The translations under genes and the position numbers were made by a program. Shown here piece by piece: positions 1-64,000 of a DNA stretch of 64,000 bases (the stretch's first letter is position 1; the number at the start of each line of letters is the position of its first letter). The notes under the pieces were generated by a model. It was not told where the DNA came from and ran no database searches. It saw only the letters and a list, made by a program, of their open reading frames with translations. This DNA is from Oscillospiraceae bacterium (GTDB lineage Bacteria; Bacillota; Clostridia; Oscillospirales; Acutalibacteraceae). The DNA lies in contig CADBQU010000019.1 in NCBI GenBank assembly GCA_902796905.1, positions 1 through 64,000 of the forward strand, read 5' to 3'.

Positions 1-11
1 CTATCGAAACT

Positions 12-246
12 AAAAATTTTGTTATAAGACGAAGCCGACTAAACGCAGGAATACTGTCGTATTTCAAGTTTTGAGGCAATGTATTATACAAAATTTTGTT
101 TCGTAGGCGTGTCAGGTTCGAGTCCTGTTACACTAGGCAAGCGAAAATAATCCGAATCTGTTTTTTGAGCACGGATTTCTCGCATTGCCGTGTTAAGATA
201 CACCGTTTTGGGCTGGTTCGGATTATTCTCGTTTGCCTAAAAACAA
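12..246 (+). ncRNA. 3' part of an unidentified structured RNA
   Basis: No protein-coding gene is credible here. The stretch has several nested pairings. Positions 13-26 pair with 85-97 (about 13 bp, one bulge). A tRNA T-arm look-alike lies at 109-133: stem GTGT/CAGG, a 7-nt loop TTCGAGT, then CCTG and ACAC. A 22-bp inverted repeat follows at 135-156/217-238, and a terminator at 247-281. The T-arm look suggests the 3' end of a tmRNA or tRNA-like RNA, but no complementary acceptor 5' strand and no CCA are seen, and the usual tmRNA G-U identity pair is not recognisable. The start would lie outside the window. Identity is open. Confidence 0.3.
135..238. repeat. long inverted repeat (22-bp arms), short dispersed motif
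   Basis: Arms at 135-156 and 217-238 are complementary at 20 of 22 positions and enclose 60 nt. The loop holds a smaller CACGG/CCGTG hairpin. The right arm matches 14726-14747 at 21 of 22 positions, and its first 14 bases recur in reverse at 56037-56050. It is therefore a dispersed motif and not only a local hairpin. Confidence 0.6.
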
Positions 247-281
247 AAATAAACGCTGTGTTTTTTACAGCGTTTATTTTT
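247..281. terminator. bidirectional intrinsic terminator
   Basis: A 13-bp stem (247-259/267-279, core TAAACGCTGT) with a 7-nt loop is followed by a T-run on the plus strand and preceded by A-runs. It can end both the upstream RNA and the minus-strand plsY transcript. Confidence 0.75.
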
Positions 282-326
282 TTGCGAATTTATATTTTTT
301 TGTATTCTTTTATGTTTTTTATGTTT

Positions 327-974
327 TTAAATTTTTAAGTTTTGCTCCGTAGGTTCTAAATGTGCCACAAAGCTAAAATATTTTGTATGTTTTAAAACTG
401 CGATTACCGATATTGCCAAGCACCCGGCGGCAAACGAAAACATTTTTAAGTATATTAAGTAAATAAAAGAAATAAAGCCGAAAACGGTAAAGGTTACAAT
501 GCTGCGGTAACGCGTGGATTTAATTTTTACTATTATCGAAAAGAATATATATATAACCGCCAAAGCTAAAACTATTTTGCATTGGGGCAACAGCGCCAAA
601 GTAACGCCGAAAGATGTTGAAATGCATTTTCCGCCTTTAAAACCGTTAAATATTGAAATTGCATGACCCAATACGGGAGCGGTTATTACCAAAGCAAAAG
701 GTAAATATTTATAGTTTAAAATCCTCATTGCAAAAAATACCGGTAAAAAACCTTTTAAAATATCCAAACTTAAACAGGCAAATCCCAAAGGTATACCGCA
801 GTTTATAAAAACATTGGCGGCTCCGGGATTACGGTCGGAGCTTATACTTTCAATATCTTTTTTTAAAATAATTTTAGGCAAAACTTTGCTGAACATAATA
901 CTGCCTAATAAAAAACCGCCCAAAATAAAAAATAACCATAAAAGCAAACTGTAAAAATTATCAAATTCTGTCAT
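327..974 (-). CDS. plsY: glycerol-3-phosphate acyltransferase PlsY
   Basis: Membrane acyltransferase that transfers an acyl group from acyl-phosphate to sn-glycerol-3-phosphate, the first step of phospholipid synthesis. The 215 residues match the usual family length. Family motifs are present: SSDRNPGAANVF at residues 45-56 and GHAISIFNGFKGGK at 103-116. At least five hydrophobic segments can be seen. The start overlaps the stop region of the upstream glucosyltransferase gene by 14 bp, so the two are probably translated together as a membrane-lipid operon. Its function follows from the family motifs; nothing odd is seen. Confidence 0.93.
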   Translation of the reverse strand: MTEFDNFYSLLLWLFFILGGFLLGSIMFSKVLPKIILKKDIESISSDRNPGAANVFINCGIPLGFACLSLDILKGFLPVFFAMRILNYKYLPFALVITAPVLGHAISIFNGFKGGKCISTSFGVTLALLPQCKIVLALAVIYIFFSIIVKIKSTRYRSIVTFTVFGFISFIYLIYLKMFSFAAGCLAISVIAVLKHTKYFSFVAHLEPTEQNLKI

Positions 975-2082
975 TTGTTTCTTCTGCCACCTTTAAAACT
1001 ATTTCTTCCGCGGCGTTTGGGTTAATATAAGTGCGTTGCATAGAAAGCATAGTATCGGCTTGCTCCTTATTATCTATAAGCTGCCAAATACATTCTACCG
1101 CCGATTTTATATTTTTGGCAAGTAAAGACATACCTCTGCTTGAAAAGAAGTCGGCGTTTTTTGTTTCGCAGCCCGAAAAAGCCAAAAGATGAACCAGCGG
1201 AATATTTGCCACCGCCGCTTCGGTTGTAGTTAATCCGCCCGGTTTAGAAACCATAACATCGGCGGCATTCATATAAATATTAACTTTTTTTGTAAAAGAT
1301 ACGGTTTTAAAACAGTTGTATTTAAAAAAACGCCTATCTATTTCTTTTTTCAGTTTACGGTTACGGCCAACCAAAACCAAAGCGGTAAAATCCTTATTAC
1401 CGAACTTTAACAGTTCTTTGCACAGCTTTACTAAATTTCCGCAGCCTACTCCGCCGCTCATAATTAATATAACGGGTTTTGTTTTATTTAAGCCAAGCGC
1501 TTTTCTGGCTTCCTCTTTTTTAAGCTTGGTGCAAAATTTTTGACTTACCGGAATACCGGTATCAAACGTAAGATTTTCTTTTATTCCTTTTTTTACTATT
1601 TCGGGCAGTAAATCTTTTTGCGGAATAAAATATCCGTTTAAATGAGTTTCGGCAACAAAAGGTATACAGGTGTAATCGGTAAAAACACCGTAACACGGCA
1701 CTTTAAAATTTTTGTCTTTTTTAATGCAGGTTAAAGCTTCCATAGCAAATAAATGCGTGGTTATAACTGCGGTAAAATTATTTAACAAAATATAATTTTT
1801 TAATTTTTTGGCGTAAAGCGTATTGGCAAAATAAACCGGAGAAGTAAGCCTTGACGAGCTGTATAAATCGCCGGCCTTGTAAATTAATCCAAAAGCTCCC
1901 GGTGCGTTTTTAATTATTCCGTTATAGGCCGAAGCCACTAAATCGGAAGTTTTTTTACGGCCGAAGCTTAACGGGTCGGTTAAAATATAATCTATGCTGC
2001 GGTTTTTTAAAACCTCTTCTATAGCGTACGCCGCACTGTTATGGCCTTGCCCCGTTCCGCAGCTTAAAATAAGAATTTTCAT
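961..2082 (-). CDS. GT28-type diacylglycerol glucosyltransferase (UgtP/MGDG synthase-like)
   Basis: This 373-residue protein has the two-domain GT-B fold signature of the MGDG synthase/UgtP family. The N-terminal SCGTGQGHNSAA loop occurs in diacylglycerol glycosyltransferases, a SGGVGCGN loop opens the C-terminal domain, and KPGGLTTTEA is the nucleotide-sugar site near residue 280. Members move glucose or galactose from UDP-sugar to diacylglycerol at the inner membrane face, giving glycolipid membrane components or the lipoteichoic acid anchor. Overlap with plsY supports a lipid role. Which sugar is used and whether the enzyme is processive cannot be told from sequence. Confidence 0.82.
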   Translation of the reverse strand: MKILILSCGTGQGHNSAAYAIEEVLKNRSIDYILTDPLSFGRKKTSDLVASAYNGIIKNAPGAFGLIYKAGDLYSSSRLTSPVYFANTLYAKKLKNYILLNNFTAVITTHLFAMEALTCIKKDKNFKVPCYGVFTDYTCIPFVAETHLNGYFIPQKDLLPEIVKKGIKENLTFDTGIPVSQKFCTKLKKEEARKALGLNKTKPVILIMSGGVGCGNLVKLCKELLKFGNKDFTALVLVGRNRKLKKEIDRRFFKYNCFKTVSFTKKVNIYMNAADVMVSKPGGLTTTEAAVANIPLVHLLAFSGCETKNADFFSSRGMSLLAKNIKSAVECIWQLIDNKEQADTMLSMQRTYINPNAAEEIVLKVAEETNDRI

Positions 2083-2171
2083 AAAAGTTCCTTTGCTTTA
2101 TTTACTCTGCCCTTTATTTTTAATATTTTTATATTATATTAAAACACAATTATAAATTTAATATAAACAAA

Positions 2172-3731
2172 TTATTTTTCGGCTATCAGCGCAAAATCTA
2201 TATATCCGTTTTTAGGAAGAATTTTAGGCAAAATATAATTTTCGCTTGAAACAAATGTAGCGGACGACTGTACCAAAGGTATACAGATATGAGAATTTTT
2301 AAGTATGTTAAGAGCATTTAAGGTTTGGTTTAAATAATCTGTTCTTGAAGTGCTTTGCTTTATGCCAGCAACGGCAGAACGAAAGCTTTGGGTGTAGTCG
2401 CCTAAATCCAAACTCAAAAACTTTTCCAAATATATGTAAATATCCTGAGTATCCGCCGAAAAGGGAATAATGGCAAAATCAAAGTCGGAAATTCCCATTT
2501 TTGCCGAAATTTCGGCGTCGGTTTCAAATTCTTCAATGTTAACATATCCCGAAATGGTTTGCTGCCAGGTTTCGGCTAAAGTAGAAGCTAAGGTTTTAAT
2601 ATTATCGTCTTTTTTATAAATTATGGTAGTGCCCGAAATATCGGTTTTGGATTTTTTGGTTTGGATACTTCTGAAATTTTTTATGGCTTCATCCGGATTA
2701 TAGTTTAAAGCCGAAACTTTTGAAACGGTATCTTTAATATCTGCCGAGCTTTCGGTTATAATGTTTGGGATAACCGAAAAAGTGGGCAGGTAGTTTGCGG
2801 GCATATTGTTTTTAATTAAATTTCTGTGAACGGACTGTTCAATTGCTATTTTTATATTGGTGCTGCTTAAACTTTTATTTTTGGGATTAATTATTAAACA
2901 GTAATCGGTATTGAAAAATTCGGTGTATTGCAGGTTTTTACTTTTATATTCTTTTGTGGGATTATTAACAAATCCGAAATCTATATAATTTTTCGCTATT
3001 CGGGTTTCTTTGCTTTCTTCATTTTGAACGGTAAAACCAACCGATTGCGCTTTGGGTAAAAATGCGCCGTAATACTTGCCGAAAGCCGAAATTTTTAAAG
3101 AAAAAGAATTGTCATTTCCCCATTTTTTTAAATAAAAAGAGCCGTTGGATAAAACGTGGTCGTAATCCAATCCGTATTTTCCTTTTGCCTTAATAAAAAA
3201 ATCTTCGTTGCAGGGCATACAAACGGAATAGGTTAAAACTTCTAAAAAATTATCGTTTTTAAGCTTTAAGTTTATAATGAATTCGTTGTCGCTTTTTGCG
3301 GCAAAAGAAGAAACAGAGCTTAACATATATCCGAACGGAGCTTTGGTTTCGCTTGCCAAAGCTCTTTTAAAAGCAAATTCAAAATCTTTGGCGGTAAGCT
3401 TTGTTTCTTCGTCCGACCAAAAAATATTATCCCTTAAAATAAAAGTATAGGTTAAACCGTTGTTAGATACGGTGTAGTTTTTGGCGGCACCCAAAGCTAA
3501 ATTGCCGTTAGCATCGTATCTCATTAAACCCTCGTACAAATTGCGTATTATTAAAAGGTCGTTAAAATCGCTTGCTATTTGCGGGTCCAAATTTTTAGGC
3601 TGCTCGTCAAGCTCCATACTTGCGTAAAAGCCTTCGCTTTTGCCACAGGAAGAAAAGCTTAAAGCTATTAAGGCAACCGAAATAATAACCGATAATAATG
3701 AAGCCGATTTTTTTAAAATTTTTTTAAACAT
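2172..3731 (-). CDS. peptide ABC transporter substrate-binding lipoprotein (SBP_bac_5)
   Basis: Extracellular solute-binding protein of the OppA/DppA family, 519 residues. It starts with a lysine-rich signal peptide and a lipobox ending in FSSC at about residue 29, so it should be lipid-anchored outside the membrane. The mature part contains family landmarks such as LDPQIASDFNDLLIIRNLYEG near the N-terminus and the downstream WSDEETKLTAKDF segment. No permease or ATPase genes are adjacent, so it is an orphan binding protein here. The ligand (oligopeptide or other) cannot be predicted. Confidence 0.85.
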   Translation of the reverse strand: MFKKILKKSASLLSVIISVALIALSFSSCGKSEGFYASMELDEQPKNLDPQIASDFNDLLIIRNLYEGLMRYDANGNLALGAAKNYTVSNNGLTYTFILRDNIFWSDEETKLTAKDFEFAFKRALASETKAPFGYMLSSVSSFAAKSDNEFIINLKLKNDNFLEVLTYSVCMPCNEDFFIKAKGKYGLDYDHVLSNGSFYLKKWGNDNSFSLKISAFGKYYGAFLPKAQSVGFTVQNEESKETRIAKNYIDFGFVNNPTKEYKSKNLQYTEFFNTDYCLIINPKNKSLSSTNIKIAIEQSVHRNLIKNNMPANYLPTFSVIPNIITESSADIKDTVSKVSALNYNPDEAIKNFRSIQTKKSKTDISGTTIIYKKDDNIKTLASTLAETWQQTISGYVNIEEFETDAEISAKMGISDFDFAIIPFSADTQDIYIYLEKFLSLDLGDYTQSFRSAVAGIKQSTSRTDYLNQTLNALNILKNSHICIPLVQSSATFVSSENYILPKILPKNGYIDFALIAEK

Positions 3732-3946
3732 AAAAACCCCGTATTTCCTTATATAAATATAACTTAATATAATTATAACTTATATAATTGATATAATAAA
3801 CTTTATAAAAAATTAAAACAATTAAGATAAAATAAAAACCGAATAATGTTTTGGTATATTAACAGTATACCTAAAAATTTTTTCTTTTGCAACCGCTAAA
3901 GACAAACCTTTTTATACGGATTAAAAATATATGTAAAGTTTTTTTC

Positions 3947-3975
3947 TTGACAGTTTAAAAAAATTATGATACAAT
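3947..3975 (+). promoter_or_regulatory. sigma-A promoter of ylxM-ffh
   Basis: TTGACA (3947-3952), a 17-bp spacer and TACAAT (3970-3975), 45 bp before the ylxM start. The ribosome binding site AAAGGAAAAG follows. The 288-bp gap between the divergent lipoprotein gene and ylxM holds nothing else that can be identified. Confidence 0.8.
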
Positions 3976-4019
3976 ACCAAATGTAAATAAAAAACCTTTA
4001 CATTTAAAAGGAAAAGATT

Positions 4020-4388
4020 ATGCCTAAAAATTTAAAAATAGCCGAGCTTATAGATATTTACGGTAACCTTTTAAACGAGAAGCAAAAAACTGCGGCGGAA
4101 GGTTATTATTACTATGATATGTCGCTTTCGGAAATAGCGGAAAATACCGGTATATCGCGTCAGGGAGTAAGAGAAACCATTAAGCGTGCCGAAAGTATTT
4201 TAATGCAATATGAAGATGTTTTGCAAATATTAAAAAAGCGTAAAAACGCCGAAGAGATTATTGAGCAAAATATATCGGACAAAGAAAAAATTTCGCTTTT
4301 ATATAACAATTTAACCGAAGATATAAATGTTTCGGAAACTTTGCGTAAAAGCAAAAAATCCGAAACCGAGAAAATAAAAGCACAATAA
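4020..4388 (+). CDS. ylxM: YlxM/p13 family helix-turn-helix protein of the SRP operon
   Basis: Small sigma-70 region 4-like helix-turn-helix protein (UPF0122), 122 residues. The segment SLSEIAENTGISRQGVRETI at about residues 36-55 is the DNA-binding helix pair, and the family is nearly always encoded just before ffh. In streptococci YlxM is reported to bind SRP components and modulate Ffh GTPase activity. Here it is followed by ffh after 110 bp and driven by a good sigma-A promoter. The C-terminal tail is lysine/glutamate-rich. Confidence 0.88.
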   Translation: MPKNLKIAELIDIYGNLLNEKQKTAAEGYYYYDMSLSEIAENTGISRQGVRETIKRAESILMQYEDVLQILKKRKNAEEIIEQNISDKEKISLLYNNLTEDINVSETLRKSKKSETEKIKAQ

Positions 4389-4498
4389 AAGCATAATAAA
4401 AACATAAATAAAACAAAAGTGCCGATAAATTAAAAAGATTATACAAAAATTATTATGTAAAAAATTATTATATACAAAATGCCCGAATGGAGAAAAAT

Positions 4499-5863
4499 AT
4501 GGCTTTTGATAATTTAACAAGTAAATTGGCCGCCGCTTTTAAAAAGCTGGGTAATAAGGGTAAACTGACTGAATCGGATGTTAAAGACGCAATGCGTGAA
4601 ATAAGGTTGGCTTTACTTGAGGCGGACGTTAACTATAAAGTAGCGAAAGATTTTACAAATAAAGTAGCCGAAAAATGCATAGGCGAAAAGGTTATGGAAA
4701 GCCTTAACGCTTCGCAAATGGTTGTAAAAATAGTAAGGGACGAATTAACGGCTCTTATGGGCGGCGAACAGGCAAGATTAAAAACCGCCTCTAAAATACC
4801 TACGGTTATTATGATGTGCGGTTTACAGGGTTCCGGTAAAACCACGCACAGCGCAAAGCTTGCAAAAAAACTAAAAACCGAAGGCCACAGGCCTTTGCTT
4901 GTTGCCTGTGATATTTACCGTCCGGCGGCAATAGAACAGTTAAAAGTAGTGGGTGAAAAAGCGGAAGTTCCCGTTTTTGAAAAAGGCACTCAAAAGCCGG
5001 AAAAAACCGCTCTGGAAGCGGTAAAATATGCAAGAGATTACGGTCATGATTTTATTATATTGGATACTGCCGGCAGACTGCATATAGATAACGAGCTTAT
5101 GGAAGAGCTTATAAGAATAACCAAAACGGTAGAGGTTAATAATATTTTGCTGGTTGTAGACTCTATGGTAGGTCAAGACGCTGTAAATATATCTAAAACC
5201 TTTAACGATATTTTAGCAATAGACGGAATTATTTTAACAAAGTTAGACGGCGATACCAGAGGCGGCGCGGCATTATCTATAAGGGAAGTAACCGGTAAGC
5301 CCATAATGTATGCAGGTGTTGGCGAAAAGCTAGACGATTTGGATGATTTCCATCCCGACAGAATGGCCTCCCGTATTTTGGGTATGGGCGATATTTTAAG
5401 TTTAATAGAGAATGCCGAAAGCAAATTGGACAAAAAAAAGGCGGAAGAAACCGCCAGGCGTTTGGAAGAAAATAAATTTGATTTAAACGATTTACTGGAC
5501 CAATTCCAGCAAATTAAAAAAATGGGCTCCATTAAAAGTATTTTAAAAATGATTCCGGGAGCCAATAAAATAAATGAAAACGATATAGACGAACGCCAAA
5601 TGTTAAGAACCGAAGCCATAATTAAGAGTATGACGCCCAAGGAACGTGCTAAGCCTTCTATTTTGGCAGCTTCAAGGAAAAGAAGAATAGCTGCCGGCGC
5701 GGGGGTAAAAGTAGAGGACGTTAACCGCCTTTTAAAGCAATATGAGCAAATGAAAACAATGTTTAAGCAAATGAATAAAAAAGGCAAAAAAGGAAGGAAT
5801 TCCGGCAGAGGTTTCGGAGCATTCGGAGGAATGGGCGGACCGGGAGGATTTCCGGGGTTATAA
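4499..5863 (+). CDS. ffh: signal recognition particle GTPase Ffh
   Basis: Ffh binds 4.5S/scRNA and nascent signal sequences and delivers ribosomes to FtsY. In order: N domain (residues 1-90), G domain with the P-loop GLQGSGKTT near residue 105 and DTAGR near 187, and a C-terminal methionine-rich M domain (from about 325) with QMLRTEAIIKSMTPKER. The tail is Gly/Met-rich. An ATG four codons upstream (4487) is in frame, but the GGAG at 4489-4492 lies 6 nt before 4499, so 4499 is preferred (454 residues). It sits in the usual ylxM-ffh-rpsP order. Confidence 0.96.
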   Translation: MAFDNLTSKLAAAFKKLGNKGKLTESDVKDAMREIRLALLEADVNYKVAKDFTNKVAEKCIGEKVMESLNASQMVVKIVRDELTALMGGEQARLKTASKIPTVIMMCGLQGSGKTTHSAKLAKKLKTEGHRPLLVACDIYRPAAIEQLKVVGEKAEVPVFEKGTQKPEKTALEAVKYARDYGHDFIILDTAGRLHIDNELMEELIRITKTVEVNNILLVVDSMVGQDAVNISKTFNDILAIDGIILTKLDGDTRGGAALSIREVTGKPIMYAGVGEKLDDLDDFHPDRMASRILGMGDILSLIENAESKLDKKKAEETARRLEENKFDLNDLLDQFQQIKKMGSIKSILKMIPGANKINENDIDERQMLRTEAIIKSMTPKERAKPSILAASRKRRIAAGAGVKVEDVNRLLKQYEQMKTMFKQMNKKGKKGRNSGRGFGAFGGMGGPGGFPGL

Positions 5864-5943
5864 AAACAAAAATCAATTAAAAGGAACTTTTGTTATAGCT
5901 TAAGTTTTCTTTTTTGAAATAGATATTATAGGAGGTGCAAGTA

Positions 5944-6186
5944 ATGGCAGTTAAAATCAGATTACGTCGTATGGGTGCTAAAAAAGCTCCTTTTTACCGT
6001 ATAGTTGTAGCTGATTCCCGTTTTCCGAGAGACGGCAGATTTATAGAAGAAATAGGTTCTTATAATCCTGCTAAAGATCCTGCTGAAGTAGTAATCGACG
6101 GCGAAAAAGCAAAAAAATGGATTGGCAACGGCGCTCAGCCTACCGATACCGTTAAAGCAATTTTAAAGAAAAACGGAGTACTTTAA
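5944..6186 (+). CDS. rpsP: 30S ribosomal protein S16
   Basis: 80-residue ribosomal protein with the typical start [24 protein letters not shown] at 5935 is in frame but lies inside the strong ribosome binding site GGAGGTG (5931-5937), so ATG 5944 is the real start. Located between ffh and khpA, as in most Bacillota. Confidence 0.97.
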
Positions 6187-6189
6187 ACA

Positions 6190-6423
6190 ATGGAAGAATT
6201 ATTAGTAGCAATTGCTTCCGGTCTTGTAGAAGAACCGGCAGAGGTAAAGGTTACTGCAGACGAAGCAAATGAAGACGGCGTTATTGTTTACCATCTTCAC
6301 GTAGCCGAAAATGATATGGGTAGAGTTATAGGCAAACAGGGAAGAATAGCAAAAGCTATTCGTACGGTTATGCGTTCTGCCGCTAATAGAAACAACCAAA
6401 AAATAATGGTTGAAATTGATTAA
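6190..6423 (+). CDS. khpA: KH-domain RNA-binding protein KhpA
   Basis: 77-residue single KH-domain protein. The GxxG loop is GKQGRIAKAIRTVM at about residues 47-60. Three bases after rpsP, so translationally coupled. KhpA pairs with KhpB/Jag, which is also encoded in this window (55004-56032); together they form an RNA-binding dimer linked to cell elongation and division in Gram-positives. Function is taken from the family. Confidence 0.92.
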   Translation: MEELLVAIASGLVEEPAEVKVTADEANEDGVIVYHLHVAENDMGRVIGKQGRIAKAIRTVMRSAANRNNQKIMVEID

Positions 6424-6524
6424 CATAACAAAATTTTTTGTTTGTTAACTTACTGTTTAGTTTTTGCCGATTTTTATTTTATATATGTTTTATAATTATA
6501 AATTGTATTTTGTAAAAATCGGCG

Positions 6525-6570
6525 ATTAGCCAAAGTGTTGAAATAAATTTTAATGCTTTGGCTAATTTTG
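6525..6570 (+). terminator. intrinsic terminator after khpA
   Basis: Perfect 11-bp stem, ATTAGCCAAAG (6525-6535) with CTTTGGCTAAT (6556-6566), 20-nt loop, then TTTGTTT. It separates the ffh-rpsP-khpA unit from rimM-trmD. Confidence 0.75.
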
Positions 6571-6642
6571 TTTATATTTTATTTATTTATATTATTAATA
6601 TAAGTTTTTATATTATAAAAATTTGGGATTTGGGAGAAGTAT

Positions 6643-7173
6643 ATGAAAGAGCAATATTTGGAATGCGGCAAAATAGTGGGTACGCACGGTATAAACGGAA
6701 CTTTAAGGGTTAACCCTATTTGCGACAGCGCCGAATTTTTAACGGGTTTTAAAACTTTTTATTTAAGCCGAAACCCAAGCGAAAACCAAAAAGAAAGCGA
6801 AATATTAAACGCCGTTTCGGTTAAAGCACATAAAAATATTGCTTTAATAACCGTTAAGGGCATAACAAATATTGAAGAAGCCGAAAAATTAAGAGGTAAA
6901 ATAATTTATATAAACCGAAACGATATTAAATTAAAAAAAGGACAGTTTTTTATTAACGATTTATTAGGCTGTAAGGTTTTAAATAAAAACGGAAAAGAGT
7001 TGGGCGTTTTAACGGATGTATCCGCTACGGGTGCCAACGATGTTTGGCATATAAAGCAAAGCGGTACCGAATATTTGGTGCCTTATATAAAAGATATAGA
7101 AGCAGATGTGGATATAGATAACGGGGTTATAACCATTAATCCTTTAAAGGGTATTTTTGAAGATGAAGATTAG
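6643..7173 (+). CDS. rimM: 16S rRNA processing protein RimM
   Basis: 176-residue 30S maturation factor that binds ribosomal protein S19 and helps mature the 16S 3' domain. It has an N-terminal RimM barrel (GKIVGTHGINGTLRV at residues 9-23) and a C-terminal PRC-barrel with LLGCKVLNKNGKELG. The last bases overlap trmD, the standard coupling of these genes. Confidence 0.94.
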   Translation: MKEQYLECGKIVGTHGINGTLRVNPICDSAEFLTGFKTFYLSRNPSENQKESEILNAVSVKAHKNIALITVKGITNIEEAEKLRGKIIYINRNDIKLKKGQFFINDLLGCKVLNKNGKELGVLTDVSATGANDVWHIKQSGTEYLVPYIKDIEADVDIDNGVITINPLKGIFEDED

Positions 7174-7903
7174 TATTTTAACGATTTTTCCAAATATGAT
7201 ACAAAGCTTTTTTAATGAAAGCATTGTGGGACGGGCGCAAAAAAGCAATAAAGTTTTAATTGAGTGCGTGGATATAAGAAAATATTCTTTGGATAAGCAT
7301 AAAAAAACCGACGATATTCCTTACGGCGGCGGAATGGGTATGGTAATGACGCCGCAGCCTATATACAGCGCTTTTAAGGACATTACGGCAAATACAAAAC
7401 CGTATACGGTTTATTTAACCCCTAAGGGAAATAAATTTAATCAACAAAAAGCGCGGGAATTTTCAAAAAAAGAACATTTGGTTATTTTGTGCGGACATTA
7501 CGAAGGCGTAGACCAAAGGGTTTTGGATAAAATAACGGATGAAGAAATTTCTTTGGGAGATTTTGTGCTTACAGGGGGAGAAATTGCCGCAGCTGCCGTT
7601 ACAGACAGCGTGGTAAGACTTATAGACGGCGTTTTATCTAACGAAGAATGTTATTTAAACGAAAGTTTAAACGACGGACTTTTGGAATATCCGCAATACA
7701 CCAGACCGGCTGTTTGGGAGGATATTCCGGTGCCGGAAGTATTGCTTTCGGGGCACCATAAAAATATAGAAGGGTGGCGCCGAAAACAATCGGTTTTATT
7801 AACGGCCGTACAACGACCGGATTTATTAAAAGAAGCAAAATTGACAAAAGAAGAACAAGAAGAAGTTAGTGCTATATTGGCAAAAGATGTTGAGAATAAT
7901 TAA
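7163..7903 (+). CDS. trmD: tRNA (guanine-37-N1) methyltransferase TrmD
   Basis: SAM-dependent methyltransferase making m1G37 in tRNAs reading CNN codons, which prevents +1 frameshifting. The trefoil-knot SPOUT core is visible: the PYGGGMGMVM loop near residue 50 and LCGHYEGVDQRV plus ISLGDFVLTGGE around residues 110-140. A TTG at 7157 is in frame, but ATG 7163 inside the end of rimM gives the canonical MKISILTIFP start (246 residues). The tRNA-Pro at 8540 carries G37 and is an expected substrate. The rplS gene that often follows is absent. Confidence 0.95.
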   Translation: MKISILTIFPNMIQSFFNESIVGRAQKSNKVLIECVDIRKYSLDKHKKTDDIPYGGGMGMVMTPQPIYSAFKDITANTKPYTVYLTPKGNKFNQQKAREFSKKEHLVILCGHYEGVDQRVLDKITDEEISLGDFVLTGGEIAAAAVTDSVVRLIDGVLSNEECYLNESLNDGLLEYPQYTRPAVWEDIPVPEVLLSGHHKNIEGWRRKQSVLLTAVQRPDLLKEAKLTKEEQEEVSAILAKDVENN

Positions 7904-7994
7904 AAACTATTAGTTAAAAATAACATAAACTTTAAAAAAAGAATTGCAAAACTATTAAAATGCACAAATTTTTAAATATAATTGATTATTTTGG

Positions 7995-8022
7995 TTGACG
8001 ATACCGAAGTTTGTGATATAAT
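7995..8022 (+). promoter_or_regulatory. sigma-A promoter of the HPr-like gene
   Basis: TTGACG, 16-bp spacer and TATAAT, 59 bp before the start codon. The ribosome binding site AAGGAGA follows. Confidence 0.7.
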
Positions 8023-8081
8023 TATTTTAGTATTACGCATTTATTATAAACTTATATAAACTTCGTTAAGGAGATATTTTT

Positions 8082-8345
8082 ATGTACGTAAAAGATGTTA
8101 CGGTTCAAAATCAGGGCGGACTCAGAGCAAGACCGGCTACTTTTTTTATTCAAAAGGCAAACGAATTTAAAGCTTCTATTTGGATTGAAAAAGACGAACG
8201 CAGAGTAAATGCAAAAAGCTTGTTGGGTGTTTTATCTTTAGGCATTGTAGGCGGTACCGATATTCGTATAAGTGCCGACGGCGGAGATGAAAAACAAGCC
8301 GTAGAAGAATTGGTTAATTTGGTACAAACAGGTTTTGCCGAATAG
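8082..8345 (+). CDS. HPr-fold protein lacking the catalytic histidine (Crh-like)
   Basis: 87-residue protein that aligns end to end with HPr of the PTS. The phosphorylatable His15 of HPr (GLHARPA) is Arg15 here (GLRARPA), so it cannot carry phosphate from enzyme I. The regulatory serine is kept at position 46 (NAKSLLG), the site used by HPr kinase. This is the same pattern as Bacillus Crh (Gln at 15), a co-effector of CcpA in carbon catabolite repression. The gene is single, with its own promoter and terminator. A Crh-type regulatory role is an inference; no HPr kinase or CcpA gene lies in the window. Confidence 0.85.
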   Translation: MYVKDVTVQNQGGLRARPATFFIQKANEFKASIWIEKDERRVNAKSLLGVLSLGIVGGTDIRISADGGDEKQAVEELVNLVQTGFAE

Positions 8346-8384
8346 AATAATTTATTTTTATATAAATAAAAAATTATAAGCAAA

Positions 8385-8424
8385 AAAATTACCGCAGCTT
8401 GCAGCTTTAAGCGGCGGTAATTTT
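8385..8424 (+). terminator. intrinsic terminator of the Crh-like gene
   Basis: AAAATTACCGC (8385-8395) pairs with GCGGTAATTTT (8414-8424), followed by T-rich sequence. Confidence 0.7.
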
Positions 8425-8539
8425 AATTATGTGTTTTAGGTTTATTTTTATAAAAAAATAAAAAATAAATAAATAACAAATATTAAAATTTTACCTTGCT
8501 TTTTTAATATATATGTGTTAGAATAGTCAGGTAGCAAAT

Positions 8540-8616
8540 CTGGGTGTGGCGCAGATTGGTAGCGCGCTACCTTGGGGTGGTAGAGGCCGTGGGTTCAAAT
8601 CCCGCCACTCAGACCA
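8540..8616 (+). tRNA. tRNA-Pro (anticodon GGG)
   Basis: 77-nt cloverleaf with acceptor CTGGGTG/CACTCAG, anticodon stem CTACC/GGTAG around loop TTGGGGT (anticodon GGG, then G37), T-loop GTTCAAATC and an encoded CCA. The G37 after the anticodon fits TrmD methylation. An intrinsic terminator follows directly. Confidence 0.93.
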
Positions 8617-8660
8617 AAACCGACAAGTTTCTTCACAAAGCTTGTCGGTTTTATTTTTTT
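8616..8660 (+). terminator. intrinsic terminator of tRNA-Pro
   Basis: 12-bp stem AAAACCGACAAG (8616-8627) with CTTGTCGGTTTT (8641-8652), followed by a long T-run. Confidence 0.85.
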
Positions 8661-8690
8661 TTTAATTTATAAAATTTAAATAAAATTTAT

Positions 8691-8774
8691 TTACGGCGAA
8701 AACCAAAGCCCTTTGGGCTTTGGCAAAAGCTTAAGCTTTTGCCCCAAAACTTTTGTTTTGGGTTTTCGCCGTAA
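8691..8774. repeat. multi-hairpin intergenic element A
   Basis: Perfect 14-bp outer stem (8691-8704 with 8761-8774, TTACGGCGAAAACC) encloses three adjacent hairpins: CCAAAGCCC-TTT-GGGCTTTGG (8703-8723), CAAAAGC-TTAA-GCTTTTG (8724-8741) and CCCAAAAC-TTTT-GTTTTGGG (8743-8762). There are essentially no unpaired bases between them. First of nine such elements in the window. It sits between the tRNA terminator and the fhs promoter. Confidence 0.85.
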
Positions 8775-8799
8775 AGCTGCTTTAACCGCTAACTTTATC

Positions 8800-8828
8800 T
8801 TGACAGTGTTGGGGGGTTATGGTATAAT
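8800..8828 (+). promoter_or_regulatory. sigma-A promoter of fhs
   Basis: Consensus TTGACA (8800-8805), 17-bp spacer, TATAAT (8823-8828). Transcription would begin just before the ZTP riboswitch. Confidence 0.88.
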
Positions 8829-8847
8829 CCGTTTAGAATAAAGCTTT

Positions 8848-8954
8848 TTGAAACTGGCGGATTAGTGGAGCACCACATGGATCAAAGAGTATTAAAAGTC
8901 GACCGTCTGGGCATACTTATCCTTTTATGGTTAAGTATGCCGTTTTTGTTTTTT
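8848..8954 (+). promoter_or_regulatory. ZTP (pfl-motif) riboswitch with intrinsic terminator
   Basis: The pfl-motif core is visible: ACTGGCGG (8853-8860), the hairpin GTGGAGCACCAC, and the conserved 3' element GACCGTCTGGGCA (8901-8913). The 3' end of the aptamer overlaps the left arm of a terminator, GGCATACTTA (8910-8919) with TAAGTATGCC (8932-8941), followed by a T-rich run. ZTP binding would stabilise the aptamer, block the terminator and turn on fhs when 10-formyl-THF is short. The mechanism is known for this RNA family. The position upstream of formate-THF ligase fits. Confidence 0.9.
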
Positions 8955-9055
8955 AAGTAAAGAACAAAAAAGAACAAAAAATAAAAAAATTTCGGCATTA
9001 AAAACACATAAACAAAAATCCGTAAAAAATACATAAATATAAGGAGAGATTTTAA

Positions 9056-10732
9056 TTGGCATATTTATCAGATATAGAAATTGCAGGTAAATGTAAATTA
9101 AAACCCATAACAGAAATAGCAAAAAGAGCAAATATTGATGAAAAGTATATAGAACTGTACGGAAGATATAAAGCTAAAGTAGACCTTTCAATTATGAAAG
9201 AAAACAAAAAGCCGTACGGAAAGCTTATTCTTGTAACTGCCATAACTCCCACTCCCGCAGGCGAGGGCAAAACCACCACTACCATAGGCCTGGCCGACGG
9301 TTTAAGCAGAATTGGCAAAAACGTTATGGTGGCGTTAAGAGAACCCTCTTTAGGTCCGGTTTTCGGAATAAAAGGGGGAGCCGCCGGCGGCGGATATGCG
9401 CAGGTTGTGCCTATGGAGGATATTAATCTTCATTTTACGGGCGATTTCCACGCAATAGGTGCCGCAAACAATTTACTTGCGGCAATGCTGGATAACCATA
9501 TAAAACAAGGTAACGAACTTAACATAGATGTTCGTAAAATAACCTGGAAACGCTGCGTGGATATGAATGACCGTCAGTTAAGAAATATTGTTGACGGTTT
9601 GGGGGGAACCGCTAACGGGGTACCCCGTGAAGACGGTTTTGATATTACCGTTGCCAGTGAAATAATGGCGGTACTTTGTCTTTCAAAATCCATTACCGAT
9701 TTAAAAAAAAGGCTTTCAAATATAATAGTAGGGTATACTTATAACGATGAGCCCGTAACCTGTGCCGACCTTAAAGCTCAGGGCGCTATGGCAGCGCTTT
9801 TAAAAGACGCATTAAAGCCTAACCTTGTACAAACTTTAGAAGGTACGCCGGCGCTGGTTCACGGCGGACCCTTTGCAAACATTGCTCACGGCTGCAACTC
9901 CGTAACCGCTACCGAATTGGCATTAAAGCTTGGCGATTATACCGTAACCGAAGCCGGTTTCGGAGCGGATTTGGGGGCGGAAAAATTTCTTGATATTAAA
10001 TGCCGCAAAGCGGGGCTTACCCCCAACGCAGTGGTAATGGTTGCCACTGTTCGCGCTCTTAAAATGCACGGCGGATTAAATATTAAAGACCTTAATACCG
10101 AAGATTTAAAAGCGCTTGAAAAAGGCATACCAAACCTTTTAAGGCATATTTCCAATATTAAAAATGTTTACGGTCTTCCTTGCGTTGTTGCAATAAACCG
10201 TTTTCCTACGGATACCGATAATGAAATAGATTTTATAATAAAAAAATGCAAAGAACTTGGGGTTAATGTGGTTCTTTCTACCGTTTGGGAAAACGGCGGT
10301 GCCGGCGGAGAAGAGTTGGCTAAAGAAGTGGTAAGGCTTTGCGAAAAAGAAAAAGCAAACTTTACTTTTAGCTACGAACTTAACAGCAGTATAGAAGAAA
10401 AAATAGAGGCTGTGGTAAAAAAGGTTTACGGCGGTAAGGGCATAAACATTTTACCTGCGGCTCAAAAGCAAATAAACAGGCTTACGGAGTTGGGATATAA
10501 AGAACTGCCCGTATGTATTGCCAAAACACAGTACAGTTTTTCGGATGACCCTTCTCTTTTAGGTGCGCCGGATAATTTTACCGTTACGGTAAAAAACGTT
10601 AAAATATCTGCCGGTGCAGGCTTTATAGTGGTTCTTACCGGAGATATTATGACAATGCCCGGTTTGCCTAAACATCCTGCGGCAGAAAATATAGATGTTG
10701 ATGAAACAGGTAAAATAACAGGACTTTTTTAA
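9056..10732 (+). CDS. fhs: formate-tetrahydrofolate ligase
   Basis: ATP-dependent enzyme joining formate to THF to give 10-formyl-THF for purine and fMet synthesis, and the first methyl-branch step in acetogens. The 558 residues equal the usual family length. The nucleotide site [13 protein letters not shown] lies near residues 64-76. The start is TTG 9056: AAGGAGAG (9041-9048) ends 7 nt before it and no ATG lies nearby. It is controlled by the ZTP riboswitch directly upstream. No other Wood-Ljungdahl genes are nearby, so a one-carbon supply role is more likely than acetogenesis. Confidence 0.96.
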
Positions 10733-10805
10733 AAAACACCGTAATATAAAAATTTATGTTTTAATACTTTTTGGGTAAAATAATAAAAAATCCGGAGGTA
10801 TTAAA

Positions 10806-11666
10806 ATGGAAAACTGTTTTAGCATTAAAAATATTAACGGTTTTAAAGAACATTTATTAGAAGAAGAAAAAAGTAAAGCAACAATAGAAAAATATTTAAG
10901 AGATGTAAATTTGTTTTTAAAATACATTAAAAAAACAAATAGCTTTAAAACCGATTTTAAAATTACAAAAGAAACCGTAATAGCTTATAAAAAACATTTG
11001 CTGGAACTTTATGCGGTAAGAAGCGTTAATTCTATGCTGGCAGGCATAAATTGTTTGTTTGATTTTTTAGGCTTTCATCACTTAAAGGTAAAATCGGTAA
11101 AGCTGCAGCAGCAGGTTTTTTGTACCGAGGAAAAAGAGCTTACAAAAGCCGAATACGCCAGGCTTTGCAAAACTGCCGAACAAAAGCGTAATAAGCGTTT
11201 AAATTTAATTTTGCAAACCATTTGCGGTACAGGCATAAGGGTAAGCGAACTAAAATTTATAACGGTGGAAGCGGTAAAACAAAACGAAGCATCGGTAAGA
11301 AGCAAGGGTAAAACCCGTACGGTATTTATTGTAAAACAACTAAAACAAAAACTGCTTCGCTATGCGGCGGAGCAGGGAATAACAAGCGGCAGTATTTTTA
11401 TAACCAAAAACGGAAAAGCCGTAAACAGAACCAATATTTGGCGGCAGATGAAAGGCCTTTGTAAAGAGGCAAATGTAAGCCCTACAAAGGTTTTTCCGCA
11501 TAATTTGCGACACCTTTTTGCAAGAGTTTTTTACGGAATAGAAAAGGATATAGCCAAGCTTGCAGATATTTTGGGACACAGCAGTATAAACACAACAAGG
11601 ATATATATAATTTCCACAGGTACGGAACACCGCAAAAGAATGGAAAATATGAAACTTATTATGTAA
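10806..11666 (+). CDS. tyrosine recombinase / site-specific integrase
   Basis: 286-residue lambda-integrase family recombinase. A SAM-like core-binding domain covers residues 10-100 and the catalytic domain follows. Catalytic residues are in place: Arg145 (GTGIRVSEL), His232 and Arg235 (PHNLRHLF), His258 (LGHSS) and nucleophile Tyr267. Length and lack of an arm-binding domain resemble Xer-type or invertase-type enzymes, not large phage integrases. No phage genes are nearby. A perfect 21-bp inverted repeat lies 45 bp downstream, which suggests a local DNA-inversion target. A general ribosome binding site (CCGGAGG) precedes the ATG. Confidence 0.9.
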   Translation: MENCFSIKNINGFKEHLLEEEKSKATIEKYLRDVNLFLKYIKKTNSFKTDFKITKETVIAYKKHLLELYAVRSVNSMLAGINCLFDFLGFHHLKVKSVKLQQQVFCTEEKELTKAEYARLCKTAEQKRNKRLNLILQTICGTGIRVSELKFITVEAVKQNEASVRSKGKTRTVFIVKQLKQKLLRYAAEQGITSGSIFITKNGKAVNRTNIWRQMKGLCKEANVSPTKVFPHNLRHLFARVFYGIEKDIAKLADILGHSSINTTRIYIISTGTEHRKRMENMKLIM

Positions 11667-11689
11667 ACGTTTTTAAAATAATAAAAAAA

Positions 11690-11702
11690 CCGCCAAAGGC
11701 GG
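11690..11702 (-). terminator. short hairpin with U-run on the minus strand
   Basis: CCGCC-AAA-GGCGG just after the recombinase gene. On the minus strand it is followed by seven Ts, so it could stop leftward transcripts coming from the inverted-repeat segment. Confidence 0.5.
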
Positions 11703-11710
11703 CTGATACG

Positions 11711-12003
11711 TAATTGTTATTATGTTGTAAATTTAATATAAAATAACTCTTTGTACATAGTAAATATAGCATAAAAAAATATTATTGTAAAGCATTTTAA
11801 ATAAAAAGCTGGTAAAAGAGTTAATTTTGTAGTAAAATAGGTATTAAAATAAAAGCCTTTACTTATAATAAAACGAAAAGGCTTGTTTTGGCATGAAATT
11901 TTTTGTATAAAATTTAAATTAATATAATTTTTTGTTTGTTATTATTACGTTAAATGTACTTTTGTATATTTAATTTAAAGTTTTTACAACATAATAACAA
12001 TTA
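11711..12003. other. candidate invertible DNA segment bounded by a 21-bp inverted repeat
   Basis: A perfect 21-bp inverted repeat (11711-11731 and 11983-12003) flanks 251 bp of AT-rich non-coding DNA. A third copy of the right-hand repeat core lies in direct orientation at 12018-12036. Each copy contains the imperfect palindrome CATAAT-aaca-ATTA(T/C)G, as expected of a recombinase crossover site with two half-sites. The segment lies directly downstream of a tyrosine recombinase and upstream of a GGDEF gene and contains a promoter-like sequence. Alternatively it is a MITE with TA ends or simply an RNA structure. The 495-bp gap 11667-12161 holds no gene. Confidence 0.5.
11763..11791 (-). promoter_or_regulatory. 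promoter-like sequence inside the inverted-repeat segment
   Basis: On the minus strand TTTACA (11786-11791), 17-bp spacer, TATATT (11763-11768). In the present orientation it points toward the 3' end of the recombinase gene. After inversion it would point toward the GGDEF genes. It sits in AT-rich sequence, so chance is possible. Confidence 0.4.
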
Positions 12004-12010
12004 TGAAGTA

Positions 12011-12046
12011 AAAACCGCAACATAATAACAATTATGTTGCGGTTTT
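12011..12046. terminator. strong hairpin built on the third copy of the inverted-repeat core
   Basis: A perfect 15-bp stem (12011-12025 with 12032-12046; arm AAAACCGCAACATAA) with a 6-nt loop and flanking A and T runs. It works as a terminator in both directions and incorporates the repeat core CAACATAATAACAATTATG. Confidence 0.7.
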
Positions 12047-12161
12047 TTGCGTTTATAAAATATTTATAATCGGCAAAAATAATTATTGGCATTAACAGGG
12101 CTAAAACAATTTTTAAAACATAAACATTAATACTATATTTAAAAATTTAACGGGGCGTATA

Positions 12162-12257
12162 ATGAAAATTACGGAAATATATCAAAAATTTATATGCAGG
12201 GTTAAAGCCGCTGTGGTATCCGACAATTTAAGGCGCAGATTATCTTTTAATTTTTAA
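12162..12257 (+). pseudogene. detached N-terminus of the first GGDEF gene (frameshift)
   Basis: 31-codon reading frame ending LRRRLSFNF. One extra T in the T5 run at 12251-12255 would join it in frame with LNAALSFISFVMSVVNIF and the downstream GGDEF protein, which supplies its first membrane helix. The downstream frame alone has no ribosome binding site before its ATG at 12287. This points to a single-base deletion (real decay, phase variation or a sequence error) and not to a separate gene. Confidence 0.55.
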
Positions 12258-12286
12258 ATGCGGCTCTTTCGTTTATTTCTTTTGTA

Positions 12287-13252
12287 ATGAGTGTTGTAAA
12301 TATATTTACAGCCGAATACACGCTTATGGTTGTAACCTTTATTTTTTCGTTTTTGTGTTTAATTAATGTAATATTATTACACGTTTTAAAAATAAACGAA
12401 GTCATAGTATACACGGCATTCGGAGTGGAATCTTTAGCTTTGCTGGCTTTCTTTTTTATAAGCGGAATACCAAACGGTTTCAGCGCACTTTGGATATGCC
12501 TTATACCAAGTTTTGCGTTGCTTATTTTCGGCGTTAAATTGGGCAGCGGATATTCTATGCTGGCACTTTTAATGACGCTTTTCTTTTTTTGGATTCCGGC
12601 AGGGAAAAGCCTTCTTATGTACTCATATACAAACGAGTTTATGCTAAGATTTCCTTTTTTATACTGCTCGGTGTTTGTAATATCTTTAATTATTGAGTGC
12701 GTTCGTAAAGAAACGCAAAATCAGTTGGAATATGTAAAACAAAATTACAGCTTTTTATACCGCCACGACGCATTAACGGGACTTTACAACCGACACGGAA
12801 TAAAAGAATATATTGAAAAGGCGTTTAATGATAAAAGCGGTAACAACCATGCGGCTATTATTATTTTTGATATAGACGATTTTAAGGGTATAAACGATAA
12901 ATACGGTCATGAGTTTGGCGATAAAGTACTTAAAACCGTGGCGGAAATTTCGCTTAGAATTATGTGCAAGCACTGCCATTGCTGCCGTTGGGGCGGAGAG
13001 GAATTTTTGCTTATTATGCAGTGCGAGCATAATCCGTTTAACACAGCCGAAAAAATAAGGAAAGAGGTAGAAAAAACGGAGATTTTAAACGGAGAAGAAA
13101 AAATACACGTTACCATAAGTGTAGGGGTGTGCGTGGAAGAAAATTTGCAAAGTACCAATATACACGATATTATAGATAAAGCAGATAAAGCTTTGTATAT
13201 TTCAAAAGAAAAAGGTAAAAATTGCGTTACAAATTATAATTTAAATTTATAG
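12287..13252 (+). CDS. membrane GGDEF diguanylate cyclase (N-terminus frameshifted)
   Basis: The protein has five to six hydrophobic segments (residues 1-135) followed by a GGDEF domain with the active-site motif RWGGEEF. DALTGLYNRHG opens the domain and FDIDDFKGINDKYGHEFGD gives the metal-binding Asp. It should make c-di-GMP from two GTP at the membrane. An RxxD inhibitory site is not evident. The open frame begins at ATG 12287 without a ribosome binding site. A preceding frame (12162-12257) completes the expected N-terminus if one T is restored, so the gene appears frameshifted. A second GGDEF gene follows. Confidence 0.8.
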   Translation: MSVVNIFTAEYTLMVVTFIFSFLCLINVILLHVLKINEVIVYTAFGVESLALLAFFFISGIPNGFSALWICLIPSFALLIFGVKLGSGYSMLALLMTLFFFWIPAGKSLLMYSYTNEFMLRFPFLYCSVFVISLIIECVRKETQNQLEYVKQNYSFLYRHDALTGLYNRHGIKEYIEKAFNDKSGNNHAAIIIFDIDDFKGINDKYGHEFGDKVLKTVAEISLRIMCKHCHCCRWGGEEFLLIMQCEHNPFNTAEKIRKEVEKTEILNGEEKIHVTISVGVCVEENLQSTNIHDIIDKADKALYISKEKGKNCVTNYNLNL

Positions 13253-13360
13253 ATAATATTGAAAAATAAAAATAAAAGTAGTAAAATAATGCTTGTACCA
13301 AGTTTATATTGATATATTTACCAAATTCATACTATGCAAAAGGAGGTTAAGGCGTAGGAA

Positions 13361-13567
13361 ATGAAAATGTATGTAGCATTAATCGTTATGACTCAGCTTT
13401 CAATGTTAGTGCTTATATTGTTGGTATATAAAAATAAATCGTTAAATAAATCGGGTAAAACGGGTCTTATAATTACTTCCGTACTTATTATGTGGGAGCG
13501 TTGTTTGAATGTTTGGGCGAATTGCTTAACGGATTTGGTCCCGAATTTTATGTGTTGCATAACATAA
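13361..13567 (+). pseudogene. detached N-terminus of the second GGDEF gene (frameshift)
   Basis: A strong ribosome binding site (AAAGGAGG) starts this frame. About the first 44 residues are a membrane helix and a loop that run up to VLIMW. At 13494-13496 (GGG) one missing G would restore the frame into GALFECLGELLNGFGPEF of the main frame. The remaining codons, to 13567, are out-of-frame read-through. It is the beginning of the following gene rather than a separate protein. Confidence 0.65.
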
Positions 13568-14421
13568 TAAAGTTTTTTGAATTATCGGTAGCGCCTATTA
13601 TACCTATAGTAATTTCAACCGCCTTTTACCCTATAAAATCGCGCTATTTGGTTTTTGTTCCCAACGCAATTCATATAGTGCTGGAGTTTTTATCTTTATT
13701 TTACGGTTTTATTTTTAATATAGATGAAAACAATAATTACACTCACGGTAAATTTTATTTTATATATTATATTATATTGTTTTTCGGGGTAATATTCCTT
13801 ATAGCTACGGCTGTAAAGTTTGGTGCAAATTTGCAGAACAGAAACAATATATCGCTTACTATGATTGCGTTGTTAGTTTTTACGGGTCTTATTTGCCAAG
13901 TAATAGACAGAACATTAAAAGTGGTATGGTTAACGGTTGCTATAGCTGCGATTTTGTTTTACATTTACTATTGCAATATGGTACTGCAAATAGATTCGTT
14001 AACAAAACTTTTAAACAGAAGGTCGTTTGACAGCCGCAGGCAGATGCATCATAAACGCGTATTGGTTATAGTGTTTGACGTTAATAATTTTAAAAGCATA
14101 AACGATAAATACGGACATGCTTTTGGTGATTATTGTTTAAAAACGGTTGGCGGCGTTATAAAATCCGTATACGGAAAAAACGGACAGTGCTACCGTATAG
14201 GCGGAGACGAATTTTGCGTTATTCTTGATAGGCGTATAGATTTAATTGATATAGAAAATTTAAACGAAAAATTTAAAAACGCCCTTTCGGAAGAAAATAA
14301 AACAGACAGCCGTATGCCGACAGTAGCTTTAGGTTATACAACTTTCGAGCCTAAAAAAATGGGATTTGACGAAGCCGTGGCCATAGCGGATGAGCAGATG
14401 TATAAAAACAAAAAAATATAA
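13492..14421 (+). CDS. membrane GGDEF diguanylate cyclase (frameshifted near the start)
   Basis: 309-residue open frame with several membrane helices (to about residue 165) and a C-terminal GGDEF domain carrying RIGGDEF; VFDVNNFKSINDKYGHAFGD contains the conserved Asp/Asn-Asn-Phe-Lys region. It opens at a GTG with no ribosome binding site, and its true N-terminus is in another frame (13361 onward). A single lost G at 13494-13496 explains this. With the preceding GGDEF gene it forms a tandem of c-di-GMP synthases that both appear interrupted. A strong hairpin follows. Confidence 0.8.
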   Translation: MGALFECLGELLNGFGPEFYVLHNIIKFFELSVAPIIPIVISTAFYPIKSRYLVFVPNAIHIVLEFLSLFYGFIFNIDENNNYTHGKFYFIYYIILFFGVIFLIATAVKFGANLQNRNNISLTMIALLVFTGLICQVIDRTLKVVWLTVAIAAILFYIYYCNMVLQIDSLTKLLNRRSFDSRRQMHHKRVLVIVFDVNNFKSINDKYGHAFGDYCLKTVGGVIKSVYGKNGQCYRIGGDEFCVILDRRIDLIDIENLNEKFKNALSEENKTDSRMPTVALGYTTFEPKKMGFDEAVAIADEQMYKNKKI

Positions 14422-14460
14422 AGAATGATACATAATAAAAATTTTATAATTTAAACATTT

Positions 14461-14510
14461 ATTAAAACGCTCAATACCTTGTTTATAAACAAAGTATTAA
14501 GTGTTTTAAT
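14461..14510 (+). terminator. long hairpin after the GGDEF pair
   Basis: ATTAAAACGCTCAATAC (14461-14477) pairs with 14494-14510 at 16 of 17 positions (one G-U), around the inner palindrome TTGTTTATAAACAA. The T-run after it is weak (CTTTTGTT). Confidence 0.55.
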
Positions 14511-14681
14511 CTTTTGTTGCAGTTTACATTTGGCAAATTAAATTCTATAATTAAAATAATATATATTATTATTATTTTAAAAGCATTATTATTTAACGGA
14601 TATTTTTGTTTTTTTAGGAGATGAAAATAAGCAATAGCAATATTTCTTTACTCCGAAATTAATATTTTATGCGTAGCGGGT

Positions 14682-14864
14682 ATGGTTATAATCGCTGTTA
14701 AATATTCGTCTTCGTATTTAGATAATTCGGATTATTCTCGCTTGCCTAACTTAAAAAGCGAACTTATAATAGATGATTTGCATAAAAAAATAGATTTGAT
14801 TTTAGAAAATCAAAAAAAGCTTAACAAAAAAATAGAAGCTTTGGAAAGCAAAAACAAACAGTAA
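14682..14864 (+). CDS. small protein with coiled-coil C-terminus (probably 5'-truncated)
   Basis: 60-residue open frame: a short hydrophobic start, then DDLHKKIDLILENQKKLNKK, a likely coiled coil. No ribosome binding site precedes ATG 14682. A good one (TTAGGAG) precedes ATG 14621 in another frame, which stops after 13 codons. A one-base shift there would give a longer membrane-anchored protein (LYSEINILCVAGMVIIAVKY). I do not recognise the family. It contains the dispersed 22-bp motif at 14726-14747, which encodes SDYSRLP. Confidence 0.4.
   Translation: MVIIAVKYSSSYLDNSDYSRLPNLKSELIIDDLHKKIDLILENQKKLNKKIEALESKNKQ
14726..14747. repeat. copy of the dispersed 22-bp motif
   Basis: Matches the right arm of the inverted repeat at 217-238 at 21 of 22 positions (TTCGGATTATTCTCG then C/T TTGCCT). 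Confidence 0.55.
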
Positions 14865-14867
14865 AAA

Positions 14868-14947
14868 GGTAAAAGCCCCAAAAACAAAAATTGTTTTTGG
14901 AACAAAAGCGCAGCTTTTGTTAAAGCCTTTAGGCTTTGGCTTTTGCC
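14868..14947. repeat. multi-hairpin intergenic element B
   Basis: Outer stem GGTAAAAGCC/GGCTTTTGCC (14868-14877 with 14938-14947, one T-G pair). Inside are three touching hairpins: CCAAAAACAA-AAA-TTGTTTTTGG, AACAAAAGC-GCA-GCTTTTGTT and AAAGCCT-TT-AGGCTTT. Same architecture as element A, with different stems. Confidence 0.85.
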
Positions 14948-15048
14948 GTAAATAATAAAAATAAACATAAACAAATAAAATCCGGCGAAGAATTTAATCT
15001 CCGTCGGATTTTTATTTTTAAACAGAATAATTAATTTTAAAAATTAAA

Positions 15049-15501
15049 TTATTCTATTTCAAGATGATGCGATTTAGGCAAGTTTTCGGTTTTTTTAGGC
15101 AAATTCAATTTTAAAACACCGTTTTCGTATTTGGCGGTAATTTCGTCTGCTTTTACGCCCGAAAGGTCAAACTCACGGCTGTAAGCTCCGTAAGAACGTT
15201 CGCAACGAACATATTTGCCTTTTTTATTCTTTTCTTCGTGTTCGGAATGACGTTCTGCCCTAACGGTTAAAACATCTCCGTTAACATCCAAATTAATATC
15301 TTTTTTCTCAAAGCCCGGCAAATCGGCTTCTAATTCGTAATGGTCGCCTTCGTCTTTAATATCGGTTTTAAATTCATCTAAACCTGTGCTGCCGAAAAAT
15401 CCGAAAGGACTTCCGAAAAACTGTTTTTCAAATTCATCCATATCTTTAAAAGGATTATAAAGGGAATTGTTTTTATGAGAATAAGGTCTTAGTTCAAACA
15501 T
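15049..15501 (-). CDS. small heat-shock protein Hsp20
   Basis: 150-residue alpha-crystallin-domain chaperone that holds unfolding proteins. The domain covers about residues 40-140: an ELEADLPGFEKKDI strand, DVNGDVLTVRAERH, and ENGVLKLNLPK with the GVLxLxLPK signature. The N-terminal arm carries FFGSPFGFF. A C-terminal I-x-I motif is not clear (ends HLEIE). A strong ribosome binding site (CGGAGG) precedes the ATG. The promoter overlaps that of the divergent PucR-type gene. No CIRCE operator is seen. Confidence 0.93.
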   Translation of the reverse strand: MFELRPYSHKNNSLYNPFKDMDEFEKQFFGSPFGFFGSTGLDEFKTDIKDEGDHYELEADLPGFEKKDINLDVNGDVLTVRAERHSEHEEKNKKGKYVRCERSYGAYSREFDLSGVKADEITAKYENGVLKLNLPKKTENLPKSHHLEIE

Positions 15502-15570
15502 AATAAATACCTCCGTAAATTTAAAATTATTTTTTGTTTTTGTTTTTGGCTTTTTTATTTTTTATTGTGC

Positions 15571-15633
15571 TTAAATAATTTGTTGATTTTTGCCAATGTT
15601 AAAATCAATTGTTTTTTTATATTGTTTATTCAT
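15571..15633 (-). CDS. possible 20-residue leader ORF upstream of hsp20
   Basis: MNKQYKKTIDFNIGKNQQII follows CGGAGATGATACCA, a plausible ribosome binding site at good spacing, between the minus-strand promoter and hsp20. No homology can be claimed. It may be a leader peptide, a tiny protein or chance. Confidence 0.3.
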   Translation of the reverse strand: MNKQYKKTIDFNIGKNQQII

Positions 15634-15745
15634 TGGTATCATCTCCGTTATTATTATTTTTATTCGTAAGTGTTAAAGTTTTTTAATTTTTTTAATTTTA
15701 TTTTTATTTTCGCTTTCTTTGTTTTTCTTTTTTCTTTATGTCTAT

Positions 15746-15773
15746 ATTTTAGCACAAACCATTGATTATTCAA
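15746..15773 (-). promoter_or_regulatory. promoter reading toward hsp20
   Basis: TTGAAT (15768-15773), 16-bp spacer, TAAAAT (15746-15751) on the minus strand. It overlaps the divergent plus-strand promoter, so only one may be occupied at a time. The remaining leader to hsp20 (15502-15745) is AT-rich and holds only the possible 20-codon ORF. Confidence 0.55.
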
Positions 15774-15790
15774 TAAGCTAATGGTATAAT
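15762..15790 (+). promoter_or_regulatory. promoter of the PucR-type regulator gene
   Basis: TTGATT (15762-15767), 17-bp spacer, TATAAT (15785-15790). Confidence 0.7.
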
Positions 15791-15806
15791 TATATAAAGC
15801 TTATAT

Positions 15807-15819
15807 GTGCTAATAGCAC
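15807..15819. promoter_or_regulatory. palindromic operator candidate GTGCT-AAT-AGCAC
   Basis: A 13-bp perfect palindrome sits between the -10 box and the ribosome binding site of the PucR-type gene. A half-site AGCAC recurs at 15751-15755 overlapping the hsp20 -10 box. This spacing suggests autoregulation or joint control of both genes. Confidence 0.45.
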
Positions 15820-15833
15820 AAAAGGAGAACTTT

Positions 15834-17066
15834 ATGAATAAAAAAACACTTTTAAATACATTTTTAAACAGCAACTCTTTAAACGATATGTTGGCTTCCT
15901 GTGCCAAAGAATTTAATTGTCCTTTAATTATAACCGATAACGGATTTCATATAGTTTCGGTTTATTTTGAAAACCAAATTAAAAGCGAGGGCTTTAACAA
16001 TGCTGTTCTGCACAGCGAATTGCCTTTAAACATTTGCGCTTTAATTACCGAAAACTTTAATAAAAATTTTAAGAAAAGCATAGGCAATATAATATGCTTT
16101 AAAAGCAAAGACGGAAACGAAGAAAAAATAAGAGTTAATACATTAAAATGCGGAAAAGTGGAATTGGGATATATTATTTATGTTTTAAATTACAGTTTAA
16201 AATATAATGAAAACAAGAAAAACAAAGAAAATAAAATTTCAGATGAAAAAGACTGTTTGTTTGCAGAACAGCTTTTGGCAAAACAATTTTTTTGCGAAAA
16301 ACATTCGGGAGGATTACCGACGGACACTACCGAAGAAATAATAATAGATTTGCTTAACGGCAAATTTAAAGACGAAGAATTGTTTAAAATTAAAATTGCG
16401 GGTACGTTTTTGGCTCATTTTACGCCGGAGCGTTTTGCGGTTATTTCTATTTCTTCCGAAAATTCAAACCCCTTGTTTTTAAACAATATACAAAAAAATT
16501 TAAAGCAAAACTTCAGCGCCTCTCATCCGATTTTTTATAACGGAAAAATAATTTTATTTTTACACAAAGACCACGATACGGGGGATTTACAAAATTTAGC
16601 CGAAGAGTATAATTTAAAAGTGGCGGTATCTTCAAAAATAAACAATATATACGAAATAAAGCAAATGTACGATTTATCGTTAGATGTTTTTGAATTTTTA
16701 AGCACGGAAAACAATACAAAAAACAAAAAAGCATTTGTAATTAATATTGAAGACTATTTGCTTTCCGTTATTTTAAATAAAACCGTTTTAAAATACGGTA
16801 TTTTTAACAACAAAATAAAAGAACTTTATAATTATGACGCAACTAATAAAACTGAGCTGTGCTTAACCCTATACACATATTTAATATGTAAACATTCTTT
16901 GGCTTTAACGGGGGAAAAGCTGTTTACCCACAGAAACACCGTTCAGTACAGGTTAAATAAAATAAGAGGTGAATTTTTAATAGATACCGATAATTCCGAC
17001 GAAGTGTTTTTATATTTATTTTATTTAAAATCGGCTTTAATAAAGCTAAACAATAAAGAGGTTTAA
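15834..17066 (+). CDS. PucR/CdaR-type transcriptional regulator
   Basis: 410-residue regulator with a C-terminal PucR helix-turn-helix domain: LALTGEKLFTHRNTVQYRLN at about residues 357-376 is the typical recognition region. The middle part (130-330) has the GGDEF-like/CdaR fold character without catalytic motifs, and the N-terminus resembles a sensory domain. A GTG at 15807 is in frame, but AAGGAG (15822-15827) places the start at ATG 15834. It may act on its own palindrome upstream. Target genes are unknown. Confidence 0.78.
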   Translation: MNKKTLLNTFLNSNSLNDMLASCAKEFNCPLIITDNGFHIVSVYFENQIKSEGFNNAVLHSELPLNICALITENFNKNFKKSIGNIICFKSKDGNEEKIRVNTLKCGKVELGYIIYVLNYSLKYNENKKNKENKISDEKDCLFAEQLLAKQFFCEKHSGGLPTDTTEEIIIDLLNGKFKDEELFKIKIAGTFLAHFTPERFAVISISSENSNPLFLNNIQKNLKQNFSASHPIFYNGKIILFLHKDHDTGDLQNLAEEYNLKVAVSSKINNIYEIKQMYDLSLDVFEFLSTENNTKNKKAFVINIEDYLLSVILNKTVLKYGIFNNKIKELYNYDATNKTELCLTLYTYLICKHSLALTGEKLFTHRNTVQYRLNKIRGEFLIDTDNSDEVFLYLFYLKSALIKLNNKEV

Positions 17067-17093
17067 ATAAAAATTATATAAAAAATATAACTA

Positions 17094-17122
17094 TTGATAT
17101 AGAAAAATTTATATTATATAAT
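17094..17122 (+). promoter_or_regulatory. promoter of the LiaF-like gene
   Basis: TTGATA (17094-17099), 17-bp spacer, TATAAT (17117-17122). Confidence 0.7.
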
Positions 17123-17190
17123 ATTTATGTAATAAATTAGGCGTTTAAATATTATTACTTAATTTTTTAAAATTTAAGGAGGGTACGGTT

Positions 17191-17871
17191 TTGAAAAACT
17201 TAAATAGAATTTTATGGGGAATAGTTTTTTTGGCTGTGGGTGTTTTGGCTGTTCTTAAAGTTTGCGGCGTTGTTTTAACAGGAATTTTATTTGAGGGTTG
17301 GTGGACTTTATTTATTATTGTTCCGTGCTTTATAGGCATTTTTACCAACAAAGATAAATTCGGAAGCTTAATAGGTCTTTTAATAGGCGTATTTTTACTT
17401 CTTTGCGCGCAAAATATATTGCAATACAATATGATATGGAAATTGATTTTACCGGTAATTATAATAGCCATAGGATTAAAATTGATTTTCGGCGGAATGT
17501 TTAACAAACAAAATAACAGTGTGGAAATAAATTTTAAAAACGAAAAAAACACCGAAACCTACAGCTCGGTATTTACCGGACGCGATATAGATTATACCGG
17601 TAAAGAATTTAACGGTATGGATATTAACACCGTGTTCGGCGGCGCCAAACTGGATTTAACCAAAGCGTTAATTAAAAAGGATTGCGTAATAAATGCCAAT
17701 ACGGTGTTCGGCGGTATAGATATTTATGTCCCCGAAGGAATAAACATTAAAGTAGTATCAAATTCGTTTTTCGGCGGAGTAAGCAATAAAAAACATTTTG
17801 GCTTTAACGAAAACCTGTTTACGGTTTATATTAACGCTTCTTGCGTTTTCGGCGGAATAAATATAATATAA
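17191..17871 (+). CDS. LiaF-like membrane protein
   Basis: 226 residues with four N-terminal hydrophobic segments (residues 5-110, LiaI/LiaF-type) and a C-terminal beta-rich domain of the cell-wall-active antibiotic response family. The repeat FGG occurs four times (NTVFGGAKLDL, NTVFGGIDIYVP, NSFFGGVSN, CVFGGINI). In Bacillus, LiaF restrains the LiaSR envelope-stress system. No LiaRS pair lies nearby. The start is TTG 17191: AAGGAGGG (17176-17183) stands 7 nt before it. Confidence 0.8.
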   Translation: MKNLNRILWGIVFLAVGVLAVLKVCGVVLTGILFEGWWTLFIIVPCFIGIFTNKDKFGSLIGLLIGVFLLLCAQNILQYNMIWKLILPVIIIAIGLKLIFGGMFNKQNNSVEINFKNEKNTETYSSVFTGRDIDYTGKEFNGMDINTVFGGAKLDLTKALIKKDCVINANTVFGGIDIYVPEGINIKVVSNSFFGGVSNKKHFGFNENLFTVYINASCVFGGINII

Positions 17872-17963
17872 TATAATTTAATTTATAAATTAATTTGTAT
17901 TAATTAATAATTGTGTTACACCTAATTAAAAAACTTGAATTTTAAATAACAAAGGAAATTTTT

Positions 17964-19808
17964 ATGGCTAAAAAAGGCGTAAGTAAAAAAAACAAAAGCA
18001 AAGCTAAGCAAAATACATTGGTTTTAATAATAGTACTTTTTTTAATTCTTATGCTTATTTTTGCAATTTTTTTAAGATATAAAGAAAACAGCAACAGTTT
18101 AGATAAAAGCAGTTCGGGTTTAAATTTAAGCAATGAAGAACTTAGTACAGAAGAGGATACCGAAGATAAGACAGCAAAAAACAATGCCGAAAAGTTTGCC
18201 ATGAAAAGGATTTGCAGAGAGCTTAATATTAATGCCGAATTTATACAGTCGGACTCTAACAGTGAAGTTTTAAAAATAGACTGTATTACTCCCGGATTAG
18301 ATACTTATAATCTTAACGTTGTAATGTATTCTTTAAAAACCGATAAAATATTAGGTCAAAAAGATTTTAAAGAAGGAGATTTTACCACAGGAATATTAAA
18401 CGACGGATTTTATGTTTCGTATAATAAAACCGGTAAAATTGAATTCTACGGAAACGATTGTCAAATAGTAAAAACCGTAAAATTAAACAGGGAAGAAGCA
18501 AAAAACACTGTTTGTACGGCAGTAAGCAAAAACGGGAATTACGTTTGCTTTGTAAACGGAAAAACAAGCGGAATATATTTATATAATATTTCTCAAAAAA
18601 CTTATGTTAAAACCGGCGGGTTTTCGGAACATATATCTTTGGCCGATACATCGGATACGGCGTTTTATTTTGAAAATAAAGGCCGTGATATTATAGTTGT
18701 AAATGCAAAAACGCAAAAGCAGTCGCTGCATAAATTTAACGGAATGGTAAGAAATATTTCCAAATACGGTGCGGTAAAGCAAACCGATGCAGATAACGAC
18801 GCGAGTTTTAAAACCGTTAATATTGACGGCACGTTAGATAAAAGTTTTAAAGCCAATTCGGTAAGCGAAACATTTATTTGCAGAACAAACGAAAAAATAG
18901 TTACGGTTTCGGAAAATCAAAGCGGAGATACTTTAACTTTTTACAAAAAAGATAACAGTTATGCAAGATATTTTATAAACGAAAGGGTTTATAACGCTTT
19001 TGGTATAGATGACGATAACTTTGTTATAACCACAATAAAAAGCACCGAAAAATCCGTAACGGAAAATCCTAAAATTTATTTATTAAATATTAAAAATTTA
19101 AATTTTTTAAAGTACGATACAAGCAGTACCCAAAAAGTAGAAGTTAATAAAAGCGAAGAAGTTGATTTAACCGAAAAATCCGAAACGCCGGAAAATAATA
19201 CAAAAATAATAAAAAATGTTCCGGTAATATCTCAGTTTCCGGAATATCCTACGGGTTGCGAAAGCGTAAGCGCCGTAATAGCTATGAAATATTCAAAAGA
19301 AAATATTTCGGTTAAAACTTTTGTTAATAAATATTTAAGCAAAAGCAATAATTTTTATTTTTCGGGCGGAACAAAATACGGACCCGACCCAAGCGAATAT
19401 TTTATAGGCAATCCCAAAACTAAAAATTCATACGGGTGTATGGCACCGGTAATAGAAAAAGCTATTAATAAATATTATAAAGAAAACGGAAGCAACGGGA
19501 AAAAGGTTTTAAACTTAACCGGAAGCAGTATGAGCGATTTATGTAAAAAGTACATAGATAACGATATTCCGTGTATGGTTTGGGTTAGCATAGAAATGAA
19601 AAAACCGTATTATACTTCTGTTTGGACTTTAGAAAACGGCGGACGTTATACCTGGCTTGCAAACGAACATTGCTCGGTGCTTATAGGATACGACGATAAA
19701 TACTATTATTTTTCCGACCCATATAAAGGCGCTGTGGTAAAATATGAAAAAAATCTGTGCGAAAGCCGATATAATGCTTTTAAAAAGCAAGCGCTGGCTA
19801 TAAAATAA
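17964..19808 (+). CDS. membrane-anchored C39-like cysteine peptidase
   Basis: 614 residues. A lysine-rich N-terminus and one transmembrane helix (residues 18-38) anchor it outside the cell. Residues 70-390 form repeated beta segments that look like a propeller-type sensor. The last 200 residues are a Peptidase_C39_2 domain: VPVISQFPEYPTGCES gives catalytic Cys432, NEHCSVLIGYD gives His569 and FSDP gives Asp585. This family degrades peptides or acts on the cell wall; the substrate is unknown. No ABC-type bacteriocin exporter is fused, so it is not a leader peptidase of the classic kind. Confidence 0.82.
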   Translation: MAKKGVSKKNKSKAKQNTLVLIIVLFLILMLIFAIFLRYKENSNSLDKSSSGLNLSNEELSTEEDTEDKTAKNNAEKFAMKRICRELNINAEFIQSDSNSEVLKIDCITPGLDTYNLNVVMYSLKTDKILGQKDFKEGDFTTGILNDGFYVSYNKTGKIEFYGNDCQIVKTVKLNREEAKNTVCTAVSKNGNYVCFVNGKTSGIYLYNISQKTYVKTGGFSEHISLADTSDTAFYFENKGRDIIVVNAKTQKQSLHKFNGMVRNISKYGAVKQTDADNDASFKTVNIDGTLDKSFKANSVSETFICRTNEKIVTVSENQSGDTLTFYKKDNSYARYFINERVYNAFGIDDDNFVITTIKSTEKSVTENPKIYLLNIKNLNFLKYDTSSTQKVEVNKSEEVDLTEKSETPENNTKIIKNVPVISQFPEYPTGCESVSAVIAMKYSKENISVKTFVNKYLSKSNNFYFSGGTKYGPDPSEYFIGNPKTKNSYGCMAPVIEKAINKYYKENGSNGKKVLNLTGSSMSDLCKKYIDNDIPCMVWVSIEMKKPYYTSVWTLENGGRYTWLANEHCSVLIGYDDKYYYFSDPYKGAVVKYEKNLCESRYNAFKKQALAIK

Positions 19809-19939
19809 AAAATTCGGTTTTTTATTTGCAAACGGCAAACCCAAAAAACCAAAGTTTTGCTAAAATTCATTTAATGTTAATTTTTTAATATAATAAAAAA
19901 CATAATAAATAAAAAATAATATAAATTCAGAGGTAAAAA

Positions 19940-20647
19940 ATGCTTAAAATTAATAATTTAACTAAAACTTACGGCGATAAAAAAGCAGTGGACAATTTAA
20001 GTTTAAATATTTTGCCGGGAGAAATTTACGGTTTTATAGGCCATAACGGAGCCGGAAAAACCACAACCATAAAATCCGTTGCGGGAATTTTACAATTTGA
20101 CAGCGGAGAAATTTTTATAAACGGAACTTCTTTAAAAGAAAATCCCATTGAATGCAAAAAACAAATAGCTTATATACCCGATAACCCCGATTTGTACGAA
20201 TTTATGAGCGGTATAAAATATTTAAATTTTATTGCGGATATTTTTGGTATTTCCGCAAAAGAACGAAACGAAAAAATAGAAAAATTAGCGGAACTGTTTG
20301 AGATAAAAAAAGACCTTAACAATCCGATTTCGGCGTATTCGCACGGTATGAAACAAAAGCTTGCAATAATATCCGCTTTAATACATAATCCTAAATTAAT
20401 AATAATGGACGAACCGTTTGTAGGGTTGGACCCTAAAGCTTCGCATATATTAAAAGGACTTATGAGAGATATTTGCAATTCCGGCGGCGCCATATTTTTC
20501 TCTACACACGTTTTGGAAGTTGCCGAAAAGCTTTGCGATAAAATTGCCATTATAAAAAACGGTAAGCTTATAAAAACCGGAACAATGGAAGAAGTTAAGG
20601 GCGACGAAAGCTTAGAAAATGTATTTTTGGAATTGGAGGCCGAATAA
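19940..20647 (+). CDS. ABC transporter ATP-binding protein
   Basis: 235-residue ABC ATPase with Walker A (GHNGAGKTT near residue 37), signature SAYSHGMKQKL, Walker B LIIMDEPFVGLD and the switch His in FSTHVLEVAE. It resembles ATPases of the ABC-2 export class. Its stop codon overlaps the start of the permease gene (TAATG), so the two form one exporter. Confidence 0.93.
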   Translation: MLKINNLTKTYGDKKAVDNLSLNILPGEIYGFIGHNGAGKTTTIKSVAGILQFDSGEIFINGTSLKENPIECKKQIAYIPDNPDLYEFMSGIKYLNFIADIFGISAKERNEKIEKLAELFEIKKDLNNPISAYSHGMKQKLAIISALIHNPKLIIMDEPFVGLDPKASHILKGLMRDICNSGGAIFFSTHVLEVAEKLCDKIAIIKNGKLIKTGTMEEVKGDESLENVFLELEAE

Positions 20648-22254
20648 TGCTGAAGGTTCTATTAAAAAAACAAATGTTTGAAATGTTCCGCTCGTTTTTT
20701 TACAATCAAAAAAGCGGCAAAATGCGTTCTGTCGCGTCTTCTGCAATGTTTATAATTTTTTATGCAATTTTGTTGGTTTGCATTATAGGCGGAATGTTTT
20801 TCGGTTTGGCATTTTCTATGTGCGGTTCTTTATGCGCCGCAGGTATGGATTGGCTTTATTTTTCAATATTCGGTTTAATTGCCGTAGCGTTTGGAGTATT
20901 CGGCAGCGTTTTTAATACTTTTCAGGGACTTTATATGGCTAAAGATAACGATTTGCTTTTATCTATGCCTATACCTGTTTCCGTAATAATGTTTTCAAGG
21001 CTGCTGGGCGTTTATATTATGGGATTTATGTTTTCTGGAATAATATTAATTCCGGTGGCAGCGGTTTATTTAATAGTTACGCCTTTTACCGTTTTAAAAC
21101 TTTTAAGCAACATATTGTTTATATTATCCGTAAGTATAATAATATTGGTTATTTCCTGCGCTTTGGGTTATGTTGTGGCAAAAATAAGCAATAAACTTAA
21201 AAACAAAAGCATAATAACCGTTTTTATAGCATTAATAGCTTTTGGTCTTTATTACTATATATATTTTAAAGCAAACGAAGTTATAGGTTATTTGGTGGCA
21301 AATGCCGCAAGTATAGGCGCAAAAATAAAAGGGTCCGCATATATTTTATATGCTTTCGGTAACAGCGCCGCAGGTAATATTTTAAATTTGGCGGAAGTTA
21401 TAACGGTTAGCGTATTGGCGTTTTTATTAACATATTATTTAATAAAACGAAGCTTTTTAAAAATAGCAACAAGTACGCCCAAAACGGCAAAAGTTGAATT
21501 TAAAGGCAATGTAAGTTTAAAAAAATCGGGCGTAAAAAAAGCCTTGTTTGAAAAAGAATGGAAAAGATTTTTAAGCAGCCCCAATTATATTTTAAATTGC
21601 GCGTTGGGCACTGTATTTATATTGGCTGCCGCCGTTATGCTTATAGTAAAGGGAAATGAATTTTTAACCGTTCTAAGCAGTATTTTTAATTATAAAAACG
21701 GTAATGATTATGCAGCGGGATTAATAATAGGTATTTTATGCTTGCTGGCTTCGCTTAACGGTATTACGGCGCCGTCAATTTCGCTTGAGGGTAAAAATAT
21801 TTATATATTGCAGTCATTGCCGATAAATTTGTTTTTAAGCTTAAAAGCAAAGGTTAAAGTACATATTTTAGTTACCGGAATACCGATTTTGCTATGCAGT
21901 GTAATTTCGCTTATAATGTTAAAACCCACCGTATTTTTAGGCATAAGCTTAATTGTTTTGCCGCAGCTTTTTGTTTTGTTTACAGCTTTGTTTGGGTTAA
22001 CGGTTAATTTAAAAAGGCCCAATTTAAATTGGACTAACGAAATAGTGCCTATAAAACAAAATTTAGGCGTTGTTATTGTTATGTTTTCAAATATGATTAT
22101 AGGCGCATTGTTTATAGCAGGGCTGTTTTTGTTGGGCTCGTTTATTAATATTAATTTATATGTTGTGTTGTTTACCGCGGTTATGTTAATTGTTAACATT
22201 TTAATTTTTAATTGGCTTAAAGTTAAGGGTACAAAAATATTTGCTTCTCTTTAA
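20647..22254 (+). CDS. ABC exporter permease (large ABC-2-like)
   Basis: 535-residue membrane protein with about 12 hydrophobic segments in two halves and a cytosolic linker near residues 270-310. DNDLLLSMPIPVSVIMFSRL is the coupling-type segment near residue 100, typical of large putative ABC exporter permeases in Clostridia. Partner of the preceding ATPase. The cargo cannot be predicted. Confidence 0.85.
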   Translation: MLKVLLKKQMFEMFRSFFYNQKSGKMRSVASSAMFIIFYAILLVCIIGGMFFGLAFSMCGSLCAAGMDWLYFSIFGLIAVAFGVFGSVFNTFQGLYMAKDNDLLLSMPIPVSVIMFSRLLGVYIMGFMFSGIILIPVAAVYLIVTPFTVLKLLSNILFILSVSIIILVISCALGYVVAKISNKLKNKSIITVFIALIAFGLYYYIYFKANEVIGYLVANAASIGAKIKGSAYILYAFGNSAAGNILNLAEVITVSVLAFLLTYYLIKRSFLKIATSTPKTAKVEFKGNVSLKKSGVKKALFEKEWKRFLSSPNYILNCALGTVFILAAAVMLIVKGNEFLTVLSSIFNYKNGNDYAAGLIIGILCLLASLNGITAPSISLEGKNIYILQSLPINLFLSLKAKVKVHILVTGIPILLCSVISLIMLKPTVFLGISLIVLPQLFVLFTALFGLTVNLKRPNLNWTNEIVPIKQNLGVVIVMFSNMIIGALFIAGLFLLGSFININLYVVLFTAVMLIVNILIFNWLKVKGTKIFASL

Positions 22255-22368
22255 AATTTTGTGCCGTAATTTTAAAAACATAAAATAACGTAAAATTGTA
22301 TTTTAGAGTTGCTTTGTTATTTTCGGTATTATATTTTTAAAAAAGTAAATAAAAGTAAATAAAATTTA

Positions 22369-22403
22369 AAAACCGTAAAATCTTAAAATGATTTTACGGT
22401 TTT
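22369..22403. terminator. bidirectional terminator between exporter and araC-type gene
   Basis: Perfect 14-bp stem AAAACCGTAAAATC (22369-22382) with 22390-22403, 7-nt loop, A-run before and T-run after. Serves the two convergent genes. Confidence 0.85.
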
Positions 22404-22449
22404 ATTTTTGTTTTGTAGGTTGTTTTTATATTTTGTATTTAAAAAAGTA

Positions 22450-23238
22450 TTAAGTTGTGTTTGTTTTATTAAAAAATTTTTGTTCCCTTGGGGTAAAACC
22501 TTTTATGCTTTTAAAAGTTTTGTTAAAATTTCTAACGCTTTGAAAACCGCTTAAAAGGGCAATTTCGGTAATGGTTTTATTACCCTGTTCCAAAAGGTCC
22601 GATGCATAGTTAATGCGATATTGGTTAATTAAAGTTGGTAAATTGATTTTAAAAATATCGTGAAATTTTCTTGAAAGATAGTGGTATTCAAACCCAAATT
22701 CTTCGGATATTTTTTTAAGCGTTATATTTTCTTTAAAATGTTCGGCAATATAATTGCAAATATTGTTAAAAAAGTCCGTATTGCTTTTTTCTTTTTCTAC
22801 AAGCTTGTTTTCGGCTAAAAACCGGTGGCAAAAAGTATAAAAGCAAGCCTTTAAAATATAAATATCGGAGGATTGATTTTTTATAATATACTCATTTATA
22901 AAGTTAAAAGCGGGTTTTGTTAAATGAAAAACAAAATCTTCGCTTTGTAAAGACTTTGTGCCCTCGGCAAATTTAAAAATAAAATCTTCCGAAAAAACCG
23001 CAATAAAAACTTTGGCGTTTTTCGGAGTTTCGTAAGAATGCAACAGATTGGGAAAAATAAAAACGGCTTCGCCCTGTTTTACGGTTTTTGAGGTTTGATT
23101 AACGGTTACGGTACATTCACCGCTTAAAACAATAGCTACTTCGTAATTTAAATGAAAATGCGTATGCCAAACGCAAGGGGAGTAAGTAAAAAAATTATAA
23201 TTGTAATTTCCTAAAGAATTTCCGGATTGATGTTCCAT
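22450..23238 (-). CDS. AraC-family regulator with cupin sensor
   Basis: 262 residues. An N-terminal cupin domain (HTHFHLNYEVAIVLSGECTV at residues 20-39) likely binds a small ligand, and a C-terminal pair of helix-turn-helix motifs (ITLKKISEEFGFEYHYLSRKF and the GNKTITEIALLSGFQSVRNF region) binds DNA. It is divergent from the glycyl radical enzyme genes, with about 200 bp between, so it very likely controls them. AraC-type activators commonly respond to sugars or aromatics in such catabolic loci. Confidence 0.88.
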   Translation of the reverse strand: MEHQSGNSLGNYNYNFFTYSPCVWHTHFHLNYEVAIVLSGECTVTVNQTSKTVKQGEAVFIFPNLLHSYETPKNAKVFIAVFSEDFIFKFAEGTKSLQSEDFVFHLTKPAFNFINEYIIKNQSSDIYILKACFYTFCHRFLAENKLVEKEKSNTDFFNNICNYIAEHFKENITLKKISEEFGFEYHYLSRKFHDIFKINLPTLINQYRINYASDLLEQGNKTITEIALLSGFQSVRNFNKTFKSIKGFTPREQKFFNKTNTT

Positions 23239-23281
23239 AATATTGCGTCCTTTAAAATAAAAAAGATAATTTTATGCTAAT

Positions 23282-23310
23282 ATTATATTATTTTTTGCTA
23301 TACTTGTCAA
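23282..23310 (-). promoter_or_regulatory. sigma-A promoter of the AraC-type gene
   Basis: On the minus strand TTGACA (23305-23310), 17-bp spacer, TATAAT (23282-23287). No comparable promoter is seen for the divergent activase gene, as expected for an activator-dependent promoter. Confidence 0.8.
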
Positions 23311-23435
23311 TGTTTTACCAATATAATAAAAACAGAAAAAACTTTTACATAAAAAATATATTTTAAATTTTTATATTAGATATAAATTTATAAGTTAATA
23401 TAAAAATTAATAAATGTAATAAAGGAGAAAAAGTT

Positions 23436-24263
23436 TTGGGACTGGTTTTTGCCATAGAAGAATTTTCGGCTTTTGATGGACCCGGAATAAGAACCACCGT
23501 ATTTTTAAAAGGATGTAAGCTTAATTGCAGCTGGTGCCATAATCCCGAAGGAAAAAGCTTAAAAAACGAAATCATAAAAAACAACAATGGTTGTTTGGGC
23601 TGTAAAAAATGTATAGAAGATACCGGTTTTTTAACCGAGAAAAGTATATTGAAATGTCCTAAAAATTTAATAAGATTTGCCGCAAAGGAGTATACGCCGG
23701 AACAGCTGGCAGAAAAAGTTTTAAAAAATAAGGATTTTTTTGATTTTTCAAACGGCGGCGTTACTTTTTCGGGAGGGGAACCTACCGTTCAGTACGAATT
23801 TTTAGTTAAATGCTTAAAGCTTTTAAAAAATAAAGTTAACAGAGCTTTACAAACCTGCGGATACTTGGAAGAAGATAAATTTAAGGTTTTATTAAAAAAC
23901 ACAGATTGCTTTTTATATGATTTAAAAATAATAGATAACGAAAAACATATTAAATATACAGGCGTTTCAAATAAGCTTATATTAAATAATTATAAAGCTT
24001 TGGTAAAAGAAAACGTAAAGCATTATGCAAGAACTCCCTTAATACCTACCGTTACCGATACCGAAGAAAATATAACGGATATTTGTGAGTTTTTAACCGA
24101 TTTGGGAGAGAACAAAATTCAGCTGTTGCCTTACAATTCGGCGGCAGGTGCAAAATACCATTTAATAAATAAAAAATACAGTCCTTGTTTTAACGATAAA
24201 ATACAGTGCAATCCACATTTGGAAATTTTTAAAAGGTTTGGAATAAAAGCCGAAATACTGTAA
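23436..24263 (+). CDS. glycyl radical enzyme activase (radical SAM)
   Basis: 275-residue radical SAM protein that installs the glycyl radical in its partner. The SAM cluster motif is Cys27-x3-Cys31-x2-Cys34 (CKLNCSWC). GIRTTVFLKGC and FSGGEPTVQ are family landmarks. A shortened ferredoxin-like insert has one CLGCKKC motif plus a later Cys-Pro, enough for one extra 4Fe-4S cluster instead of two. The start is TTG 23436 after AAAGGAGA. The partner enzyme follows 127 bp downstream. Confidence 0.9.
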   Translation: MGLVFAIEEFSAFDGPGIRTTVFLKGCKLNCSWCHNPEGKSLKNEIIKNNNGCLGCKKCIEDTGFLTEKSILKCPKNLIRFAAKEYTPEQLAEKVLKNKDFFDFSNGGVTFSGGEPTVQYEFLVKCLKLLKNKVNRALQTCGYLEEDKFKVLLKNTDCFLYDLKIIDNEKHIKYTGVSNKLILNNYKALVKENVKHYARTPLIPTVTDTEENITDICEFLTDLGENKIQLLPYNSAAGAKYHLINKKYSPCFNDKIQCNPHLEIFKRFGIKAEIL

Positions 24264-24390
24264 TTTAATAACCGATATAAAAAATAATGTTAAAAATATT
24301 ATTAAAAAATATTCTTGTACCGAAATTTTACATTTATTATTTTAAATTTTTAAATTTTAATAATTAAAAACAATGAAAGAGGCATAGCTT

Positions 24391-26388
24391 ATGACCGACA
24401 GAATAAAAGAACTTTTAAATACGTTAAGAAGCAAAGAATACCGTAAAAACAGAATAGAAAAAACCTGGGATTTAAGCAATTTTTTAAATTTAAACGAATA
24501 TGATAAAGGCGCTTACGGCGGTATTTTAATGTTGGAAAACGAAACGCCGGTTTTTATTAAAAACGACGAAATAGGTTTTTACAGAAAGATTAAAAATATG
24601 CCGCCTATAGAATGGGGGGAAACGGCAAGATTGGGCAATATTACCCCCAACTATTTAAAATTGGTAGGCAAAGGCTTAATCAAAACAAAAGAAGAAATAA
24701 AAGAATATATTAAAAAAGCCAACAATAAACAAAAAGAATTTTATAACTGCGAATTAAACATTGTTAACGCTATGGAAAAAATTGCAAAAAAGTACAAAAA
24801 TGCCGCAAAAACAGAATGTCCTAAGCTTTATAATGCGTTAAAAACAGTTCCTTTTAATAAAGCCGAAAGTTTTTACGAAGCCGTGGTGTTTGTTAAGTTT
24901 ATTATTTACTGTATGCGTTGTTTTATGGTAGATCATATAACTTTGGGCGGTTTTGATAAATATTTATATTCGTATTTTGAAAACGATTTAAATAACGGAG
25001 TAAAAGAAGAAGAGCTTTTTGAAACTTTGGAAAATTTCTTTTTATCCATTAATTTTGATACCGATATTTACAGGGGCGTACAACAGGGAGATAACGGTCA
25101 AAGTATGGTTTTGGGTGGAAGAAAAATAAACGGAGAATATGAATTTAACCGTTTGGCGGAACTTTGTTTAAAAGCTTCTTACGAACTTAATATTATAGAC
25201 CCTAAAATTAATATGAGGGTTTGCAAGGATACTCCGTTTGAGCTTTATTTAAAAGGTACCGAACTTACAAAAAAAGGACTTGGGTTTCCCCAATATTGTA
25301 ACGATGACGTTGTAATTCCGGGACTTATAGGTTTGGGTTACGAAAAGCAGGACGCTTATAATTATACGGTTGCCGCTTGTTGGGAATTTATAATTCCCAA
25401 CTGTGGGTGCGATGTGCCTAACGTAACGTCCCTTAATTTTCCTTTGGCGGTAGATAAAGCTTTAAGAAAATATATCAGTAAAGCCGATACATTTGATGAA
25501 TTTATGGGATTTGTAAAAAAAGAAATAGAAAAAATGTGCGATGAGTTAATAAAAAAAGCCAACTCTATAGTTTTTTCAAAAGTGCCTATAATATCTTTAT
25601 TAATCGACGGATGCTTAGAAAACGGTAAAGATATTACGGAAGGGGCAAAATATCATAATTTTGGTTGTCATGGGGTAGGCATATCCAATGCGGCAGACGC
25701 ACTTGTAAGTATTAAAAAATTGGTTTTTGAAGAAAAATATATTTCAAAAGACGAATTAATAAAAGCGTTGGACGCAGATTTTAACGGTTATACCGAACTT
25801 TGGCATAAAATAGAAGGATTGCCTAAATGTGGAAATAACGATGATTATGCAGATGAATTAATGTGTACCATTATGCTTTATTTTTCAGATTATTTAAACG
25901 GAAAGAAAAATCAATTCGGCGGAATTTACAGAGCCGGTACCGGAAGCGCAATGGACTATATTTTTGAGGCGGAAAAAGTGGGCGCTACAGCCGACGGACG
26001 CAAAGCTTATACACCGTTTGCTTCATCTTATTCTCCGTCCATAACAGTAAAATTAAACGGTCCGCTTTCGGTAATGCAGTCTTTTACAAAATTTGATTTT
26101 ACAAAAATTATAAACGGCGGACCGTTAACTATGGAGTTTTCTTCAAATATTTTCAGAAACGAATACGGTGTAAAAAAAGTAGCACAGCTTGTGCAGTGGT
26201 ATATTTTGCACGGAGGGCATCAATTGCAATTAAATGCGGTTAACAGAGAAACTTTGTTAGACGCTCAAAAACATCCCGAAAACTACGAAAATCTTATAGT
26301 AAGGGTTTGGGGATGGAGCGGATATTTTAACGAATTGGACGTTAGATTTCAAAATCACATAATTAAGCGTACGGAATTCGGCGTTTAA
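24391..26388 (+). CDS. glycyl radical enzyme of unassigned substrate (C-W-E active site)
   Basis: 665 residues, shorter than PFL or glycerol dehydratase (about 760-850). The active-site loop reads ACWEF: thiyl Cys330 and Glu332 in Cys-x-Glu spacing. This matches GREs of the eliminase/decarboxylase type (Cys-Val-Glu-Pro) except that Trp replaces Val and Phe replaces Pro. PFL has Cys-Cys instead. The radical loop is RVWGWSGYF with Gly641, and the C-terminus ends in the usual IIKRTEFG. The N-terminal region before the barrel is short. It has its own activase upstream and a TIM-barrel protein downstream. The substrate is unknown; a carbon-oxygen or carbon-carbon cleaving reaction is an inference from Glu332. 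Confidence 0.88.
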   Translation: MTDRIKELLNTLRSKEYRKNRIEKTWDLSNFLNLNEYDKGAYGGILMLENETPVFIKNDEIGFYRKIKNMPPIEWGETARLGNITPNYLKLVGKGLIKTKEEIKEYIKKANNKQKEFYNCELNIVNAMEKIAKKYKNAAKTECPKLYNALKTVPFNKAESFYEAVVFVKFIIYCMRCFMVDHITLGGFDKYLYSYFENDLNNGVKEEELFETLENFFLSINFDTDIYRGVQQGDNGQSMVLGGRKINGEYEFNRLAELCLKASYELNIIDPKINMRVCKDTPFELYLKGTELTKKGLGFPQYCNDDVVIPGLIGLGYEKQDAYNYTVAACWEFIIPNCGCDVPNVTSLNFPLAVDKALRKYISKADTFDEFMGFVKKEIEKMCDELIKKANSIVFSKVPIISLLIDGCLENGKDITEGAKYHNFGCHGVGISNAADALVSIKKLVFEEKYISKDELIKALDADFNGYTELWHKIEGLPKCGNNDDYADELMCTIMLYFSDYLNGKKNQFGGIYRAGTGSAMDYIFEAEKVGATADGRKAYTPFASSYSPSITVKLNGPLSVMQSFTKFDFTKIINGGPLTMEFSSNIFRNEYGVKKVAQLVQWYILHGGHQLQLNAVNRETLLDAQKHPENYENLIVRVWGWSGYFNELDVRFQNHIIKRTEFGV

Positions 26389-26417
26389 AATTTTTGTTGT
26401 AATTTAAGTTTTTGCAG

Positions 26418-26504
26418 GCGGCGGCGAAAGCGTTATAAACGCTTTAAATTAAAAACAAAAATTGTTTTTAATTTGGGAACGCAAAAAGCGTTCCCCGCCG
26501 CCGC
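26418..26504. repeat. multi-hairpin intergenic element C
   Basis: GC-rich 9-bp outer stem GCGGCGGCG/CGCCGCCGC (26418-26426 with 26496-26504) holds AAAGCGTT-ATA-AACGCTTT, AAATTAAAAACAA-AAA-TTGTTTTTAATTT and GGGAACGC-AAAAA-GCGTTCCC. It lies in the 342-bp gap between the glycyl radical enzyme and the TIM-barrel gene. The rest of that gap holds the promoter and operator given separately. Confidence 0.85.
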
Positions 26505-26643
26505 TGTTCTATTTACCAAAAAACATTTACAAAAAATCAAATTTCAAAAATAAAATAAAGGAAAAACCGCAAAAAATTAAAGCTGAAAACAAATGATAAA
26601 ACCCGATTGAAACTTTTAAATAATTTTTTGGTACTTAAAAACA

Positions 26644-26672
26644 TTGAATATTATTTAACGCTATGATAATAT
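26644..26672 (+). promoter_or_regulatory. promoter of the TIM-barrel gene
   Basis: TTGAAT (26644-26649), 17-bp spacer, TAATAT (26667-26672). Confidence 0.55.
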
Positions 26673-26694
26673 TTTTAATAATAACAAATTAACT

Positions 26695-26712
26695 GTTAAT
26701 ACTGGTATTAAC
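26695..26712. promoter_or_regulatory. perfect palindromic operator GTTAATAC-TG-GTATTAAC
   Basis: An 18-bp palindrome with 8-bp arms lies between the -10 box and the ribosome binding site. The position fits a repressor roadblock. The shape is not that of an AraC site, so a second regulator outside the window is implied. Confidence 0.6.
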
Positions 26713-26730
26713 ACAAGAAAGGTTAAAAAT

Positions 26731-28677
26731 ATGCGTGAAATAACTGTACCTATAGATTGTAACGATTTTAGAAAATTCGGCGGAAAAGAAAAAATGCTTA
26801 ACGAGCTTAAAAGACTAAATCCCAAAAGGGTTTTGGTTGCTACGGGTGTTATTCCCGGCGAAGGCGTAATACCGGGGGACGAAGCCTCTTGGAACGGAAT
26901 ATTTCATACGCTTAAAGAAATTACCGAAATTTTGCATAAAGAAGGATATGAAGTAGGAGCTTGGTCAGAAGGTACATGGATTGAAGGCTCTATAAATGAA
27001 AAACTTGTGCAGATGAAAGGCATAAACGGTTGGAGTGCCGGTGTTCATCCTTGTTTTTTAGATAAAAACTTTAGCGAATATGTGGGAAAATTTGTAGAAG
27101 GTCTTGCCAGATGCGGCGTGGATTTAATTTTATTTGACGACGATTATAAATACGGATATTGGGGTACCGAGGATTGGAGTATTTGCTGCTTGTGCGAACT
27201 TCATTTAAAATTTATAGAAGAAGAATTGGGCGAAAAACTAACGGCGGAAGAACTTCAAAAAAAGGTAACCACCGGCGGTAAAAATAAATACCGTTCGGCT
27301 TGGCTTAAAGCAAACGGTACGGGAATTAGAAATCACTCTAAAATTTTAAGAGAACATTTAAACAAGGTTAATCCAAAATGCAGAATGGGCGTTTGCTCCG
27401 AAATGTCTTTATGGGATTACAGCGGAGTTGATACCGTAGAAGTTGCAAATATTTTGGCAGGAGATACCAAACCGTTTATGCGTTTAATAGGCGCTCCTTA
27501 CTGGGCGGTTAAAAGAAGTATAGGCAACAGCCGCTTGCAGCATGTTATTGAGCTTGAAAGAATGGAACGCAGCTGGTGCGAAGGTAACGATAATGTTGAA
27601 ATAATTTGCGAGGGCGACGTTTATCCAAGACCCAGAACCGCCACGCCTTCTTCGTATTTGGAGATTTTTGATACCGCTTTAATGGCGGAAGGAAAATTTG
27701 ACGGTATTTTAAAATACTGTTTAGATTATACTTCTGTTATAGATAACGAAAAAGGTTATACCGATAATCATGTTAGGAATTTGCCTTTATACGATAAAAT
27801 AGATAAAGCTTTTAAAGATAAAGAACCCGTAGGCGTTAGAATATACGAAGAAAAAAACAAAATAGAAAATATGAAATTTACGCCCGAAATGGAAAATAAC
27901 GGAAAAGTGGAACAGGTCTTTTATTCTCCTGCGGCAAAAATGATGTCCGACGCTTCTGTGCCCACAACTTATTACGGCGAAGGCGAAGCCTCGGTAGCTT
28001 TTGGCGAAAATATAAAATATGTACCCGAAAGCGCATTTAAAAAAGGTATGATTATTGATTTGGCTGCTGCCGAAATTTTAATGCAAAAGGGTATAGACGT
28101 AGGTATTGAAGAAATAGGCGAAGTAAATAAACCGAATTTTGAATATTATTTAGAAGATAATAACGAGCTTTGGCTGCAGTTAAGCGGTTTAAAAGCTTAT
28201 AAAACAAAGTTAAATAAAAACGCAAAGGTTATAAGTGTTTTTTCAAGTAATTCAAAATACGGAGAAATTTTAAACGACAGCTTTCCGGCTTCGTTTATGT
28301 ATCAAAATAAAAACGGAAATAAGTTTTTGGTATTTACGTTTAACGCATATTTAAACGGAGAGGGAATGAACAGGCAATACGAACGCTCCAAAGCTATAGC
28401 TAACGCCGTTAAATGGTTTAACGGAAAAGGACTTTCCGCCTATAGTTACAAAAATCCCGACCTTTATATTTTAGCTAAAAAGAATAAAGATGAAAGCGAA
28501 ATGGCTGTAGGATTATGGAATATTTTTGCCGACAGTATTTACGAGCCGAAAGTAGAATTAAATGATAATTACAGCCAGATAGAATTTATAAACTGTACCG
28601 GAAAATTAGAAGGAAATAAGGTTTTATTAAGCGAAATTCCTCCGTTTAAATTTGCCGGCTTTACGGTAAAAAAATAA
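26731..28677 (+). CDS. TIM-barrel glycosidase-like protein, function unknown
   Basis: 648 residues. The N-terminal two thirds look like a glycoside-hydrolase-type barrel: VLVATGVIPG strand, SEGTWIEG, GVDLILFDDDYKYG (acidic strand end), WDYSG, and IICEGDVYPRPRTATPSSY with a candidate catalytic Glu. A cysteine cluster CCLCELH near residue 151 may bind metal. A beta-rich C-terminal part (470-648) resembles accessory domains of such hydrolases. There is no signal peptide, so it is cytosolic and should act on imported sugars or glycosides. Closest general type is GH42/DUF-type barrels; the family is not assigned. It may work on the substrate or product of the glycyl radical enzyme. Confidence 0.6.
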   Translation: MREITVPIDCNDFRKFGGKEKMLNELKRLNPKRVLVATGVIPGEGVIPGDEASWNGIFHTLKEITEILHKEGYEVGAWSEGTWIEGSINEKLVQMKGINGWSAGVHPCFLDKNFSEYVGKFVEGLARCGVDLILFDDDYKYGYWGTEDWSICCLCELHLKFIEEELGEKLTAEELQKKVTTGGKNKYRSAWLKANGTGIRNHSKILREHLNKVNPKCRMGVCSEMSLWDYSGVDTVEVANILAGDTKPFMRLIGAPYWAVKRSIGNSRLQHVIELERMERSWCEGNDNVEIICEGDVYPRPRTATPSSYLEIFDTALMAEGKFDGILKYCLDYTSVIDNEKGYTDNHVRNLPLYDKIDKAFKDKEPVGVRIYEEKNKIENMKFTPEMENNGKVEQVFYSPAAKMMSDASVPTTYYGEGEASVAFGENIKYVPESAFKKGMIIDLAAAEILMQKGIDVGIEEIGEVNKPNFEYYLEDNNELWLQLSGLKAYKTKLNKNAKVISVFSSNSKYGEILNDSFPASFMYQNKNGNKFLVFTFNAYLNGEGMNRQYERSKAIANAVKWFNGKGLSAYSYKNPDLYILAKKNKDESEMAVGLWNIFADSIYEPKVELNDNYSQIEFINCTGKLEGNKVLLSEIPPFKFAGFTVKK

Positions 28678-28699
28678 AAATCAAAAAAATAAAAAAGGA

Positions 28700-28738
28700 C
28701 CGAAGGGAGAGGCTTCGTAAGGAAGTTTCTCCCTTCGG
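28700..28738 (+). terminator. hairpin at the left end of the island
   Basis: CCGAAGGGAGA (28700-28710) pairs with TCTCCCTTCGG (28728-28738) around the apex CTTCGTAAGGAAG. It may end transcription from the TIM-barrel gene, although the T-run is poor (CCTTTG). Confidence 0.45.
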
Positions 28739-28810
28739 CCTTTGTAATCAGTCAAAGTGATTGGATTGTAGAAAAATCAATCATATTGGAAAATTACAAA
28801 AATAAAACAG

Positions 28811-28960
28811 TATTACGTAGATGAAAAAACAGGTATCAGTTACACTCTACAAGATAATTACTACTTACCAGACCTTATTTTATCTGTCGAAAAAGAAATA
28901 TCTATCGCTGTTTCCTTAATTATCATATTTAACATTAGAACAACCGGAGATAATATGTAA
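28811..28960 (+). pseudogene. TnpV-like transposon protein remnant
   Basis: The frame reads YYVDEKTGISYTLQDNYYLP then DLIL, the characteristic beginning of transposon-encoded TnpV proteins of Bacillota. It lacks a start codon and departs from the family after EKEIS, then stops. A relic of a mobile element. The rest of 28741-29039 is non-coding. Confidence 0.5.
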
Positions 28961-29039
28961 TTTTCCTGAATCCATATTTATTACCCTAATATTCTCCATT
29001 CTCAAAATCTAAAAAATGTTTACCTATAATAGACCTCAA

Positions 29040-29720
29040 TCAATAATCATACATATTTATTTCTAAAACTCTGAAAGTTGCATTTTTGAATAGACCAATT
29101 TTATCTTGTTCTACATATTTGAAAGCTGTTAAATATATTTTCTGCCCAGCGCCTAATCTATCAGCATAAATCATATCTGTTTCAATTCTTGTACCGTTTG
29201 CATCTACTGCTTCAATTGTTATGTAATAAGTGTATCGTTTTTCGGCTTTGTTTTTTACCGTAATATCAATGGAAGTTTCGGAGAAATATCCATTATTAGT
29301 TTCTCTAAATTTCCCAAAAGAAACATCAACATATTTTTTTAAAATTTTATCTGTTTTTTCTTCTCTAAATATATTACCGGTTGCGGGCATATTAGATTCA
29401 ATGTCATTTGGTATGTTATTATAAAACGAAGCGGAAAAAATGACATATAAAACTATAAGAATAATAGATAAAACAATTTTAGTTATAAAGCCAATCAAAG
29501 CGCCTTTACCTGCCGATTTAGCTCGTTTAGGCTTTTTTCCTTCATATATAAGAAAGAGGATTAAACCAACAATCGGAATAAAAAATCCCAAGATAGCAAA
29601 TCCAAAACTTGAACTATCTTTAGAAATATTTGCATTGAATTTATTATAAATCCGTGTTCCGCAGTTATTACAATATGATGAAGTATCATCTACAATTCTA
29701 CCACAATTTTTACAATACAT
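29040..29720 (-). CDS. zinc-ribbon membrane protein
   Basis: 226 residues. It begins with a zinc ribbon (YCKNCG and YCNNCG, two CxxC pairs at residues 2-22). Two hydrophobic segments follow near residues 38-59 and 76-100, and a soluble beta-rich C-terminal domain (115-226) with the segment SIDITVKNKAEKRYTYYITI, as in immunoglobulin-like FxLYD folds. Likely an envelope protein with a cytosolic zinc ribbon. Function unknown. It is transcribed with the nucleotidyltransferase-fold gene 23 bp upstream, inside the acquired island. Confidence 0.7.
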   Translation of the reverse strand: MYCKNCGRIVDDTSSYCNNCGTRIYNKFNANISKDSSSFGFAILGFFIPIVGLILFLIYEGKKPKRAKSAGKGALIGFITKIVLSIILIVLYVIFSASFYNNIPNDIESNMPATGNIFREEKTDKILKKYVDVSFGKFRETNNGYFSETSIDITVKNKAEKRYTYYITIEAVDANGTRIETDMIYADRLGAGQKIYLTAFKYVEQDKIGLFKNATFRVLEINMYDY

Positions 29721-29743
29721 AAAAACAATCCTCCGTTTTACTA

Positions 29744-30394
29744 TTAATAATACCCATTTTGTTGACAGACTTGATGAATTGTTTCAGCAAAAATAGATCT
29801 GGATTTTTTATTATCATCGGCGTTTGTATTCTTTTTTTCTATGTAATTATCTCTAACTTGCTGCCACAGCTTATGATTTTTAATCCACTTAATTTTGTCA
29901 GGAAGATTATAATATCCTTTGGGCTGATATTCCCACGAATAACATTGGTGTTTTTTGTTATAGCGAATGTATTGTTGTCTTCCATTGCTACATTCATATA
30001 TAACGCAAAAGTCACAACTATGCAATATACGGGAGTTAACTCTATCTTTTACCTTGATTGTAAGAACGCGAGTGGAATCTTCGGTGTAATCATATCCGAA
30101 AGTCGGATATACACAAGGATTAATAACCTTATCGAGACCTTTGCGAAGAATGTTTCGTATTTCTTCGGCAGAATAATCTTCATTTGGATCATTTACTTCA
30201 ATATTTACATCAAAGTCAAAACCGGTATTAGAGTTTTGGTCACGAGTTATCATATTCCATTTGCTACTGCCCACGAAATAATATTGAAAAGTAAACTGAT
30301 TTCTAACTTCTTTTTGTAATCTGTGGATTATTTCGAAGAGCTCGTCTTTTATAGGTTTCCATTCTTCTTTTGAAACATACTCGAAATTATGCAT
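29744..30394 (-). CDS. nucleotidyltransferase-fold protein
   Basis: 216 residues. The polymerase-beta-type motif is present: Gly42-Ser43 (FVGSSKWN), Asp60-x-Asp62 (GFDFDVNIEV), and a third acidic residue at Asp128 (HSCDF). The 16-residue distance between GS and DxD is longer than usual. Enzymes of this fold transfer nucleotides to protein, RNA or small molecules, or make cyclic oligonucleotides. A C-terminal helical part ends RSIFAETIHQVCQQN. The target is unknown. The ribosome binding site AAAGGAGA and a good promoter precede it. It lies within the acquired island with different base use, so recent transfer is likely. Confidence 0.65.
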   Translation of the reverse strand: MHNFEYVSKEEWKPIKDELFEIIHRLQKEVRNQFTFQYYFVGSSKWNMITRDQNSNTGFDFDVNIEVNDPNEDYSAEEIRNILRKGLDKVINPCVYPTFGYDYTEDSTRVLTIKVKDRVNSRILHSCDFCVIYECSNGRQQYIRYNKKHQCYSWEYQPKGYYNLPDKIKWIKNHKLWQQVRDNYIEKKNTNADDNKKSRSIFAETIHQVCQQNGYY

Positions 30395-30454
30395 AATAAT
30401 ATCTCCTTTTATTTCTAACTGCTCAAATGAATTTTACTGAATCTAAATCATATC

Positions 30455-30483
30455 AGTATATACTCTTTATATTTGAATGTCAA
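30455..30483 (-). promoter_or_regulatory. promoter of the nucleotidyltransferase/zinc-ribbon pair
   Basis: On the minus strand TTGACA (30478-30483), 17-bp spacer, TATACT (30455-30460). Confidence 0.8.
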
Positions 30484-30778
30484 TGATTTTTTAATGAATT
30501 TTGATGCTTTTTCGAAAAATGAGTTGATAAATATTAGTTTGCAAATATACAATGGTGCAGGTATTTTAAGGTAGCTTACTCATGAAAAAAAGGAAAATGT
30601 ATTTCAACACCACCTGTCAAAACACAAACAAAAAACGGCATAGCAACACTACACCGTTAAAATCTAACACTTATTTTAAATTACAAAAGCCACCACTTGG
30701 GACACACCTTCCTTACGAAGGTTGCCACAAGTTTCGGTCCTTTTTATATATCTTTTTAATAAAAAATTATTAATTTGT

Positions 30779-31267
30779 TTAAAGAATTTTTTCCATTCCT
30801 ATTTTTTGAACTTTTAAACCTATTTTTTCGTAAAACTTTAAAGCGTTTTTATTATCTGCCCAAACGTTTAAAGTAACGTTATAATACCCGTTTTCTTTGG
30901 CGTAGTTTAAAACATAATTATAAAGCTTTGTACCTATATGCATACCCCTTGCGGTTTCGTCTACACATAAATCGTCTATATAAAGCGTTTTAATATCGGT
31001 AAAATTATTATCGTTAATAAATTGCTTTTTAATTAAAAAGGCGTAACCCAAAACGGCGTTTTCTTTTACTGCAACAAAAACGGGCGTATCGGTTTTATTG
31101 TTTATAATATCGGTTAATTCCGCAGAAGTGTATTTTTTAGAGCCGGATTTAAAAATATCCGGTCTTAAATTACTGTGTATTTTATGTACTTCAAAAAGCA
31201 ATTTGTTAATATCGGGTATATCGGCTGTATTTGCAAAACGTATTTTTATATTGTTTTCTGTTTCCAT
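30779..31267 (-). CDS. GNAT family N-acetyltransferase
   Basis: 162 residues with the acetyl-CoA site LCVDETARGMHIGTKLYNYV (residues 109-128) and the C-terminal NVWADNKNALKFYEKIGL segment. Probably an amine or protein acetyltransferase. It is the last gene after the DAHP synthase gene on the same strand, with a 101-bp gap, so it may be part of the aromatic operon transcript. Substrate unknown. Confidence 0.85.
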   Translation of the reverse strand: METENNIKIRFANTADIPDINKLLFEVHKIHSNLRPDIFKSGSKKYTSAELTDIINNKTDTPVFVAVKENAVLGYAFLIKKQFINDNNFTDIKTLYIDDLCVDETARGMHIGTKLYNYVLNYAKENGYYNVTLNVWADNKNALKFYEKIGLKVQKIGMEKIL

Positions 31268-31368
31268 TTTATATCCTTTTCTTTTTTTAAAAACAAAAAA
31301 ATTTAAAAAATCAAAATTATATAAATTTATATTTAAATTGTAAAAAAATATATTAAACCGTATTAATT

Positions 31369-32397
31369 TTATAAATTATCGGCAATGGTTAAAATAAGTT
31401 TTTCGGTTTTTTCCCAACCTAAGCATGGGTCGGTAATAGATTGACCGAATTCATGGTTTTCTATACTTCCGCTGCCGTCTGCCAAATAGCTTTCAATCAT
31501 TAATCCTTTAACTAAATTTTTAATATCCGAATTATGGTTGCGGCTGTATAAAACGTCTTTGGCAATTCTTATTTGTTCCAAATATTTTTTGCCGGAATTT
31601 TCGTGGTTTGTATCTACTATAACCGCCGGATTTAAAAGATTTTTTTGTTTGTATAAATTGTCTATTTCCAAAAGGTTTTCATAATGATAATTTGAAATAT
31701 GTCTGCCGGAAAAATCGGTGTATCCGCGTAAAATTGCATGAGAGAAAGAATTACCGGTGCTTTGAACTTCCCAACCTCTGTAAATAAAAGTATGAGAATG
31801 CTGTGCGGCGGATATTGCGTTCATCATAGGTGCATAATCTCCGCTGGTGGGGTTTTTAAGTCCTACGGGCACATCCAAACCGCTTGCGGTTAAACGGTGC
31901 TGTTGGTTTTCTACGCTTCTGGCGCCTACCGCAACATAAGAAAGAAGGTCGGACAGGTATCTGTGGTTATCGGGATAAAGCATTTCGTCCGCCGAAGAAA
32001 AACCGAAATCTCTTAAAGCGGATAAATGTAAATCCCTTATGGCTATAATACCCTCAAGCATATCCGGACTTTTGTTTGGATTTGGCTGGTGAAGCATTCC
32101 TTTGTATCCGGCGCCGGTTGTACGCGGTTTGTTGGTGTAAATTCGGGGAATCATAATAATTTTATCTTTAACCCGGTCGGATACTTTTTTAAGCCTTGAT
32201 AAATATTCCATAACGGGTTCTTTGCTTTCTGCCGAGCAAGGACCTATTATAAGTAAAAATTTATTGCTTTTGCCGGTAAAAACATCTTTAATTTCGGCAT
32301 CTCTTTCGGCCTTTATTTTTTCCGATTTTTCGTTTAACGGAAATTGTTCTTTAATATCTTTAGGTATGGGTAATTTTCTTTTAAAATTCATATTCAT
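31369..32397 (-). CDS. aroF: 3-deoxy-7-phosphoheptulonate synthase (DAHP synthase, class I-alpha)
   Basis: First enzyme of the shikimate pathway, joining PEP and erythrose-4-phosphate. 342 residues, AroF/G/H-type: LLIIGPCSAES at about residue 50, PRTTGAGYKGM near 93, metal ligand Cys of GPCSAES and HENSGK near 257. The AroG-type fold usually senses Phe, Tyr or Trp, and which amino acid feeds back here cannot be told. Penultimate gene of the attenuated aromatic operon. Confidence 0.92.
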   Translation of the reverse strand: MNMNFKRKLPIPKDIKEQFPLNEKSEKIKAERDAEIKDVFTGKSNKFLLIIGPCSAESKEPVMEYLSRLKKVSDRVKDKIIMIPRIYTNKPRTTGAGYKGMLHQPNPNKSPDMLEGIIAIRDLHLSALRDFGFSSADEMLYPDNHRYLSDLLSYVAVGARSVENQQHRLTASGLDVPVGLKNPTSGDYAPMMNAISAAQHSHTFIYRGWEVQSTGNSFSHAILRGYTDFSGRHISNYHYENLLEIDNLYKQKNLLNPAVIVDTNHENSGKKYLEQIRIAKDVLYSRNHNSDIKNLVKGLMIESYLADGSGSIENHEFGQSITDPCLGWEKTEKLILTIADNL

Positions 32398-32458
32398 AAT
32401 TAAAACATCCTTTTTATATTTTTTATATTACTTTTATAATTAAATATTTCTATACAGT

Positions 32459-33319
32459 TTAACATTCTTTTTTAACGTTAAAATTCTTTCTTCTTTTTGT
32501 TGAAATTCTCATAAGCCTTCGCATTTCTTCGCGGTTGGAATCCCGAACGGTGGAGTATAAACGGTCGAAAGCAATTTTAAAAGCGTCCATTTCTCTTAAA
32601 AGAGCCGTTTTGTTTTCAATAAAAAGTTCGCTCCACATTTCATCGTTTATGTTTGCTATTCGGGTTAAATCTCTAAAAGAATCTCCGGTGTAGCGCACCA
32701 ATGCGGGATTATCGTTTGCGCACATTAAAGATATTGCTATGCAGTGCGTAAGCTGTGATAGAAAAGCTATCATTTCATCGTGAGCTTCGGGAGAAAGAAC
32801 GGAAATATCCTTAAATCCCAAAACAGAGCCTAAATCTTTACAAACATTTATTGCTTTTTCGGTGTTTTTTTCTGTGGGAACCACTATGTAGTTGGCATTT
32901 TTAAAAATAGAACTGCTGCTGTATTTAACGCCGCAGGTTTCTTTACCTGCCATAGGGTGCGCCGCAATAAATTCCACGCCGCAGGGCAACATATTTTGTA
33001 TTTTTTTAACTATAGGCGTTTTAACGCCCGTAACGTCTGTTATAATGGTGTTTTTATTAATTAAATGACCGTTTTCTTTAATCCAATTTACAAATATGTG
33101 CGGATACAGTGCAAAGACAATAATATCTGCGTTTTTAATTAATTTTTCATCTATAAGCGTGGTACCGAAATCTATAATATTATGTTTTACGGCGTAATCA
33201 ATATCCTCTTGGTTTTTGGTTATGGCGGCTACTTTAAAGCCTTGCTTTTTTAAGGTTTTTGCGTAGCTTCCGCCTATAAGACCTAAACCTACTATTAAAA
33301 ATTTTGTGTTTTTATCCAT
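32459..33319 (-). CDS. tyrA: prephenate dehydrogenase
   Basis: 286 residues. An N-terminal Rossmann site GLGLIGGSYAK (residues 11-21) binds NAD, and the catalytic His lies in SQLTHCIAIS near residue 190. It oxidises prephenate to 4-hydroxyphenylpyruvate for tyrosine. It lacks fused chorismate mutase and ACT domains, so feedback must come from elsewhere, in line with the Tyr/Phe attenuator. Element D separates it from aroA. Confidence 0.93.
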   Translation of the reverse strand: MDKNTKFLIVGLGLIGGSYAKTLKKQGFKVAAITKNQEDIDYAVKHNIIDFGTTLIDEKLIKNADIIVFALYPHIFVNWIKENGHLINKNTIITDVTGVKTPIVKKIQNMLPCGVEFIAAHPMAGKETCGVKYSSSSIFKNANYIVVPTEKNTEKAINVCKDLGSVLGFKDISVLSPEAHDEMIAFLSQLTHCIAISLMCANDNPALVRYTGDSFRDLTRIANINDEMWSELFIENKTALLREMDAFKIAFDRLYSTVRDSNREEMRRLMRISTKRRKNFNVKKEC

Positions 33320-33406
33320 AAAAATTATCCTTTTTAAAAAATTAAACTAAAGCCGTTTAAAGTTTGTTTGGTTGTTTTATTTTTTGTTTTTAGTTTTTGT
33401 ATATTA

Positions 33407-33499
33407 GGGCTAAAAGCCCAAAGCCCGAAGGGCTTTACAAAAGCAAATGTTTGCTTTTGTTACTAAACAAAAAATTTTTGTTTAGTGGGCTTGCAGCCC
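33407..33499. repeat. multi-hairpin intergenic element D
   Basis: Outer arms 33407-33419 and 33487-33499 pair at 11 of 13 positions, and each arm can also fold alone (GGGCT-AAA-AGCCC and GGGCT-TGC-AGCCC). Between them: AAAGCCC-GAA-GGGCTTT, ACAAAAGCAAA-TG-TTTGCTTTTGT and ACTAAACAAAA-AAT-TTTTGTTTAGT. It lies inside the aro operon between aroA and tyrA and would be transcribed. Confidence 0.85.
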
Positions 33500-33507
33500 G
33501 TTGTTTT

Positions 33508-34776
33508 TTAATCTTTAAATTCTAAATCTACATTTAAATGCTGTAAATCTTTAAAAAAGTTGGGGTAGCTTTTATTTATTGCTTCCGCCCCTTTAATTTC
33601 TCCGCCCAGATATGTGCATAAAACGCTTAAACTCATAACTACGCGGTGGTCGTTATGACCGTAAAGAATTTCTTTTGGTGTTTTCAGTTGCGCTTTTGTT
33701 ACTTTTACGCTGTTTTTTAAAACCTTTATATCTGCTCCGAATTTTTTTAGTTCTTCTGCCATAACGTAGGCTCGGTTACTTTCTTTTAAGCTTAATCTTT
33801 CGGTATTTACAAAAACGGAACTGCCTTTTAAAGCCGCAAGCGTAAAGGCTATAGGCGCTAAATCCGGACAGTCTTTTAAATCTATTTCTTCAAAACTGTT
33901 TTTTAAAATTTTGTTAAAAATTTCGGTATAAATTTTATCTCCCTGCAGGGAATTTTTATTTAATCCCGTAATATTTACTTTTCCGCCTAAAATATTTAAA
34001 GCTTCTAAAAAAGCCGCGTTTGAATAATCGCCTTCGCAAGTTAACTTTTTGCTTTTGTAAAGGCTGCTTAAAACGGTAATTGTTTTTTTGTGCGGGCTAA
34101 ATTCCGTTTTTATTCCGAATGTGTTTAAGGCGCTTAAAGTTAGGTTAATATAAGAAAAACTTGTGATTTCCTTTGTTAATTTAAGCGTTGCGAAAATTTT
34201 GCGATTTTTTTCATTTTCATTTTTATTTTTATTTTCATTGATAAAATTATTTAAAAACGGCATTATAAAAAGCATACCGCTTATAAATTGACTGGATTTA
34301 TTTGCGCTTAACGAAAATTCGGTTTGGCTTAAATTCCCCTTTACAGTAAGAGCAGTGTCTTTTTGGTTTAAGTTAAAATAAATATTATTTTGCCGGGCTA
34401 ATTCTTCATATTCGTTTAAAGGGCGTTCAAAAAGTCTTTCTTTGCCGCAAAAGGTAATTTCTTTGTTTGCAATAAAAGCTATCGGTATTAAAAATCTTAA
34501 AGTGCTTCCGCTTTCGTTACAGTAAAGAACGGATTTTTCTTTTATGTTTTTAATATTAAGTCCGCCTATTGTAACGGTGGAATCGTTAATATCCACAGTA
34601 GCGCCCAGAGCTTTAAGGCAGTTTACCGTAGCGGTTATATCTTCCGAAAAAGCTATATTTTTTATTACGCTTTTTTTTGTAAATGCTCCGCAAATAAGCA
34701 AACGGTGCGTTACGCTTTTAGAAGGCGGTGCATTAACGGTGCCGACTGCCTTTTTTGGTTTAAATAAAACGGTCAT
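33508..34776 (-). CDS. aroA: 5-enolpyruvylshikimate-3-phosphate synthase
   Basis: 422 residues in two inside-out barrel domains. NAPPSKSVTHRLLICGAF near residues 17-34 holds the S3P-binding Ser-Lys-Ser and the Arg. SGSTLRFLIP (residues 89-98), ECEGDYSNAAF and KESNRAYVM are further landmarks. It joins shikimate-3-phosphate and PEP. A lysine/asparagine-rich insert (ENKNKNENEKNRK near residue 181) is unlike other members. It sits between aroQ and tyrA. Confidence 0.95.
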   Translation of the reverse strand: MTVLFKPKKAVGTVNAPPSKSVTHRLLICGAFTKKSVIKNIAFSEDITATVNCLKALGATVDINDSTVTIGGLNIKNIKEKSVLYCNESGSTLRFLIPIAFIANKEITFCGKERLFERPLNEYEELARQNNIYFNLNQKDTALTVKGNLSQTEFSLSANKSSQFISGMLFIMPFLNNFINENKNKNENEKNRKIFATLKLTKEITSFSYINLTLSALNTFGIKTEFSPHKKTITVLSSLYKSKKLTCEGDYSNAAFLEALNILGGKVNITGLNKNSLQGDKIYTEIFNKILKNSFEEIDLKDCPDLAPIAFTLAALKGSSVFVNTERLSLKESNRAYVMAEELKKFGADIKVLKNSVKVTKAQLKTPKEILYGHNDHRVVMSLSVLCTYLGGEIKGAEAINKSYPNFFKDLQHLNVDLEFKD

Positions 34777-34852
34777 TTGTATTTCTCCGTAATTTGTTAT
34801 TTGTAATTTGGTATTTGTTATTTAAATTCTTTGATTTTTGTTTTTGTTAAAA

Positions 34853-35356
34853 TTATTTGTTTTTGCCGTTTTCGTAGCTTAAAAGCTGCTGTAAAAAGCT
34901 TAAAGCTTCCAAATATCCGTTTGCACCTTTTCCGAATATGGTTTTTACACAGGCAGCTCTTATAAAACTTTTTTGTCTAAAATCTTCTCTTTTGGAAATA
35001 TCGGATAAATGTACCTCCACAGTGGGAATACCTACGGCTTTAACGGCGTCCAGTATGGCTACGCTTGTGTGTGTATATGCCGCCGGATTTATAATTATAC
35101 CGTTGTAGTTTTTATAGCAATCTTGAATTTCGTCTACCAAAACGCCTTCGCTGTTAGATTGTACAATTTTTAAATCTATACATTTTTCTTTTGCGTATTC
35201 TTCTGCTTTTTTGCATAAGTCTTTATATGTTTCTTTACCGTAAATATCCGGTTCTCTTATGCCTAACATATTTAAATTGGGTCCGTTTATAATTTTAATC
35301 TTAATTTTTTCATTGGTTTCGTTTTTTTTTTTTTTTTTGGTTTTACGGTCGGTCAT
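34853..35356 (-). CDS. aroQ: 3-dehydroquinate dehydratase, type II
   Basis: 167 residues. NGPNLNMLGIREPDIYG carries the catalytic Tyr, and HTSVAILDAVKAVGIPTVEV the active-site His. The first 20 residues (RKTKKKKKNETNEK) are an unusual basic extension encoded by a 17-nt A-run (35322-35338). No alternative in-frame start follows the run, so translation must pass it. The ATG overlaps the end of aroE-aroK by 14 bp. Confidence 0.93.
   Translation of the reverse strand: MTDRKTKKKKKNETNEKIKIKIINGPNLNMLGIREPDIYGKETYKDLCKKAEEYAKEKCIDLKIVQSNSEGVLVDEIQDCYKNYNGIIINPAAYTHTSVAILDAVKAVGIPTVEVHLSDISKREDFRQKSFIRAACVKTIFGKGANGYLEALSFLQQLLSYENGKNK
35322..35338. repeat. 17-nt homopolymer inside the aroQ start region
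   Basis: T17 on the plus strand, A17 in the coding strand, covering codons 7-12. Gain or loss of one base would shift the frame of aroQ. Confidence 0.85.
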
Positions 35357-36668
35357 TTAAAAACGCTTCCTTTATATTTTTTAGTTCGTTTGAAAAATTA
35401 TTATCACATAAAACTTCTTTTTCGGCGTATTTTTTATAAAGCGATTTTCTTTTGTTAAAAATATTTTCAAAATCTTTTGCTGTTTTTGTAAGCGGACGTT
35501 CGGGGTTTTTATTTTCGCTTTTTTCTTTGTTTGAATTTTCGGCTTTATTATTGTTAATGTTTTTAATTATTAATTCAACGGGACGGTTTAAATAAATTAT
35601 TTTTCCGTTTTGTTTTAAATAAAGAATATTATTGGGATTTAATACGGCTCCGCCGCCGGGGGCAATTACCGAATTGTTTTTTAAAGAAAGCTGTTTTAAT
35701 ATTAAAGTTTCTTTGGCTCTGAAAGCTTCTTCGCCTTCGGTTTTAATTATTTCGGCAGGCGTTTTGTTATATGCTTTTTCTATTTCTTTGTCGCAGTCAA
35801 AAAAATCTTTGTTAAGCTCTTTTGCAACCTTTAAACCTAATGTGGTTTTACCGCTTCCCGGCATACCTATTAAAACCAAGTTTTGTTTTTGTTTTAATAA
35901 TTTGCCGTAAACTTCGTATGTTTTTTTATTTTCGTTTTCGTCTTTGTCGGCTTCGTTAAAAAACAGCTCGTTCGATTTTGCCGCCTGAGAAACCAGCATA
36001 AAAAGTCCGTTGGAAGTTTTAATGTTTTTTTCTTTGGCTTTTAAAGTTAATAATGTGTGCAGCGGATTATAAATAACATCTACTACCGCTTCTAAATTAT
36101 TAAAATTATCCGTATTTAAAGGAGAATTAAAATTATTCGGAAACATACCTACGGGAGTGGTATTTATAATTATTTCGGCGTTACTGTATTTTTTTTCGGC
36201 TTGCGGATATGTTATATATCCGTCTTCTTCTTTTTTATGTCTGGATACGATTAATATTTTTTTTGCTTCTAAATTTTTTGCAACTTCTTTTGCCGTTAGA
36301 GAGGTTCCGCCGCTGCCTAAAATTAAAACGGTTTTATTTTTTAAAGTTATATTATTGTATATTATTGTGTTTTTTAAACCATAAAAATCGGTGTTAAATC
36401 CCAAAAGCTTACCGTTTTTATTAACTACCGTATTTACCGCGCCTATGTTTTGGGCATAAATATCAATTTCGTCTAAATATTCCATTACGGCTTTTTTATA
36501 GGGAATGGTAACGTTTAAGCCTTTGTAGTTTTTATTAAGCACAAAGCTTTTCAGTTCGTTTTCGTTAAGTTCTTTGTAAAAATAATTATTGTTGCCTAAC
36601 ATATTATGTATTTCTTTAGAAAAACTGTGCTTTAAAGTTTTACCTAAAAGATAAAAAGTATTTTCCAT
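35343..36668 (-). CDS. shikimate dehydrogenase - shikimate kinase fusion (AroE-AroK)
   Basis: 441 residues. The N-terminal part (1-255) is shikimate dehydrogenase: LLGKTLKHSFSKEIHN opens it, with NVTIPYKKAV (catalytic Lys) and GSGGTSLTAKEVAKN (NADP site). The C-terminal part (265-441) is shikimate kinase with Walker A GMPGSGKTTLGLKVA and GGGAVLNPNN. It catalyses two steps of the pathway. ATG 36668 overlaps the aroC stop (TAATG); an in-frame codon at 36722 lies inside aroC and is not used. The kinase part contains a Lys/Asn/Glu-rich insert near residue 385. Fusions of this pair are rare but known. Confidence 0.92.
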   Translation of the reverse strand: MENTFYLLGKTLKHSFSKEIHNMLGNNNYFYKELNENELKSFVLNKNYKGLNVTIPYKKAVMEYLDEIDIYAQNIGAVNTVVNKNGKLLGFNTDFYGLKNTIIYNNITLKNKTVLILGSGGTSLTAKEVAKNLEAKKILIVSRHKKEEDGYITYPQAEKKYSNAEIIINTTPVGMFPNNFNSPLNTDNFNNLEAVVDVIYNPLHTLLTLKAKEKNIKTSNGLFMLVSQAAKSNELFFNEADKDENENKKTYEVYGKLLKQKQNLVLIGMPGSGKTTLGLKVAKELNKDFFDCDKEIEKAYNKTPAEIIKTEGEEAFRAKETLILKQLSLKNNSVIAPGGGAVLNPNNILYLKQNGKIIYLNRPVELIIKNINNNKAENSNKEKSENKNPERPLTKTAKDFENIFNKRKSLYKKYAEKEVLCDNNFSNELKNIKEAFLNDRP

Positions 36669-37774
36669 TATAAAGCCATCCAATCGGTGCCGTATTTTAA
36701 CGTTAAAATATCCGCTATGCAAAATGCCGTTAAACTTTTAATTACTATATTTGCACGGGGAACTATAGAGGGGTCGTGCCTTCCTTTACAAATAAGAGTT
36801 TCTTCTTTTTTTGTTTTTAAATTAAGTGTTTTTTGCGGATAGGATATTGTGGGCGTAGGTTTTAAAACTACCGAAAAAACTATGGGCATACCGTTTGAAA
36901 TTCCGCCGTTTATTCCGCCGTTGTTGTTTGTGGCGGTTACAACTTCGTTTTGAGAATTTAATGTAAAACAGTCGTTGGCTTCGCTGCCTAAAATATTTGC
37001 AAAATCAAAGCCCTTGCCGAATTGTATGCCCTTTACTGCCGGAACAGAAAACAAAGCGTGAGAAACCGTGCTTTCTATACTGTCAAACCATGGCTCGCCG
37101 GCGCCTCTCGGCATACCTAAAACCGCGGTTTCTATAATGCCGCCCACACTGTTTCCGTTTTCTTTTGCTTTTTTAATTTCGTTTTCCATTTTTTCTTTTG
37201 CGGAGCTGTTTATAACCGCAAAAGCTTTATCTTCAAGATTTTCTATTTGCTCTTTTAATGTATTGGTGTTTTCGCTGAATTTGCTTTCTTTAACGGCTTT
37301 AATACTTAAAATATGCGAACCTATTAAAATACCTTTTCTTTTTAGCGCCGGCAGAATAATTCCGCCTAAAGCGGCTATGGGAGCGGTTAATCTTCCGCTG
37401 AAATGGCCTCCGCCGTTTAAATCGGCAAAACCGTTATATTTAACCGAAGATACATAATCCGTATGTCCCGGACGGGGAATATCTTCAAACTGACTGTAGT
37501 CGCTTCCTCGAACGTCTTTATTTTCTATTCTTAAAAGAATAGAACTGCCGGTAGAAAATCCGTTTTTAACGCCGCTTTCAATAAAAAGCTCATCCGCTTC
37601 TTTTCTTGAAGTGCCTATATCTTTTTTGGGTTTTCTTAAATCAAGGCATTTATTTATATATTCCGTGTTTATGGGAATTCCGGCAGGCAAGCCGTCTAAA
37701 ACCAAACCTACGCTTTTGCCGTGGCTTTCGCCGAAAATGGTAATATTTAAAGCATTTCCGAAAGAGTTTTTCAT
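36668..37774 (-). CDS. aroC: chorismate synthase
   Basis: 368 residues. FMN-dependent last step making chorismate. Motifs GESHGKSVGLVLDGLPAG (residues 15-32), RPGHTDYV and GGHFSGRLTAP are the usual signatures. The start overlaps the aroB stop by one base, and the stop overlaps aroE-aroK, so translation is coupled. Length and sequence are normal. Confidence 0.96.
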   Translation of the reverse strand: MKNSFGNALNITIFGESHGKSVGLVLDGLPAGIPINTEYINKCLDLRKPKKDIGTSRKEADELFIESGVKNGFSTGSSILLRIENKDVRGSDYSQFEDIPRPGHTDYVSSVKYNGFADLNGGGHFSGRLTAPIAALGGIILPALKRKGILIGSHILSIKAVKESKFSENTNTLKEQIENLEDKAFAVINSSAKEKMENEIKKAKENGNSVGGIIETAVLGMPRGAGEPWFDSIESTVSHALFSVPAVKGIQFGKGFDFANILGSEANDCFTLNSQNEVVTATNNNGGINGGISNGMPIVFSVVLKPTPTISYPQKTLNLKTKKEETLICKGRHDPSIVPRANIVIKSLTAFCIADILTLKYGTDWMAL

Positions 37775-38784
37775 TAAAAAGCTTCCTCCAATAAGTTTTC
37801 TATATTTTTTATATCGGTTTCTTCTATTTCATAAGTTCCTATTTTGTTTACTTTAACAATGCTTATTTTATTTCCGTAAGCTTTTTTATCGTGTTTTACG
37901 GCTTCTTTTAATTGGCTTTTGTTTATGCTTATATTATTTAGCAAATTTAAATGTTCAAGTACTTTTAAAAGTTTTGGTTTAACTTCTTCGCCGCACATGG
38001 GTATCATACCTATTGCTACGCATTCGCCGTGGTAAAGTTCGTTAAAGCTTTCGGCGCTTTCTATGGCGTGTGCTATTGTATGGCCGAAATTTAAAACCTT
38101 TCTTTCGCCGTTTTCAAATTCGTCTTTTTCCACTACGGCTTTTTTTATAAGTAAAGATTTACAAATTATTTCTTCTGTTTTTTCTTCTTTAAACTGTTCG
38201 TTGTTTAAAAATATATTAAAAAGTTCTTCGTTATGGGTTAAAGACATTTTTATGGATTCTACCATACCGCAAATAATTTGGCGTTTGGGTAAAGTGCTTA
38301 AAACTTCTGTATCTATAAGCACTGCCGAAGGCTGCCAAAAAGCGCCTACAATATTTTTATATCCGCAAAAATCTATAGCGGTTTTTCCGCCTATGGAACT
38401 GTCTACCATAGATAAAAATGTAGTGGGGACATTATAAAAATCAATGCCTCGCATATAACTTGCCGCCGAGAAACCGGAAATATCTCCCACAACTCCGCCG
38501 CCTACCGCCACAATGCAGTCTTTGCGGGTAAAATTGTTGGTTGTAAGGGTTTTTAAAATTAAAATGTAATTATCTATATTTTTGCTTTCTTCGCCTTGAG
38601 GAATTGTTAAAATTAAGCCCTGTTTGCATTGGTCCAGTATTGTTTTACTGTATTTTTCGGGCACACCGCTATCGGTTACAATTAAAACCTTACGGTTTAA
38701 ATTAAAATATTCTTTTGCGTTTTTTAATTCGCCTTTTTTAATAATAATATTGTAGTTTTTAAATTTTGTTTTTACGGAAATCAC
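37774..38784 (-). CDS. aroB: 3-dehydroquinate synthase
   Basis: 336 residues. NAD-dependent cyclisation of DAHP. The NAD site VAVGGGVVGDISGFSAASYM lies near residues 93-112; DSSIGGKTAIDF and the metal ligands in NFGHTIAHAIES and HGECVAIGM (His) are present. First of the tightly overlapped aroB-aroC-aroEK-aroQ set. Element E lies upstream. Confidence 0.96.
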   Translation of the reverse strand: MISVKTKFKNYNIIIKKGELKNAKEYFNLNRKVLIVTDSGVPEKYSKTILDQCKQGLILTIPQGEESKNIDNYILILKTLTTNNFTRKDCIVAVGGGVVGDISGFSAASYMRGIDFYNVPTTFLSMVDSSIGGKTAIDFCGYKNIVGAFWQPSAVLIDTEVLSTLPKRQIICGMVESIKMSLTHNEELFNIFLNNEQFKEEKTEEIICKSLLIKKAVVEKDEFENGERKVLNFGHTIAHAIESAESFNELYHGECVAIGMIPMCGEEVKPKLLKVLEHLNLLNNISINKSQLKEAVKHDKKAYGNKISIVKVNKIGTYEIEETDIKNIENLLEEAF

Positions 38785-38839
38785 GGTTTACATACCTCCG
38801 GTTTTTATTTTTATCTTTACTTTATTTTTGTTTTTTGTG

Positions 38840-38930
38840 CGGGGCTTAAAGCCCCAAAGTCCTTTGGACTTTGGCAAAAGCTTTGCTTTTGCGCCGAAAA
38901 ACTTTCAGGTTTTCGGCGGCTTTAAGCCCG
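38840..38930. repeat. multi-hairpin intergenic element E
   Basis: Outer stem CGGGGCTTAAAGCC with GGCTTTAAGCCCG (38840-38853 with 38918-38930). Inside: CCAAAGTCC-TTT-GGACTTTGG, CAAAAGC-TTT-GCTTTTG and a 12-bp stem CGCCGAAAAACT-TTC-AGG with one mismatch. Lies between pheA and aroB within the operon. Confidence 0.85.
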
Positions 38931-38980
38931 ATATGGTTTTAGCTTTGTTTTGTTACTTTTAATGCCGTTTTAATGCTGTT

Positions 38981-40069
38981 TTATTTTAATGTTATTTCTT
39001 TGTTGTATACGCCTATAATTTTAACGCTGTTGCAGTGTTTTTTAAGCTCATCTATCATTTCTTTGCCGTTAGGAGTGTTTATATTTCCTTCGCCTTCGGC
39101 AAAAAAGTAATAGCTCCAAACGCTGTCTTTGGAAGGGCGGCTTTTTAAAGAGCGTAGGTTAAATCCAAAAGAACCTATAACCGATACCGCTTTGCCTAAG
39201 GCTCCCGCTTCGTTTTTAACCGTAAAGCACATAATAAAATTATTTTTGTTTTCGGTTTGTGCGGCGCTTCTCGAAAATACCGCAAAACGTGTGGTGTTGC
39301 CCTCGGCGGAATTTATATGAGATTCTATTTTTATAAGACCGTATTTTTCCGCAGCTTCTTCACTGGCAATAGCGGCAATATCCGGTTTGTTAAGCTTTAA
39401 AACTTTTTGAGCGGCTAAAGCTGTGTTTTCGGCTTCTATAACCTGTAAGTTATGTTTTTTAATAAACGCGGCGCATTGGCCTAATGCCTGAGGATGGCTT
39501 ATTACCTTTGTAACGCTTTCCAAAGATGCCCCTTTAATTCCCAATAAATTTTGTACAATTAAAATATCGTAAATTCCCGTAACGGATAAAGAACCCGAAA
39601 AAGCCAAATCCATAACGGCGCCGACATCTCCGTTGTAGCTGTTTTCCAAAGGTAAAACGGCACAGTCGCATTCTCCGTTTTCCACAGCTTTATAAGCGGA
39701 AGAAAAATCGGCGTAGCCTAAAGTTTCGGCATTTTTAAAAATTTTGTTTGCGGCTATTTGTGCAAAAGCACCTTCTACGCCGCTAAACGCAATCCTTAAC
39801 CCTTTGCATAAATTTCTTTGATAAGCTTTGCTTATTTTCATGGTGTTTTTTAAAAACTGCGTATAAAACCCGGTATAATTTTTGTTTTTAATTAAACGGC
39901 AGTTCTTTTTTATAACTTTTTCCTCGCGTGATTCGTCTAAAATAGGCAAAGCGTTTTTAATTTTGTATTCCGCTACCTTTTTAACTTCGTCCATACGCTT
40001 TTCAAAAAGTTCCGCCATAAGCTTGTCTATTTTATCAATTTCTTTTCTGGTACTCTCAATATCGCTCAT
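38981..40069 (-). CDS. pheA: bifunctional chorismate mutase / prephenate dehydratase
   Basis: 362 residues. Chorismate mutase (AroQ class) covers residues 1-85, with the RKEIDKIDKLMAELFEKRMD helix. Prephenate dehydratase spans 95-275 with GVEGAFAQIAA and NSAEGNTTRFAVF (catalytic Thr-Arg-Phe). An ACT domain follows (278-355) with EAGALGKAVSVIGSFGFNL and the ligand-binding LKSRPSK loop, so phenylalanine feedback is expected. The ATG at 40081 is in frame but GGAG lies 6 nt before ATG 40069. First structural gene after the attenuator. Confidence 0.94.
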   Translation of the reverse strand: MSDIESTRKEIDKIDKLMAELFEKRMDEVKKVAEYKIKNALPILDESREEKVIKKNCRLIKNKNYTGFYTQFLKNTMKISKAYQRNLCKGLRIAFSGVEGAFAQIAANKIFKNAETLGYADFSSAYKAVENGECDCAVLPLENSYNGDVGAVMDLAFSGSLSVTGIYDILIVQNLLGIKGASLESVTKVISHPQALGQCAAFIKKHNLQVIEAENTALAAQKVLKLNKPDIAAIASEEAAEKYGLIKIESHINSAEGNTTRFAVFSRSAAQTENKNNFIMCFTVKNEAGALGKAVSVIGSFGFNLRSLKSRPSKDSVWSYYFFAEGEGNINTPNGKEMIDELKKHCNSVKIIGVYNKEITLK

Positions 40070-40128
40070 ATAAATCTCCATATCTTTTTAAACTTTTAAA
40101 ATTTTTGTTTTTTTATTTGGTTTGCACC

Positions 40129-40213
40129 GCGGCGGTTTTAAAAGGCTTTGCCTTTTAAACGCAAAAGAATTTTGCGTTTTTTAAAACCTTTGGTTTTAAA
40201 AAAAACGCCGCCG
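40129..40213. repeat. multi-hairpin intergenic element F
   Basis: Imperfect outer stem (CGGCGG-TTTT near 40130-40139 with AAAACGCCGCCG at 40202-40213). Inside: AAAAGGC-TTT-GCCTTTT, AAACGCAAAA-GAA-TTTTGCGTTT and TTAAAACC-TTT-GGTTTTAA. It sits in the pheA leader, after the attenuator and before the start codon. Confidence 0.8.
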
Positions 40214-40227
40214 ATTTCTCCGAATCT

Positions 40228-40344
40228 TTAAAAAAATAAAAAGTCCGCAAACGGTATACTTTTAAAGCATACGCGAATTGCGGACCGAAGTTACTAAAAC
40301 ATAAGGCATTACTGCCGAGCTGTTTTGGTGTACAGACGGTCCGC
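40228..40344 (-). promoter_or_regulatory. ribosome-mediated transcription attenuator of the aromatic operon
   Basis: Terminator: GTCCGCAA (40278-40285) with TTGCGGAC (40243-40250), an inner GTATGC/GTATAC stem, and a long U-run (40228-40242) on the minus strand. Antiterminator: GCGGACCG within the leader-peptide codons (40337-40344) is perfectly complementary to CGGTCCGC (40280-40287), the terminator's left arm. A ribosome stalled at the Tyr/Phe codons leaves the first segment free and lets the antiterminator form; a moving ribosome covers it and lets the terminator form. This is the classical his/trp/phe logic. Confidence 0.85.
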
Positions 40345-40386
40345 GTTGGTAAAGTAATAATAAAAATAATAGTTAATAACGAACAT
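40309..40386 (-). CDS. aromatic leader peptide (25 aa)
   Basis: ATG 40386 follows AAGGGGTGA at good spacing. The peptide begins MFVIN and then reads YYFYYYF: seven aromatic residues in a row, nine Tyr/Phe in 25. It ends just before the terminator. It is far too biased for a normal small protein and matches attenuation leader peptides such as enterobacterial PheL. The codons measure charged tRNA-Tyr and tRNA-Phe. Confidence 0.85.
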   Translation of the reverse strand: MFVINYYFYYYFTNADRLYTKTARQ

Positions 40387-40496
40387 TCTGTTCACCCCTT
40401 ACAGTTTAATTTATAACATTTTTTAAAACATTTTTTAATTTAATTTAAATTTGAATTAAATAATGTTTTTTATTTTGCTTTTAATACGTTTTTTAT

Positions 40497-40525
40497 ATTA
40501 TAAAGCTTAAAATTGTGTTTGTCAA
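40497..40525 (-). promoter_or_regulatory. consensus promoter of the aromatic operon
   Basis: On the minus strand TTGACA (40520-40525), 17-bp spacer, TATAAT (40497-40502). The leader ATG follows about 100 nt downstream. The 510-bp region 40082-40592 thus holds promoter, leader peptide, attenuator and element F. Confidence 0.9.
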
Positions 40526-40592
40526 GAAATATTGAAAATTAAATAATAAAATAAAATTAAATAAAATTAAATTAAATTGGTTATTGTTTGGC

Positions 40593-41171
40593 TTAAAGTT
40601 TTGTTTGCTCATCCAGCGAGAGTGAAAAAGCAGGCAAAAATTCTTTTATAAAAATATCGGCGGCAGGGGAGTTAAACTCTTTTATGGATTTTTCGGTGCT
40701 TTTTTTAGCTTCCTTAAATTCGTAATTTCCAAAGCTTACTTCTTCGGTACATTTTATAAGAGCCGAAATTTTATCTGCAAGTTTAACCGTTTTTTCTTCT
40801 TCCTCCGTTAAATTATAAACATCTTTAATTTCATCGGTAAAGTAATCCGGCAAAAGACTTAATAATTTTTCTTCGGCCACCGCTTCTATATTTTTGTAAG
40901 AAGTTTTAATATCGGAATTAAAATATTTAACCGGTGTGGGTAAATCGCCCGTTATAACTTCGGAAGTATCGTGAAAAAGCGCAGCCAAAACTATTTTTTC
41001 GGTATTTATATTTGCGTTTTTTAATTTGGTTTTTTCTATAATGCAAAGAGCGTGGGCTATAAAAGCCACTTCTAAAGTATGCTCCGATAAATTTTCTTTT
41101 CTTAAATTCCTCATAAGCGCCCAGCGATCAATATATTTCATCCTAAAAAGCATAGAGTAAAAGTTAGACAT
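40593..41171 (-). CDS. HD-domain 5'-deoxynucleotidase (YfbR-like)
   Basis: 192 residues. Metal-binding residues of the HD fold: EHTLEVAFIAHAL (His) and ALFHDTSEVITGDLPTPVKY (HD and YfbR-specific ITGDLPTPVKY). Members dephosphorylate deoxynucleoside monophosphates. An in-frame ATG lies 17 codons upstream, but GGGAGA stands 7 nt before ATG 41171. Single gene; the promoter is not clear. Confidence 0.88.
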   Translation of the reverse strand: MSNFYSMLFRMKYIDRWALMRNLRKENLSEHTLEVAFIAHALCIIEKTKLKNANINTEKIVLAALFHDTSEVITGDLPTPVKYFNSDIKTSYKNIEAVAEEKLLSLLPDYFTDEIKDVYNLTEEEEKTVKLADKISALIKCTEEVSFGNYEFKEAKKSTEKSIKEFNSPAADIFIKEFLPAFSLSLDEQTKL

Positions 41172-41221
41172 AATAAATCTCCCAAAACCTGATTTTTTAA
41201 TTTTATATTTTATTTTCTTCA

Positions 41222-41250
41222 TTGAATATTATACCAAATAATGATATAAT
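41222..41250 (+). promoter_or_regulatory. promoter of the glycosyltransferase-yfhO pair
   Basis: TTGAAT (41222-41227), 17-bp spacer, TATAAT (41245-41250). Confidence 0.75.
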
Positions 41251-41349
41251 AGCAATATACTATTTTTAATTTAAAATATCATTTTTATATATTATATAAA
41301 TTATGCAAACGCTATTCTTATATTGTAAATATAATAACGGAGTTAAAGT

Positions 41350-42621
41350 ATGGAAGGTTCAAAATTAAACGAACGGAATTTTAATTTAAATATAAAAAAC
41401 GCTTTAATTTTATTATTTTTATCGGCGCTTTCTTTAAGGCTTATAATTATGATAGGTTATGTTAATATTCACGATACTTATTGGTATAGGGCATGGGCTT
41501 TAGGATTGCAAAACGGTTTTTTTGATATTTATACAAAAAAGGAAATCAGTTTGGATTATCCGCCGCTTTATTTAATATGTTTGTATATAATCGGTATTTT
41601 TTATAAATTTTTAGGCAATACCAACGCAGATGTTTATGTACAGATGTTTTTAATGAAATTTTGGCCGGTTTTATTTGATTTGCTTTTAGGCCTGGCTATA
41701 TACTTTTTTGCCGAAAGAATAAATAAAAAAACCGCGCTTTTGGCTGCGGCATTATGGCTGTTTAATCCGGCAGGAATATTTAACTGCGCTTTTTGGGGCC
41801 AAACGGATTCTTTAATGTGTTTAATGCTGCTTTTAAGCTTTTGGGCGTTGGAAAAAAGACCGGTTGCGGCTTCGGTAATGTTTGCTTTGGCGGGACTGAC
41901 AAAATTTCAGTGCTTGTATTTTTTACCGGTGTTTTTGTTTTTTCTGTTTTATAAATACGGATTTAAAAAGTTTTTGTTTGGAATTGCCGGGGCGTTTGTT
42001 ACGGTTTTAATTGTATTTTTGCCTTTTATGATAGGCTGCAAAAATCCGTTTTTGTTTTTTGACGTTTATTTATCGGGGCTTAATACCTATCCGTATTGCA
42101 CATTAAATGCATTTAATATTTACGGTTTATTAAATTTAAACTGGGTAAAAATTACGGAAACCGTAGCAGGCAATTTAACTTTTGGTTTGCTTTCAAATAT
42201 TTTAACCGTTTTAATCGTTGCGGGCGTTATTGTTTTAATGGCGGTTTTAAAGAAAAAAAGCGCTCCTATGTTTTGTTTGCTTTTAATTGAACTGTTGTTT
42301 ATGCTTACCGTTAAAATGCACGAAAGATATCAGTATCCGGTTTTAATATTTGCGATTATGCTGTTTGCAATATACAATAAAAAAGAGTTTTTAAATTTAT
42401 TTATTATGTTTTCGGCTGTAATTACGGCAAATCAGGCAATTGTTATGTTTGGCTGGAACCAAAGCACAAGTGTTTTCGGCGGAGAGGGTTATGCCTATTT
42501 TATGAGTATAATTTCGCTTTTAAATATAGCACTTATGATTTACACATTGTTTGTTGCGGTAAGATTTTTTAAGGAGAGTGAAGAGGAATGTCTTTTAGCG
42601 CAAGGAAAAGAGATTTATTAA
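41350..42621 (+). CDS. GT-C membrane glycosyltransferase (GT39/mannosyltransferase-like)
   Basis: 423 residues with about ten membrane helices. An acidic pair in NIHDTYWYRAWALGLQNGF near residue 34 lies in the first outer loop, as in polyprenyl-phosphate-dependent glycosyltransferases, and ALAGLTKFQCLYFLPVF resembles the family. It should transfer a sugar from a lipid carrier outside the membrane. It overlaps the start of the YfhO gene by 34 bp, so the two probably act in the same cell-envelope glycosylation. Acceptor unknown. Confidence 0.75.
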   Translation: MEGSKLNERNFNLNIKNALILLFLSALSLRLIIMIGYVNIHDTYWYRAWALGLQNGFFDIYTKKEISLDYPPLYLICLYIIGIFYKFLGNTNADVYVQMFLMKFWPVLFDLLLGLAIYFFAERINKKTALLAAALWLFNPAGIFNCAFWGQTDSLMCLMLLLSFWALEKRPVAASVMFALAGLTKFQCLYFLPVFLFFLFYKYGFKKFLFGIAGAFVTVLIVFLPFMIGCKNPFLFFDVYLSGLNTYPYCTLNAFNIYGLLNLNWVKITETVAGNLTFGLLSNILTVLIVAGVIVLMAVLKKKSAPMFCLLLIELLFMLTVKMHERYQYPVLIFAIMLFAIYNKKEFLNLFIMFSAVITANQAIVMFGWNQSTSVFGGEGYAYFMSIISLLNIALMIYTLFVAVRFFKESEEECLLAQGKEIY

Positions 42622-45600
42622 AACCTAAGAAGGAAATGTATTTGTCAACTTTTTTGTTGGCGCTTTTTGCCGCTGCGGTTTTATTTGTTCCTTTTATGAT
42701 TAAAGACAGCGGATATTTTTTATTTTACGGAGATTTTAACGTTCAGCAAATACCGTTTTATAAGCTTTGCCACGAAGCCATATTAAGCGGTCAAACCGCA
42801 TGGAATTTTAAAACCGATTTAGGGGTTAATTTTATAGGCTCTTACAGTTTTTATACTTTGGGAAGTCCGTTTTTTCTTTTAACTCTTTTATTCCCCGAAA
42901 GTTTTGTGCCCTATTTAATGGGTCCGCTTTTAATTTTAAAATTCGCCTGTGCGGCGCTTACTTCTTATTGCTTTATAAGGCGTTTTACAAGATTGCCCGA
43001 TACCGCCAGAATAGGCGCTTTGCTTTATGCTTTTTCGGGCTTTTCGGTTTATAATATATTCTTTAATCATTTTCACGAAGCAATTATAATTTTTCCTCTT
43101 TTGCTTTTATCAATAGAACTTTTTATAACCGAAAACAAACGCGGATTTTTTGGAATAATGGTGGCGGTTTGCGCCATAGTAAACTACTTCTTCTTTTTCG
43201 GAATGGTGGTTTTTGCGGTTTTATATTTTATTGTAAGAACCGTATCGGGATGTTATAAAATAAGTTTCGGAAGATTTGCCGCATTGGCTTTTGAGGCAAT
43301 ATTGGGCCTTGGAATGTCTATGATAATATTGCTTCCCACTATAATTTGCGTATTTCAAAATTCAAGACTTTCCGAGATACAACTTGGCTGGAACGCAATA
43401 CTTTACGGCAAAGAACAAATATATCCTAATATTATTCAGTGCTTTTTCTTTCCGCCTGATTTACCTGCAAGACCGGTGTTTTTCCCCGATGCGGATGTTA
43501 AATGGTCCAGCTTGGGCGGTTGGCTTCCTTTGTTTTCTATGGTTGGCATTTTTGCGGTTATGCAGCAAAAAAAGCGCAGTTGGCAAAGAAGGCTTTTGGG
43601 AATATGCATATTTATGGCGTTAGTGCCTATATTAAACAGTTTGTTCTATATGCTTAACGCTGCGTATTACGCGCGTTGGTTTTATATGCCTATTTTAATT
43701 ATGTGCTTATGCACGGCGCAGTGCCTGGAAGACAGCTCGGTAGATTTTAAATCTCCTTACAGGTGGGTATTGGGCATAACGCTTGCAATTGTTGCGGTTA
43801 TAGGCTTTTTCCCACAACAGGGAGAAGACGGAAAAATTACTTTTGGCTTATACACCTACGACGCCAACAACACATATTTTTACCGTTTTATAGTTACAAG
43901 CGCCATAGCTATAGCTGCGCTTTTGGCTTTAAAACTTATACTTCCTTTAATAAAAACCAATAAAAAAACATTCTTAAATTTATCTACCGCTTTGGTTTTG
44001 GTTTTCAGTATGGTTTACGGATTGGTTTTTATTGCCACTGGAAAAAGTCATTCTTACGATGAAAAATCGGTTATGATAGACCAACTTTTGGAAAATGATT
44101 TTGATTTGCCCAACAGCGACACTTACAGGGTGGATGTTTACGACGGAGTGGATAATACCGCCATGTATTTAAATCTTTCTTCCATAAATGCCTTTCACTC
44201 AATAGTTCCGGCTTCGGTTACGGATTTTTGGGAATATTTGGGCGAAGAAAGAGGAGTAGGCAGCCGTCCCGAAACGGATACTTATGCCGCAAGGGCTTTA
44301 TTGTCCTGCAAGTATTTACTTGACCGTGAGGGAAGGGATTCAAACGACACCGGATTTTTAAACGAAGACGGTACAACAAAAATGCCCGGATTTACTTACG
44401 AAAGTACAATGTCGGGTTATAAAATTTATAAAAACGAAAATTATATTCCGTACGGATTTACTTACGATTATTATGTTACGCTAAAGCAGGCGGAGGAAGT
44501 AACAAAAAGCAAAAGAGCCAATTTAATGGTTAAAGCTTTGCTTTTATCCGATAAACAGATTTCTAAATACGGAACCATACTTAAAAATGTAAACGAAGAA
44601 CAAAAAGATAAATTATCTGCCGGCAATAATTCGGATATAAATTCAACTCAAAACAATTCCGCTAACGGAAACAATGCTCCGTTAAATTCCGGCATTTCTC
44701 AAAATTCACAAAATTCGCAGAATGCTCAGGCTTTGCAAAACTTTCAAAACTCTCAAAACCCTCAAAGTTCTGAAAATTCTCAAAGCTCTCCGGATTCCCA
44801 AAATTCCGAGAATTCACAAAATTCTTTGAATTCCCAAAATATCCAAAATAATCGGGATTCTCAAAATTCTTTGGGTAATGATGTTTTGCAACAAGATAAA
44901 GAAGACTTTGAAAACGATTATTTGGACATTGATTTTAACGAACAGACTTTAAAAGAAGACGCGGCGGCAAGGGCTGCTTCCAGCGGAACTTTTGCAACTA
45001 CCAAAAACGGATTTACCGAAAAAATAACGCTTACAAAACAAAACCTTGTATTTTTCTCTATTCCTTACGATAGCGGTTGGTCTGCCACCGTTAACGGAAA
45101 ACCTGCGGAAATAGAAAAAGTAAATGTTGGTTTTATGGCTGTTTTGGCAGACGAAGGGGAAAACGAAATAGTATTTACCTATAAAACTCCGGGTTTAAGC
45201 AACGGAATTTTAATCACATTGGTTTCGGGCGGAATTTTTGTTGCATATTTAATAATTTGCGCAATAGTTTTAAAAACAAACAGAAAAGAAACTGTTTATC
45301 CGGAAGGCGAAAAGCTTTTGGCTTTCTTTAAAGAGGAAGAAGAAAACGAACCGTTAACTGAGGGTGAAATATTATATAACGACCCGATTTGGGACAATAT
45401 TAAAGGCTTAAACGATGAAGATGACGAACCGGATGATTTTTATAATTTTAATGCGGATTTAAACGAAAATATTAAAGAAAATTCAAATGAAAATTCGGAT
45501 AATTATAAAAATGACGAAGATGCCGATAAACATGAGGTAGATACTTTTAATAAAGATACTCAAAACGGATTCAGCGGAGGCTTTAACGTTAATATAAATA

Positions 45601-45626
45601 TTGACGATGAAGATGAAAACGAATAA
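42588..45626 (+). CDS. YfhO-family membrane protein with Gln/Asn/Ser-rich insert and acidic tail
   Basis: 1012 residues. About a dozen membrane helices fill residues 15-480, then a large outer domain, one more helix near 876-900 and a cytosolic tail of about 110 residues. YfhO proteins are GT-C-like and are linked to teichoic acid glycosylation in Bacillus and Listeria. Residues 684-763 are a low-complexity run dominated by Ser, Gln and Asn, made from drifting QNS repeats. The tail is very acidic (Asp/Glu/Asn) and unusual for the family. RBS GAAGAGGA; start overlaps the preceding gene. Function is taken from the family. Confidence 0.82.
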   Translation: MSFSARKRDLLKPKKEMYLSTFLLALFAAAVLFVPFMIKDSGYFLFYGDFNVQQIPFYKLCHEAILSGQTAWNFKTDLGVNFIGSYSFYTLGSPFFLLTLLFPESFVPYLMGPLLILKFACAALTSYCFIRRFTRLPDTARIGALLYAFSGFSVYNIFFNHFHEAIIIFPLLLLSIELFITENKRGFFGIMVAVCAIVNYFFFFGMVVFAVLYFIVRTVSGCYKISFGRFAALAFEAILGLGMSMIILLPTIICVFQNSRLSEIQLGWNAILYGKEQIYPNIIQCFFFPPDLPARPVFFPDADVKWSSLGGWLPLFSMVGIFAVMQQKKRSWQRRLLGICIFMALVPILNSLFYMLNAAYYARWFYMPILIMCLCTAQCLEDSSVDFKSPYRWVLGITLAIVAVIGFFPQQGEDGKITFGLYTYDANNTYFYRFIVTSAIAIAALLALKLILPLIKTNKKTFLNLSTALVLVFSMVYGLVFIATGKSHSYDEKSVMIDQLLENDFDLPNSDTYRVDVYDGVDNTAMYLNLSSINAFHSIVPASVTDFWEYLGEERGVGSRPETDTYAARALLSCKYLLDREGRDSNDTGFLNEDGTTKMPGFTYESTMSGYKIYKNENYIPYGFTYDYYVTLKQAEEVTKSKRANLMVKALLLSDKQISKYGTILKNVNEEQKDKLSAGNNSDINSTQNNSANGNNAPLNSGISQNSQNSQNAQALQNFQNSQNPQSSENSQSSPDSQNSENSQNSLNSQNIQNNRDSQNSLGNDVLQQDKEDFENDYLDIDFNEQTLKEDAAARAASSGTFATTKNGFTEKITLTKQNLVFFSIPYDSGWSATVNGKPAEIEKVNVGFMAVLADEGENEIVFTYKTPGLSNGILITLVSGGIFVAYLIICAIVLKTNRKETVYPEGEKLLAFFKEEEENEPLTEGEILYNDPIWDNIKGLNDEDDEPDDFYNFNADLNENIKENSNENSDNYKNDEDADKHEVDTFNKDTQNGFSGGFNVNINIDDEDENE

Positions 45627-45656
45627 ATAATATTTAATAATATTATGTAATTTACT

Positions 45657-45731
45657 GCGACAGGCTCTCCAAAAAACAATATTTGTTTTTCGGGGGCAAA
45701 AGCAAAGCCCGCAGGGCTTTGAGCCTGTCGC
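45657..45731. repeat. multi-hairpin intergenic element G (partly lost)
   Basis: Perfect 11-bp outer stem GCGACAGGCTC/GAGCCTGTCGC (45657-45667 with 45721-45731). Inside are AAAAACAA-TAT-TTGTTTTT and CAAAGCCC-GCA-GGGCTTTG. Between them GGGGGCAAAAG is the left half of a CAAAAGC hairpin whose right half is missing, so this copy looks partly deleted. Confidence 0.8.
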
Positions 45732-45810
45732 TGAAAAGAATCAAAAACAACAGAAAAACTATAGAAAAAGCAATAGAAAAAACAAAACAAAACGGAGCAG
45801 TAATAAGCCG

Positions 45811-46596
45811 ATGCCAAAATTTTTTGTTGAAGAATTTAACGGTGTTTTAACGGATGCCGACGCCAAACATATAGAAAAGTCTTTAAGAATGAAACCGGGA
45901 GAAGAGGTTACGGTTTGCGATGACGGAGGAACCGACCATTTTTGTGTTATAGAAAAAATACTTCCGGGAAAGATTTTTTTAAAAGAAATAAAAAAAGAAA
46001 AATGCAAAAATGAAGCGAATATTAATTTAACCCTTTATATTTGTTTTTTAAAAGGCGAAAGCTTAGGCAACGTTATAAAACACGCTACGGAATTAGGGGT
46101 AAATACAATAGTGCCGGTGTTATCGGAATTTTGCGTAAGCAGACCTAAAATTCAGGACTACGCCAAAAAAACCGAAAGGTATCAAAAAATAGCCGAATCT
46201 GCCGCAAAACAAAGCGGAAGAGGTATTATACCTAAGGTTTTATATCCTATAGATATTAAAGATGTACCTAAAAATACCGTAATGTTTTACGAGCACGGCG
46301 GAAAACCCATAAAAGAAATATTAAAAGAGATAGATTGTATTTGTAACAATAACAACAATAACAGCAGTAACACCGGCGATAATGTTAAAAGCAGTGATTT
46401 TAAAGAACAAAAAGATATAAAAAAAGATACGAAAAAAGATATATCTGTATTAATAGGCAGCGAGGGCGGATTTTCGGAAAAAGAGGCGGAACAATTTAAA
46501 TATAAGGCTACTTTAGGCAAAAGAATTTTAAGAGCCGAAACCGCACCGCTTGCGGCTGTTACCTGCATTATGCTTTTAACCGGAAATTTAGAATAG
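45811..46596 (+). CDS. rsmE: 16S rRNA m3U1498 methyltransferase RsmE
   Basis: 261 residues. An N-terminal PUA-like domain is followed by a SPOUT knot. FLKGESLGNVIKHATELGV and IGSEGGFSEKEAEQF plus the C-terminal RILRAETAPLAAVTCIMLL are the SAM-site segments. It carries a non-conserved insert of Asn, Ser and Lys near residues 180-207. Lies between elements G and H, upstream of pth. Function well supported. Confidence 0.93.
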   Translation: MPKFFVEEFNGVLTDADAKHIEKSLRMKPGEEVTVCDDGGTDHFCVIEKILPGKIFLKEIKKEKCKNEANINLTLYICFLKGESLGNVIKHATELGVNTIVPVLSEFCVSRPKIQDYAKKTERYQKIAESAAKQSGRGIIPKVLYPIDIKDVPKNTVMFYEHGGKPIKEILKEIDCICNNNNNNSSNTGDNVKSSDFKEQKDIKKDTKKDISVLIGSEGGFSEKEAEQFKYKATLGKRILRAETAPLAAVTCIMLLTGNLE

Positions 46597-46597
46597 C

Positions 46598-46673
46598 GCC
46601 AAGCCCCCAAAAACAAAATTGTTTTTGGGCAAAAGCAAAGCTTTTGCCAAGCCCGAAGGGCTTTGGGCTTGGC
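46598..46673. repeat. multi-hairpin intergenic element H
   Basis: Outer stem GCCAAGCCC/GGGCTTGGC (46598-46606 with 46665-46673) starts two bases after the rsmE stop. Inside: CCAAAAACAA-AA-TTGTTTTTGG, GCAAAAGC-AAA-GCTTTTGC and AAGCCC-GAA-GGGCTT. Confidence 0.85.
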
Positions 46674-46711
46674 ACCCGTAACCACAAAATACAAACAAAA
46701 AGGAAATAAAA

Positions 46712-47347
46712 ATGTTTTTTAAAAAAGCAAAAAACGAAAGTGCAAAATCATACGGAAAAAAATTCGGCGGGTCTAAATACGACTTACTTATTGTAGGATT
46801 GGGAAACCCCGGAATACCGTATCAAAACACACGCCATAATGTTGGATTTATGGCTGTGGATTATTTGGCGGAAAAACAAAATATTAAAATAGACAGGAAA
46901 AAATTTAACGCCTTATATGAAGAATGTGTTATTAAAAACAAAAGGTGTTTAATAATAAAACCGCAAACATTTATGAATTTATCGGGAGAATCGGTTGTAA
47001 AATTTATGAATTTTTATAAAATTTTGCCGCAGAAAACTCTTGTTATTTTTGATGATATTTCTTTGGATGTAGGTAAAATACGAATAAGAAGAAAAGGCAC
47101 CGACGGAGGACACAACGGAATTAAAAATATAATGGAATTAAGTAAAAGCAACGAATTTCCGCGAATAAAAATTGGAGTAGGCAAAAAACCAAATCCCGAA
47201 TACGATTTAAAAGATTGGGTTTTGGGGATTTTTTCTAAAGAAGACAGAGAAAAAATAAACGAAAGCTTGGAAAGAGTGTATAAATCCGTAGAAACTTTAT
47301 TGGAGTACGATATAGATAAAGCCATGTGTTTATATAACAAAAATTAA
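46712..47347 (+). CDS. pth: peptidyl-tRNA hydrolase
   Basis: 211 residues. It frees tRNA from prematurely released peptidyl-tRNA. GLGNPGIPYQNTRHNVGFM (residues 29-47) includes the catalytic His; KPQTFMNLSGESV and DDISLDVGKIRIR follow. An N-terminal extension of about 25 basic residues precedes the core, rich in Lys. Placed before mfd, as in many Bacillota. Confidence 0.95.
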   Translation: MFFKKAKNESAKSYGKKFGGSKYDLLIVGLGNPGIPYQNTRHNVGFMAVDYLAEKQNIKIDRKKFNALYEECVIKNKRCLIIKPQTFMNLSGESVVKFMNFYKILPQKTLVIFDDISLDVGKIRIRRKGTDGGHNGIKNIMELSKSNEFPRIKIGVGKKPNPEYDLKDWVLGIFSKEDREKINESLERVYKSVETLLEYDIDKAMCLYNKN

Positions 47348-47390
47348 TAACGATATAACGATTAAAAAATAAAAAAGATAAAATAAAACA

Positions 47391-47423
47391 AAAAATCAAA
47401 TAAAAATCAAATAAAAATCAAAT
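47391..47423. repeat. tandem 11-bp repeat before mfd
   Basis: AAAAATCAAAT repeated three times with a partial fourth. AT-rich, between pth and mfd. Could arise by slippage. Confidence 0.7.
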
Positions 47424-47466
47424 AAAAATTTTACGGTGCAAACTATAATAAAATAATAGGTTAAAA

Positions 47467-50400
47467 ATGAATATAGCAGAATATTTTAAAACTACAAAAA
47501 CTTATAAAAACATAAATACAAAAAAAGAATATCCTATAGAAATCAACGGATTAAATCCGGCGGCAAAAGCTTTGATTATTGCTTCAAACGATAATAAAAG
47601 CTTTGTTTTTTGCGCCGAGGCGGCAGAGGCTTCAAAATTAACCGAAAGCCTTAAAAGTTTGGGCAAAAAAGCTTTTTATTTAACGGCGAGAGATTATATT
47701 TTAAGGGATATAAACGGTTTTTCTAAAGAATACGAACAAAAAAGAATAAATGTTTTAAATAAAATTATAACCGATGAATACGATGCTGTAATTTTAGATG
47801 CCGAAGCGTTAACGCAAAAATTTCCAAACAAAGAGTATTTAATACAAAATACAATTAATATAAAATCCGAAGAAGAAACGGATTATACAAATTTAATAAA
47901 AAGGCTCTCCGATTTGGGCTACAGCCTAAGCTTGGAGGTAGAAGGCGTAGGTCAATTTTCCTGCAGAGGAGATATTTTGGATATTTATGCCGTAGGAGAA
48001 GAATATCCCGTAAGAATTGAATTTTTCGGAGATTTTATTGAAAAAATAAGCTATTTTTCAATAGAAACCCAAAGGCGTAAAGAAAGCATAAAAAAACTTA
48101 CCGTTTTACCTAATACCGAGCAGCAAATACCAAATGCCGAGGAATTAAAAAAGTTTGCCGACGGTATAAAAACTAAAAATCAAAAGTTTTTTGATACAAT
48201 AGAAAACGATATTGAAGAAAATAAATTTAATACCGACAGATATATGGCTTTTTATAATTTTAAGCCCGTAACGGTTTTTGATTATATAGGCAAAAACAAT
48301 ACGGTTTTTATTGACGAGCTTAATAATATTAAAGGCAGACTTAAAGCGTTAAACGATATACGCGCAGAAGATAAAACCATGCTTACAACCGATGGCTTTT
48401 TAAGCAAAAAAACCGATTGCTTTTATATTTCAAAAACAGAAGTTTTTAAATATTTACAACCGTTTAATATTATTTATTTAGACGCTTTTTTGGCAAACAA
48501 AACCGAAATACCGCCTAAAAATTTAATTTCCTTAAATTTTAAAACTTTAAATTGTTGGACGGGCTCTTTAGACGCACTTATAGCGGATATAAAAGAATAT
48601 AACGCAAAAACCGCAATAATATTAATGTCAAGCGAAAAATCGGCGTTACTTTTAAAAGAATCGCTTTTAAGCAACGGTATAAGCGCGGAGTATAAAACGG
48701 TTTTGGAAAAACAAAACGGAAAAGTTGTTATAACTTTGGGTTCTTTGCCGCAGGGGATATATATAAAAGAGGATGATATTTTAATAATTTCTCAAGGCAA
48801 TTATATGCGCAAGCCCCAAAAGAAAAAATTTAAAAAAGGCAAAGCCATAAATAATATAGAAGAGCTTAAAGTAGGGGATTATGTAGTACATTATTCTCAC
48901 GGAATAGGAAAATTTTTAGGAGTTCATCAGTTAAAGAATAACGGCATAATAAAAGATTATATTAAAATTCAGTACCGCGGAAGCGATGTGCTTTATGTTC
49001 CGGTAACACAACTTGATTTGGTATCGAAATATATAGGCAATGCGGATGAAAGCCGTATAACTTTAAATAAGTTAGGCGGTACGGAATGGCAAAAGGCCAA
49101 AACGAAGGTTAAAGCTGCAGTTAAAGATATGGCTAAGCAATTGGCAAAGCTGTATGCAAAAAGAATGAACGAAAAAGGTTACGGCTTTTTGCCGGATACT
49201 ACCATGCAAAACGATTTTGAGGACCGTTTTGAATACGAGGAAACATTTGACCAATTAAGAGCGGCAACCGAAATAAAAAAGGATATGGAAAGAAAAATTC
49301 CCATGGACCGACTTCTTTGCGGAGATGTTGGATTCGGGAAAACAGAAGTAGCATTAAGAGCCGCTTTTAAATGTGTGGATAACGGTAGGCAGTGCGCCAT
49401 TTTGGTTCCTACAACATTATTGGCTAACCAGCATTATGCCACCTGCTTAAAACGTTTTTACGGTTTTCCCGTTAATATAGAAGTTTTAAGCCGTTTTAAA
49501 ACCAAAAAACAATTGGAACAGAGCTTAAAAAATATTAAACGCGGCACGGCGGACATTGTTATAGGTACCCACAGAATGATATCCAAAGATGTTGTTTTTA
49601 AAGATTTGGGACTTTTAATAATAGATGAAGAGCAACGCTTTGGAGTAGCGCAAAAAGAAAGGCTTAAAGAGCTTTTTCCTACAGTTGATATTTTAACGCT
49701 TTCGGCTACGCCTATTCCCAGAACTTTAAATATGGCTATGAGCGGACTAAGGGATATGTCAAGTATAGAAGAAGCACCTATAGACCGCCGACCGGTGCAA
49801 ACCTTTGTTTTAGAGCAAAATAACGGTATTTTAGCCGAAGCCATACGAAAAGAATTAAGAAGAGGCGGACAGGTTTTTTACATTCATAACCGTATAGACA
49901 GTATTTTTCAGGTAGCTTCAAGACTTTCGGAAATGCTGCCGGATGTTAGAATAGGCGTGGCACACGGAAGAATGAGCGAAGAAGAATTATCGGGAATATG
50001 GCAAAGCTTACTGGAACAAAAAATAGATGTTTTGGTATGCACCACCATAATAGAAACGGGTGTGGATGTTGCAAATGCCAACACTTTAATAGTAGAGGAT
50101 GCCGACCGTTACGGTTTGGCTCAATTGCATCAAATAAGAGGAAGAGTAGGAAGAAGTCCCAGAAGGGCTTACGCTTATTTTTGTTTTAGAAAAAACAAAG
50201 AATTAAGCGAAATTGCTTCGAAAAGATTAGACGCTATAAGAGAGTTTACGGAGTTTGGTTCGGGCTATAAAATAGCTATGAGAGATTTGGAGATAAGAGG
50301 CGCCGGAAACATTTTGGGCAGCGAACAGCACGGTCATATGGAAGCCGTAGGCTATGATATGTATATAAAGCTTTTAAAACAGGCGGTAGACGAAGAAACG

Positions 50401-50847
50401 GGAGAAAGCAAAACCAAAGAAAAGCTTGAATGTACTGCCGATTTAAATATAAATGCCAGCATACCGGAAAGCTACATTCCTTTTATAACCGCAAGGCTTG
50501 GTATTTATAAAAAAATAGCGGATATAAGAAGTACGGAAGACGCAAACGATGTAAAAGAAGAATTGGAAGACCGTTTCGGACCTATTCCGAAAGATGTTTT
50601 GGGATTAATAGACGTGGCGTTAATACGCGGAGTTGCCGCTAAAAACGGTATATATGAAATAGTACAAACCAAAAATGTTATAAAAATGAGCATTAAAAAT
50701 TTAGATATGCAAAAAGCTACGGAAATTTGTCAAAAAATAGGCAAAAACGCAAGTCTTTCTTTGGGTGAAAACCCTTGCTATTTAATAAAAGTAGAGAAAA
50801 ACGAAATGCCTTTGGAGGTTTTAAAACGCATTTCGGAAGTACTTTAA
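47467..50847 (+). CDS. mfd: transcription-repair coupling factor Mfd
   Basis: 1126 residues. DNA translocase that removes stalled RNA polymerase and recruits UvrA. The N-terminal UvrB-homology part spans residues 1-340. The RNA polymerase-interacting domain (VGDYVVHYSHGIGKFLG near 472) is followed by an SF2 helicase core with Walker A LLCGDVGFGKTEVALRAAF (about 617) and DEEQRF (about 720), and the TRG motif region with RIGVAHGRMSEEEL. The C-terminal TRCF domain ends at about 1110. Length is normal. Confidence 0.96.
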   Translation: MNIAEYFKTTKTYKNINTKKEYPIEINGLNPAAKALIIASNDNKSFVFCAEAAEASKLTESLKSLGKKAFYLTARDYILRDINGFSKEYEQKRINVLNKIITDEYDAVILDAEALTQKFPNKEYLIQNTINIKSEEETDYTNLIKRLSDLGYSLSLEVEGVGQFSCRGDILDIYAVGEEYPVRIEFFGDFIEKISYFSIETQRRKESIKKLTVLPNTEQQIPNAEELKKFADGIKTKNQKFFDTIENDIEENKFNTDRYMAFYNFKPVTVFDYIGKNNTVFIDELNNIKGRLKALNDIRAEDKTMLTTDGFLSKKTDCFYISKTEVFKYLQPFNIIYLDAFLANKTEIPPKNLISLNFKTLNCWTGSLDALIADIKEYNAKTAIILMSSEKSALLLKESLLSNGISAEYKTVLEKQNGKVVITLGSLPQGIYIKEDDILIISQGNYMRKPQKKKFKKGKAINNIEELKVGDYVVHYSHGIGKFLGVHQLKNNGIIKDYIKIQYRGSDVLYVPVTQLDLVSKYIGNADESRITLNKLGGTEWQKAKTKVKAAVKDMAKQLAKLYAKRMNEKGYGFLPDTTMQNDFEDRFEYEETFDQLRAATEIKKDMERKIPMDRLLCGDVGFGKTEVALRAAFKCVDNGRQCAILVPTTLLANQHYATCLKRFYGFPVNIEVLSRFKTKKQLEQSLKNIKRGTADIVIGTHRMISKDVVFKDLGLLIIDEEQRFGVAQKERLKELFPTVDILTLSATPIPRTLNMAMSGLRDMSSIEEAPIDRRPVQTFVLEQNNGILAEAIRKELRRGGQVFYIHNRIDSIFQVASRLSEMLPDVRIGVAHGRMSEEELSGIWQSLLEQKIDVLVCTTIIETGVDVANANTLIVEDADRYGLAQLHQIRGRVGRSPRRAYAYFCFRKNKELSEIASKRLDAIREFTEFGSGYKIAMRDLEIRGAGNILGSEQHGHMEAVGYDMYIKLLKQAVDEETGESKTKEKLECTADLNINASIPESYIPFITARLGIYKKIADIRSTEDANDVKEELEDRFGPIPKDVLGLIDVALIRGVAAKNGIYEIVQTKNVIKMSIKNLDMQKATEICQKIGKNASLSLGENPCYLIKVEKNEMPLEVLKRISEVL

Positions 50848-50892
50848 AGCTATTTATAAATATTTAATTTTGGTTTTAGTTGGTTGCAAAAC

Positions 50893-50975
50893 GGCGGTTT
50901 AGGCAAACCTTTGGTTTGCCGACGCCGAAAGCTTTGCTTTCGGCGTTAAAAAGGCAAAGCCTTTTTAAAACCGCC
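50893..50975. repeat. multi-hairpin intergenic element I
   Basis: Outer stem GGCGGTTT/AAACCGCC (50893-50900 with 50968-50975) encloses GGCAAACC-TTT-GGTTTGCC, ACGCCGAAAGC-TTT-GCTTTCGGCGT and TAAAAAGGC-AAA-GCCTTTTTA, all with 3-nt loops and one base or fewer between stems. Lies between mfd and fruK. Confidence 0.9.
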
Positions 50976-51009
50976 TTGGTAAAAATTATACTTTATAAAG
51001 GAGAATTTT

Positions 51010-51927
51010 ATGGTATATACCTTAACTTTAAATCCTGCCGTAGATTATGTAGCCGATATAGATGAAATTAACAACGGTTCCGTTAACCGTTTAAAAAACG
51101 AAAAAATATTTTTCGGCGGTAAGGGAATAAATGTTTCGGTTGTGCTTAAAAGGCTTGGTATAGAAAACAAAGCTTTGGGATTTATTGCGGGATTTACCGG
51201 TAAAGAACTTGAAAAATCTCTTAAGTTTGAAGGGGTATCATCCGATTTTTGCGAAGTGGCAAACGGATTTACCCGAATAAACGTAAAATTAAGAAAACCG
51301 GGCTTTTACGGTAAAGAAACCGAGCTTAACGGTTCCGGGCCCATAATTTCCGACAGTGATTTAAAAGAATTGTTTTTAAAGCTTGATAATACAGAAAAAA
51401 ACGATTATTTAATAATTTCGGGTTTTGTTCCCAAAAGCGTGCCTAAAAACATTTACAAAACCATAATAGAATATTTAAATAAAAAAGAAGTAAAAGTTAT
51501 TTTGGATACTTCCAAGCAGGCGCTTTTAGAGGCTTTGCCTGCAAAACCTTTTTTAATAAAGCCCAATTTGCAGGAGCTTTGCGAAATATTAAACAAAAAA
51601 ACAGAGGTTGAAAGCGAAATTATTAAAGGGGCAAAAACCTTGCAAAAATTCGGTGCCAAAAACGTTTTGGTTTCGTGCGGCAGCTTTGGAGCCGTACTTG
51701 TAACCGAAAGAGGAGATGTGTTTGTTAAAGAGGCCGTACGCGGTAAAGCCGTAAATACGGTAGGCTCCGGAGACAGCTTGGTTGCGGGTTTTACCGCCGG
51801 AATTATAAAAACCAAAAATCCGAAATACGCTTTGGCTTTAGGTGTGGCAAGCGGCAGCGCTACGGCTTTTTCGGAAGGACTTGCAACTAAAACTTCAATT
51901 TTACAAATTTTTAATGACAAATACTGA
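51010..51927 (+). CDS. fruK: 1-phosphofructokinase-type PfkB sugar kinase
   Basis: 305 residues. TLTLNPAVDYVADIDE is the typical N-terminus of FruK/LacC-type kinases. KGINVSVVLKRLG, and the ATP/anion-hole region VNTVGSGDSLVAGFTAGII near residue 250 with the catalytic Asp, are conserved. FruK phosphorylates fructose-1-phosphate; LacC acts on tagatose-6-phosphate. No PTS or lac genes are next to it, so the substrate is not certain. RBS AAAGGAGA. Confidence 0.85.
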   Translation: MVYTLTLNPAVDYVADIDEINNGSVNRLKNEKIFFGGKGINVSVVLKRLGIENKALGFIAGFTGKELEKSLKFEGVSSDFCEVANGFTRINVKLRKPGFYGKETELNGSGPIISDSDLKELFLKLDNTEKNDYLIISGFVPKSVPKNIYKTIIEYLNKKEVKVILDTSKQALLEALPAKPFLIKPNLQELCEILNKKTEVESEIIKGAKTLQKFGAKNVLVSCGSFGAVLVTERGDVFVKEAVRGKAVNTVGSGDSLVAGFTAGIIKTKNPKYALALGVASGSATAFSEGLATKTSILQIFNDKY

Positions 51928-52010
51928 AATTTATGTTATTATGTATTAGTATTATTATTTAAAATTATTTTAAAAAATTATTTAAGACTTAATTTATTGG
52001 AGTGAAAAAA

Positions 52011-52757
52011 TTGACCGAACAGATATATAATGTAATTTTAAAAGAATTAAATCCGCTTATTACCGAAAACGGTTTTTCGGAAAAAGACGGCGTATTTTTA
52101 AATAAGGATTACGCTTTTAAAATTGAACACGATGAAGAAAAGAAATTATTAAAGCTATTGATTTGCGTTTTGGAAAACGGCGAACCCAAAAATTTTGAAG
52201 AGGCTTCGGTATTTTTATTTGAAAACCCCGAAAGCGAACACGACGCTTTAAGCGCCGGTCTTGATTTTGCCGATACCATAAGAATAAAATTCGGTTTAAA
52301 TAAATCCAGAATAGGTAATTCCAAAGCCGAAATAACTATTCCAAAAGCTTCTTTAAAAACTCCTAATTTAGAGGCGTTAACCGGAAAAGTATTGGCTATT
52401 TACCCCGATTTAAAACCCGTGTATACAAGTTTTGTTGAACAATACGGTCAGTTTTTATATATAGATTTTTATAAAAAGTATGTGGCTTTAAAAGTAAGGG
52501 AAGTTGTGGATTCCGGCAATAAAAAGCAAATTAATAAAATAATGAATGTTTTTTCGGATATGTACTGTAATGCCGATAAAATTACCGGCGATATAATTGT
52601 TGGTATAGTTTTGGCAAAAGCTGCCGATTACAACAAAGAACGCGCCGAAAAAATTACGGCTTCGCTTGAAAACCACAGTTTTTTAAAAAATGCTTTTAAT
52701 AATTACTTTGCCTTATCATTAAAAGATAAAAAAGTTAAAGAAATGTTGGCAGATTAA
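52011..52757 (+). CDS. conserved protein of unknown function
   Basis: 248 residues with no motif I recognise. The sequence is charged and soluble, with alternating helices and strands and no membrane segment or signal peptide. A GTG at 52002 is in frame, but the GGAG at 51999-52002 overlaps it and stands 8 nt before TTG 52011, so TTG is preferred. It lies between fruK and rpmH. Nothing in it or around it shows its role. Confidence 0.7.
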   Translation: MTEQIYNVILKELNPLITENGFSEKDGVFLNKDYAFKIEHDEEKKLLKLLICVLENGEPKNFEEASVFLFENPESEHDALSAGLDFADTIRIKFGLNKSRIGNSKAEITIPKASLKTPNLEALTGKVLAIYPDLKPVYTSFVEQYGQFLYIDFYKKYVALKVREVVDSGNKKQINKIMNVFSDMYCNADKITGDIIVGIVLAKAADYNKERAEKITASLENHSFLKNAFNNYFALSLKDKKVKEMLAD

Positions 52758-52785
52758 ACTTTAAAATTTCTTTATTAAAAAAATA

Positions 52786-52814
52786 TTGACATTTAAGTGT
52801 TTTTTTAGTATAAT
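52786..52814 (+). promoter_or_regulatory. consensus promoter of rpmH
   Basis: TTGACA (52786-52791), 17-bp spacer, TATAAT (52809-52814). Confidence 0.9.
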
Positions 52815-52854
52815 TTATAGGCTATGTATTATATGTAGGTAGGAGGAGAATGAA

Positions 52855-52989
52855 TTGAAAAGAACATACCAACCTAAAAAGCTACACCGCAAAAAGGAAC
52901 ACGGCTTTTTAAAGAGAATGTCAACTCGTAACGGTCGTAAAGTGCTTTCGCGTCGTAGGGCTAAAAACAGAAAGTCATTAAGCTATTAA
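52855..52989 (+). CDS. rpmH: 50S ribosomal protein L34
   Basis: 44 residues, highly basic, with the canonical [17 protein letters not shown] and [20 protein letters not shown]. The start is TTG: AGGAGGAG (52840-52848) stands 6 nt before it and the nearby ATG at 52850 is followed by a stop. Begins the rpmH-rnpA-yidD-yidC-khpB cluster. dnaA, usually the neighbour, is not present upstream. Confidence 0.97.
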
Positions 52990-53000
52990 GCGAAACAAAG

Positions 53001-53024
53001 GCCGCTCTTTAAGCGGTCTTTTTT
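53001..53024 (+). terminator. terminator/attenuator after rpmH
   Basis: GCCGCT-CTTTA-AGCGGT followed by a T-run. It should lower transcription into rnpA. The 200 bp to rnpA hold nothing else seen. Confidence 0.75.
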
Positions 53025-53198
53025 ACTTTGTATTATAGTTTTACTTTGTAACGTTAGTTTTATTTTATAATATTAATTTTGCTTTTTAAAGCATTTACCT
53101 ACAATTTATACAGGTATTAAATTTTAAACGGTTTATTATAGTTGTTTTACTATATTTACTGTATTTGATTTATTATAAATAAAAAAGGATTTGATTTT

Positions 53199-53582
53199 AT
53201 AGTTAACAAAAAAAAATTTCAAACCTTTAAATTAAATAAAGAATTCAGGCGGATGTATGCGGCTAAAAAAAGCTTCGTTTATCCTTCGGTGGTGGTTTAT
53301 ATAAAACAAAACGGCGTAGGATTTAACCGCATAGGAATAACCGTAAGCAAAAAAATAGGATGCGCCGTTAAAAGGAACAGAGCCAAAAGGGTAATTTTGG
53401 AGGCTTTTAGGCAAACGGAAAATTTATTAACCGCAAAGGGAAAAACCTACGATATTGTTTTTGTGGCAAGAGGACGCACCGCAAGGTGTAAAATGAACGA
53501 AGTTGCAGAATATTTAAAAAAGGCTTTTAACAGCGTTAACGCCGATAACGGAGCAAACAATAAACAATTAAAAAACAAATGA
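53199..53582 (+). CDS. rnpA: ribonuclease P protein component (start codon unusual)
   Basis: RnpA, the basic protein subunit that helps RNase P RNA cut tRNA 5' leaders. The family core is clear: [29 protein letters not shown]. The first ATG is 53253, but it would drop the conserved N-terminal segment [15 protein letters not shown]. That segment continues in frame back to about 53199, where only ATA (or GTT 53202) stands 9 nt after AAAAAAGGA. The start is therefore likely non-ATG, or one base is wrong. From 53199 the protein has 127 residues, near family length. Confidence 0.85.
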
Positions 53583-53839
53583 AAAAGTTTTTAATTTCGC
53601 TTATAAAAAAATATCAAAAAAATATATCCAAAACCAAACCTTACGGGGCTAGCTGCAGATTTACGCCCACATGTTCGCAATATGCCGTTGAGGCTTTGGA
53701 AGAGTGGGGCGTTTTTATAGGTTTAATTTTAAGTTTTTTAAGAATTTTAAGATGTAACCCTTTATTTAAGGGAGGATACGATCCCGTTCCGAAACGGAAA
53801 AGTAAAATTAAAAAACAAAAAAGTACAAAAAAGAATTAA
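53579..53839 (+). CDS. yidD: membrane protein insertion efficiency factor YidD
   Basis: 86 residues. [14 protein letters not shown] and [15 protein letters not shown] (conserved Cys pair) are the family signature, and [13 protein letters not shown] closes it. It overlaps the rnpA stop (ATGA). Small inner-membrane-associated protein that helps YidC-dependent insertion. The tail is lysine-rich. Confidence 0.95.
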
Positions 53840-53952
53840 ACGTAAAATTTTAAAACAAAACAGAAAGCTTAAAAAATTTCAAAAATATATTTTGAATTTT
53901 TAATAAATATATATTTAAATTTTGTTTAGTATTAAGTAAAGGAAAGAAAAAT

Positions 53953-54897
53953 ATGGTAGAAATACTTTTAAAACCGCTTGGTTGGATTTTGCGCGAATTC
54001 AGCTTGTTGTTCGGCGGAAATTTTGCCGCCGGTGTTTTTGCATTTACGGTTGTTGTTAATGCAATTATGATTCCCCTAAACATTAAAACGCAAAAATCCA
54101 CTGTAGGACAAATGAGAATTCGTCCTAAACTGGACGCTCTTAAAGCAAAATGCGGCGACGACCGCCAAAAATTTGCTACGGAACAGCAAAAACTTATGCA
54201 GGATGAAGGCGTTTCTATGTCCGGCGGATGTTTACCGCTTTTAATAAGAATGCCTATAATGTTTGGTATTTACGCAGTTGTTTTAAGCCCTTTAAAATAC
54301 ATTGCGGGTATTTCGGCAGAGCATATAACCGCAGCAACAAACGCTTTTAACGCAATTAATCCCAATATGGCAAAAAACGCTTATTTACAGCCGCAAATAA
54401 TTAACGCCATTAATAACGGAAGTATTAATTTTAACGGTATAGAAAGCGTTAAACAGTCGCTAAGTAAATTCAATTTCAGCTTTTTGGGTATAGACCTTAC
54501 CGGAAAGCCCGAATTTAATGTAGACATTGCAAACCATTTTAATATAAACTGGTTAATACCCATTATGGCTTTTGCCGCGGCAATGCTTACCAGCATAATT
54601 ACCATGAAAATGCAAAAAAGAGCAAATCCCGATTCTCCTAATATGACGGGTCTTATGCTTACAACTCCGTTAATTTCTTTAATTATAGGTTTTACGGTTT
54701 CTTGTGCGGCAGGATTTTACTGGGCTTGCTCCAGCTTGGTTTCGGGCATTATTCAAGTAATAGTTTTATATTTTTACGGACCCAATAAAATGATTGCGGC
54801 AGAACAAAAGAAAGAATTATATAAAGTTTATAAAGACCAGGAAAAAATAAAAGAAAATAAAAACGCAAAAACAGAAGATACTTTTATTAAGGAATAA
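53953..54897 (+). CDS. yidC: membrane protein insertase YidC
   Basis: 314 residues with five hydrophobic segments. FTVVVNAIMIPLNIKTQKS opens the conserved core. An unusual loop of about 60 residues (ISAEHITAATNAFNAINPNM onward) lies between helices 2 and 3. It lacks the large periplasmic domain of Gram-negative YidC, as expected for a Gram-positive SpoIIIJ-type protein, though no clear lipobox is present at the N-terminus. Placed after yidD and before khpB. Confidence 0.93.
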   Translation: MVEILLKPLGWILREFSLLFGGNFAAGVFAFTVVVNAIMIPLNIKTQKSTVGQMRIRPKLDALKAKCGDDRQKFATEQQKLMQDEGVSMSGGCLPLLIRMPIMFGIYAVVLSPLKYIAGISAEHITAATNAFNAINPNMAKNAYLQPQIINAINNGSINFNGIESVKQSLSKFNFSFLGIDLTGKPEFNVDIANHFNINWLIPIMAFAAAMLTSIITMKMQKRANPDSPNMTGLMLTTPLISLIIGFTVSCAAGFYWACSSLVSGIIQVIVLYFYGPNKMIAAEQKKELYKVYKDQEKIKENKNAKTEDTFIKE

Positions 54898-55003
54898 AAG
54901 TAAATATAATTATATTTATAAATATTTTAATTTAAAAATTTTTAAGTTTTAAAATTAAAATTTTAGTGTTAAAAGTTAAAAGGACGAAAGGAGAGCAATA
55001 GGC

Positions 55004-56032
55004 TTGATTAAAGAAGCTGTTGGCACCGGCACATCTATAGACGAAGCCAAAGAAAATGCGCTTTTAAAACTTGGCGCAAAGCCGGAAGATGATGTTAGTA
55101 TTGAGGTTTTGGAAACCTATAAGAAAAAGTCGTTTGGGCTTTTCGGCGGTACGCTTGCTAAAGTAAGAGCTTTTATGGAAGTACCGGATGAAGAGGTGGA
55201 AGAACCTAAAAAAGCAGAAAAAGCAAAAGAAAATATAAAAGAGGAAAAAGCGGAAAAGGATAAAAGCAAAAAATCCGCCGATTCCAAAAAAGAAAAAATC
55301 GAAATTAAAAACAAAAACGAAGAAAATTCGGCAGACGAAGTTCCTAAAAGCAAAAGATATATGGATTTGGAAAAGGCTGCGGCAGAAGGTGTGGAATATA
55401 CTTCTTTTGCCGAGAATTCTCCTGAATTTAAAGCTTCCGATTATTTAAAAAATGTTTTGGATAAATTGGGTTGTACGGATATTTCGCTTAAAGTATCAAA
55501 AATAGACGGCGGAGTTATGATTGACATAGCCGGCGAAGGCTTAGGCGTTGTAATAGGCCACAGGGGAGAAACTTTAGACGCGTTACAGCATTTGGCTTCG
55601 TTGGCTTCAAATGCAGGCGAAAGCGGATATTTCAGAGTGGTTTTGAATACCGGAGATTACCGTCAGAGAAGAGAACAAACATTAATAAGCTTGGCTAACA
55701 AAATGGCGGCACAGGCAATAAAAACCCATAAATGCAGAACGTTAGAGCCTATGAATCCTTACGAAAGAAGAGTAATTCATACGGCTGTGCAAAATATAGA
55801 GGGTGTAAGCAGCACTTCGTTTGGAGAAGGTGCGGCAAGAAGAGTTGTTATTGCTCCGGACGGCGTTACACCAAGACCCCGAATGGAAAGAAGAGGCGGC
55901 AGATACGTTTTCGACAAATCGTTTAAAAACCGTTCTTATTCTAAACCGTCAAAATTAAAAAGGGAATTTGATTCTCACGAAAAGGTTAAAGATTCCGAAA
56001 ATATACCGCTTTACGGTAAAATAGAATTATAA
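55004..56032 (+). CDS. khpB: RNA-binding protein KhpB (Jag/SpoIIIJ-associated)
   Basis: 342 residues. Jag-N domain at 1-55 (EAVGTGTSIDEAKENALLKL; KKSFGLFGG), a Lys/Glu-rich linker (65-120), a KH domain at about 150-220 with the GHRGETLDALQHL loop, and an R3H domain with EPMNPYERRVIHTAVQNI. Start TTG 55004, with GGAG 10 nt before. Partner of KhpA (6190-6423) in the elongasome-linked RNA-binding pair. In Bacillus the gene follows yidC/spoIIIJ, as here. Confidence 0.92.
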   Translation: MIKEAVGTGTSIDEAKENALLKLGAKPEDDVSIEVLETYKKKSFGLFGGTLAKVRAFMEVPDEEVEEPKKAEKAKENIKEEKAEKDKSKKSADSKKEKIEIKNKNEENSADEVPKSKRYMDLEKAAAEGVEYTSFAENSPEFKASDYLKNVLDKLGCTDISLKVSKIDGGVMIDIAGEGLGVVIGHRGETLDALQHLASLASNAGESGYFRVVLNTGDYRQRREQTLISLANKMAAQAIKTHKCRTLEPMNPYERRVIHTAVQNIEGVSSTSFGEGAARRVVIAPDGVTPRPRMERRGGRYVFDKSFKNRSYSKPSKLKREFDSHEKVKDSENIPLYGKIEL

Positions 56033-56120
56033 CCGCAGGCAAGCGAGAATTTACGGTATAAACATTAAATATTAATGTTTACAGCACAAACTAAGTTTTT
56101 AAAAATAAAAAAGTTTAATA

Positions 56121-56159
56121 AAAAGCGAGATTAGAAAATTAAAATCTAATCTCGCTTTT
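56121..56159. terminator. bidirectional terminator between khpB and trkH
   Basis: Perfect 15-bp stem AAAAGCGAGATTAGA (56121-56135) with 56145-56159, 9-nt loop, A-run before, T-run after. Confidence 0.88.
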
Positions 56160-56236
56160 ATTTTTTGGTTTAAAATTTATATATTATGTTTTGATTTTTG
56201 GTTTTCTGTTTCTGCTGTTGCTTTTGTTTTAGCTTT

Positions 56237-57688
56237 TTAAAATCTGCCTTTAGTCCAAACCGAAGGGATAAGAGTAAATAACAGCGGATAAATTTCCAAT
56301 CTGCCAAACAGCATTGCGAACGATAACACCATTTTTGAAAAACCGGAATACGCCGAATAATTACCCAAAGGTCCTACCGTGCCAAATCCGGGTCCTACAT
56401 TGTTAAAGCAACTTACCGCTGCCGAAAAATTGGTTTCTATAGAAAATTTATTTTCAAGGCTTATTAAAATAAATACTATAAAAAGCAGACCTATATAAAT
56501 TGCAAAATATATATTGGTGCTGTTTAATGTTGGGTTATCCACGCTTTTGCCGTCTAATTTAACGGTAGAAACAGAGCTTGGATGAAGCATTTTTAAAAGT
56601 TCCCGTTTAACCGATTTATAAAGCATTACAACCCTTTGTATTTTAAGACCGCCGGCAGTGGAACCTGCGCAGCCGCCGAAAAACATAAGTATAAGTAAAA
56701 CTGTTTTTGAAAGAGTGGGCCACTGGTTAAAATCCGCGGTTGAATAACCTGTGGTGGTAATTATGGACGCCACTTGGAAAGAGGATTGCAAAACTGTTTC
56801 GGAAACGGTTTTGTATATTGAATAAATATTAAAAGAAATTACAGCCGAAGCTATTACAAACAAAGCTAAATAAAGCCAAAGCTCACAGTTTTTAAACACG
56901 GATTTTATGCGTTTTAAAAGTATAAAATAATAAAGGTTAAAATTTACGCCGAAAATAAGCATAAAAATTGTTATAACCCATTTGCAGTAAGGAGAATAAT
57001 CTTGCAGGCAGTTTGGTTTTATACCGAAGCCTCCGGTGCCGGCAGTTCCGAAAGAATGTATTAAACTGTCAAAAACAGGCATACCGCCAAGCAAAAGCAA
57101 AATAAACTCCAAAGCGGTTATAACTATATAAATTAAATATAAAATTTTTGCTGTATCTTTTGCTTTAGGTACAAGTTTGCCTATTATGGGACCCGGCATT
57201 TCCGCCCTTAAAATATGTATGGACCTGTCGGTTAAAGAGGGAACGATAGCCATAATAAAAACTATTACGCCCATACCGCCTATCCAGTGGGTAAAACTGC
57301 GCCAAAATAAAATTCCGTGAGGAAGGGCGGTAACGTCTTTTACAATAGAAGCGCCGGTAGTGGTAAATCCGCTTACGGTTTCAAAAAAAGCGTCAATATA
57401 ATTCGGAATACTTCCGCTTATAACAAACGGCAAAGCGCCTACTGCCGAAATTGTAATCCAGGTTAGTGCCACTATAGCAAAACCTTCTTTTGCATATATA
57501 ACCTTATTTTTAGATTTAAAAACTAAGGTGAGTAAAAAACCCAAAGCCAAAGAAATTAAAACGGTTATTAAAAAGCTTAAGGCGTCGGGTTCTTTATATA
57601 TAAGCGATACAATTAAAGGCAACACCAAAATGGCAGCTTCTAACTTTATCATTTTGCCTAACGTATAAAAAATCATTCTGCGATTCAT
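56237..57688 (-). CDS. trkH: Trk/Ktr-type potassium transporter TrkH
   Basis: 483 residues with four M1-P-M2 pore repeats. Selectivity-type glycines are seen in [35 protein letters not shown] and [12 protein letters not shown] positively charged linker ([19 protein letters not shown]) is typical. It forms the K+ channel with TrkA just upstream. A TTG at 57700 is in frame, but the AGAGG site lies between it and ATG 57688. Confidence 0.93.
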
Positions 57689-57765
57689 TAAAAATATCAA
57701 CCTCTGAAATTTATATTTTATATTAAAACATAAAAGTAATTATTAAATATTAAAATTTTAAAAGA

Positions 57766-59127
57766 TTATTTAAATAAAATGTCCGAAAGGTCTCTTAACC
57801 TTTGATTTGCCGCAAAAACTATAACCTTATCGTTAGGGCATATAATATCGTCGCCGTTTGGAATTATGGTTTTTCTGCCGCGCATAATTCCGGCTATAAG
57901 CGTATCTTTTTTAAGAGATAAATCTTTAAGGGGAATTCCTATTAATTTTGAATCCGGGCGGATATTGAATTCCAAAGCCTCTACTTTTCCGTCCATAACC
58001 TTATAAAGAGTTTCTACATTGCTGCCGAAAGAGTTTTCCAAAGCCCTGGCATAGCCCACTAAAATATTGGTGGTAATATCTTTTTGTGAAATTATGCTGT
58101 CTAAGCCTAAATTATCCGCCATAGATATTAATTCGTTTCGGTTAACTTTTGCCACTACTTTGGAAACGTTTTGCATTGAGGCATAAAGCGAAATTAAAAT
58201 GTTTTCTTCGTCTATTCCGGTAAGAGAAACAAAAGCGTCTATATCCTTTAGGCCTTCTTCCAGCAAAAGCTCACGGCTGGAGCCGTCTCCGTTTATAATA
58301 ACCACTTTTTCTAAATATTTGCTTAATTCGGCACAGCGAACAGGGTTGTTATCAATAATTTTTACTGAGTTACCGGTATTTACCAGCATTTTTGCCAAAT
58401 AAACGGCTGTTTTACTTCCTCCCAAAATCATAATGTTTCGGGCTTGCTTTTTTAAGTAATTTAAGCTTTTTAAAAGCTTTTGAATTTCTGCCGCAGAAGC
58501 GGTAATACCTATTTTATCGCCGCATTCTATTGTAAAATTACCGTTTGGAATAAAAACTTCCGAACCTCTTTGAATGGCGCAAACCAAATAACTGAAATTA
58601 AATTTTTCACGCATATCAATTAATTTTAAGCCGCAAAGAGCGGAATCCTTTGTAACTTTAAGCTCCGCTATTTCAAAGTTTCTTCTTGAAAAATGTTCGG
58701 TTTTAACGGCTGCGGGCAGTTTTAAAATATTAAAAATTTCCTTTGCTGCCAAAAGTTCGGGGTTTATAGCCATAGATAAACCTAAGTGTTGGCGCATAAA
58801 ACCTAAGCTTTTATCGTTGTATTCGGGATTTCTTATTCTGGCAATAGTGCTTTTAACGCCCAAATTTTTAGCCGCAAAGCAGCTTAGCATATTAAGTTCG
58901 TCCGAGCCCATAACAGCAATAAACATATCGGCGTTTTTAATACCGGCTTCGCTTAAAATTTCATAATTTACAGCGTTGCCGCAAACGCTCATAACATCGT
59001 AAATGTTTATTATATTGTTTAAAACATTCGGGTTTTTATCTATAACTGTAACACTATGACCTTCTAAAGTTAAATTGGCGGCGGCTTCCATGCCTATTTT
59101 GCCGCAGCCGGCTATAATAATTTCCAT
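57766..59127 (-). CDS. trkA: Trk system potassium regulator TrkA
   Basis: 453 residues with two RCK modules. Each has a Rossmann NAD site (IIIAGCGKIGMEAAANL at residues 3-19; IMILGGSKTAVYLAKML near 233), followed by a TrkA-C domain. Peripheral regulator that gates TrkH in response to NAD(H), ATP or c-di-AMP. It precedes trkH, so the two are one operon. Confidence 0.94.
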   Translation of the reverse strand: MEIIIAGCGKIGMEAAANLTLEGHSVTVIDKNPNVLNNIINIYDVMSVCGNAVNYEILSEAGIKNADMFIAVMGSDELNMLSCFAAKNLGVKSTIARIRNPEYNDKSLGFMRQHLGLSMAINPELLAAKEIFNILKLPAAVKTEHFSRRNFEIAELKVTKDSALCGLKLIDMREKFNFSYLVCAIQRGSEVFIPNGNFTIECGDKIGITASAAEIQKLLKSLNYLKKQARNIMILGGSKTAVYLAKMLVNTGNSVKIIDNNPVRCAELSKYLEKVVIINGDGSSRELLLEEGLKDIDAFVSLTGIDEENILISLYASMQNVSKVVAKVNRNELISMADNLGLDSIISQKDITTNILVGYARALENSFGSNVETLYKVMDGKVEALEFNIRPDSKLIGIPLKDLSLKKDTLIAGIMRGRKTIIPNGDDIICPNDKVIVFAANQRLRDLSDILFK

Positions 59128-59241
59128 AAAAACGCCTTTCTGAAATTTTTGTTTTAAATTTGTTTTATTTTAAATTTTTTAATATTTAACGCTTATTAAT
59201 ATATTAAAATTTTAATTTTAATATATTTTACACATTTACAC

Positions 59242-59270
59242 ACTATACCACTTTATAAAAGATTTTTCAA
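59242..59270 (-). promoter_or_regulatory. promoter of trkA-trkH
   Basis: On the minus strand TTGAAA (59265-59270), 17-bp spacer, TATAGT (59242-59247). Confidence 0.65.
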
Positions 59271-59310
59271 TACATATTATATATTTTATATTAATTTATA
59301 AATGCCGTAC

Positions 59311-59339
59311 TTGAATATTAGGTTGTAATTTAGTATAAT
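59311..59339 (+). promoter_or_regulatory. promoter of trpS
   Basis: TTGAAT (59311-59316), 17-bp spacer, TATAAT (59334-59339). The leader to trpS has only a weak AAACAT/ATGTTT hairpin near 59407-59434. There is no T-box sequence, so trpS is not T-box controlled. The 334-bp gap 59128-59461 holds these two promoters and no gene. Confidence 0.75.
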
Positions 59340-59461
59340 ATAAATGTTAAATTATAATTATTTATTATATAATTATTTACGGAAAAATCATAAAAAATTA
59401 CGATATAAACATTAACACCTAAATACCTATGTTTATGCCGTTAAAAGAAAAGGAAAACAAA

Positions 59462-60454
59462 ATGGAAAATAAAAAAAGAGTATTAAGCTGTATACAACCA
59501 AGCGGAATGTTAACGCTGGGCAATTATTTGGGCGCTTTAAAAAATTGGAAAAGTATGAGCGAAGAATTTGATTGTATTTTTGCGGTGGCGGATTTGCACG
59601 CAATAACCGTTCGCCAAGTACCTAAAGATTTCAGGCAACATATTTACGATACTTTTGCTTTGCTTTTAAGTATTGGTTTAAACCCCGAAGAAAATATTTT
59701 GTTTTTACAGTCTAATGTTTCGCAGCATACGGAACTGGCGTGGCTTTTAAGCTGCTACACGCAGTTCGGCGAGCTTTCGCGTATGACGCAGTTTAAAGAT
59801 AAATCCCTAAAACATGCCGACAATGTAAATTTGGGATTGTTTGCATACCCCACATTAATGGCGGCGGATATTTTACTTTATAATGCGGATTTGGTTCCGG
59901 TAGGCTCCGACCAAAAACAGCATTTGGAAATTACCAGAGATATTGCAGCGAGATTTAACGGTATATACGGAGATGTATTTAAACTTCCTGAGCCTTATAT
60001 AGGCAAGAGCGGCGCCAGGGTTATGTCTTTACAGGACCCGACTAAAAAAATGTCTAAATCGGATGATAATGTAAACGCGTGGGTTGCTATATTGGATGAT
60101 GAAGACACAATTATAAGAAAGTTTAAAAGAGCCGTAACCGACAGCGAAGCAAAGGTTTGCTTTAAAGAAGGCAAAGACGGAATAAACAATTTGATTAATA
60201 TTTATTCCGCCGTTACGGAAAAAACCGTTGCGGAAATAGAAAAAGAATTTGAAAATAAAGGCTACGGAGATTTTAAAACGGCAGTGGCAGAAAGTGTAGC
60301 CGACGCGTTAAAACCCGTAAGAGAAAACTATAAAATGTTTATTTCCGATAAAGCAGAGCTGGAAAGAATTTTTAGAAGCGGCGCCGAAAAAGCCGAAGCT
60401 ATAGCAATTAAAACTTTATCAAAAGCAATGAAAAAAGTAGGTTTTATAAGATAA
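59462..60454 (+). CDS. trpS: tryptophanyl-tRNA synthetase
   Basis: 330 residues. Class I signature: PSGMLTLGNYLGALKNW (HIGH equivalent, residues 12-28) and KKMSKSDDN near residue 195. An in-frame ATG at 59429 lacks a binding site, whereas AAAAGGAAAAC precedes ATG 59462. It loads tRNA-Trp. Single gene before holB. Length is normal. Confidence 0.95.
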   Translation: MENKKRVLSCIQPSGMLTLGNYLGALKNWKSMSEEFDCIFAVADLHAITVRQVPKDFRQHIYDTFALLLSIGLNPEENILFLQSNVSQHTELAWLLSCYTQFGELSRMTQFKDKSLKHADNVNLGLFAYPTLMAADILLYNADLVPVGSDQKQHLEITRDIAARFNGIYGDVFKLPEPYIGKSGARVMSLQDPTKKMSKSDDNVNAWVAILDDEDTIIRKFKRAVTDSEAKVCFKEGKDGINNLINIYSAVTEKTVAEIEKEFENKGYGDFKTAVAESVADALKPVRENYKMFISDKAELERIFRSGAEKAEAIAIKTLSKAMKKVGFIR

Positions 60455-60494
60455 TTTAAATTTAATTTTTAAAAATAAACAGAAAAGAGTAATT

Positions 60495-61307
60495 ATGGGG
60501 TTAAATGTTTCGGAAAAAATTAAAAGTTTAATAAAAAACAAACATTTTCCGCATACGGTTATTATTGAAGGCGAAAAGGAAACCGTTTTAAAATTGGCTG
60601 AAGATACGGCTAAGGGTATTTTGTGCTTAAACAGCGATTATTTTTGCGGAGAATGTAAAAACTGCCATTTGGCGGACATTAACAATCATCCCGATTTAAA
60701 AATAATATCTACCGAAAAAAAGAATTATTTGGTAGAAGATATAAGGGATTTAAGAAAAGAAGCTTTTTTAACTCCGTTTATTGCAAACAGCAGAATTTTT
60801 ATTATTACGGAAAGTGAAAAGCTAAGCGATAAATGTCAGAATTCTCTTTTAAAAATATTAGAGGAACCGCCAAAAAACGTATATTTTATTTTATTAACGC
60901 AAAATTCGGCTTCGTTTTTAAATACCGTACTTTCAAGAGCGGTTTTGTTTTCGGTTTTAAATACCGAAGAGTCGGAATTTGATAATACCGTAAAAAATAT
61001 TTTTTCGTTAGCCGTAAATAAAAACCGCGTTGGAATTTTAGAAATATTAAGCGGTTTAAAACAAAGGGAAGAAATCGAAAAGCTGATTTTAAAAATAAAA
61101 GATTATGCAATTTATTTGCTTAAATTAAAGCAGGAACAAAATATAGGCAAAAACTTAAATTTTAATGAAACCGATATAAAAAATACGGCTTTAACAAAAG
61201 AAAGGCTTTACGGCATTATAGAAAAGCTTGACGGTATTTTTAAGGTTTTGGATTTTAATTTAAACGTTTTGCTTTTAAACTGTGCGGTGTGCAATGCACT
61301 TACATAG
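60495..61307 (+). CDS. holB: DNA polymerase III delta' subunit
   Basis: 270 residues, AAA+ clamp-loader fold. CGECKNCHLADINNHPDL is the zinc-binding module near residues 54-71, and SLLKILEEPPKNVYFILLT the sensor 1 region. The Walker A loop is degenerate, as usual for delta'. It is shorter than average. Lies between trpS and pyrH. Confidence 0.88.
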   Translation: MGLNVSEKIKSLIKNKHFPHTVIIEGEKETVLKLAEDTAKGILCLNSDYFCGECKNCHLADINNHPDLKIISTEKKNYLVEDIRDLRKEAFLTPFIANSRIFIITESEKLSDKCQNSLLKILEEPPKNVYFILLTQNSASFLNTVLSRAVLFSVLNTEESEFDNTVKNIFSLAVNKNRVGILEILSGLKQREEIEKLILKIKDYAIYLLKLKQEQNIGKNLNFNETDIKNTALTKERLYGIIEKLDGIFKVLDFNLNVLLLNCAVCNALT

Positions 61308-61350
61308 ATTAGGTTAAAATGTAATTTACTAGGCGGCAAAAGGTTTTTAA

Positions 61351-61379
61351 TTGACATTCATTTTACCGTATTGTAAAAT
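61351..61379 (+). promoter_or_regulatory. promoter of pyrH-frr-uppS
   Basis: TTGACA (61351-61356), 17-bp spacer, TAAAAT (61374-61379), about 75 bp before pyrH. Confidence 0.78.
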
Positions 61380-61454
61380 AAAAATGTTAATATATTTATT
61401 AATATATTTATTTTAAAAATTTTTAAATAATTATTTTATTTTAAGGAGAAAATT

Positions 61455-62159
61455 ATGGAACCGGTATATAAAAAAGTATTGTTAAAATTATCAGGAGAAG
61501 CTTTGGCGGCCGGAAAAGGTTTCGGTTTGGATTTTGACAAGGTTTTGGAAGTTTGCAAAAGCGTAAAAGAAGTAGTTGATATGGGGGTAGAAGTAGCTAT
61601 TGTTGTAGGCGGCGGAAACTTCTGGAGAGGCAGAGAAGGCGGAGGAATGGACCGCACCAGGGCCGACCATATGGGTATGTTGGCTACCGTTATTAATTCT
61701 TTGGCTTTGGCAGACGCTTTAGAACAGCTTGACGTTCCGGTAAGGGTTCAAACAGCTATTGAAATGAAAGAAATAGCGGAAAAATATATAAGGAATAAAG
61801 CCGTAAGACATTTGGAAAAAGGCAGAGTTGTTATTTTTGGATGCGGAACGGGAAATCCTTTCTTTACTACAGATACCGCAGCCGCTTTAAGAGCCGCCGA
61901 AATAGACGCGGACGTTATTTTTAAAGCCACAAATGTTGACGGTGTTTACGACAGCGATCCCAAGATAAACAAAAATGCCAAAAAGTTTGATGAGCTTAGT
62001 TTTATAGACGTTTTAAACAAAGGCTTACACGTTATGGACAGCACCGCCGCTTCTTTATGTATGGACAATAATATTCCTATACTGGTATTTAATTTAAACG
62101 ACCCGAATAATATTGTAAAAGCGGTTAAAGGCGAAAAGAACGGAACTATTGTAAAATAA
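61455..62159 (+). CDS. pyrH: UMP kinase PyrH
   Basis: 234 residues. Amino acid kinase fold: [10 protein letters not shown] start, [13 protein letters not shown] and [19 protein letters not shown] (ATP/UMP site). Makes UDP from UMP. rpsB-tsf, which usually precede it, are absent, so this cluster begins at pyrH with its own promoter. Confidence 0.97.
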
Positions 62160-62339
62160 AAAAATCAGTTTTTTAAAATTTAAAGTTTTTTAAAAAATAT
62201 ACAAAATTAAAAAAACTTTAAAGAGTATAATAAAAATAAAAACAAAAACAAAAAGCCTAATATTAATAACATTTCAAAGAAATAACAAATAAAAATAAGA
62301 TAAAAACACCTAAAAGCAATAAGTATTAAGGAGAAAAAT

Positions 62340-62894
62340 ATGGAAGAATTACTTTTAGAATTAGAAGAAAAAATGGAAAAAACCATGGCGGCTCTCGACA
62401 GAGATTATCAGGCTATAAGAGCCGGAAGGGCAAACCCTAAGGTTTTAGACAGAATAACGGTTGATTACTACGGTACTCTCACGCCCATTCAGCAAATGGC
62501 AGCGGTGTCTGTACCCGAAGGCAGAATTTTACAAATACAGCCTTGGGACGCATCAACTTTAAAAGAAATAGAAAAAGCTATCCAAACATCGGATATAGGC
62601 ATTAATCCTCAAAATGACGGACGTGTTATTCGCTTGATTTTCCCGCAGTTAACCGAAGAACGCAGGAAAGATATTGTTAAAGAAATAAGCAAACGCGCAG
62701 AGGACGCAAAGGTGTCGGTAAGGGCTCACAGAAGAGACGCCGTAGATAAAGCAAAGCTTATGAAAAAGAATTCCGAAATTACGGAAGACGATTTAGCCGG
62801 ATTGGAAAAGAAAATACAGAATGTTACCGATAAATATTGTAAAGAGGCAGATGATTTGGCAAATAAAAAAGAAAAAGAAATTATGGAAATCTAA
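62340..62894 (+). CDS. frr: ribosome recycling factor
   Basis: 184 residues with the typical RAGRANPKVLDRITVDYYG and KKNSEITEDDLAGLEKKIQ. With EF-G it splits post-termination ribosomes. The 180 bp before it are A-rich and show no clear promoter. Confidence 0.97.
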   Translation: MEELLLELEEKMEKTMAALDRDYQAIRAGRANPKVLDRITVDYYGTLTPIQQMAAVSVPEGRILQIQPWDASTLKEIEKAIQTSDIGINPQNDGRVIRLIFPQLTEERRKDIVKEISKRAEDAKVSVRAHRRDAVDKAKLMKKNSEITEDDLAGLEKKIQNVTDKYCKEADDLANKKEKEIMEI

Positions 62895-62978
62895 TCGGGA
62901 ACAAGACTTAAAATATTAGATTTGAATTATAAAAAAATAAAAGTTGCAACTATAAATACAAACGAAGGAAAGAAAATT

Positions 62979-63707
62979 TTGAAAAGCGAAAATTCTTTAA
63001 TTGACCGAAATATAAATATACCGGTTCATATTGCAATTATTATGGACGGTAACGGAAGATGGGCAAAAAAAAGAGCGCTTCCGCGTTCGGCAGGCCATGC
63101 GGCGGGAAGTAAAAATTTTAAAACAATAGCAAGATATTGTAATAAAATAGGTGTTAAATATTTAACCGTGTATGCATTTTCAACCGAAAACTGGAACAGG
63201 CCTAAAGAAGAAGTAGACGCTTTAATGAATCTTTTCAGGGATTATTTAAAAGATACTAAAAAGTTTATTAAAGAAAATATAGCTTTAAAATTTATAGGTA
63301 ACAAAAAGGGTTTGGCTAAAGATATAATTGAGCTTATGGAGCAAGCGGAGTATGACAGCCGCAACGCTACGGGGCTTACGGTAAATTTGGCTATAAATTA
63401 CGGCGGAAGGGACGAAATAACCGAAGCGGTTAAAGAAATAGCCGAATTGGTAAAAAACAACAAAATAAATATAGAAGATATTAATGAGCAAACCATAGAA
63501 AATCATTTGTTTACCAAAAATGTTCCCGACCCGGATTTGGTTATAAGACCAAGCGGAGAATACAGGTCTTCTAACTTTTTGATTTGGCAGTCGGCTTATG
63601 CCGAATATTGGTTTTCGGACATATTATGGCCGGATTTTAAGCCGAGGCATTTAATGAAAGCTATAGAAGATTTTAACAAAAGAAACAGAAGATTCGGAGG
63701 AGTTTAA
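62979..63707 (+). CDS. uppS: undecaprenyl diphosphate synthase
   Basis: 242 residues. cis-Prenyltransferase that makes the C55 carrier for cell wall synthesis. IIMDGNGRWAKKRALPRSAG contains the catalytic Asp; FSTENWNRPKEEV and VIRPSGEYRSSNFLIWQSAY follow. A TTG at 62922 is also in frame (261 residues), but AAGGA before TTG 62979 and the match to family length favour 62979. Overall start remains uncertain. Confidence 0.94.
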   Translation: MKSENSLIDRNINIPVHIAIIMDGNGRWAKKRALPRSAGHAAGSKNFKTIARYCNKIGVKYLTVYAFSTENWNRPKEEVDALMNLFRDYLKDTKKFIKENIALKFIGNKKGLAKDIIELMEQAEYDSRNATGLTVNLAINYGGRDEITEAVKEIAELVKNNKINIEDINEQTIENHLFTKNVPDPDLVIRPSGEYRSSNFLIWQSAYAEYWFSDILWPDFKPRHLMKAIEDFNKRNRRFGGV

Positions 63708-63710
63708 CTA

Positions 63711-64000
63711 ATGAAAACCAGGATAATTTATGGGGGCTTGCTGGGGTTAGGTACGGTTTTACTTTTAATTGTAGGCTCTTTTTTACCCATAGTTTTTAAT
63801 ATGGCGTGCGCCGTACTTGCAGCGTTGGCAATTTACGAACTTCTTAATAATACCGGTTTTTGCAAAAGCGAGCCGTTACTTTATGTAGGTATGGGATATG
63901 CATTTTTATGTTCTTTTTTACGGAACGGACTTATTCCGATAACCACAACCAAAGCGGCGTTTGTATTTATTGCGGTTCAGTTTGTTTTGGCTATTGTTTT
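63711..64000 (+). CDS. cdsA: phosphatidate cytidylyltransferase CdsA (cut by window end)
   Basis: 97 codons are seen. Strong GGAGGAG binding site, then KTRIIYGGLLGLGTVLLLIV and several hydrophobic helices, as at the N-terminus of CdsA. The catalytic C-terminal half lies outside the window. The position three bases after uppS is the standard order. It forms CDP-diacylglycerol for phospholipids. Confidence 0.82.
   Translation, partial: MKTRIIYGGLLGLGTVLLLIVGSFLPIVFNMACAVLAALAIYELLNNTGFCKSEPLLYVGMGYAFLCSFLRNGLIPITTTKAAFVFIAVQFVLAIV

What the first reader, a model, noticed from the sequence alone, without database searches (positions are those of the whole stretch)
8691..50975. Nine intergenic multi-hairpin elements share an architecture, not a sequence
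Elements A-I (8691, 14868, 26418, 33407, 38840, 40129, 45657, 46598, 50893) each have an outer stem of 8-14 bp enclosing usually three hairpins placed back to back, mostly with exactly 3-nt loops. Stem sequences differ between copies, yet almost every base pair is kept, so the structure is what is conserved. Copies lie only between genes, about one per 7 kb, in both orientations and within operons. I know no named repeat family with this layout. Roles could include mRNA processing or 3'-end protection, a nucleoid protein target, or a non-autonomous mobile unit.
Basis: seen in the sequence. Interest (0 to 1): 0.85.

Follow-up and report, generated by a model that had tools for sequence, protein, structure and literature searches.

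The report
Shape-keeping cloverleaf repeats in a bacterium
One bacterium's genome carries well over a hundred short repeats, mostly between genes, that are predicted to fold into the same three-hairpin clover shape while their letters differ; they are likely a mobile DNA unit whose hairpin halves are rewritten together by copying slips, which would make them a natural test case for how DNA replication keeps hairpins intact.

Summary
The elements are real. In 572,985 of 1,639,278 bases of this Clostridia-type genome it finds 139 three-hairpin elements, one two-hairpin and one four-hairpin. They are dispersed copies of a few sequence families plus a tandem-array type, so "not a sequence" is too strong. 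Pairing is at the DNA level: 3757 of 3798 pairs are Watson-Crick, G.T is no commoner than A.C (8, 9), loops face either way (A-rich 113, T-rich 102 on the sense strand; hairpins independent, 179/186). Copies found by sequence alone stay folded in 58 of 66 cases at about 80% identity. Seven congeners show none by BLAST or in sampled stretches; 10 syntenic gaps in relatives are empty. Another genus of the family has a sequence-unrelated MITE-like repeat with the same layout, with matches in 13 of 29 species. Best reading: MITE-like mobile DNA forming a four-way junction, arms likely homogenised and loops inverted by replication template switching. RNA roles are not supported. None of three transposase/RT domains searched was found; no clear target-site duplication.

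The parts
8690..8775 (-). Element A: outer stem 13 bp, hairpins of 9, 7 and 8 bp; first sequence family (strand = arm order relative to L106:8824)
   Evidence: between tRNA 8540-8613 and ZTP riboswitch 8840-8919
14868..14947 (+). Element B, first sequence family
26418..26504 (+). Element C, third sequence family; downstream of a PFL-like gene
33408..33498 (-). Element D, first sequence family; detector core 33414-33492
38842..38929 (-). Element E, first sequence family; one mismatch in one hairpin; in the aromatic amino-acid gene cluster
40129..40211 (-). Element F, second sequence family (strand = arm order relative to element I)
45656..45732 (+). Element G: degenerate copy, outer stem and two hairpins, middle hairpin lacks its 3' half
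46596..46675 (+). Element H, first sequence family, between an RNA methyltransferase (RsmE-type) and a peptidyl-tRNA hydrolase gene; gap has no element in 6 congeners
50891..50977 (+). Element I, second sequence family

Best explanation
These repeats are dispersed copies of short DNA units predicted to fold, strand by strand, into a near-perfect four-way junction (one outer stem, almost always exactly three hairpins); they are likely non-autonomous mobile elements, and their arms are likely kept complementary by replication template switching, which would copy one arm onto the other and flip the loops. Shown by calls: copy number, three-hairpin count (139 of 141), near-perfect Watson-Crick complementarity without G.T excess, two-sided changes, balanced and independent loop orientation, persistence of complementarity in diverged copies, absence from syntenic gaps of relatives, and the same layout in a sequence-unrelated repeat of another genus. 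Inferred: that copies spread by transposition of the folded unit using an enzyme not yet found; that template switching, not selection on each copy, restores pairing; that the apparent lack of the hairpin nuclease subunit SbcD helps.
For: 139 three-hairpin elements against 1 two- and 1 four-hairpin in 572,985 b, 0 in shuffles. 3757/3798 pairs Watson-Crick, G.T 8, A.C 9; further set 1217/1224, G.T 0, A.C 1. At 90-95% stem identity 355 two-sided against 44 one-sided differences. In families put in one orientation A-rich against T-rich loops per hairpin are 28/28, 32/24, 34/24 (first family) and 11/6, 10/9, 8/11 (second), none significant; hairpins of one element are independent, 179 same and 186 different; loops and their reverse complements both occur, e.g. 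AAA/TTT 7/11, 9/8, 15/12. Sequence-only retrieval: 58 of 66, 56 of 65, 18 of 20 and 46 of 53 places pass the structural detector, whereas random substitution at 10% leaves 21 of 312 detectable. Arm homogenisation plus spacer inversion is the published signature of template switching (PMC8604942 abstract and section 6; PMC8794818 abstract and passages). Congeners: BLAST 0 of 7, and none in 264 kb; RsmE-Pth gap 118 nt here, 29-35 nt in 6 congeners; 10 syntenic pairs, 0 with an element, 9 with a shorter gap. Genus of G131: a repeat of about 117 bp, TATAGTTAACGCA..TGCGTTTACTATA, with three hairpins, matches in 13 of 29 genomes, 1-56 each; G131 itself had no match to model R1.
Against: No consistent target-site duplication: the best of 392 registers tried has 4 matches in 87 against 0.4 by re-pairing; TA at both ends 12 of 87 against 8.3 expected from the margins. 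No Y1, RVT_1 or DDE_3 domain in the genome; other transposase families were not searched. SbcD is not found here but also not in 3 congeners, which show no elements in their sampled stretches. Template switching alone does not explain why the hairpin number stays at three. Some loop classes are lopsided on small counts (first family TAAA/TTTA 0/3 in hairpin 1, GAA/TTC 0/3 in hairpin 2; second family AAA/TTT 5/1 in hairpin 2; AAAA/TTTT 10/3 on the sense strand). Only one genome of the species was available, so no rewriting event was seen directly. First-family copies lie with flanking co-directional genes in 27 and against in 13 cases, a weak bias.
Confidence: 0.55

Rival explanations
1. The copies act as RNA: transcribed cloverleaves that end, protect or process mRNA, and selection keeps each fold.
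For: They are near stop codons (median 30 nt in 39 co-directional gaps), 3' arms are T-rich in both senses, and the first family is oriented with genes 27 to 13.
Against: Sense-strand G.U 5 against A.C 4 and loops 113/102; rRNA loops are strongly one-sided (GAAA 99 times UUUC, PMC8794818 passages). Also in divergent gaps, 12 of 93, in rough proportion to their length.
Confidence: 0.13
2. An old dispersed repeat no longer moves; copies are immobile and only template switching in place shapes them.
For: No domain of three helper families, few near-identical copies (29 pairs with 95% or more of stem pairs alike), no consistent duplication.
Against: Seven congeners show none of the main family by BLAST nor any three-hairpin element in sampled stretches, so spread is probably later than the genus or was lost in all seven; syntenic gaps are empty.
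Confidence: 0.2
3. Binding sites of a junction-binding chromosomal protein, kept at each site by selection.
For: Tight four-way junction, one per 4-8 kb, strand-symmetric.
Against: Not found in congeners; stem sequences vary; not tested directly.
Confidence: 0.07
4. Assembly or amplification artefact of a draft genome.
For: Draft of 53 contigs; arrays sit near the start of contigs 24, 38 and 47.
Against: Families with BLAST E to 1e-26 at many loci, in the window beside core genes; same layout in independent genomes of another genus.
Confidence: 0.02

Closest known systems
Bacterial MITEs (Correia/NEMIS, ERIC, RUP and others; PMC2229807, first of three parts read)
   Same: Under 200 bp, mostly intergenic, terminal inverted repeats, many copies; the repeat of G131's genus has TA at its ends
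   Different: Exactly three hairpins in a tight four-way junction; no consistent target-site duplication found; stems vary with pairing kept; loops flip; no partner transposase found among the domains searched
Mitochondrial repetitive hairpin elements / double-hairpin elements (PMC2800124, abstract and sections 20, 22, 23 read)
   Same: Intergenic, lineage-specific, hairpins kept while loops vary; triple hairpins reported in Igernella; Allomyces elements lack flanking duplications
   Different: Bacterial chromosome; stems vary by paired changes rather than staying identical; fixed three-hairpin junction
REP / REPIN elements with RAYT transposases (PMC3733652, abstract read)
   Same: Palindromic, intergenic, high copy, species-specific families
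   Different: No Y1 transposase domain found in this genome; three different hairpins inside an outer stem
Template-switch hairpin evolution (PMC8604942 abstract and section 6; PMC8794818 abstract and passages)
   Same: Arm homogenisation, multibase paired changes, spacer inversion
   Different: There single events in genes; here a whole high-copy repeat family looks saturated

Membership tests
Bacterial MITE | short (<200 bp), multicopy, mostly intergenic | tested here: met
   64-111 bp, median 85, 139 copies in 572,985 b; 19 of 93 overlap an ORF of a crude caller
Bacterial MITE | terminal inverted repeats | tested here: met
   outer stem in every detected copy, by the detector's own rule
Bacterial MITE | target-site duplication | tested here: not met
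   no consistent register in 87 copies; best of 392 registers 4 against 0.4
Bacterial MITE | TA at the termini | tested here: inconclusive
   24 and 30 of 87 against 9% background; both ends 12 against 8.3
Bacterial MITE | mobilising transposase with matching ends | tested here: inconclusive
   PF01797, PF00078, PF13358 not found; others not searched
REP/REPIN | RAYT (Y1) transposase in the genome | tested here: not met
   PF01797 not found; rings in 5 of 14 control genomes
REP/REPIN | unpaired GTAG or CGTC tag at one end | not tested
   -
Template-switch maintained hairpins | arm homogenisation (paired changes exceed one-sided) | tested here: met
   355 against 44 at 90-95% identity; 58 of 66 sequence-found copies fold
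Template-switch maintained hairpins | spacer (loop) inversion | tested here: met
   both senses in the same oriented hairpin
Template-switch maintained hairpins | observed parent-to-child event | not testable with these tools
   one genome of the species held
Structured cis-RNA | G.U tolerated on the sense strand more than A.C | tested here: not met
   5 against 4 in 77 elements
Structured cis-RNA | known Rfam family | tested here: not met
   only a tRNA and a ZTP riboswitch reach the gathering score in the window

The most novel reading that the evidence does not exclude
A mobile element whose heritable identity is a shape, not a sequence: the folded four-way junction is what is recognised and copied, while template switching keeps rewriting the letters of its stems and loops, so that unrelated sequences carry the same element.
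Probability: 0.3. Interest if true: 0.92.

Novelty: new variant of a known kind. Interest (0 to 1): 0.72.

Why it matters
Paired changes in stems are usually read as proof of a selected RNA structure. Here many paired changes come with strand symmetry and balanced loop inversion, so a mutational process is the simpler cause; a covariation-based RNA search could well call these functional RNAs. With some 200-400 copies per genome (extrapolated) they would let template switching be measured in a living lineage, and they show a three-hairpin four-way-junction layout shared by sequence-unrelated repeats in two genera.

Tried and rejected
Rejected: chance folding (shuffles 0); RNA element (strand tests). 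Searched and negative: Y1, reverse transcriptase and DDE_3 helper domains; consistent target-site duplication; matches in plasmids, phages or viral contigs, with one element or one pattern of each repeat.

Led nowhere: the covariance models R1 and R2 took a poor RNAalifold structure from the MAFFT alignments (R1 lacks the first hairpin); R1 serves as a sequence-weighted probe only, and no search was made with R2. R1 in 150 family and 394 order genomes found, beyond G000, 2 and 2 weak single hits; only the top 29 or 11 candidates per genome were scored, so weak families could be missed. Of those hits L141 (G015) folds into three hairpins by RNAfold with a bulged outer stem, but the detector finds none in 176,932 b of G015; L142, L180 and L181 do not show the layout. 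The ORF caller used for context is crude; 19 of 93 elements overlapped a called ORF and were set aside, some probably spurious ORFs. The sense-strand counts use 77 of 139 elements (co-directional flanks only). The clustering and the oriented loop counts use the first 104 elements only. Of 16 loci of the G131-type repeat 15 were used for the 6-of-15 count; L301, a partial match, was dropped. Eight paper searches, seen as listings, showed no bacterial repeat with this layout; the library holds open-access papers only.
Full report
What is there. The window is part of contig 19 of a 1.64-Mb, 53-contig genome; the window is 33% G+C. Its formate-tetrahydrofolate ligase is up to 83% identical to those of unnamed Clostridia genomes, many from animal guts and rumen by their titles. 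I wrote a detector that asks only for an outer stem enclosing hairpins placed end to end, with Watson-Crick pairs so that both strands count equally. The ninth, 45657, has an outer stem and two hairpins, but only the 5' half of the middle one.

How many. In the window and 20 stretches of the genome (417,900 b; the stretches lay on contigs with BLAST hits, so density is biased up) there are 104 three-hairpin elements; one shuffle gave none. In 155,085 b from 12 further contigs, none of which was in the capped hit list (three were hit), there are 35. At score 20 or more the two sets hold 139 three-hairpin, 1 two-hairpin and 1 four-hairpin structures; at lower thresholds two-hairpin structures appear in real and shuffled sequence alike (24 real, 13 in three shuffles, while three-hairpin ones are 96 real and 0 shuffled). 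Extrapolated, the genome holds some 200 (window density) to 400 (all sampled stretches) copies. Elements are 64-111 bp, median 85. In 32 of the 104 no base is unpaired at the junction and in at least 40 more only one is: a tight four-way junction.

Kinship. The copies are not unrelated: clustering 104 of them by arms gives families of 62, 19 and 6 copies, two leaf types (7 and 4) of tandem arrays with a period of about 160 bp, and 6 singletons. Dispersed copies tend to end TTA(A/C)GG..CC(T/G)TAA.

Pairing is kept at the DNA level. Of 3798 stem positions 3757 are Watson-Crick; G.T (8) is no commoner than A.C (9), which are the same mismatch seen from the two strands. The further set gives 1217 of 1224, with 0 G.T and 1 A.C. 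On the sense strand of co-directional genes (77 of 139 elements) G.U is 5 and A.C 4. The detector itself demands pairing, so these totals are partly by construction; the G.T to A.C ratio is not. Between copies of 90-95% stem identity 355 differences are two-sided and 44 one-sided; these cells are not independent and come from a set found by structure. The test without that bias is to find copies by sequence: with four queries 58 of 66, 56 of 65, 18 of 20 and 46 of 53 places (overlapping sets) pass the structural detector at 80-82% median identity. Random substitution at 5% leaves 113 of 312 detectable, at 10% 21 of 312.

Loops. In families put into one orientation by arm order, a hairpin carries A-rich and T-rich loops about equally: 28/28, 32/24, 34/24 in the three hairpins of the first family and 11/6, 10/9, 8/11 in the second, none significant. 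Loops and their reverse complements both occur: AAA/TTT 7/11, 9/8, 15/12 in the first family and 5/3, 5/1, 8/8 in the second; TAAA/TTTA 7/4, CAAG/CTTG 2/2, GAA/TTC 5/3, with some lopsided small classes such as GAA/TTC 0/3 in hairpin 2. The sense of a loop is independent of the other loops of the same element (179 same, 186 different) and of the reading direction of the genes (A-rich 113, T-rich 102; AAAA/TTTT alone is 10/3). Inversion of short spacers together with homogenised arms is what template switching between inverted repeats does (PMC8604942, abstract and section 6). Template switching has been proposed to create and maintain hairpins (PMC8794818, abstract and passages); there, rRNA loops are strongly one-sided, GAAA being 99 times commoner than UUUC. 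The loop counts here are the opposite. I therefore read the paired changes as largely mutational in origin. This step is inference: no event between parent and child was seen.

Mobility. BLAST of a consensus hits G000 only among 8 genomes of the genus, and 264 kb from seven congeners hold no three-hairpin element. The RsmE-Pth gap is 118 nt here and 29-35 nt in six congeners (to the first aligned Pth residue), none with an element (in the seventh the locus shows Pth only). Of 97 element-flanking gene pairs 10 were found side by side in relatives' loci, 0 with an element, 9 with a shorter gap, one longer (aligned gaps, not exact intergenic lengths). No consistent target-site duplication was seen, and no Y1, RVT_1 or DDE_3 domain was found. 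SbcD, a subunit of the nuclease that cuts DNA hairpins in E. coli (role recalled), is not found here (97% complete) nor in three congeners, and is found in four: at most a permissive factor.

Elsewhere. In 2.95 Mb of other genomes' loci (some overlapping, mostly short samples) the detector at score 20 or more finds 10 rows: one AT-rich four-hairpin structure, and nine from one other genus (G131 and its kin, two rows being the same copy). There a repeat of about 117 bp, TATAGTTAACGCA - three hairpins - TGCGTTTACTATA, has matches in 13 of 29 genomes, 1 to 56 each, and most of the 15 copies looked at fold the same way, some with broken stems. Its sequence is unrelated by our probe: G131 had no match to R1. 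It behaves like an ordinary decaying MITE: 6 of 15 copies pass the detector, against 58 of 66 here (p = 0.0002; the two sets were fetched differently). So the layout recurs, and what is special to this genome is the rewriting. G015 gave one similar fold and nothing in 176,932 b.

Verdict. A lineage-specific, high-copy, MITE-like cloverleaf DNA element whose stems are fluid but complementary. Shown: anatomy, numbers, strand symmetry, loops in both senses, persistence of complementarity, empty gaps in relatives. Inferred: folding in the cell, transposition, template switching as the cause, any role of SbcD loss. Open: why exactly three hairpins, and why the 5' arms of hairpins are A- and C-rich (A 1893, C 975, G 559, T 277).

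Noticed in passing
L099:9014-9660, L089:13780-14010, L108:13-78, L107:15-80 (G000): Tandem arrays with units of about 160 bp alternating two different three-hairpin leaves, with linkers TATAATGTTC and TCCATTGAA; some lie at the start of contigs 24, 38 and 47 and may break the assembly.
   Followed up: partly
G131 and genus, L242:1830-1945 and L289-L304: A three-hairpin MITE-like repeat of about 117 bp, TATAGTTAACGCA..TGCGTTTACTATA, with matches in 13 of 29 genomes of that genus.
   Followed up: partly
hairpins of all 139 elements: 5' arms are A- and C-rich (A 1893, C 975, G 559, T 277); unexplained, and the same on both strands because the hairpins are palindromic.
   Followed up: no
G000 and congeners: SbcD (TIGR00619) is not found in G000, G002, G003, G007 but is in G001, G004, G005, G006.
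   Followed up: no
8840-8919: ZTP riboswitch upstream of formate-tetrahydrofolate ligase.
   Followed up: no
32459-40081: Aromatic amino-acid gene cluster (prephenate dehydrogenase, EPSP synthase, dehydroquinate synthase, chorismate mutase-prephenate dehydratase) with two elements between its genes.
   Followed up: no
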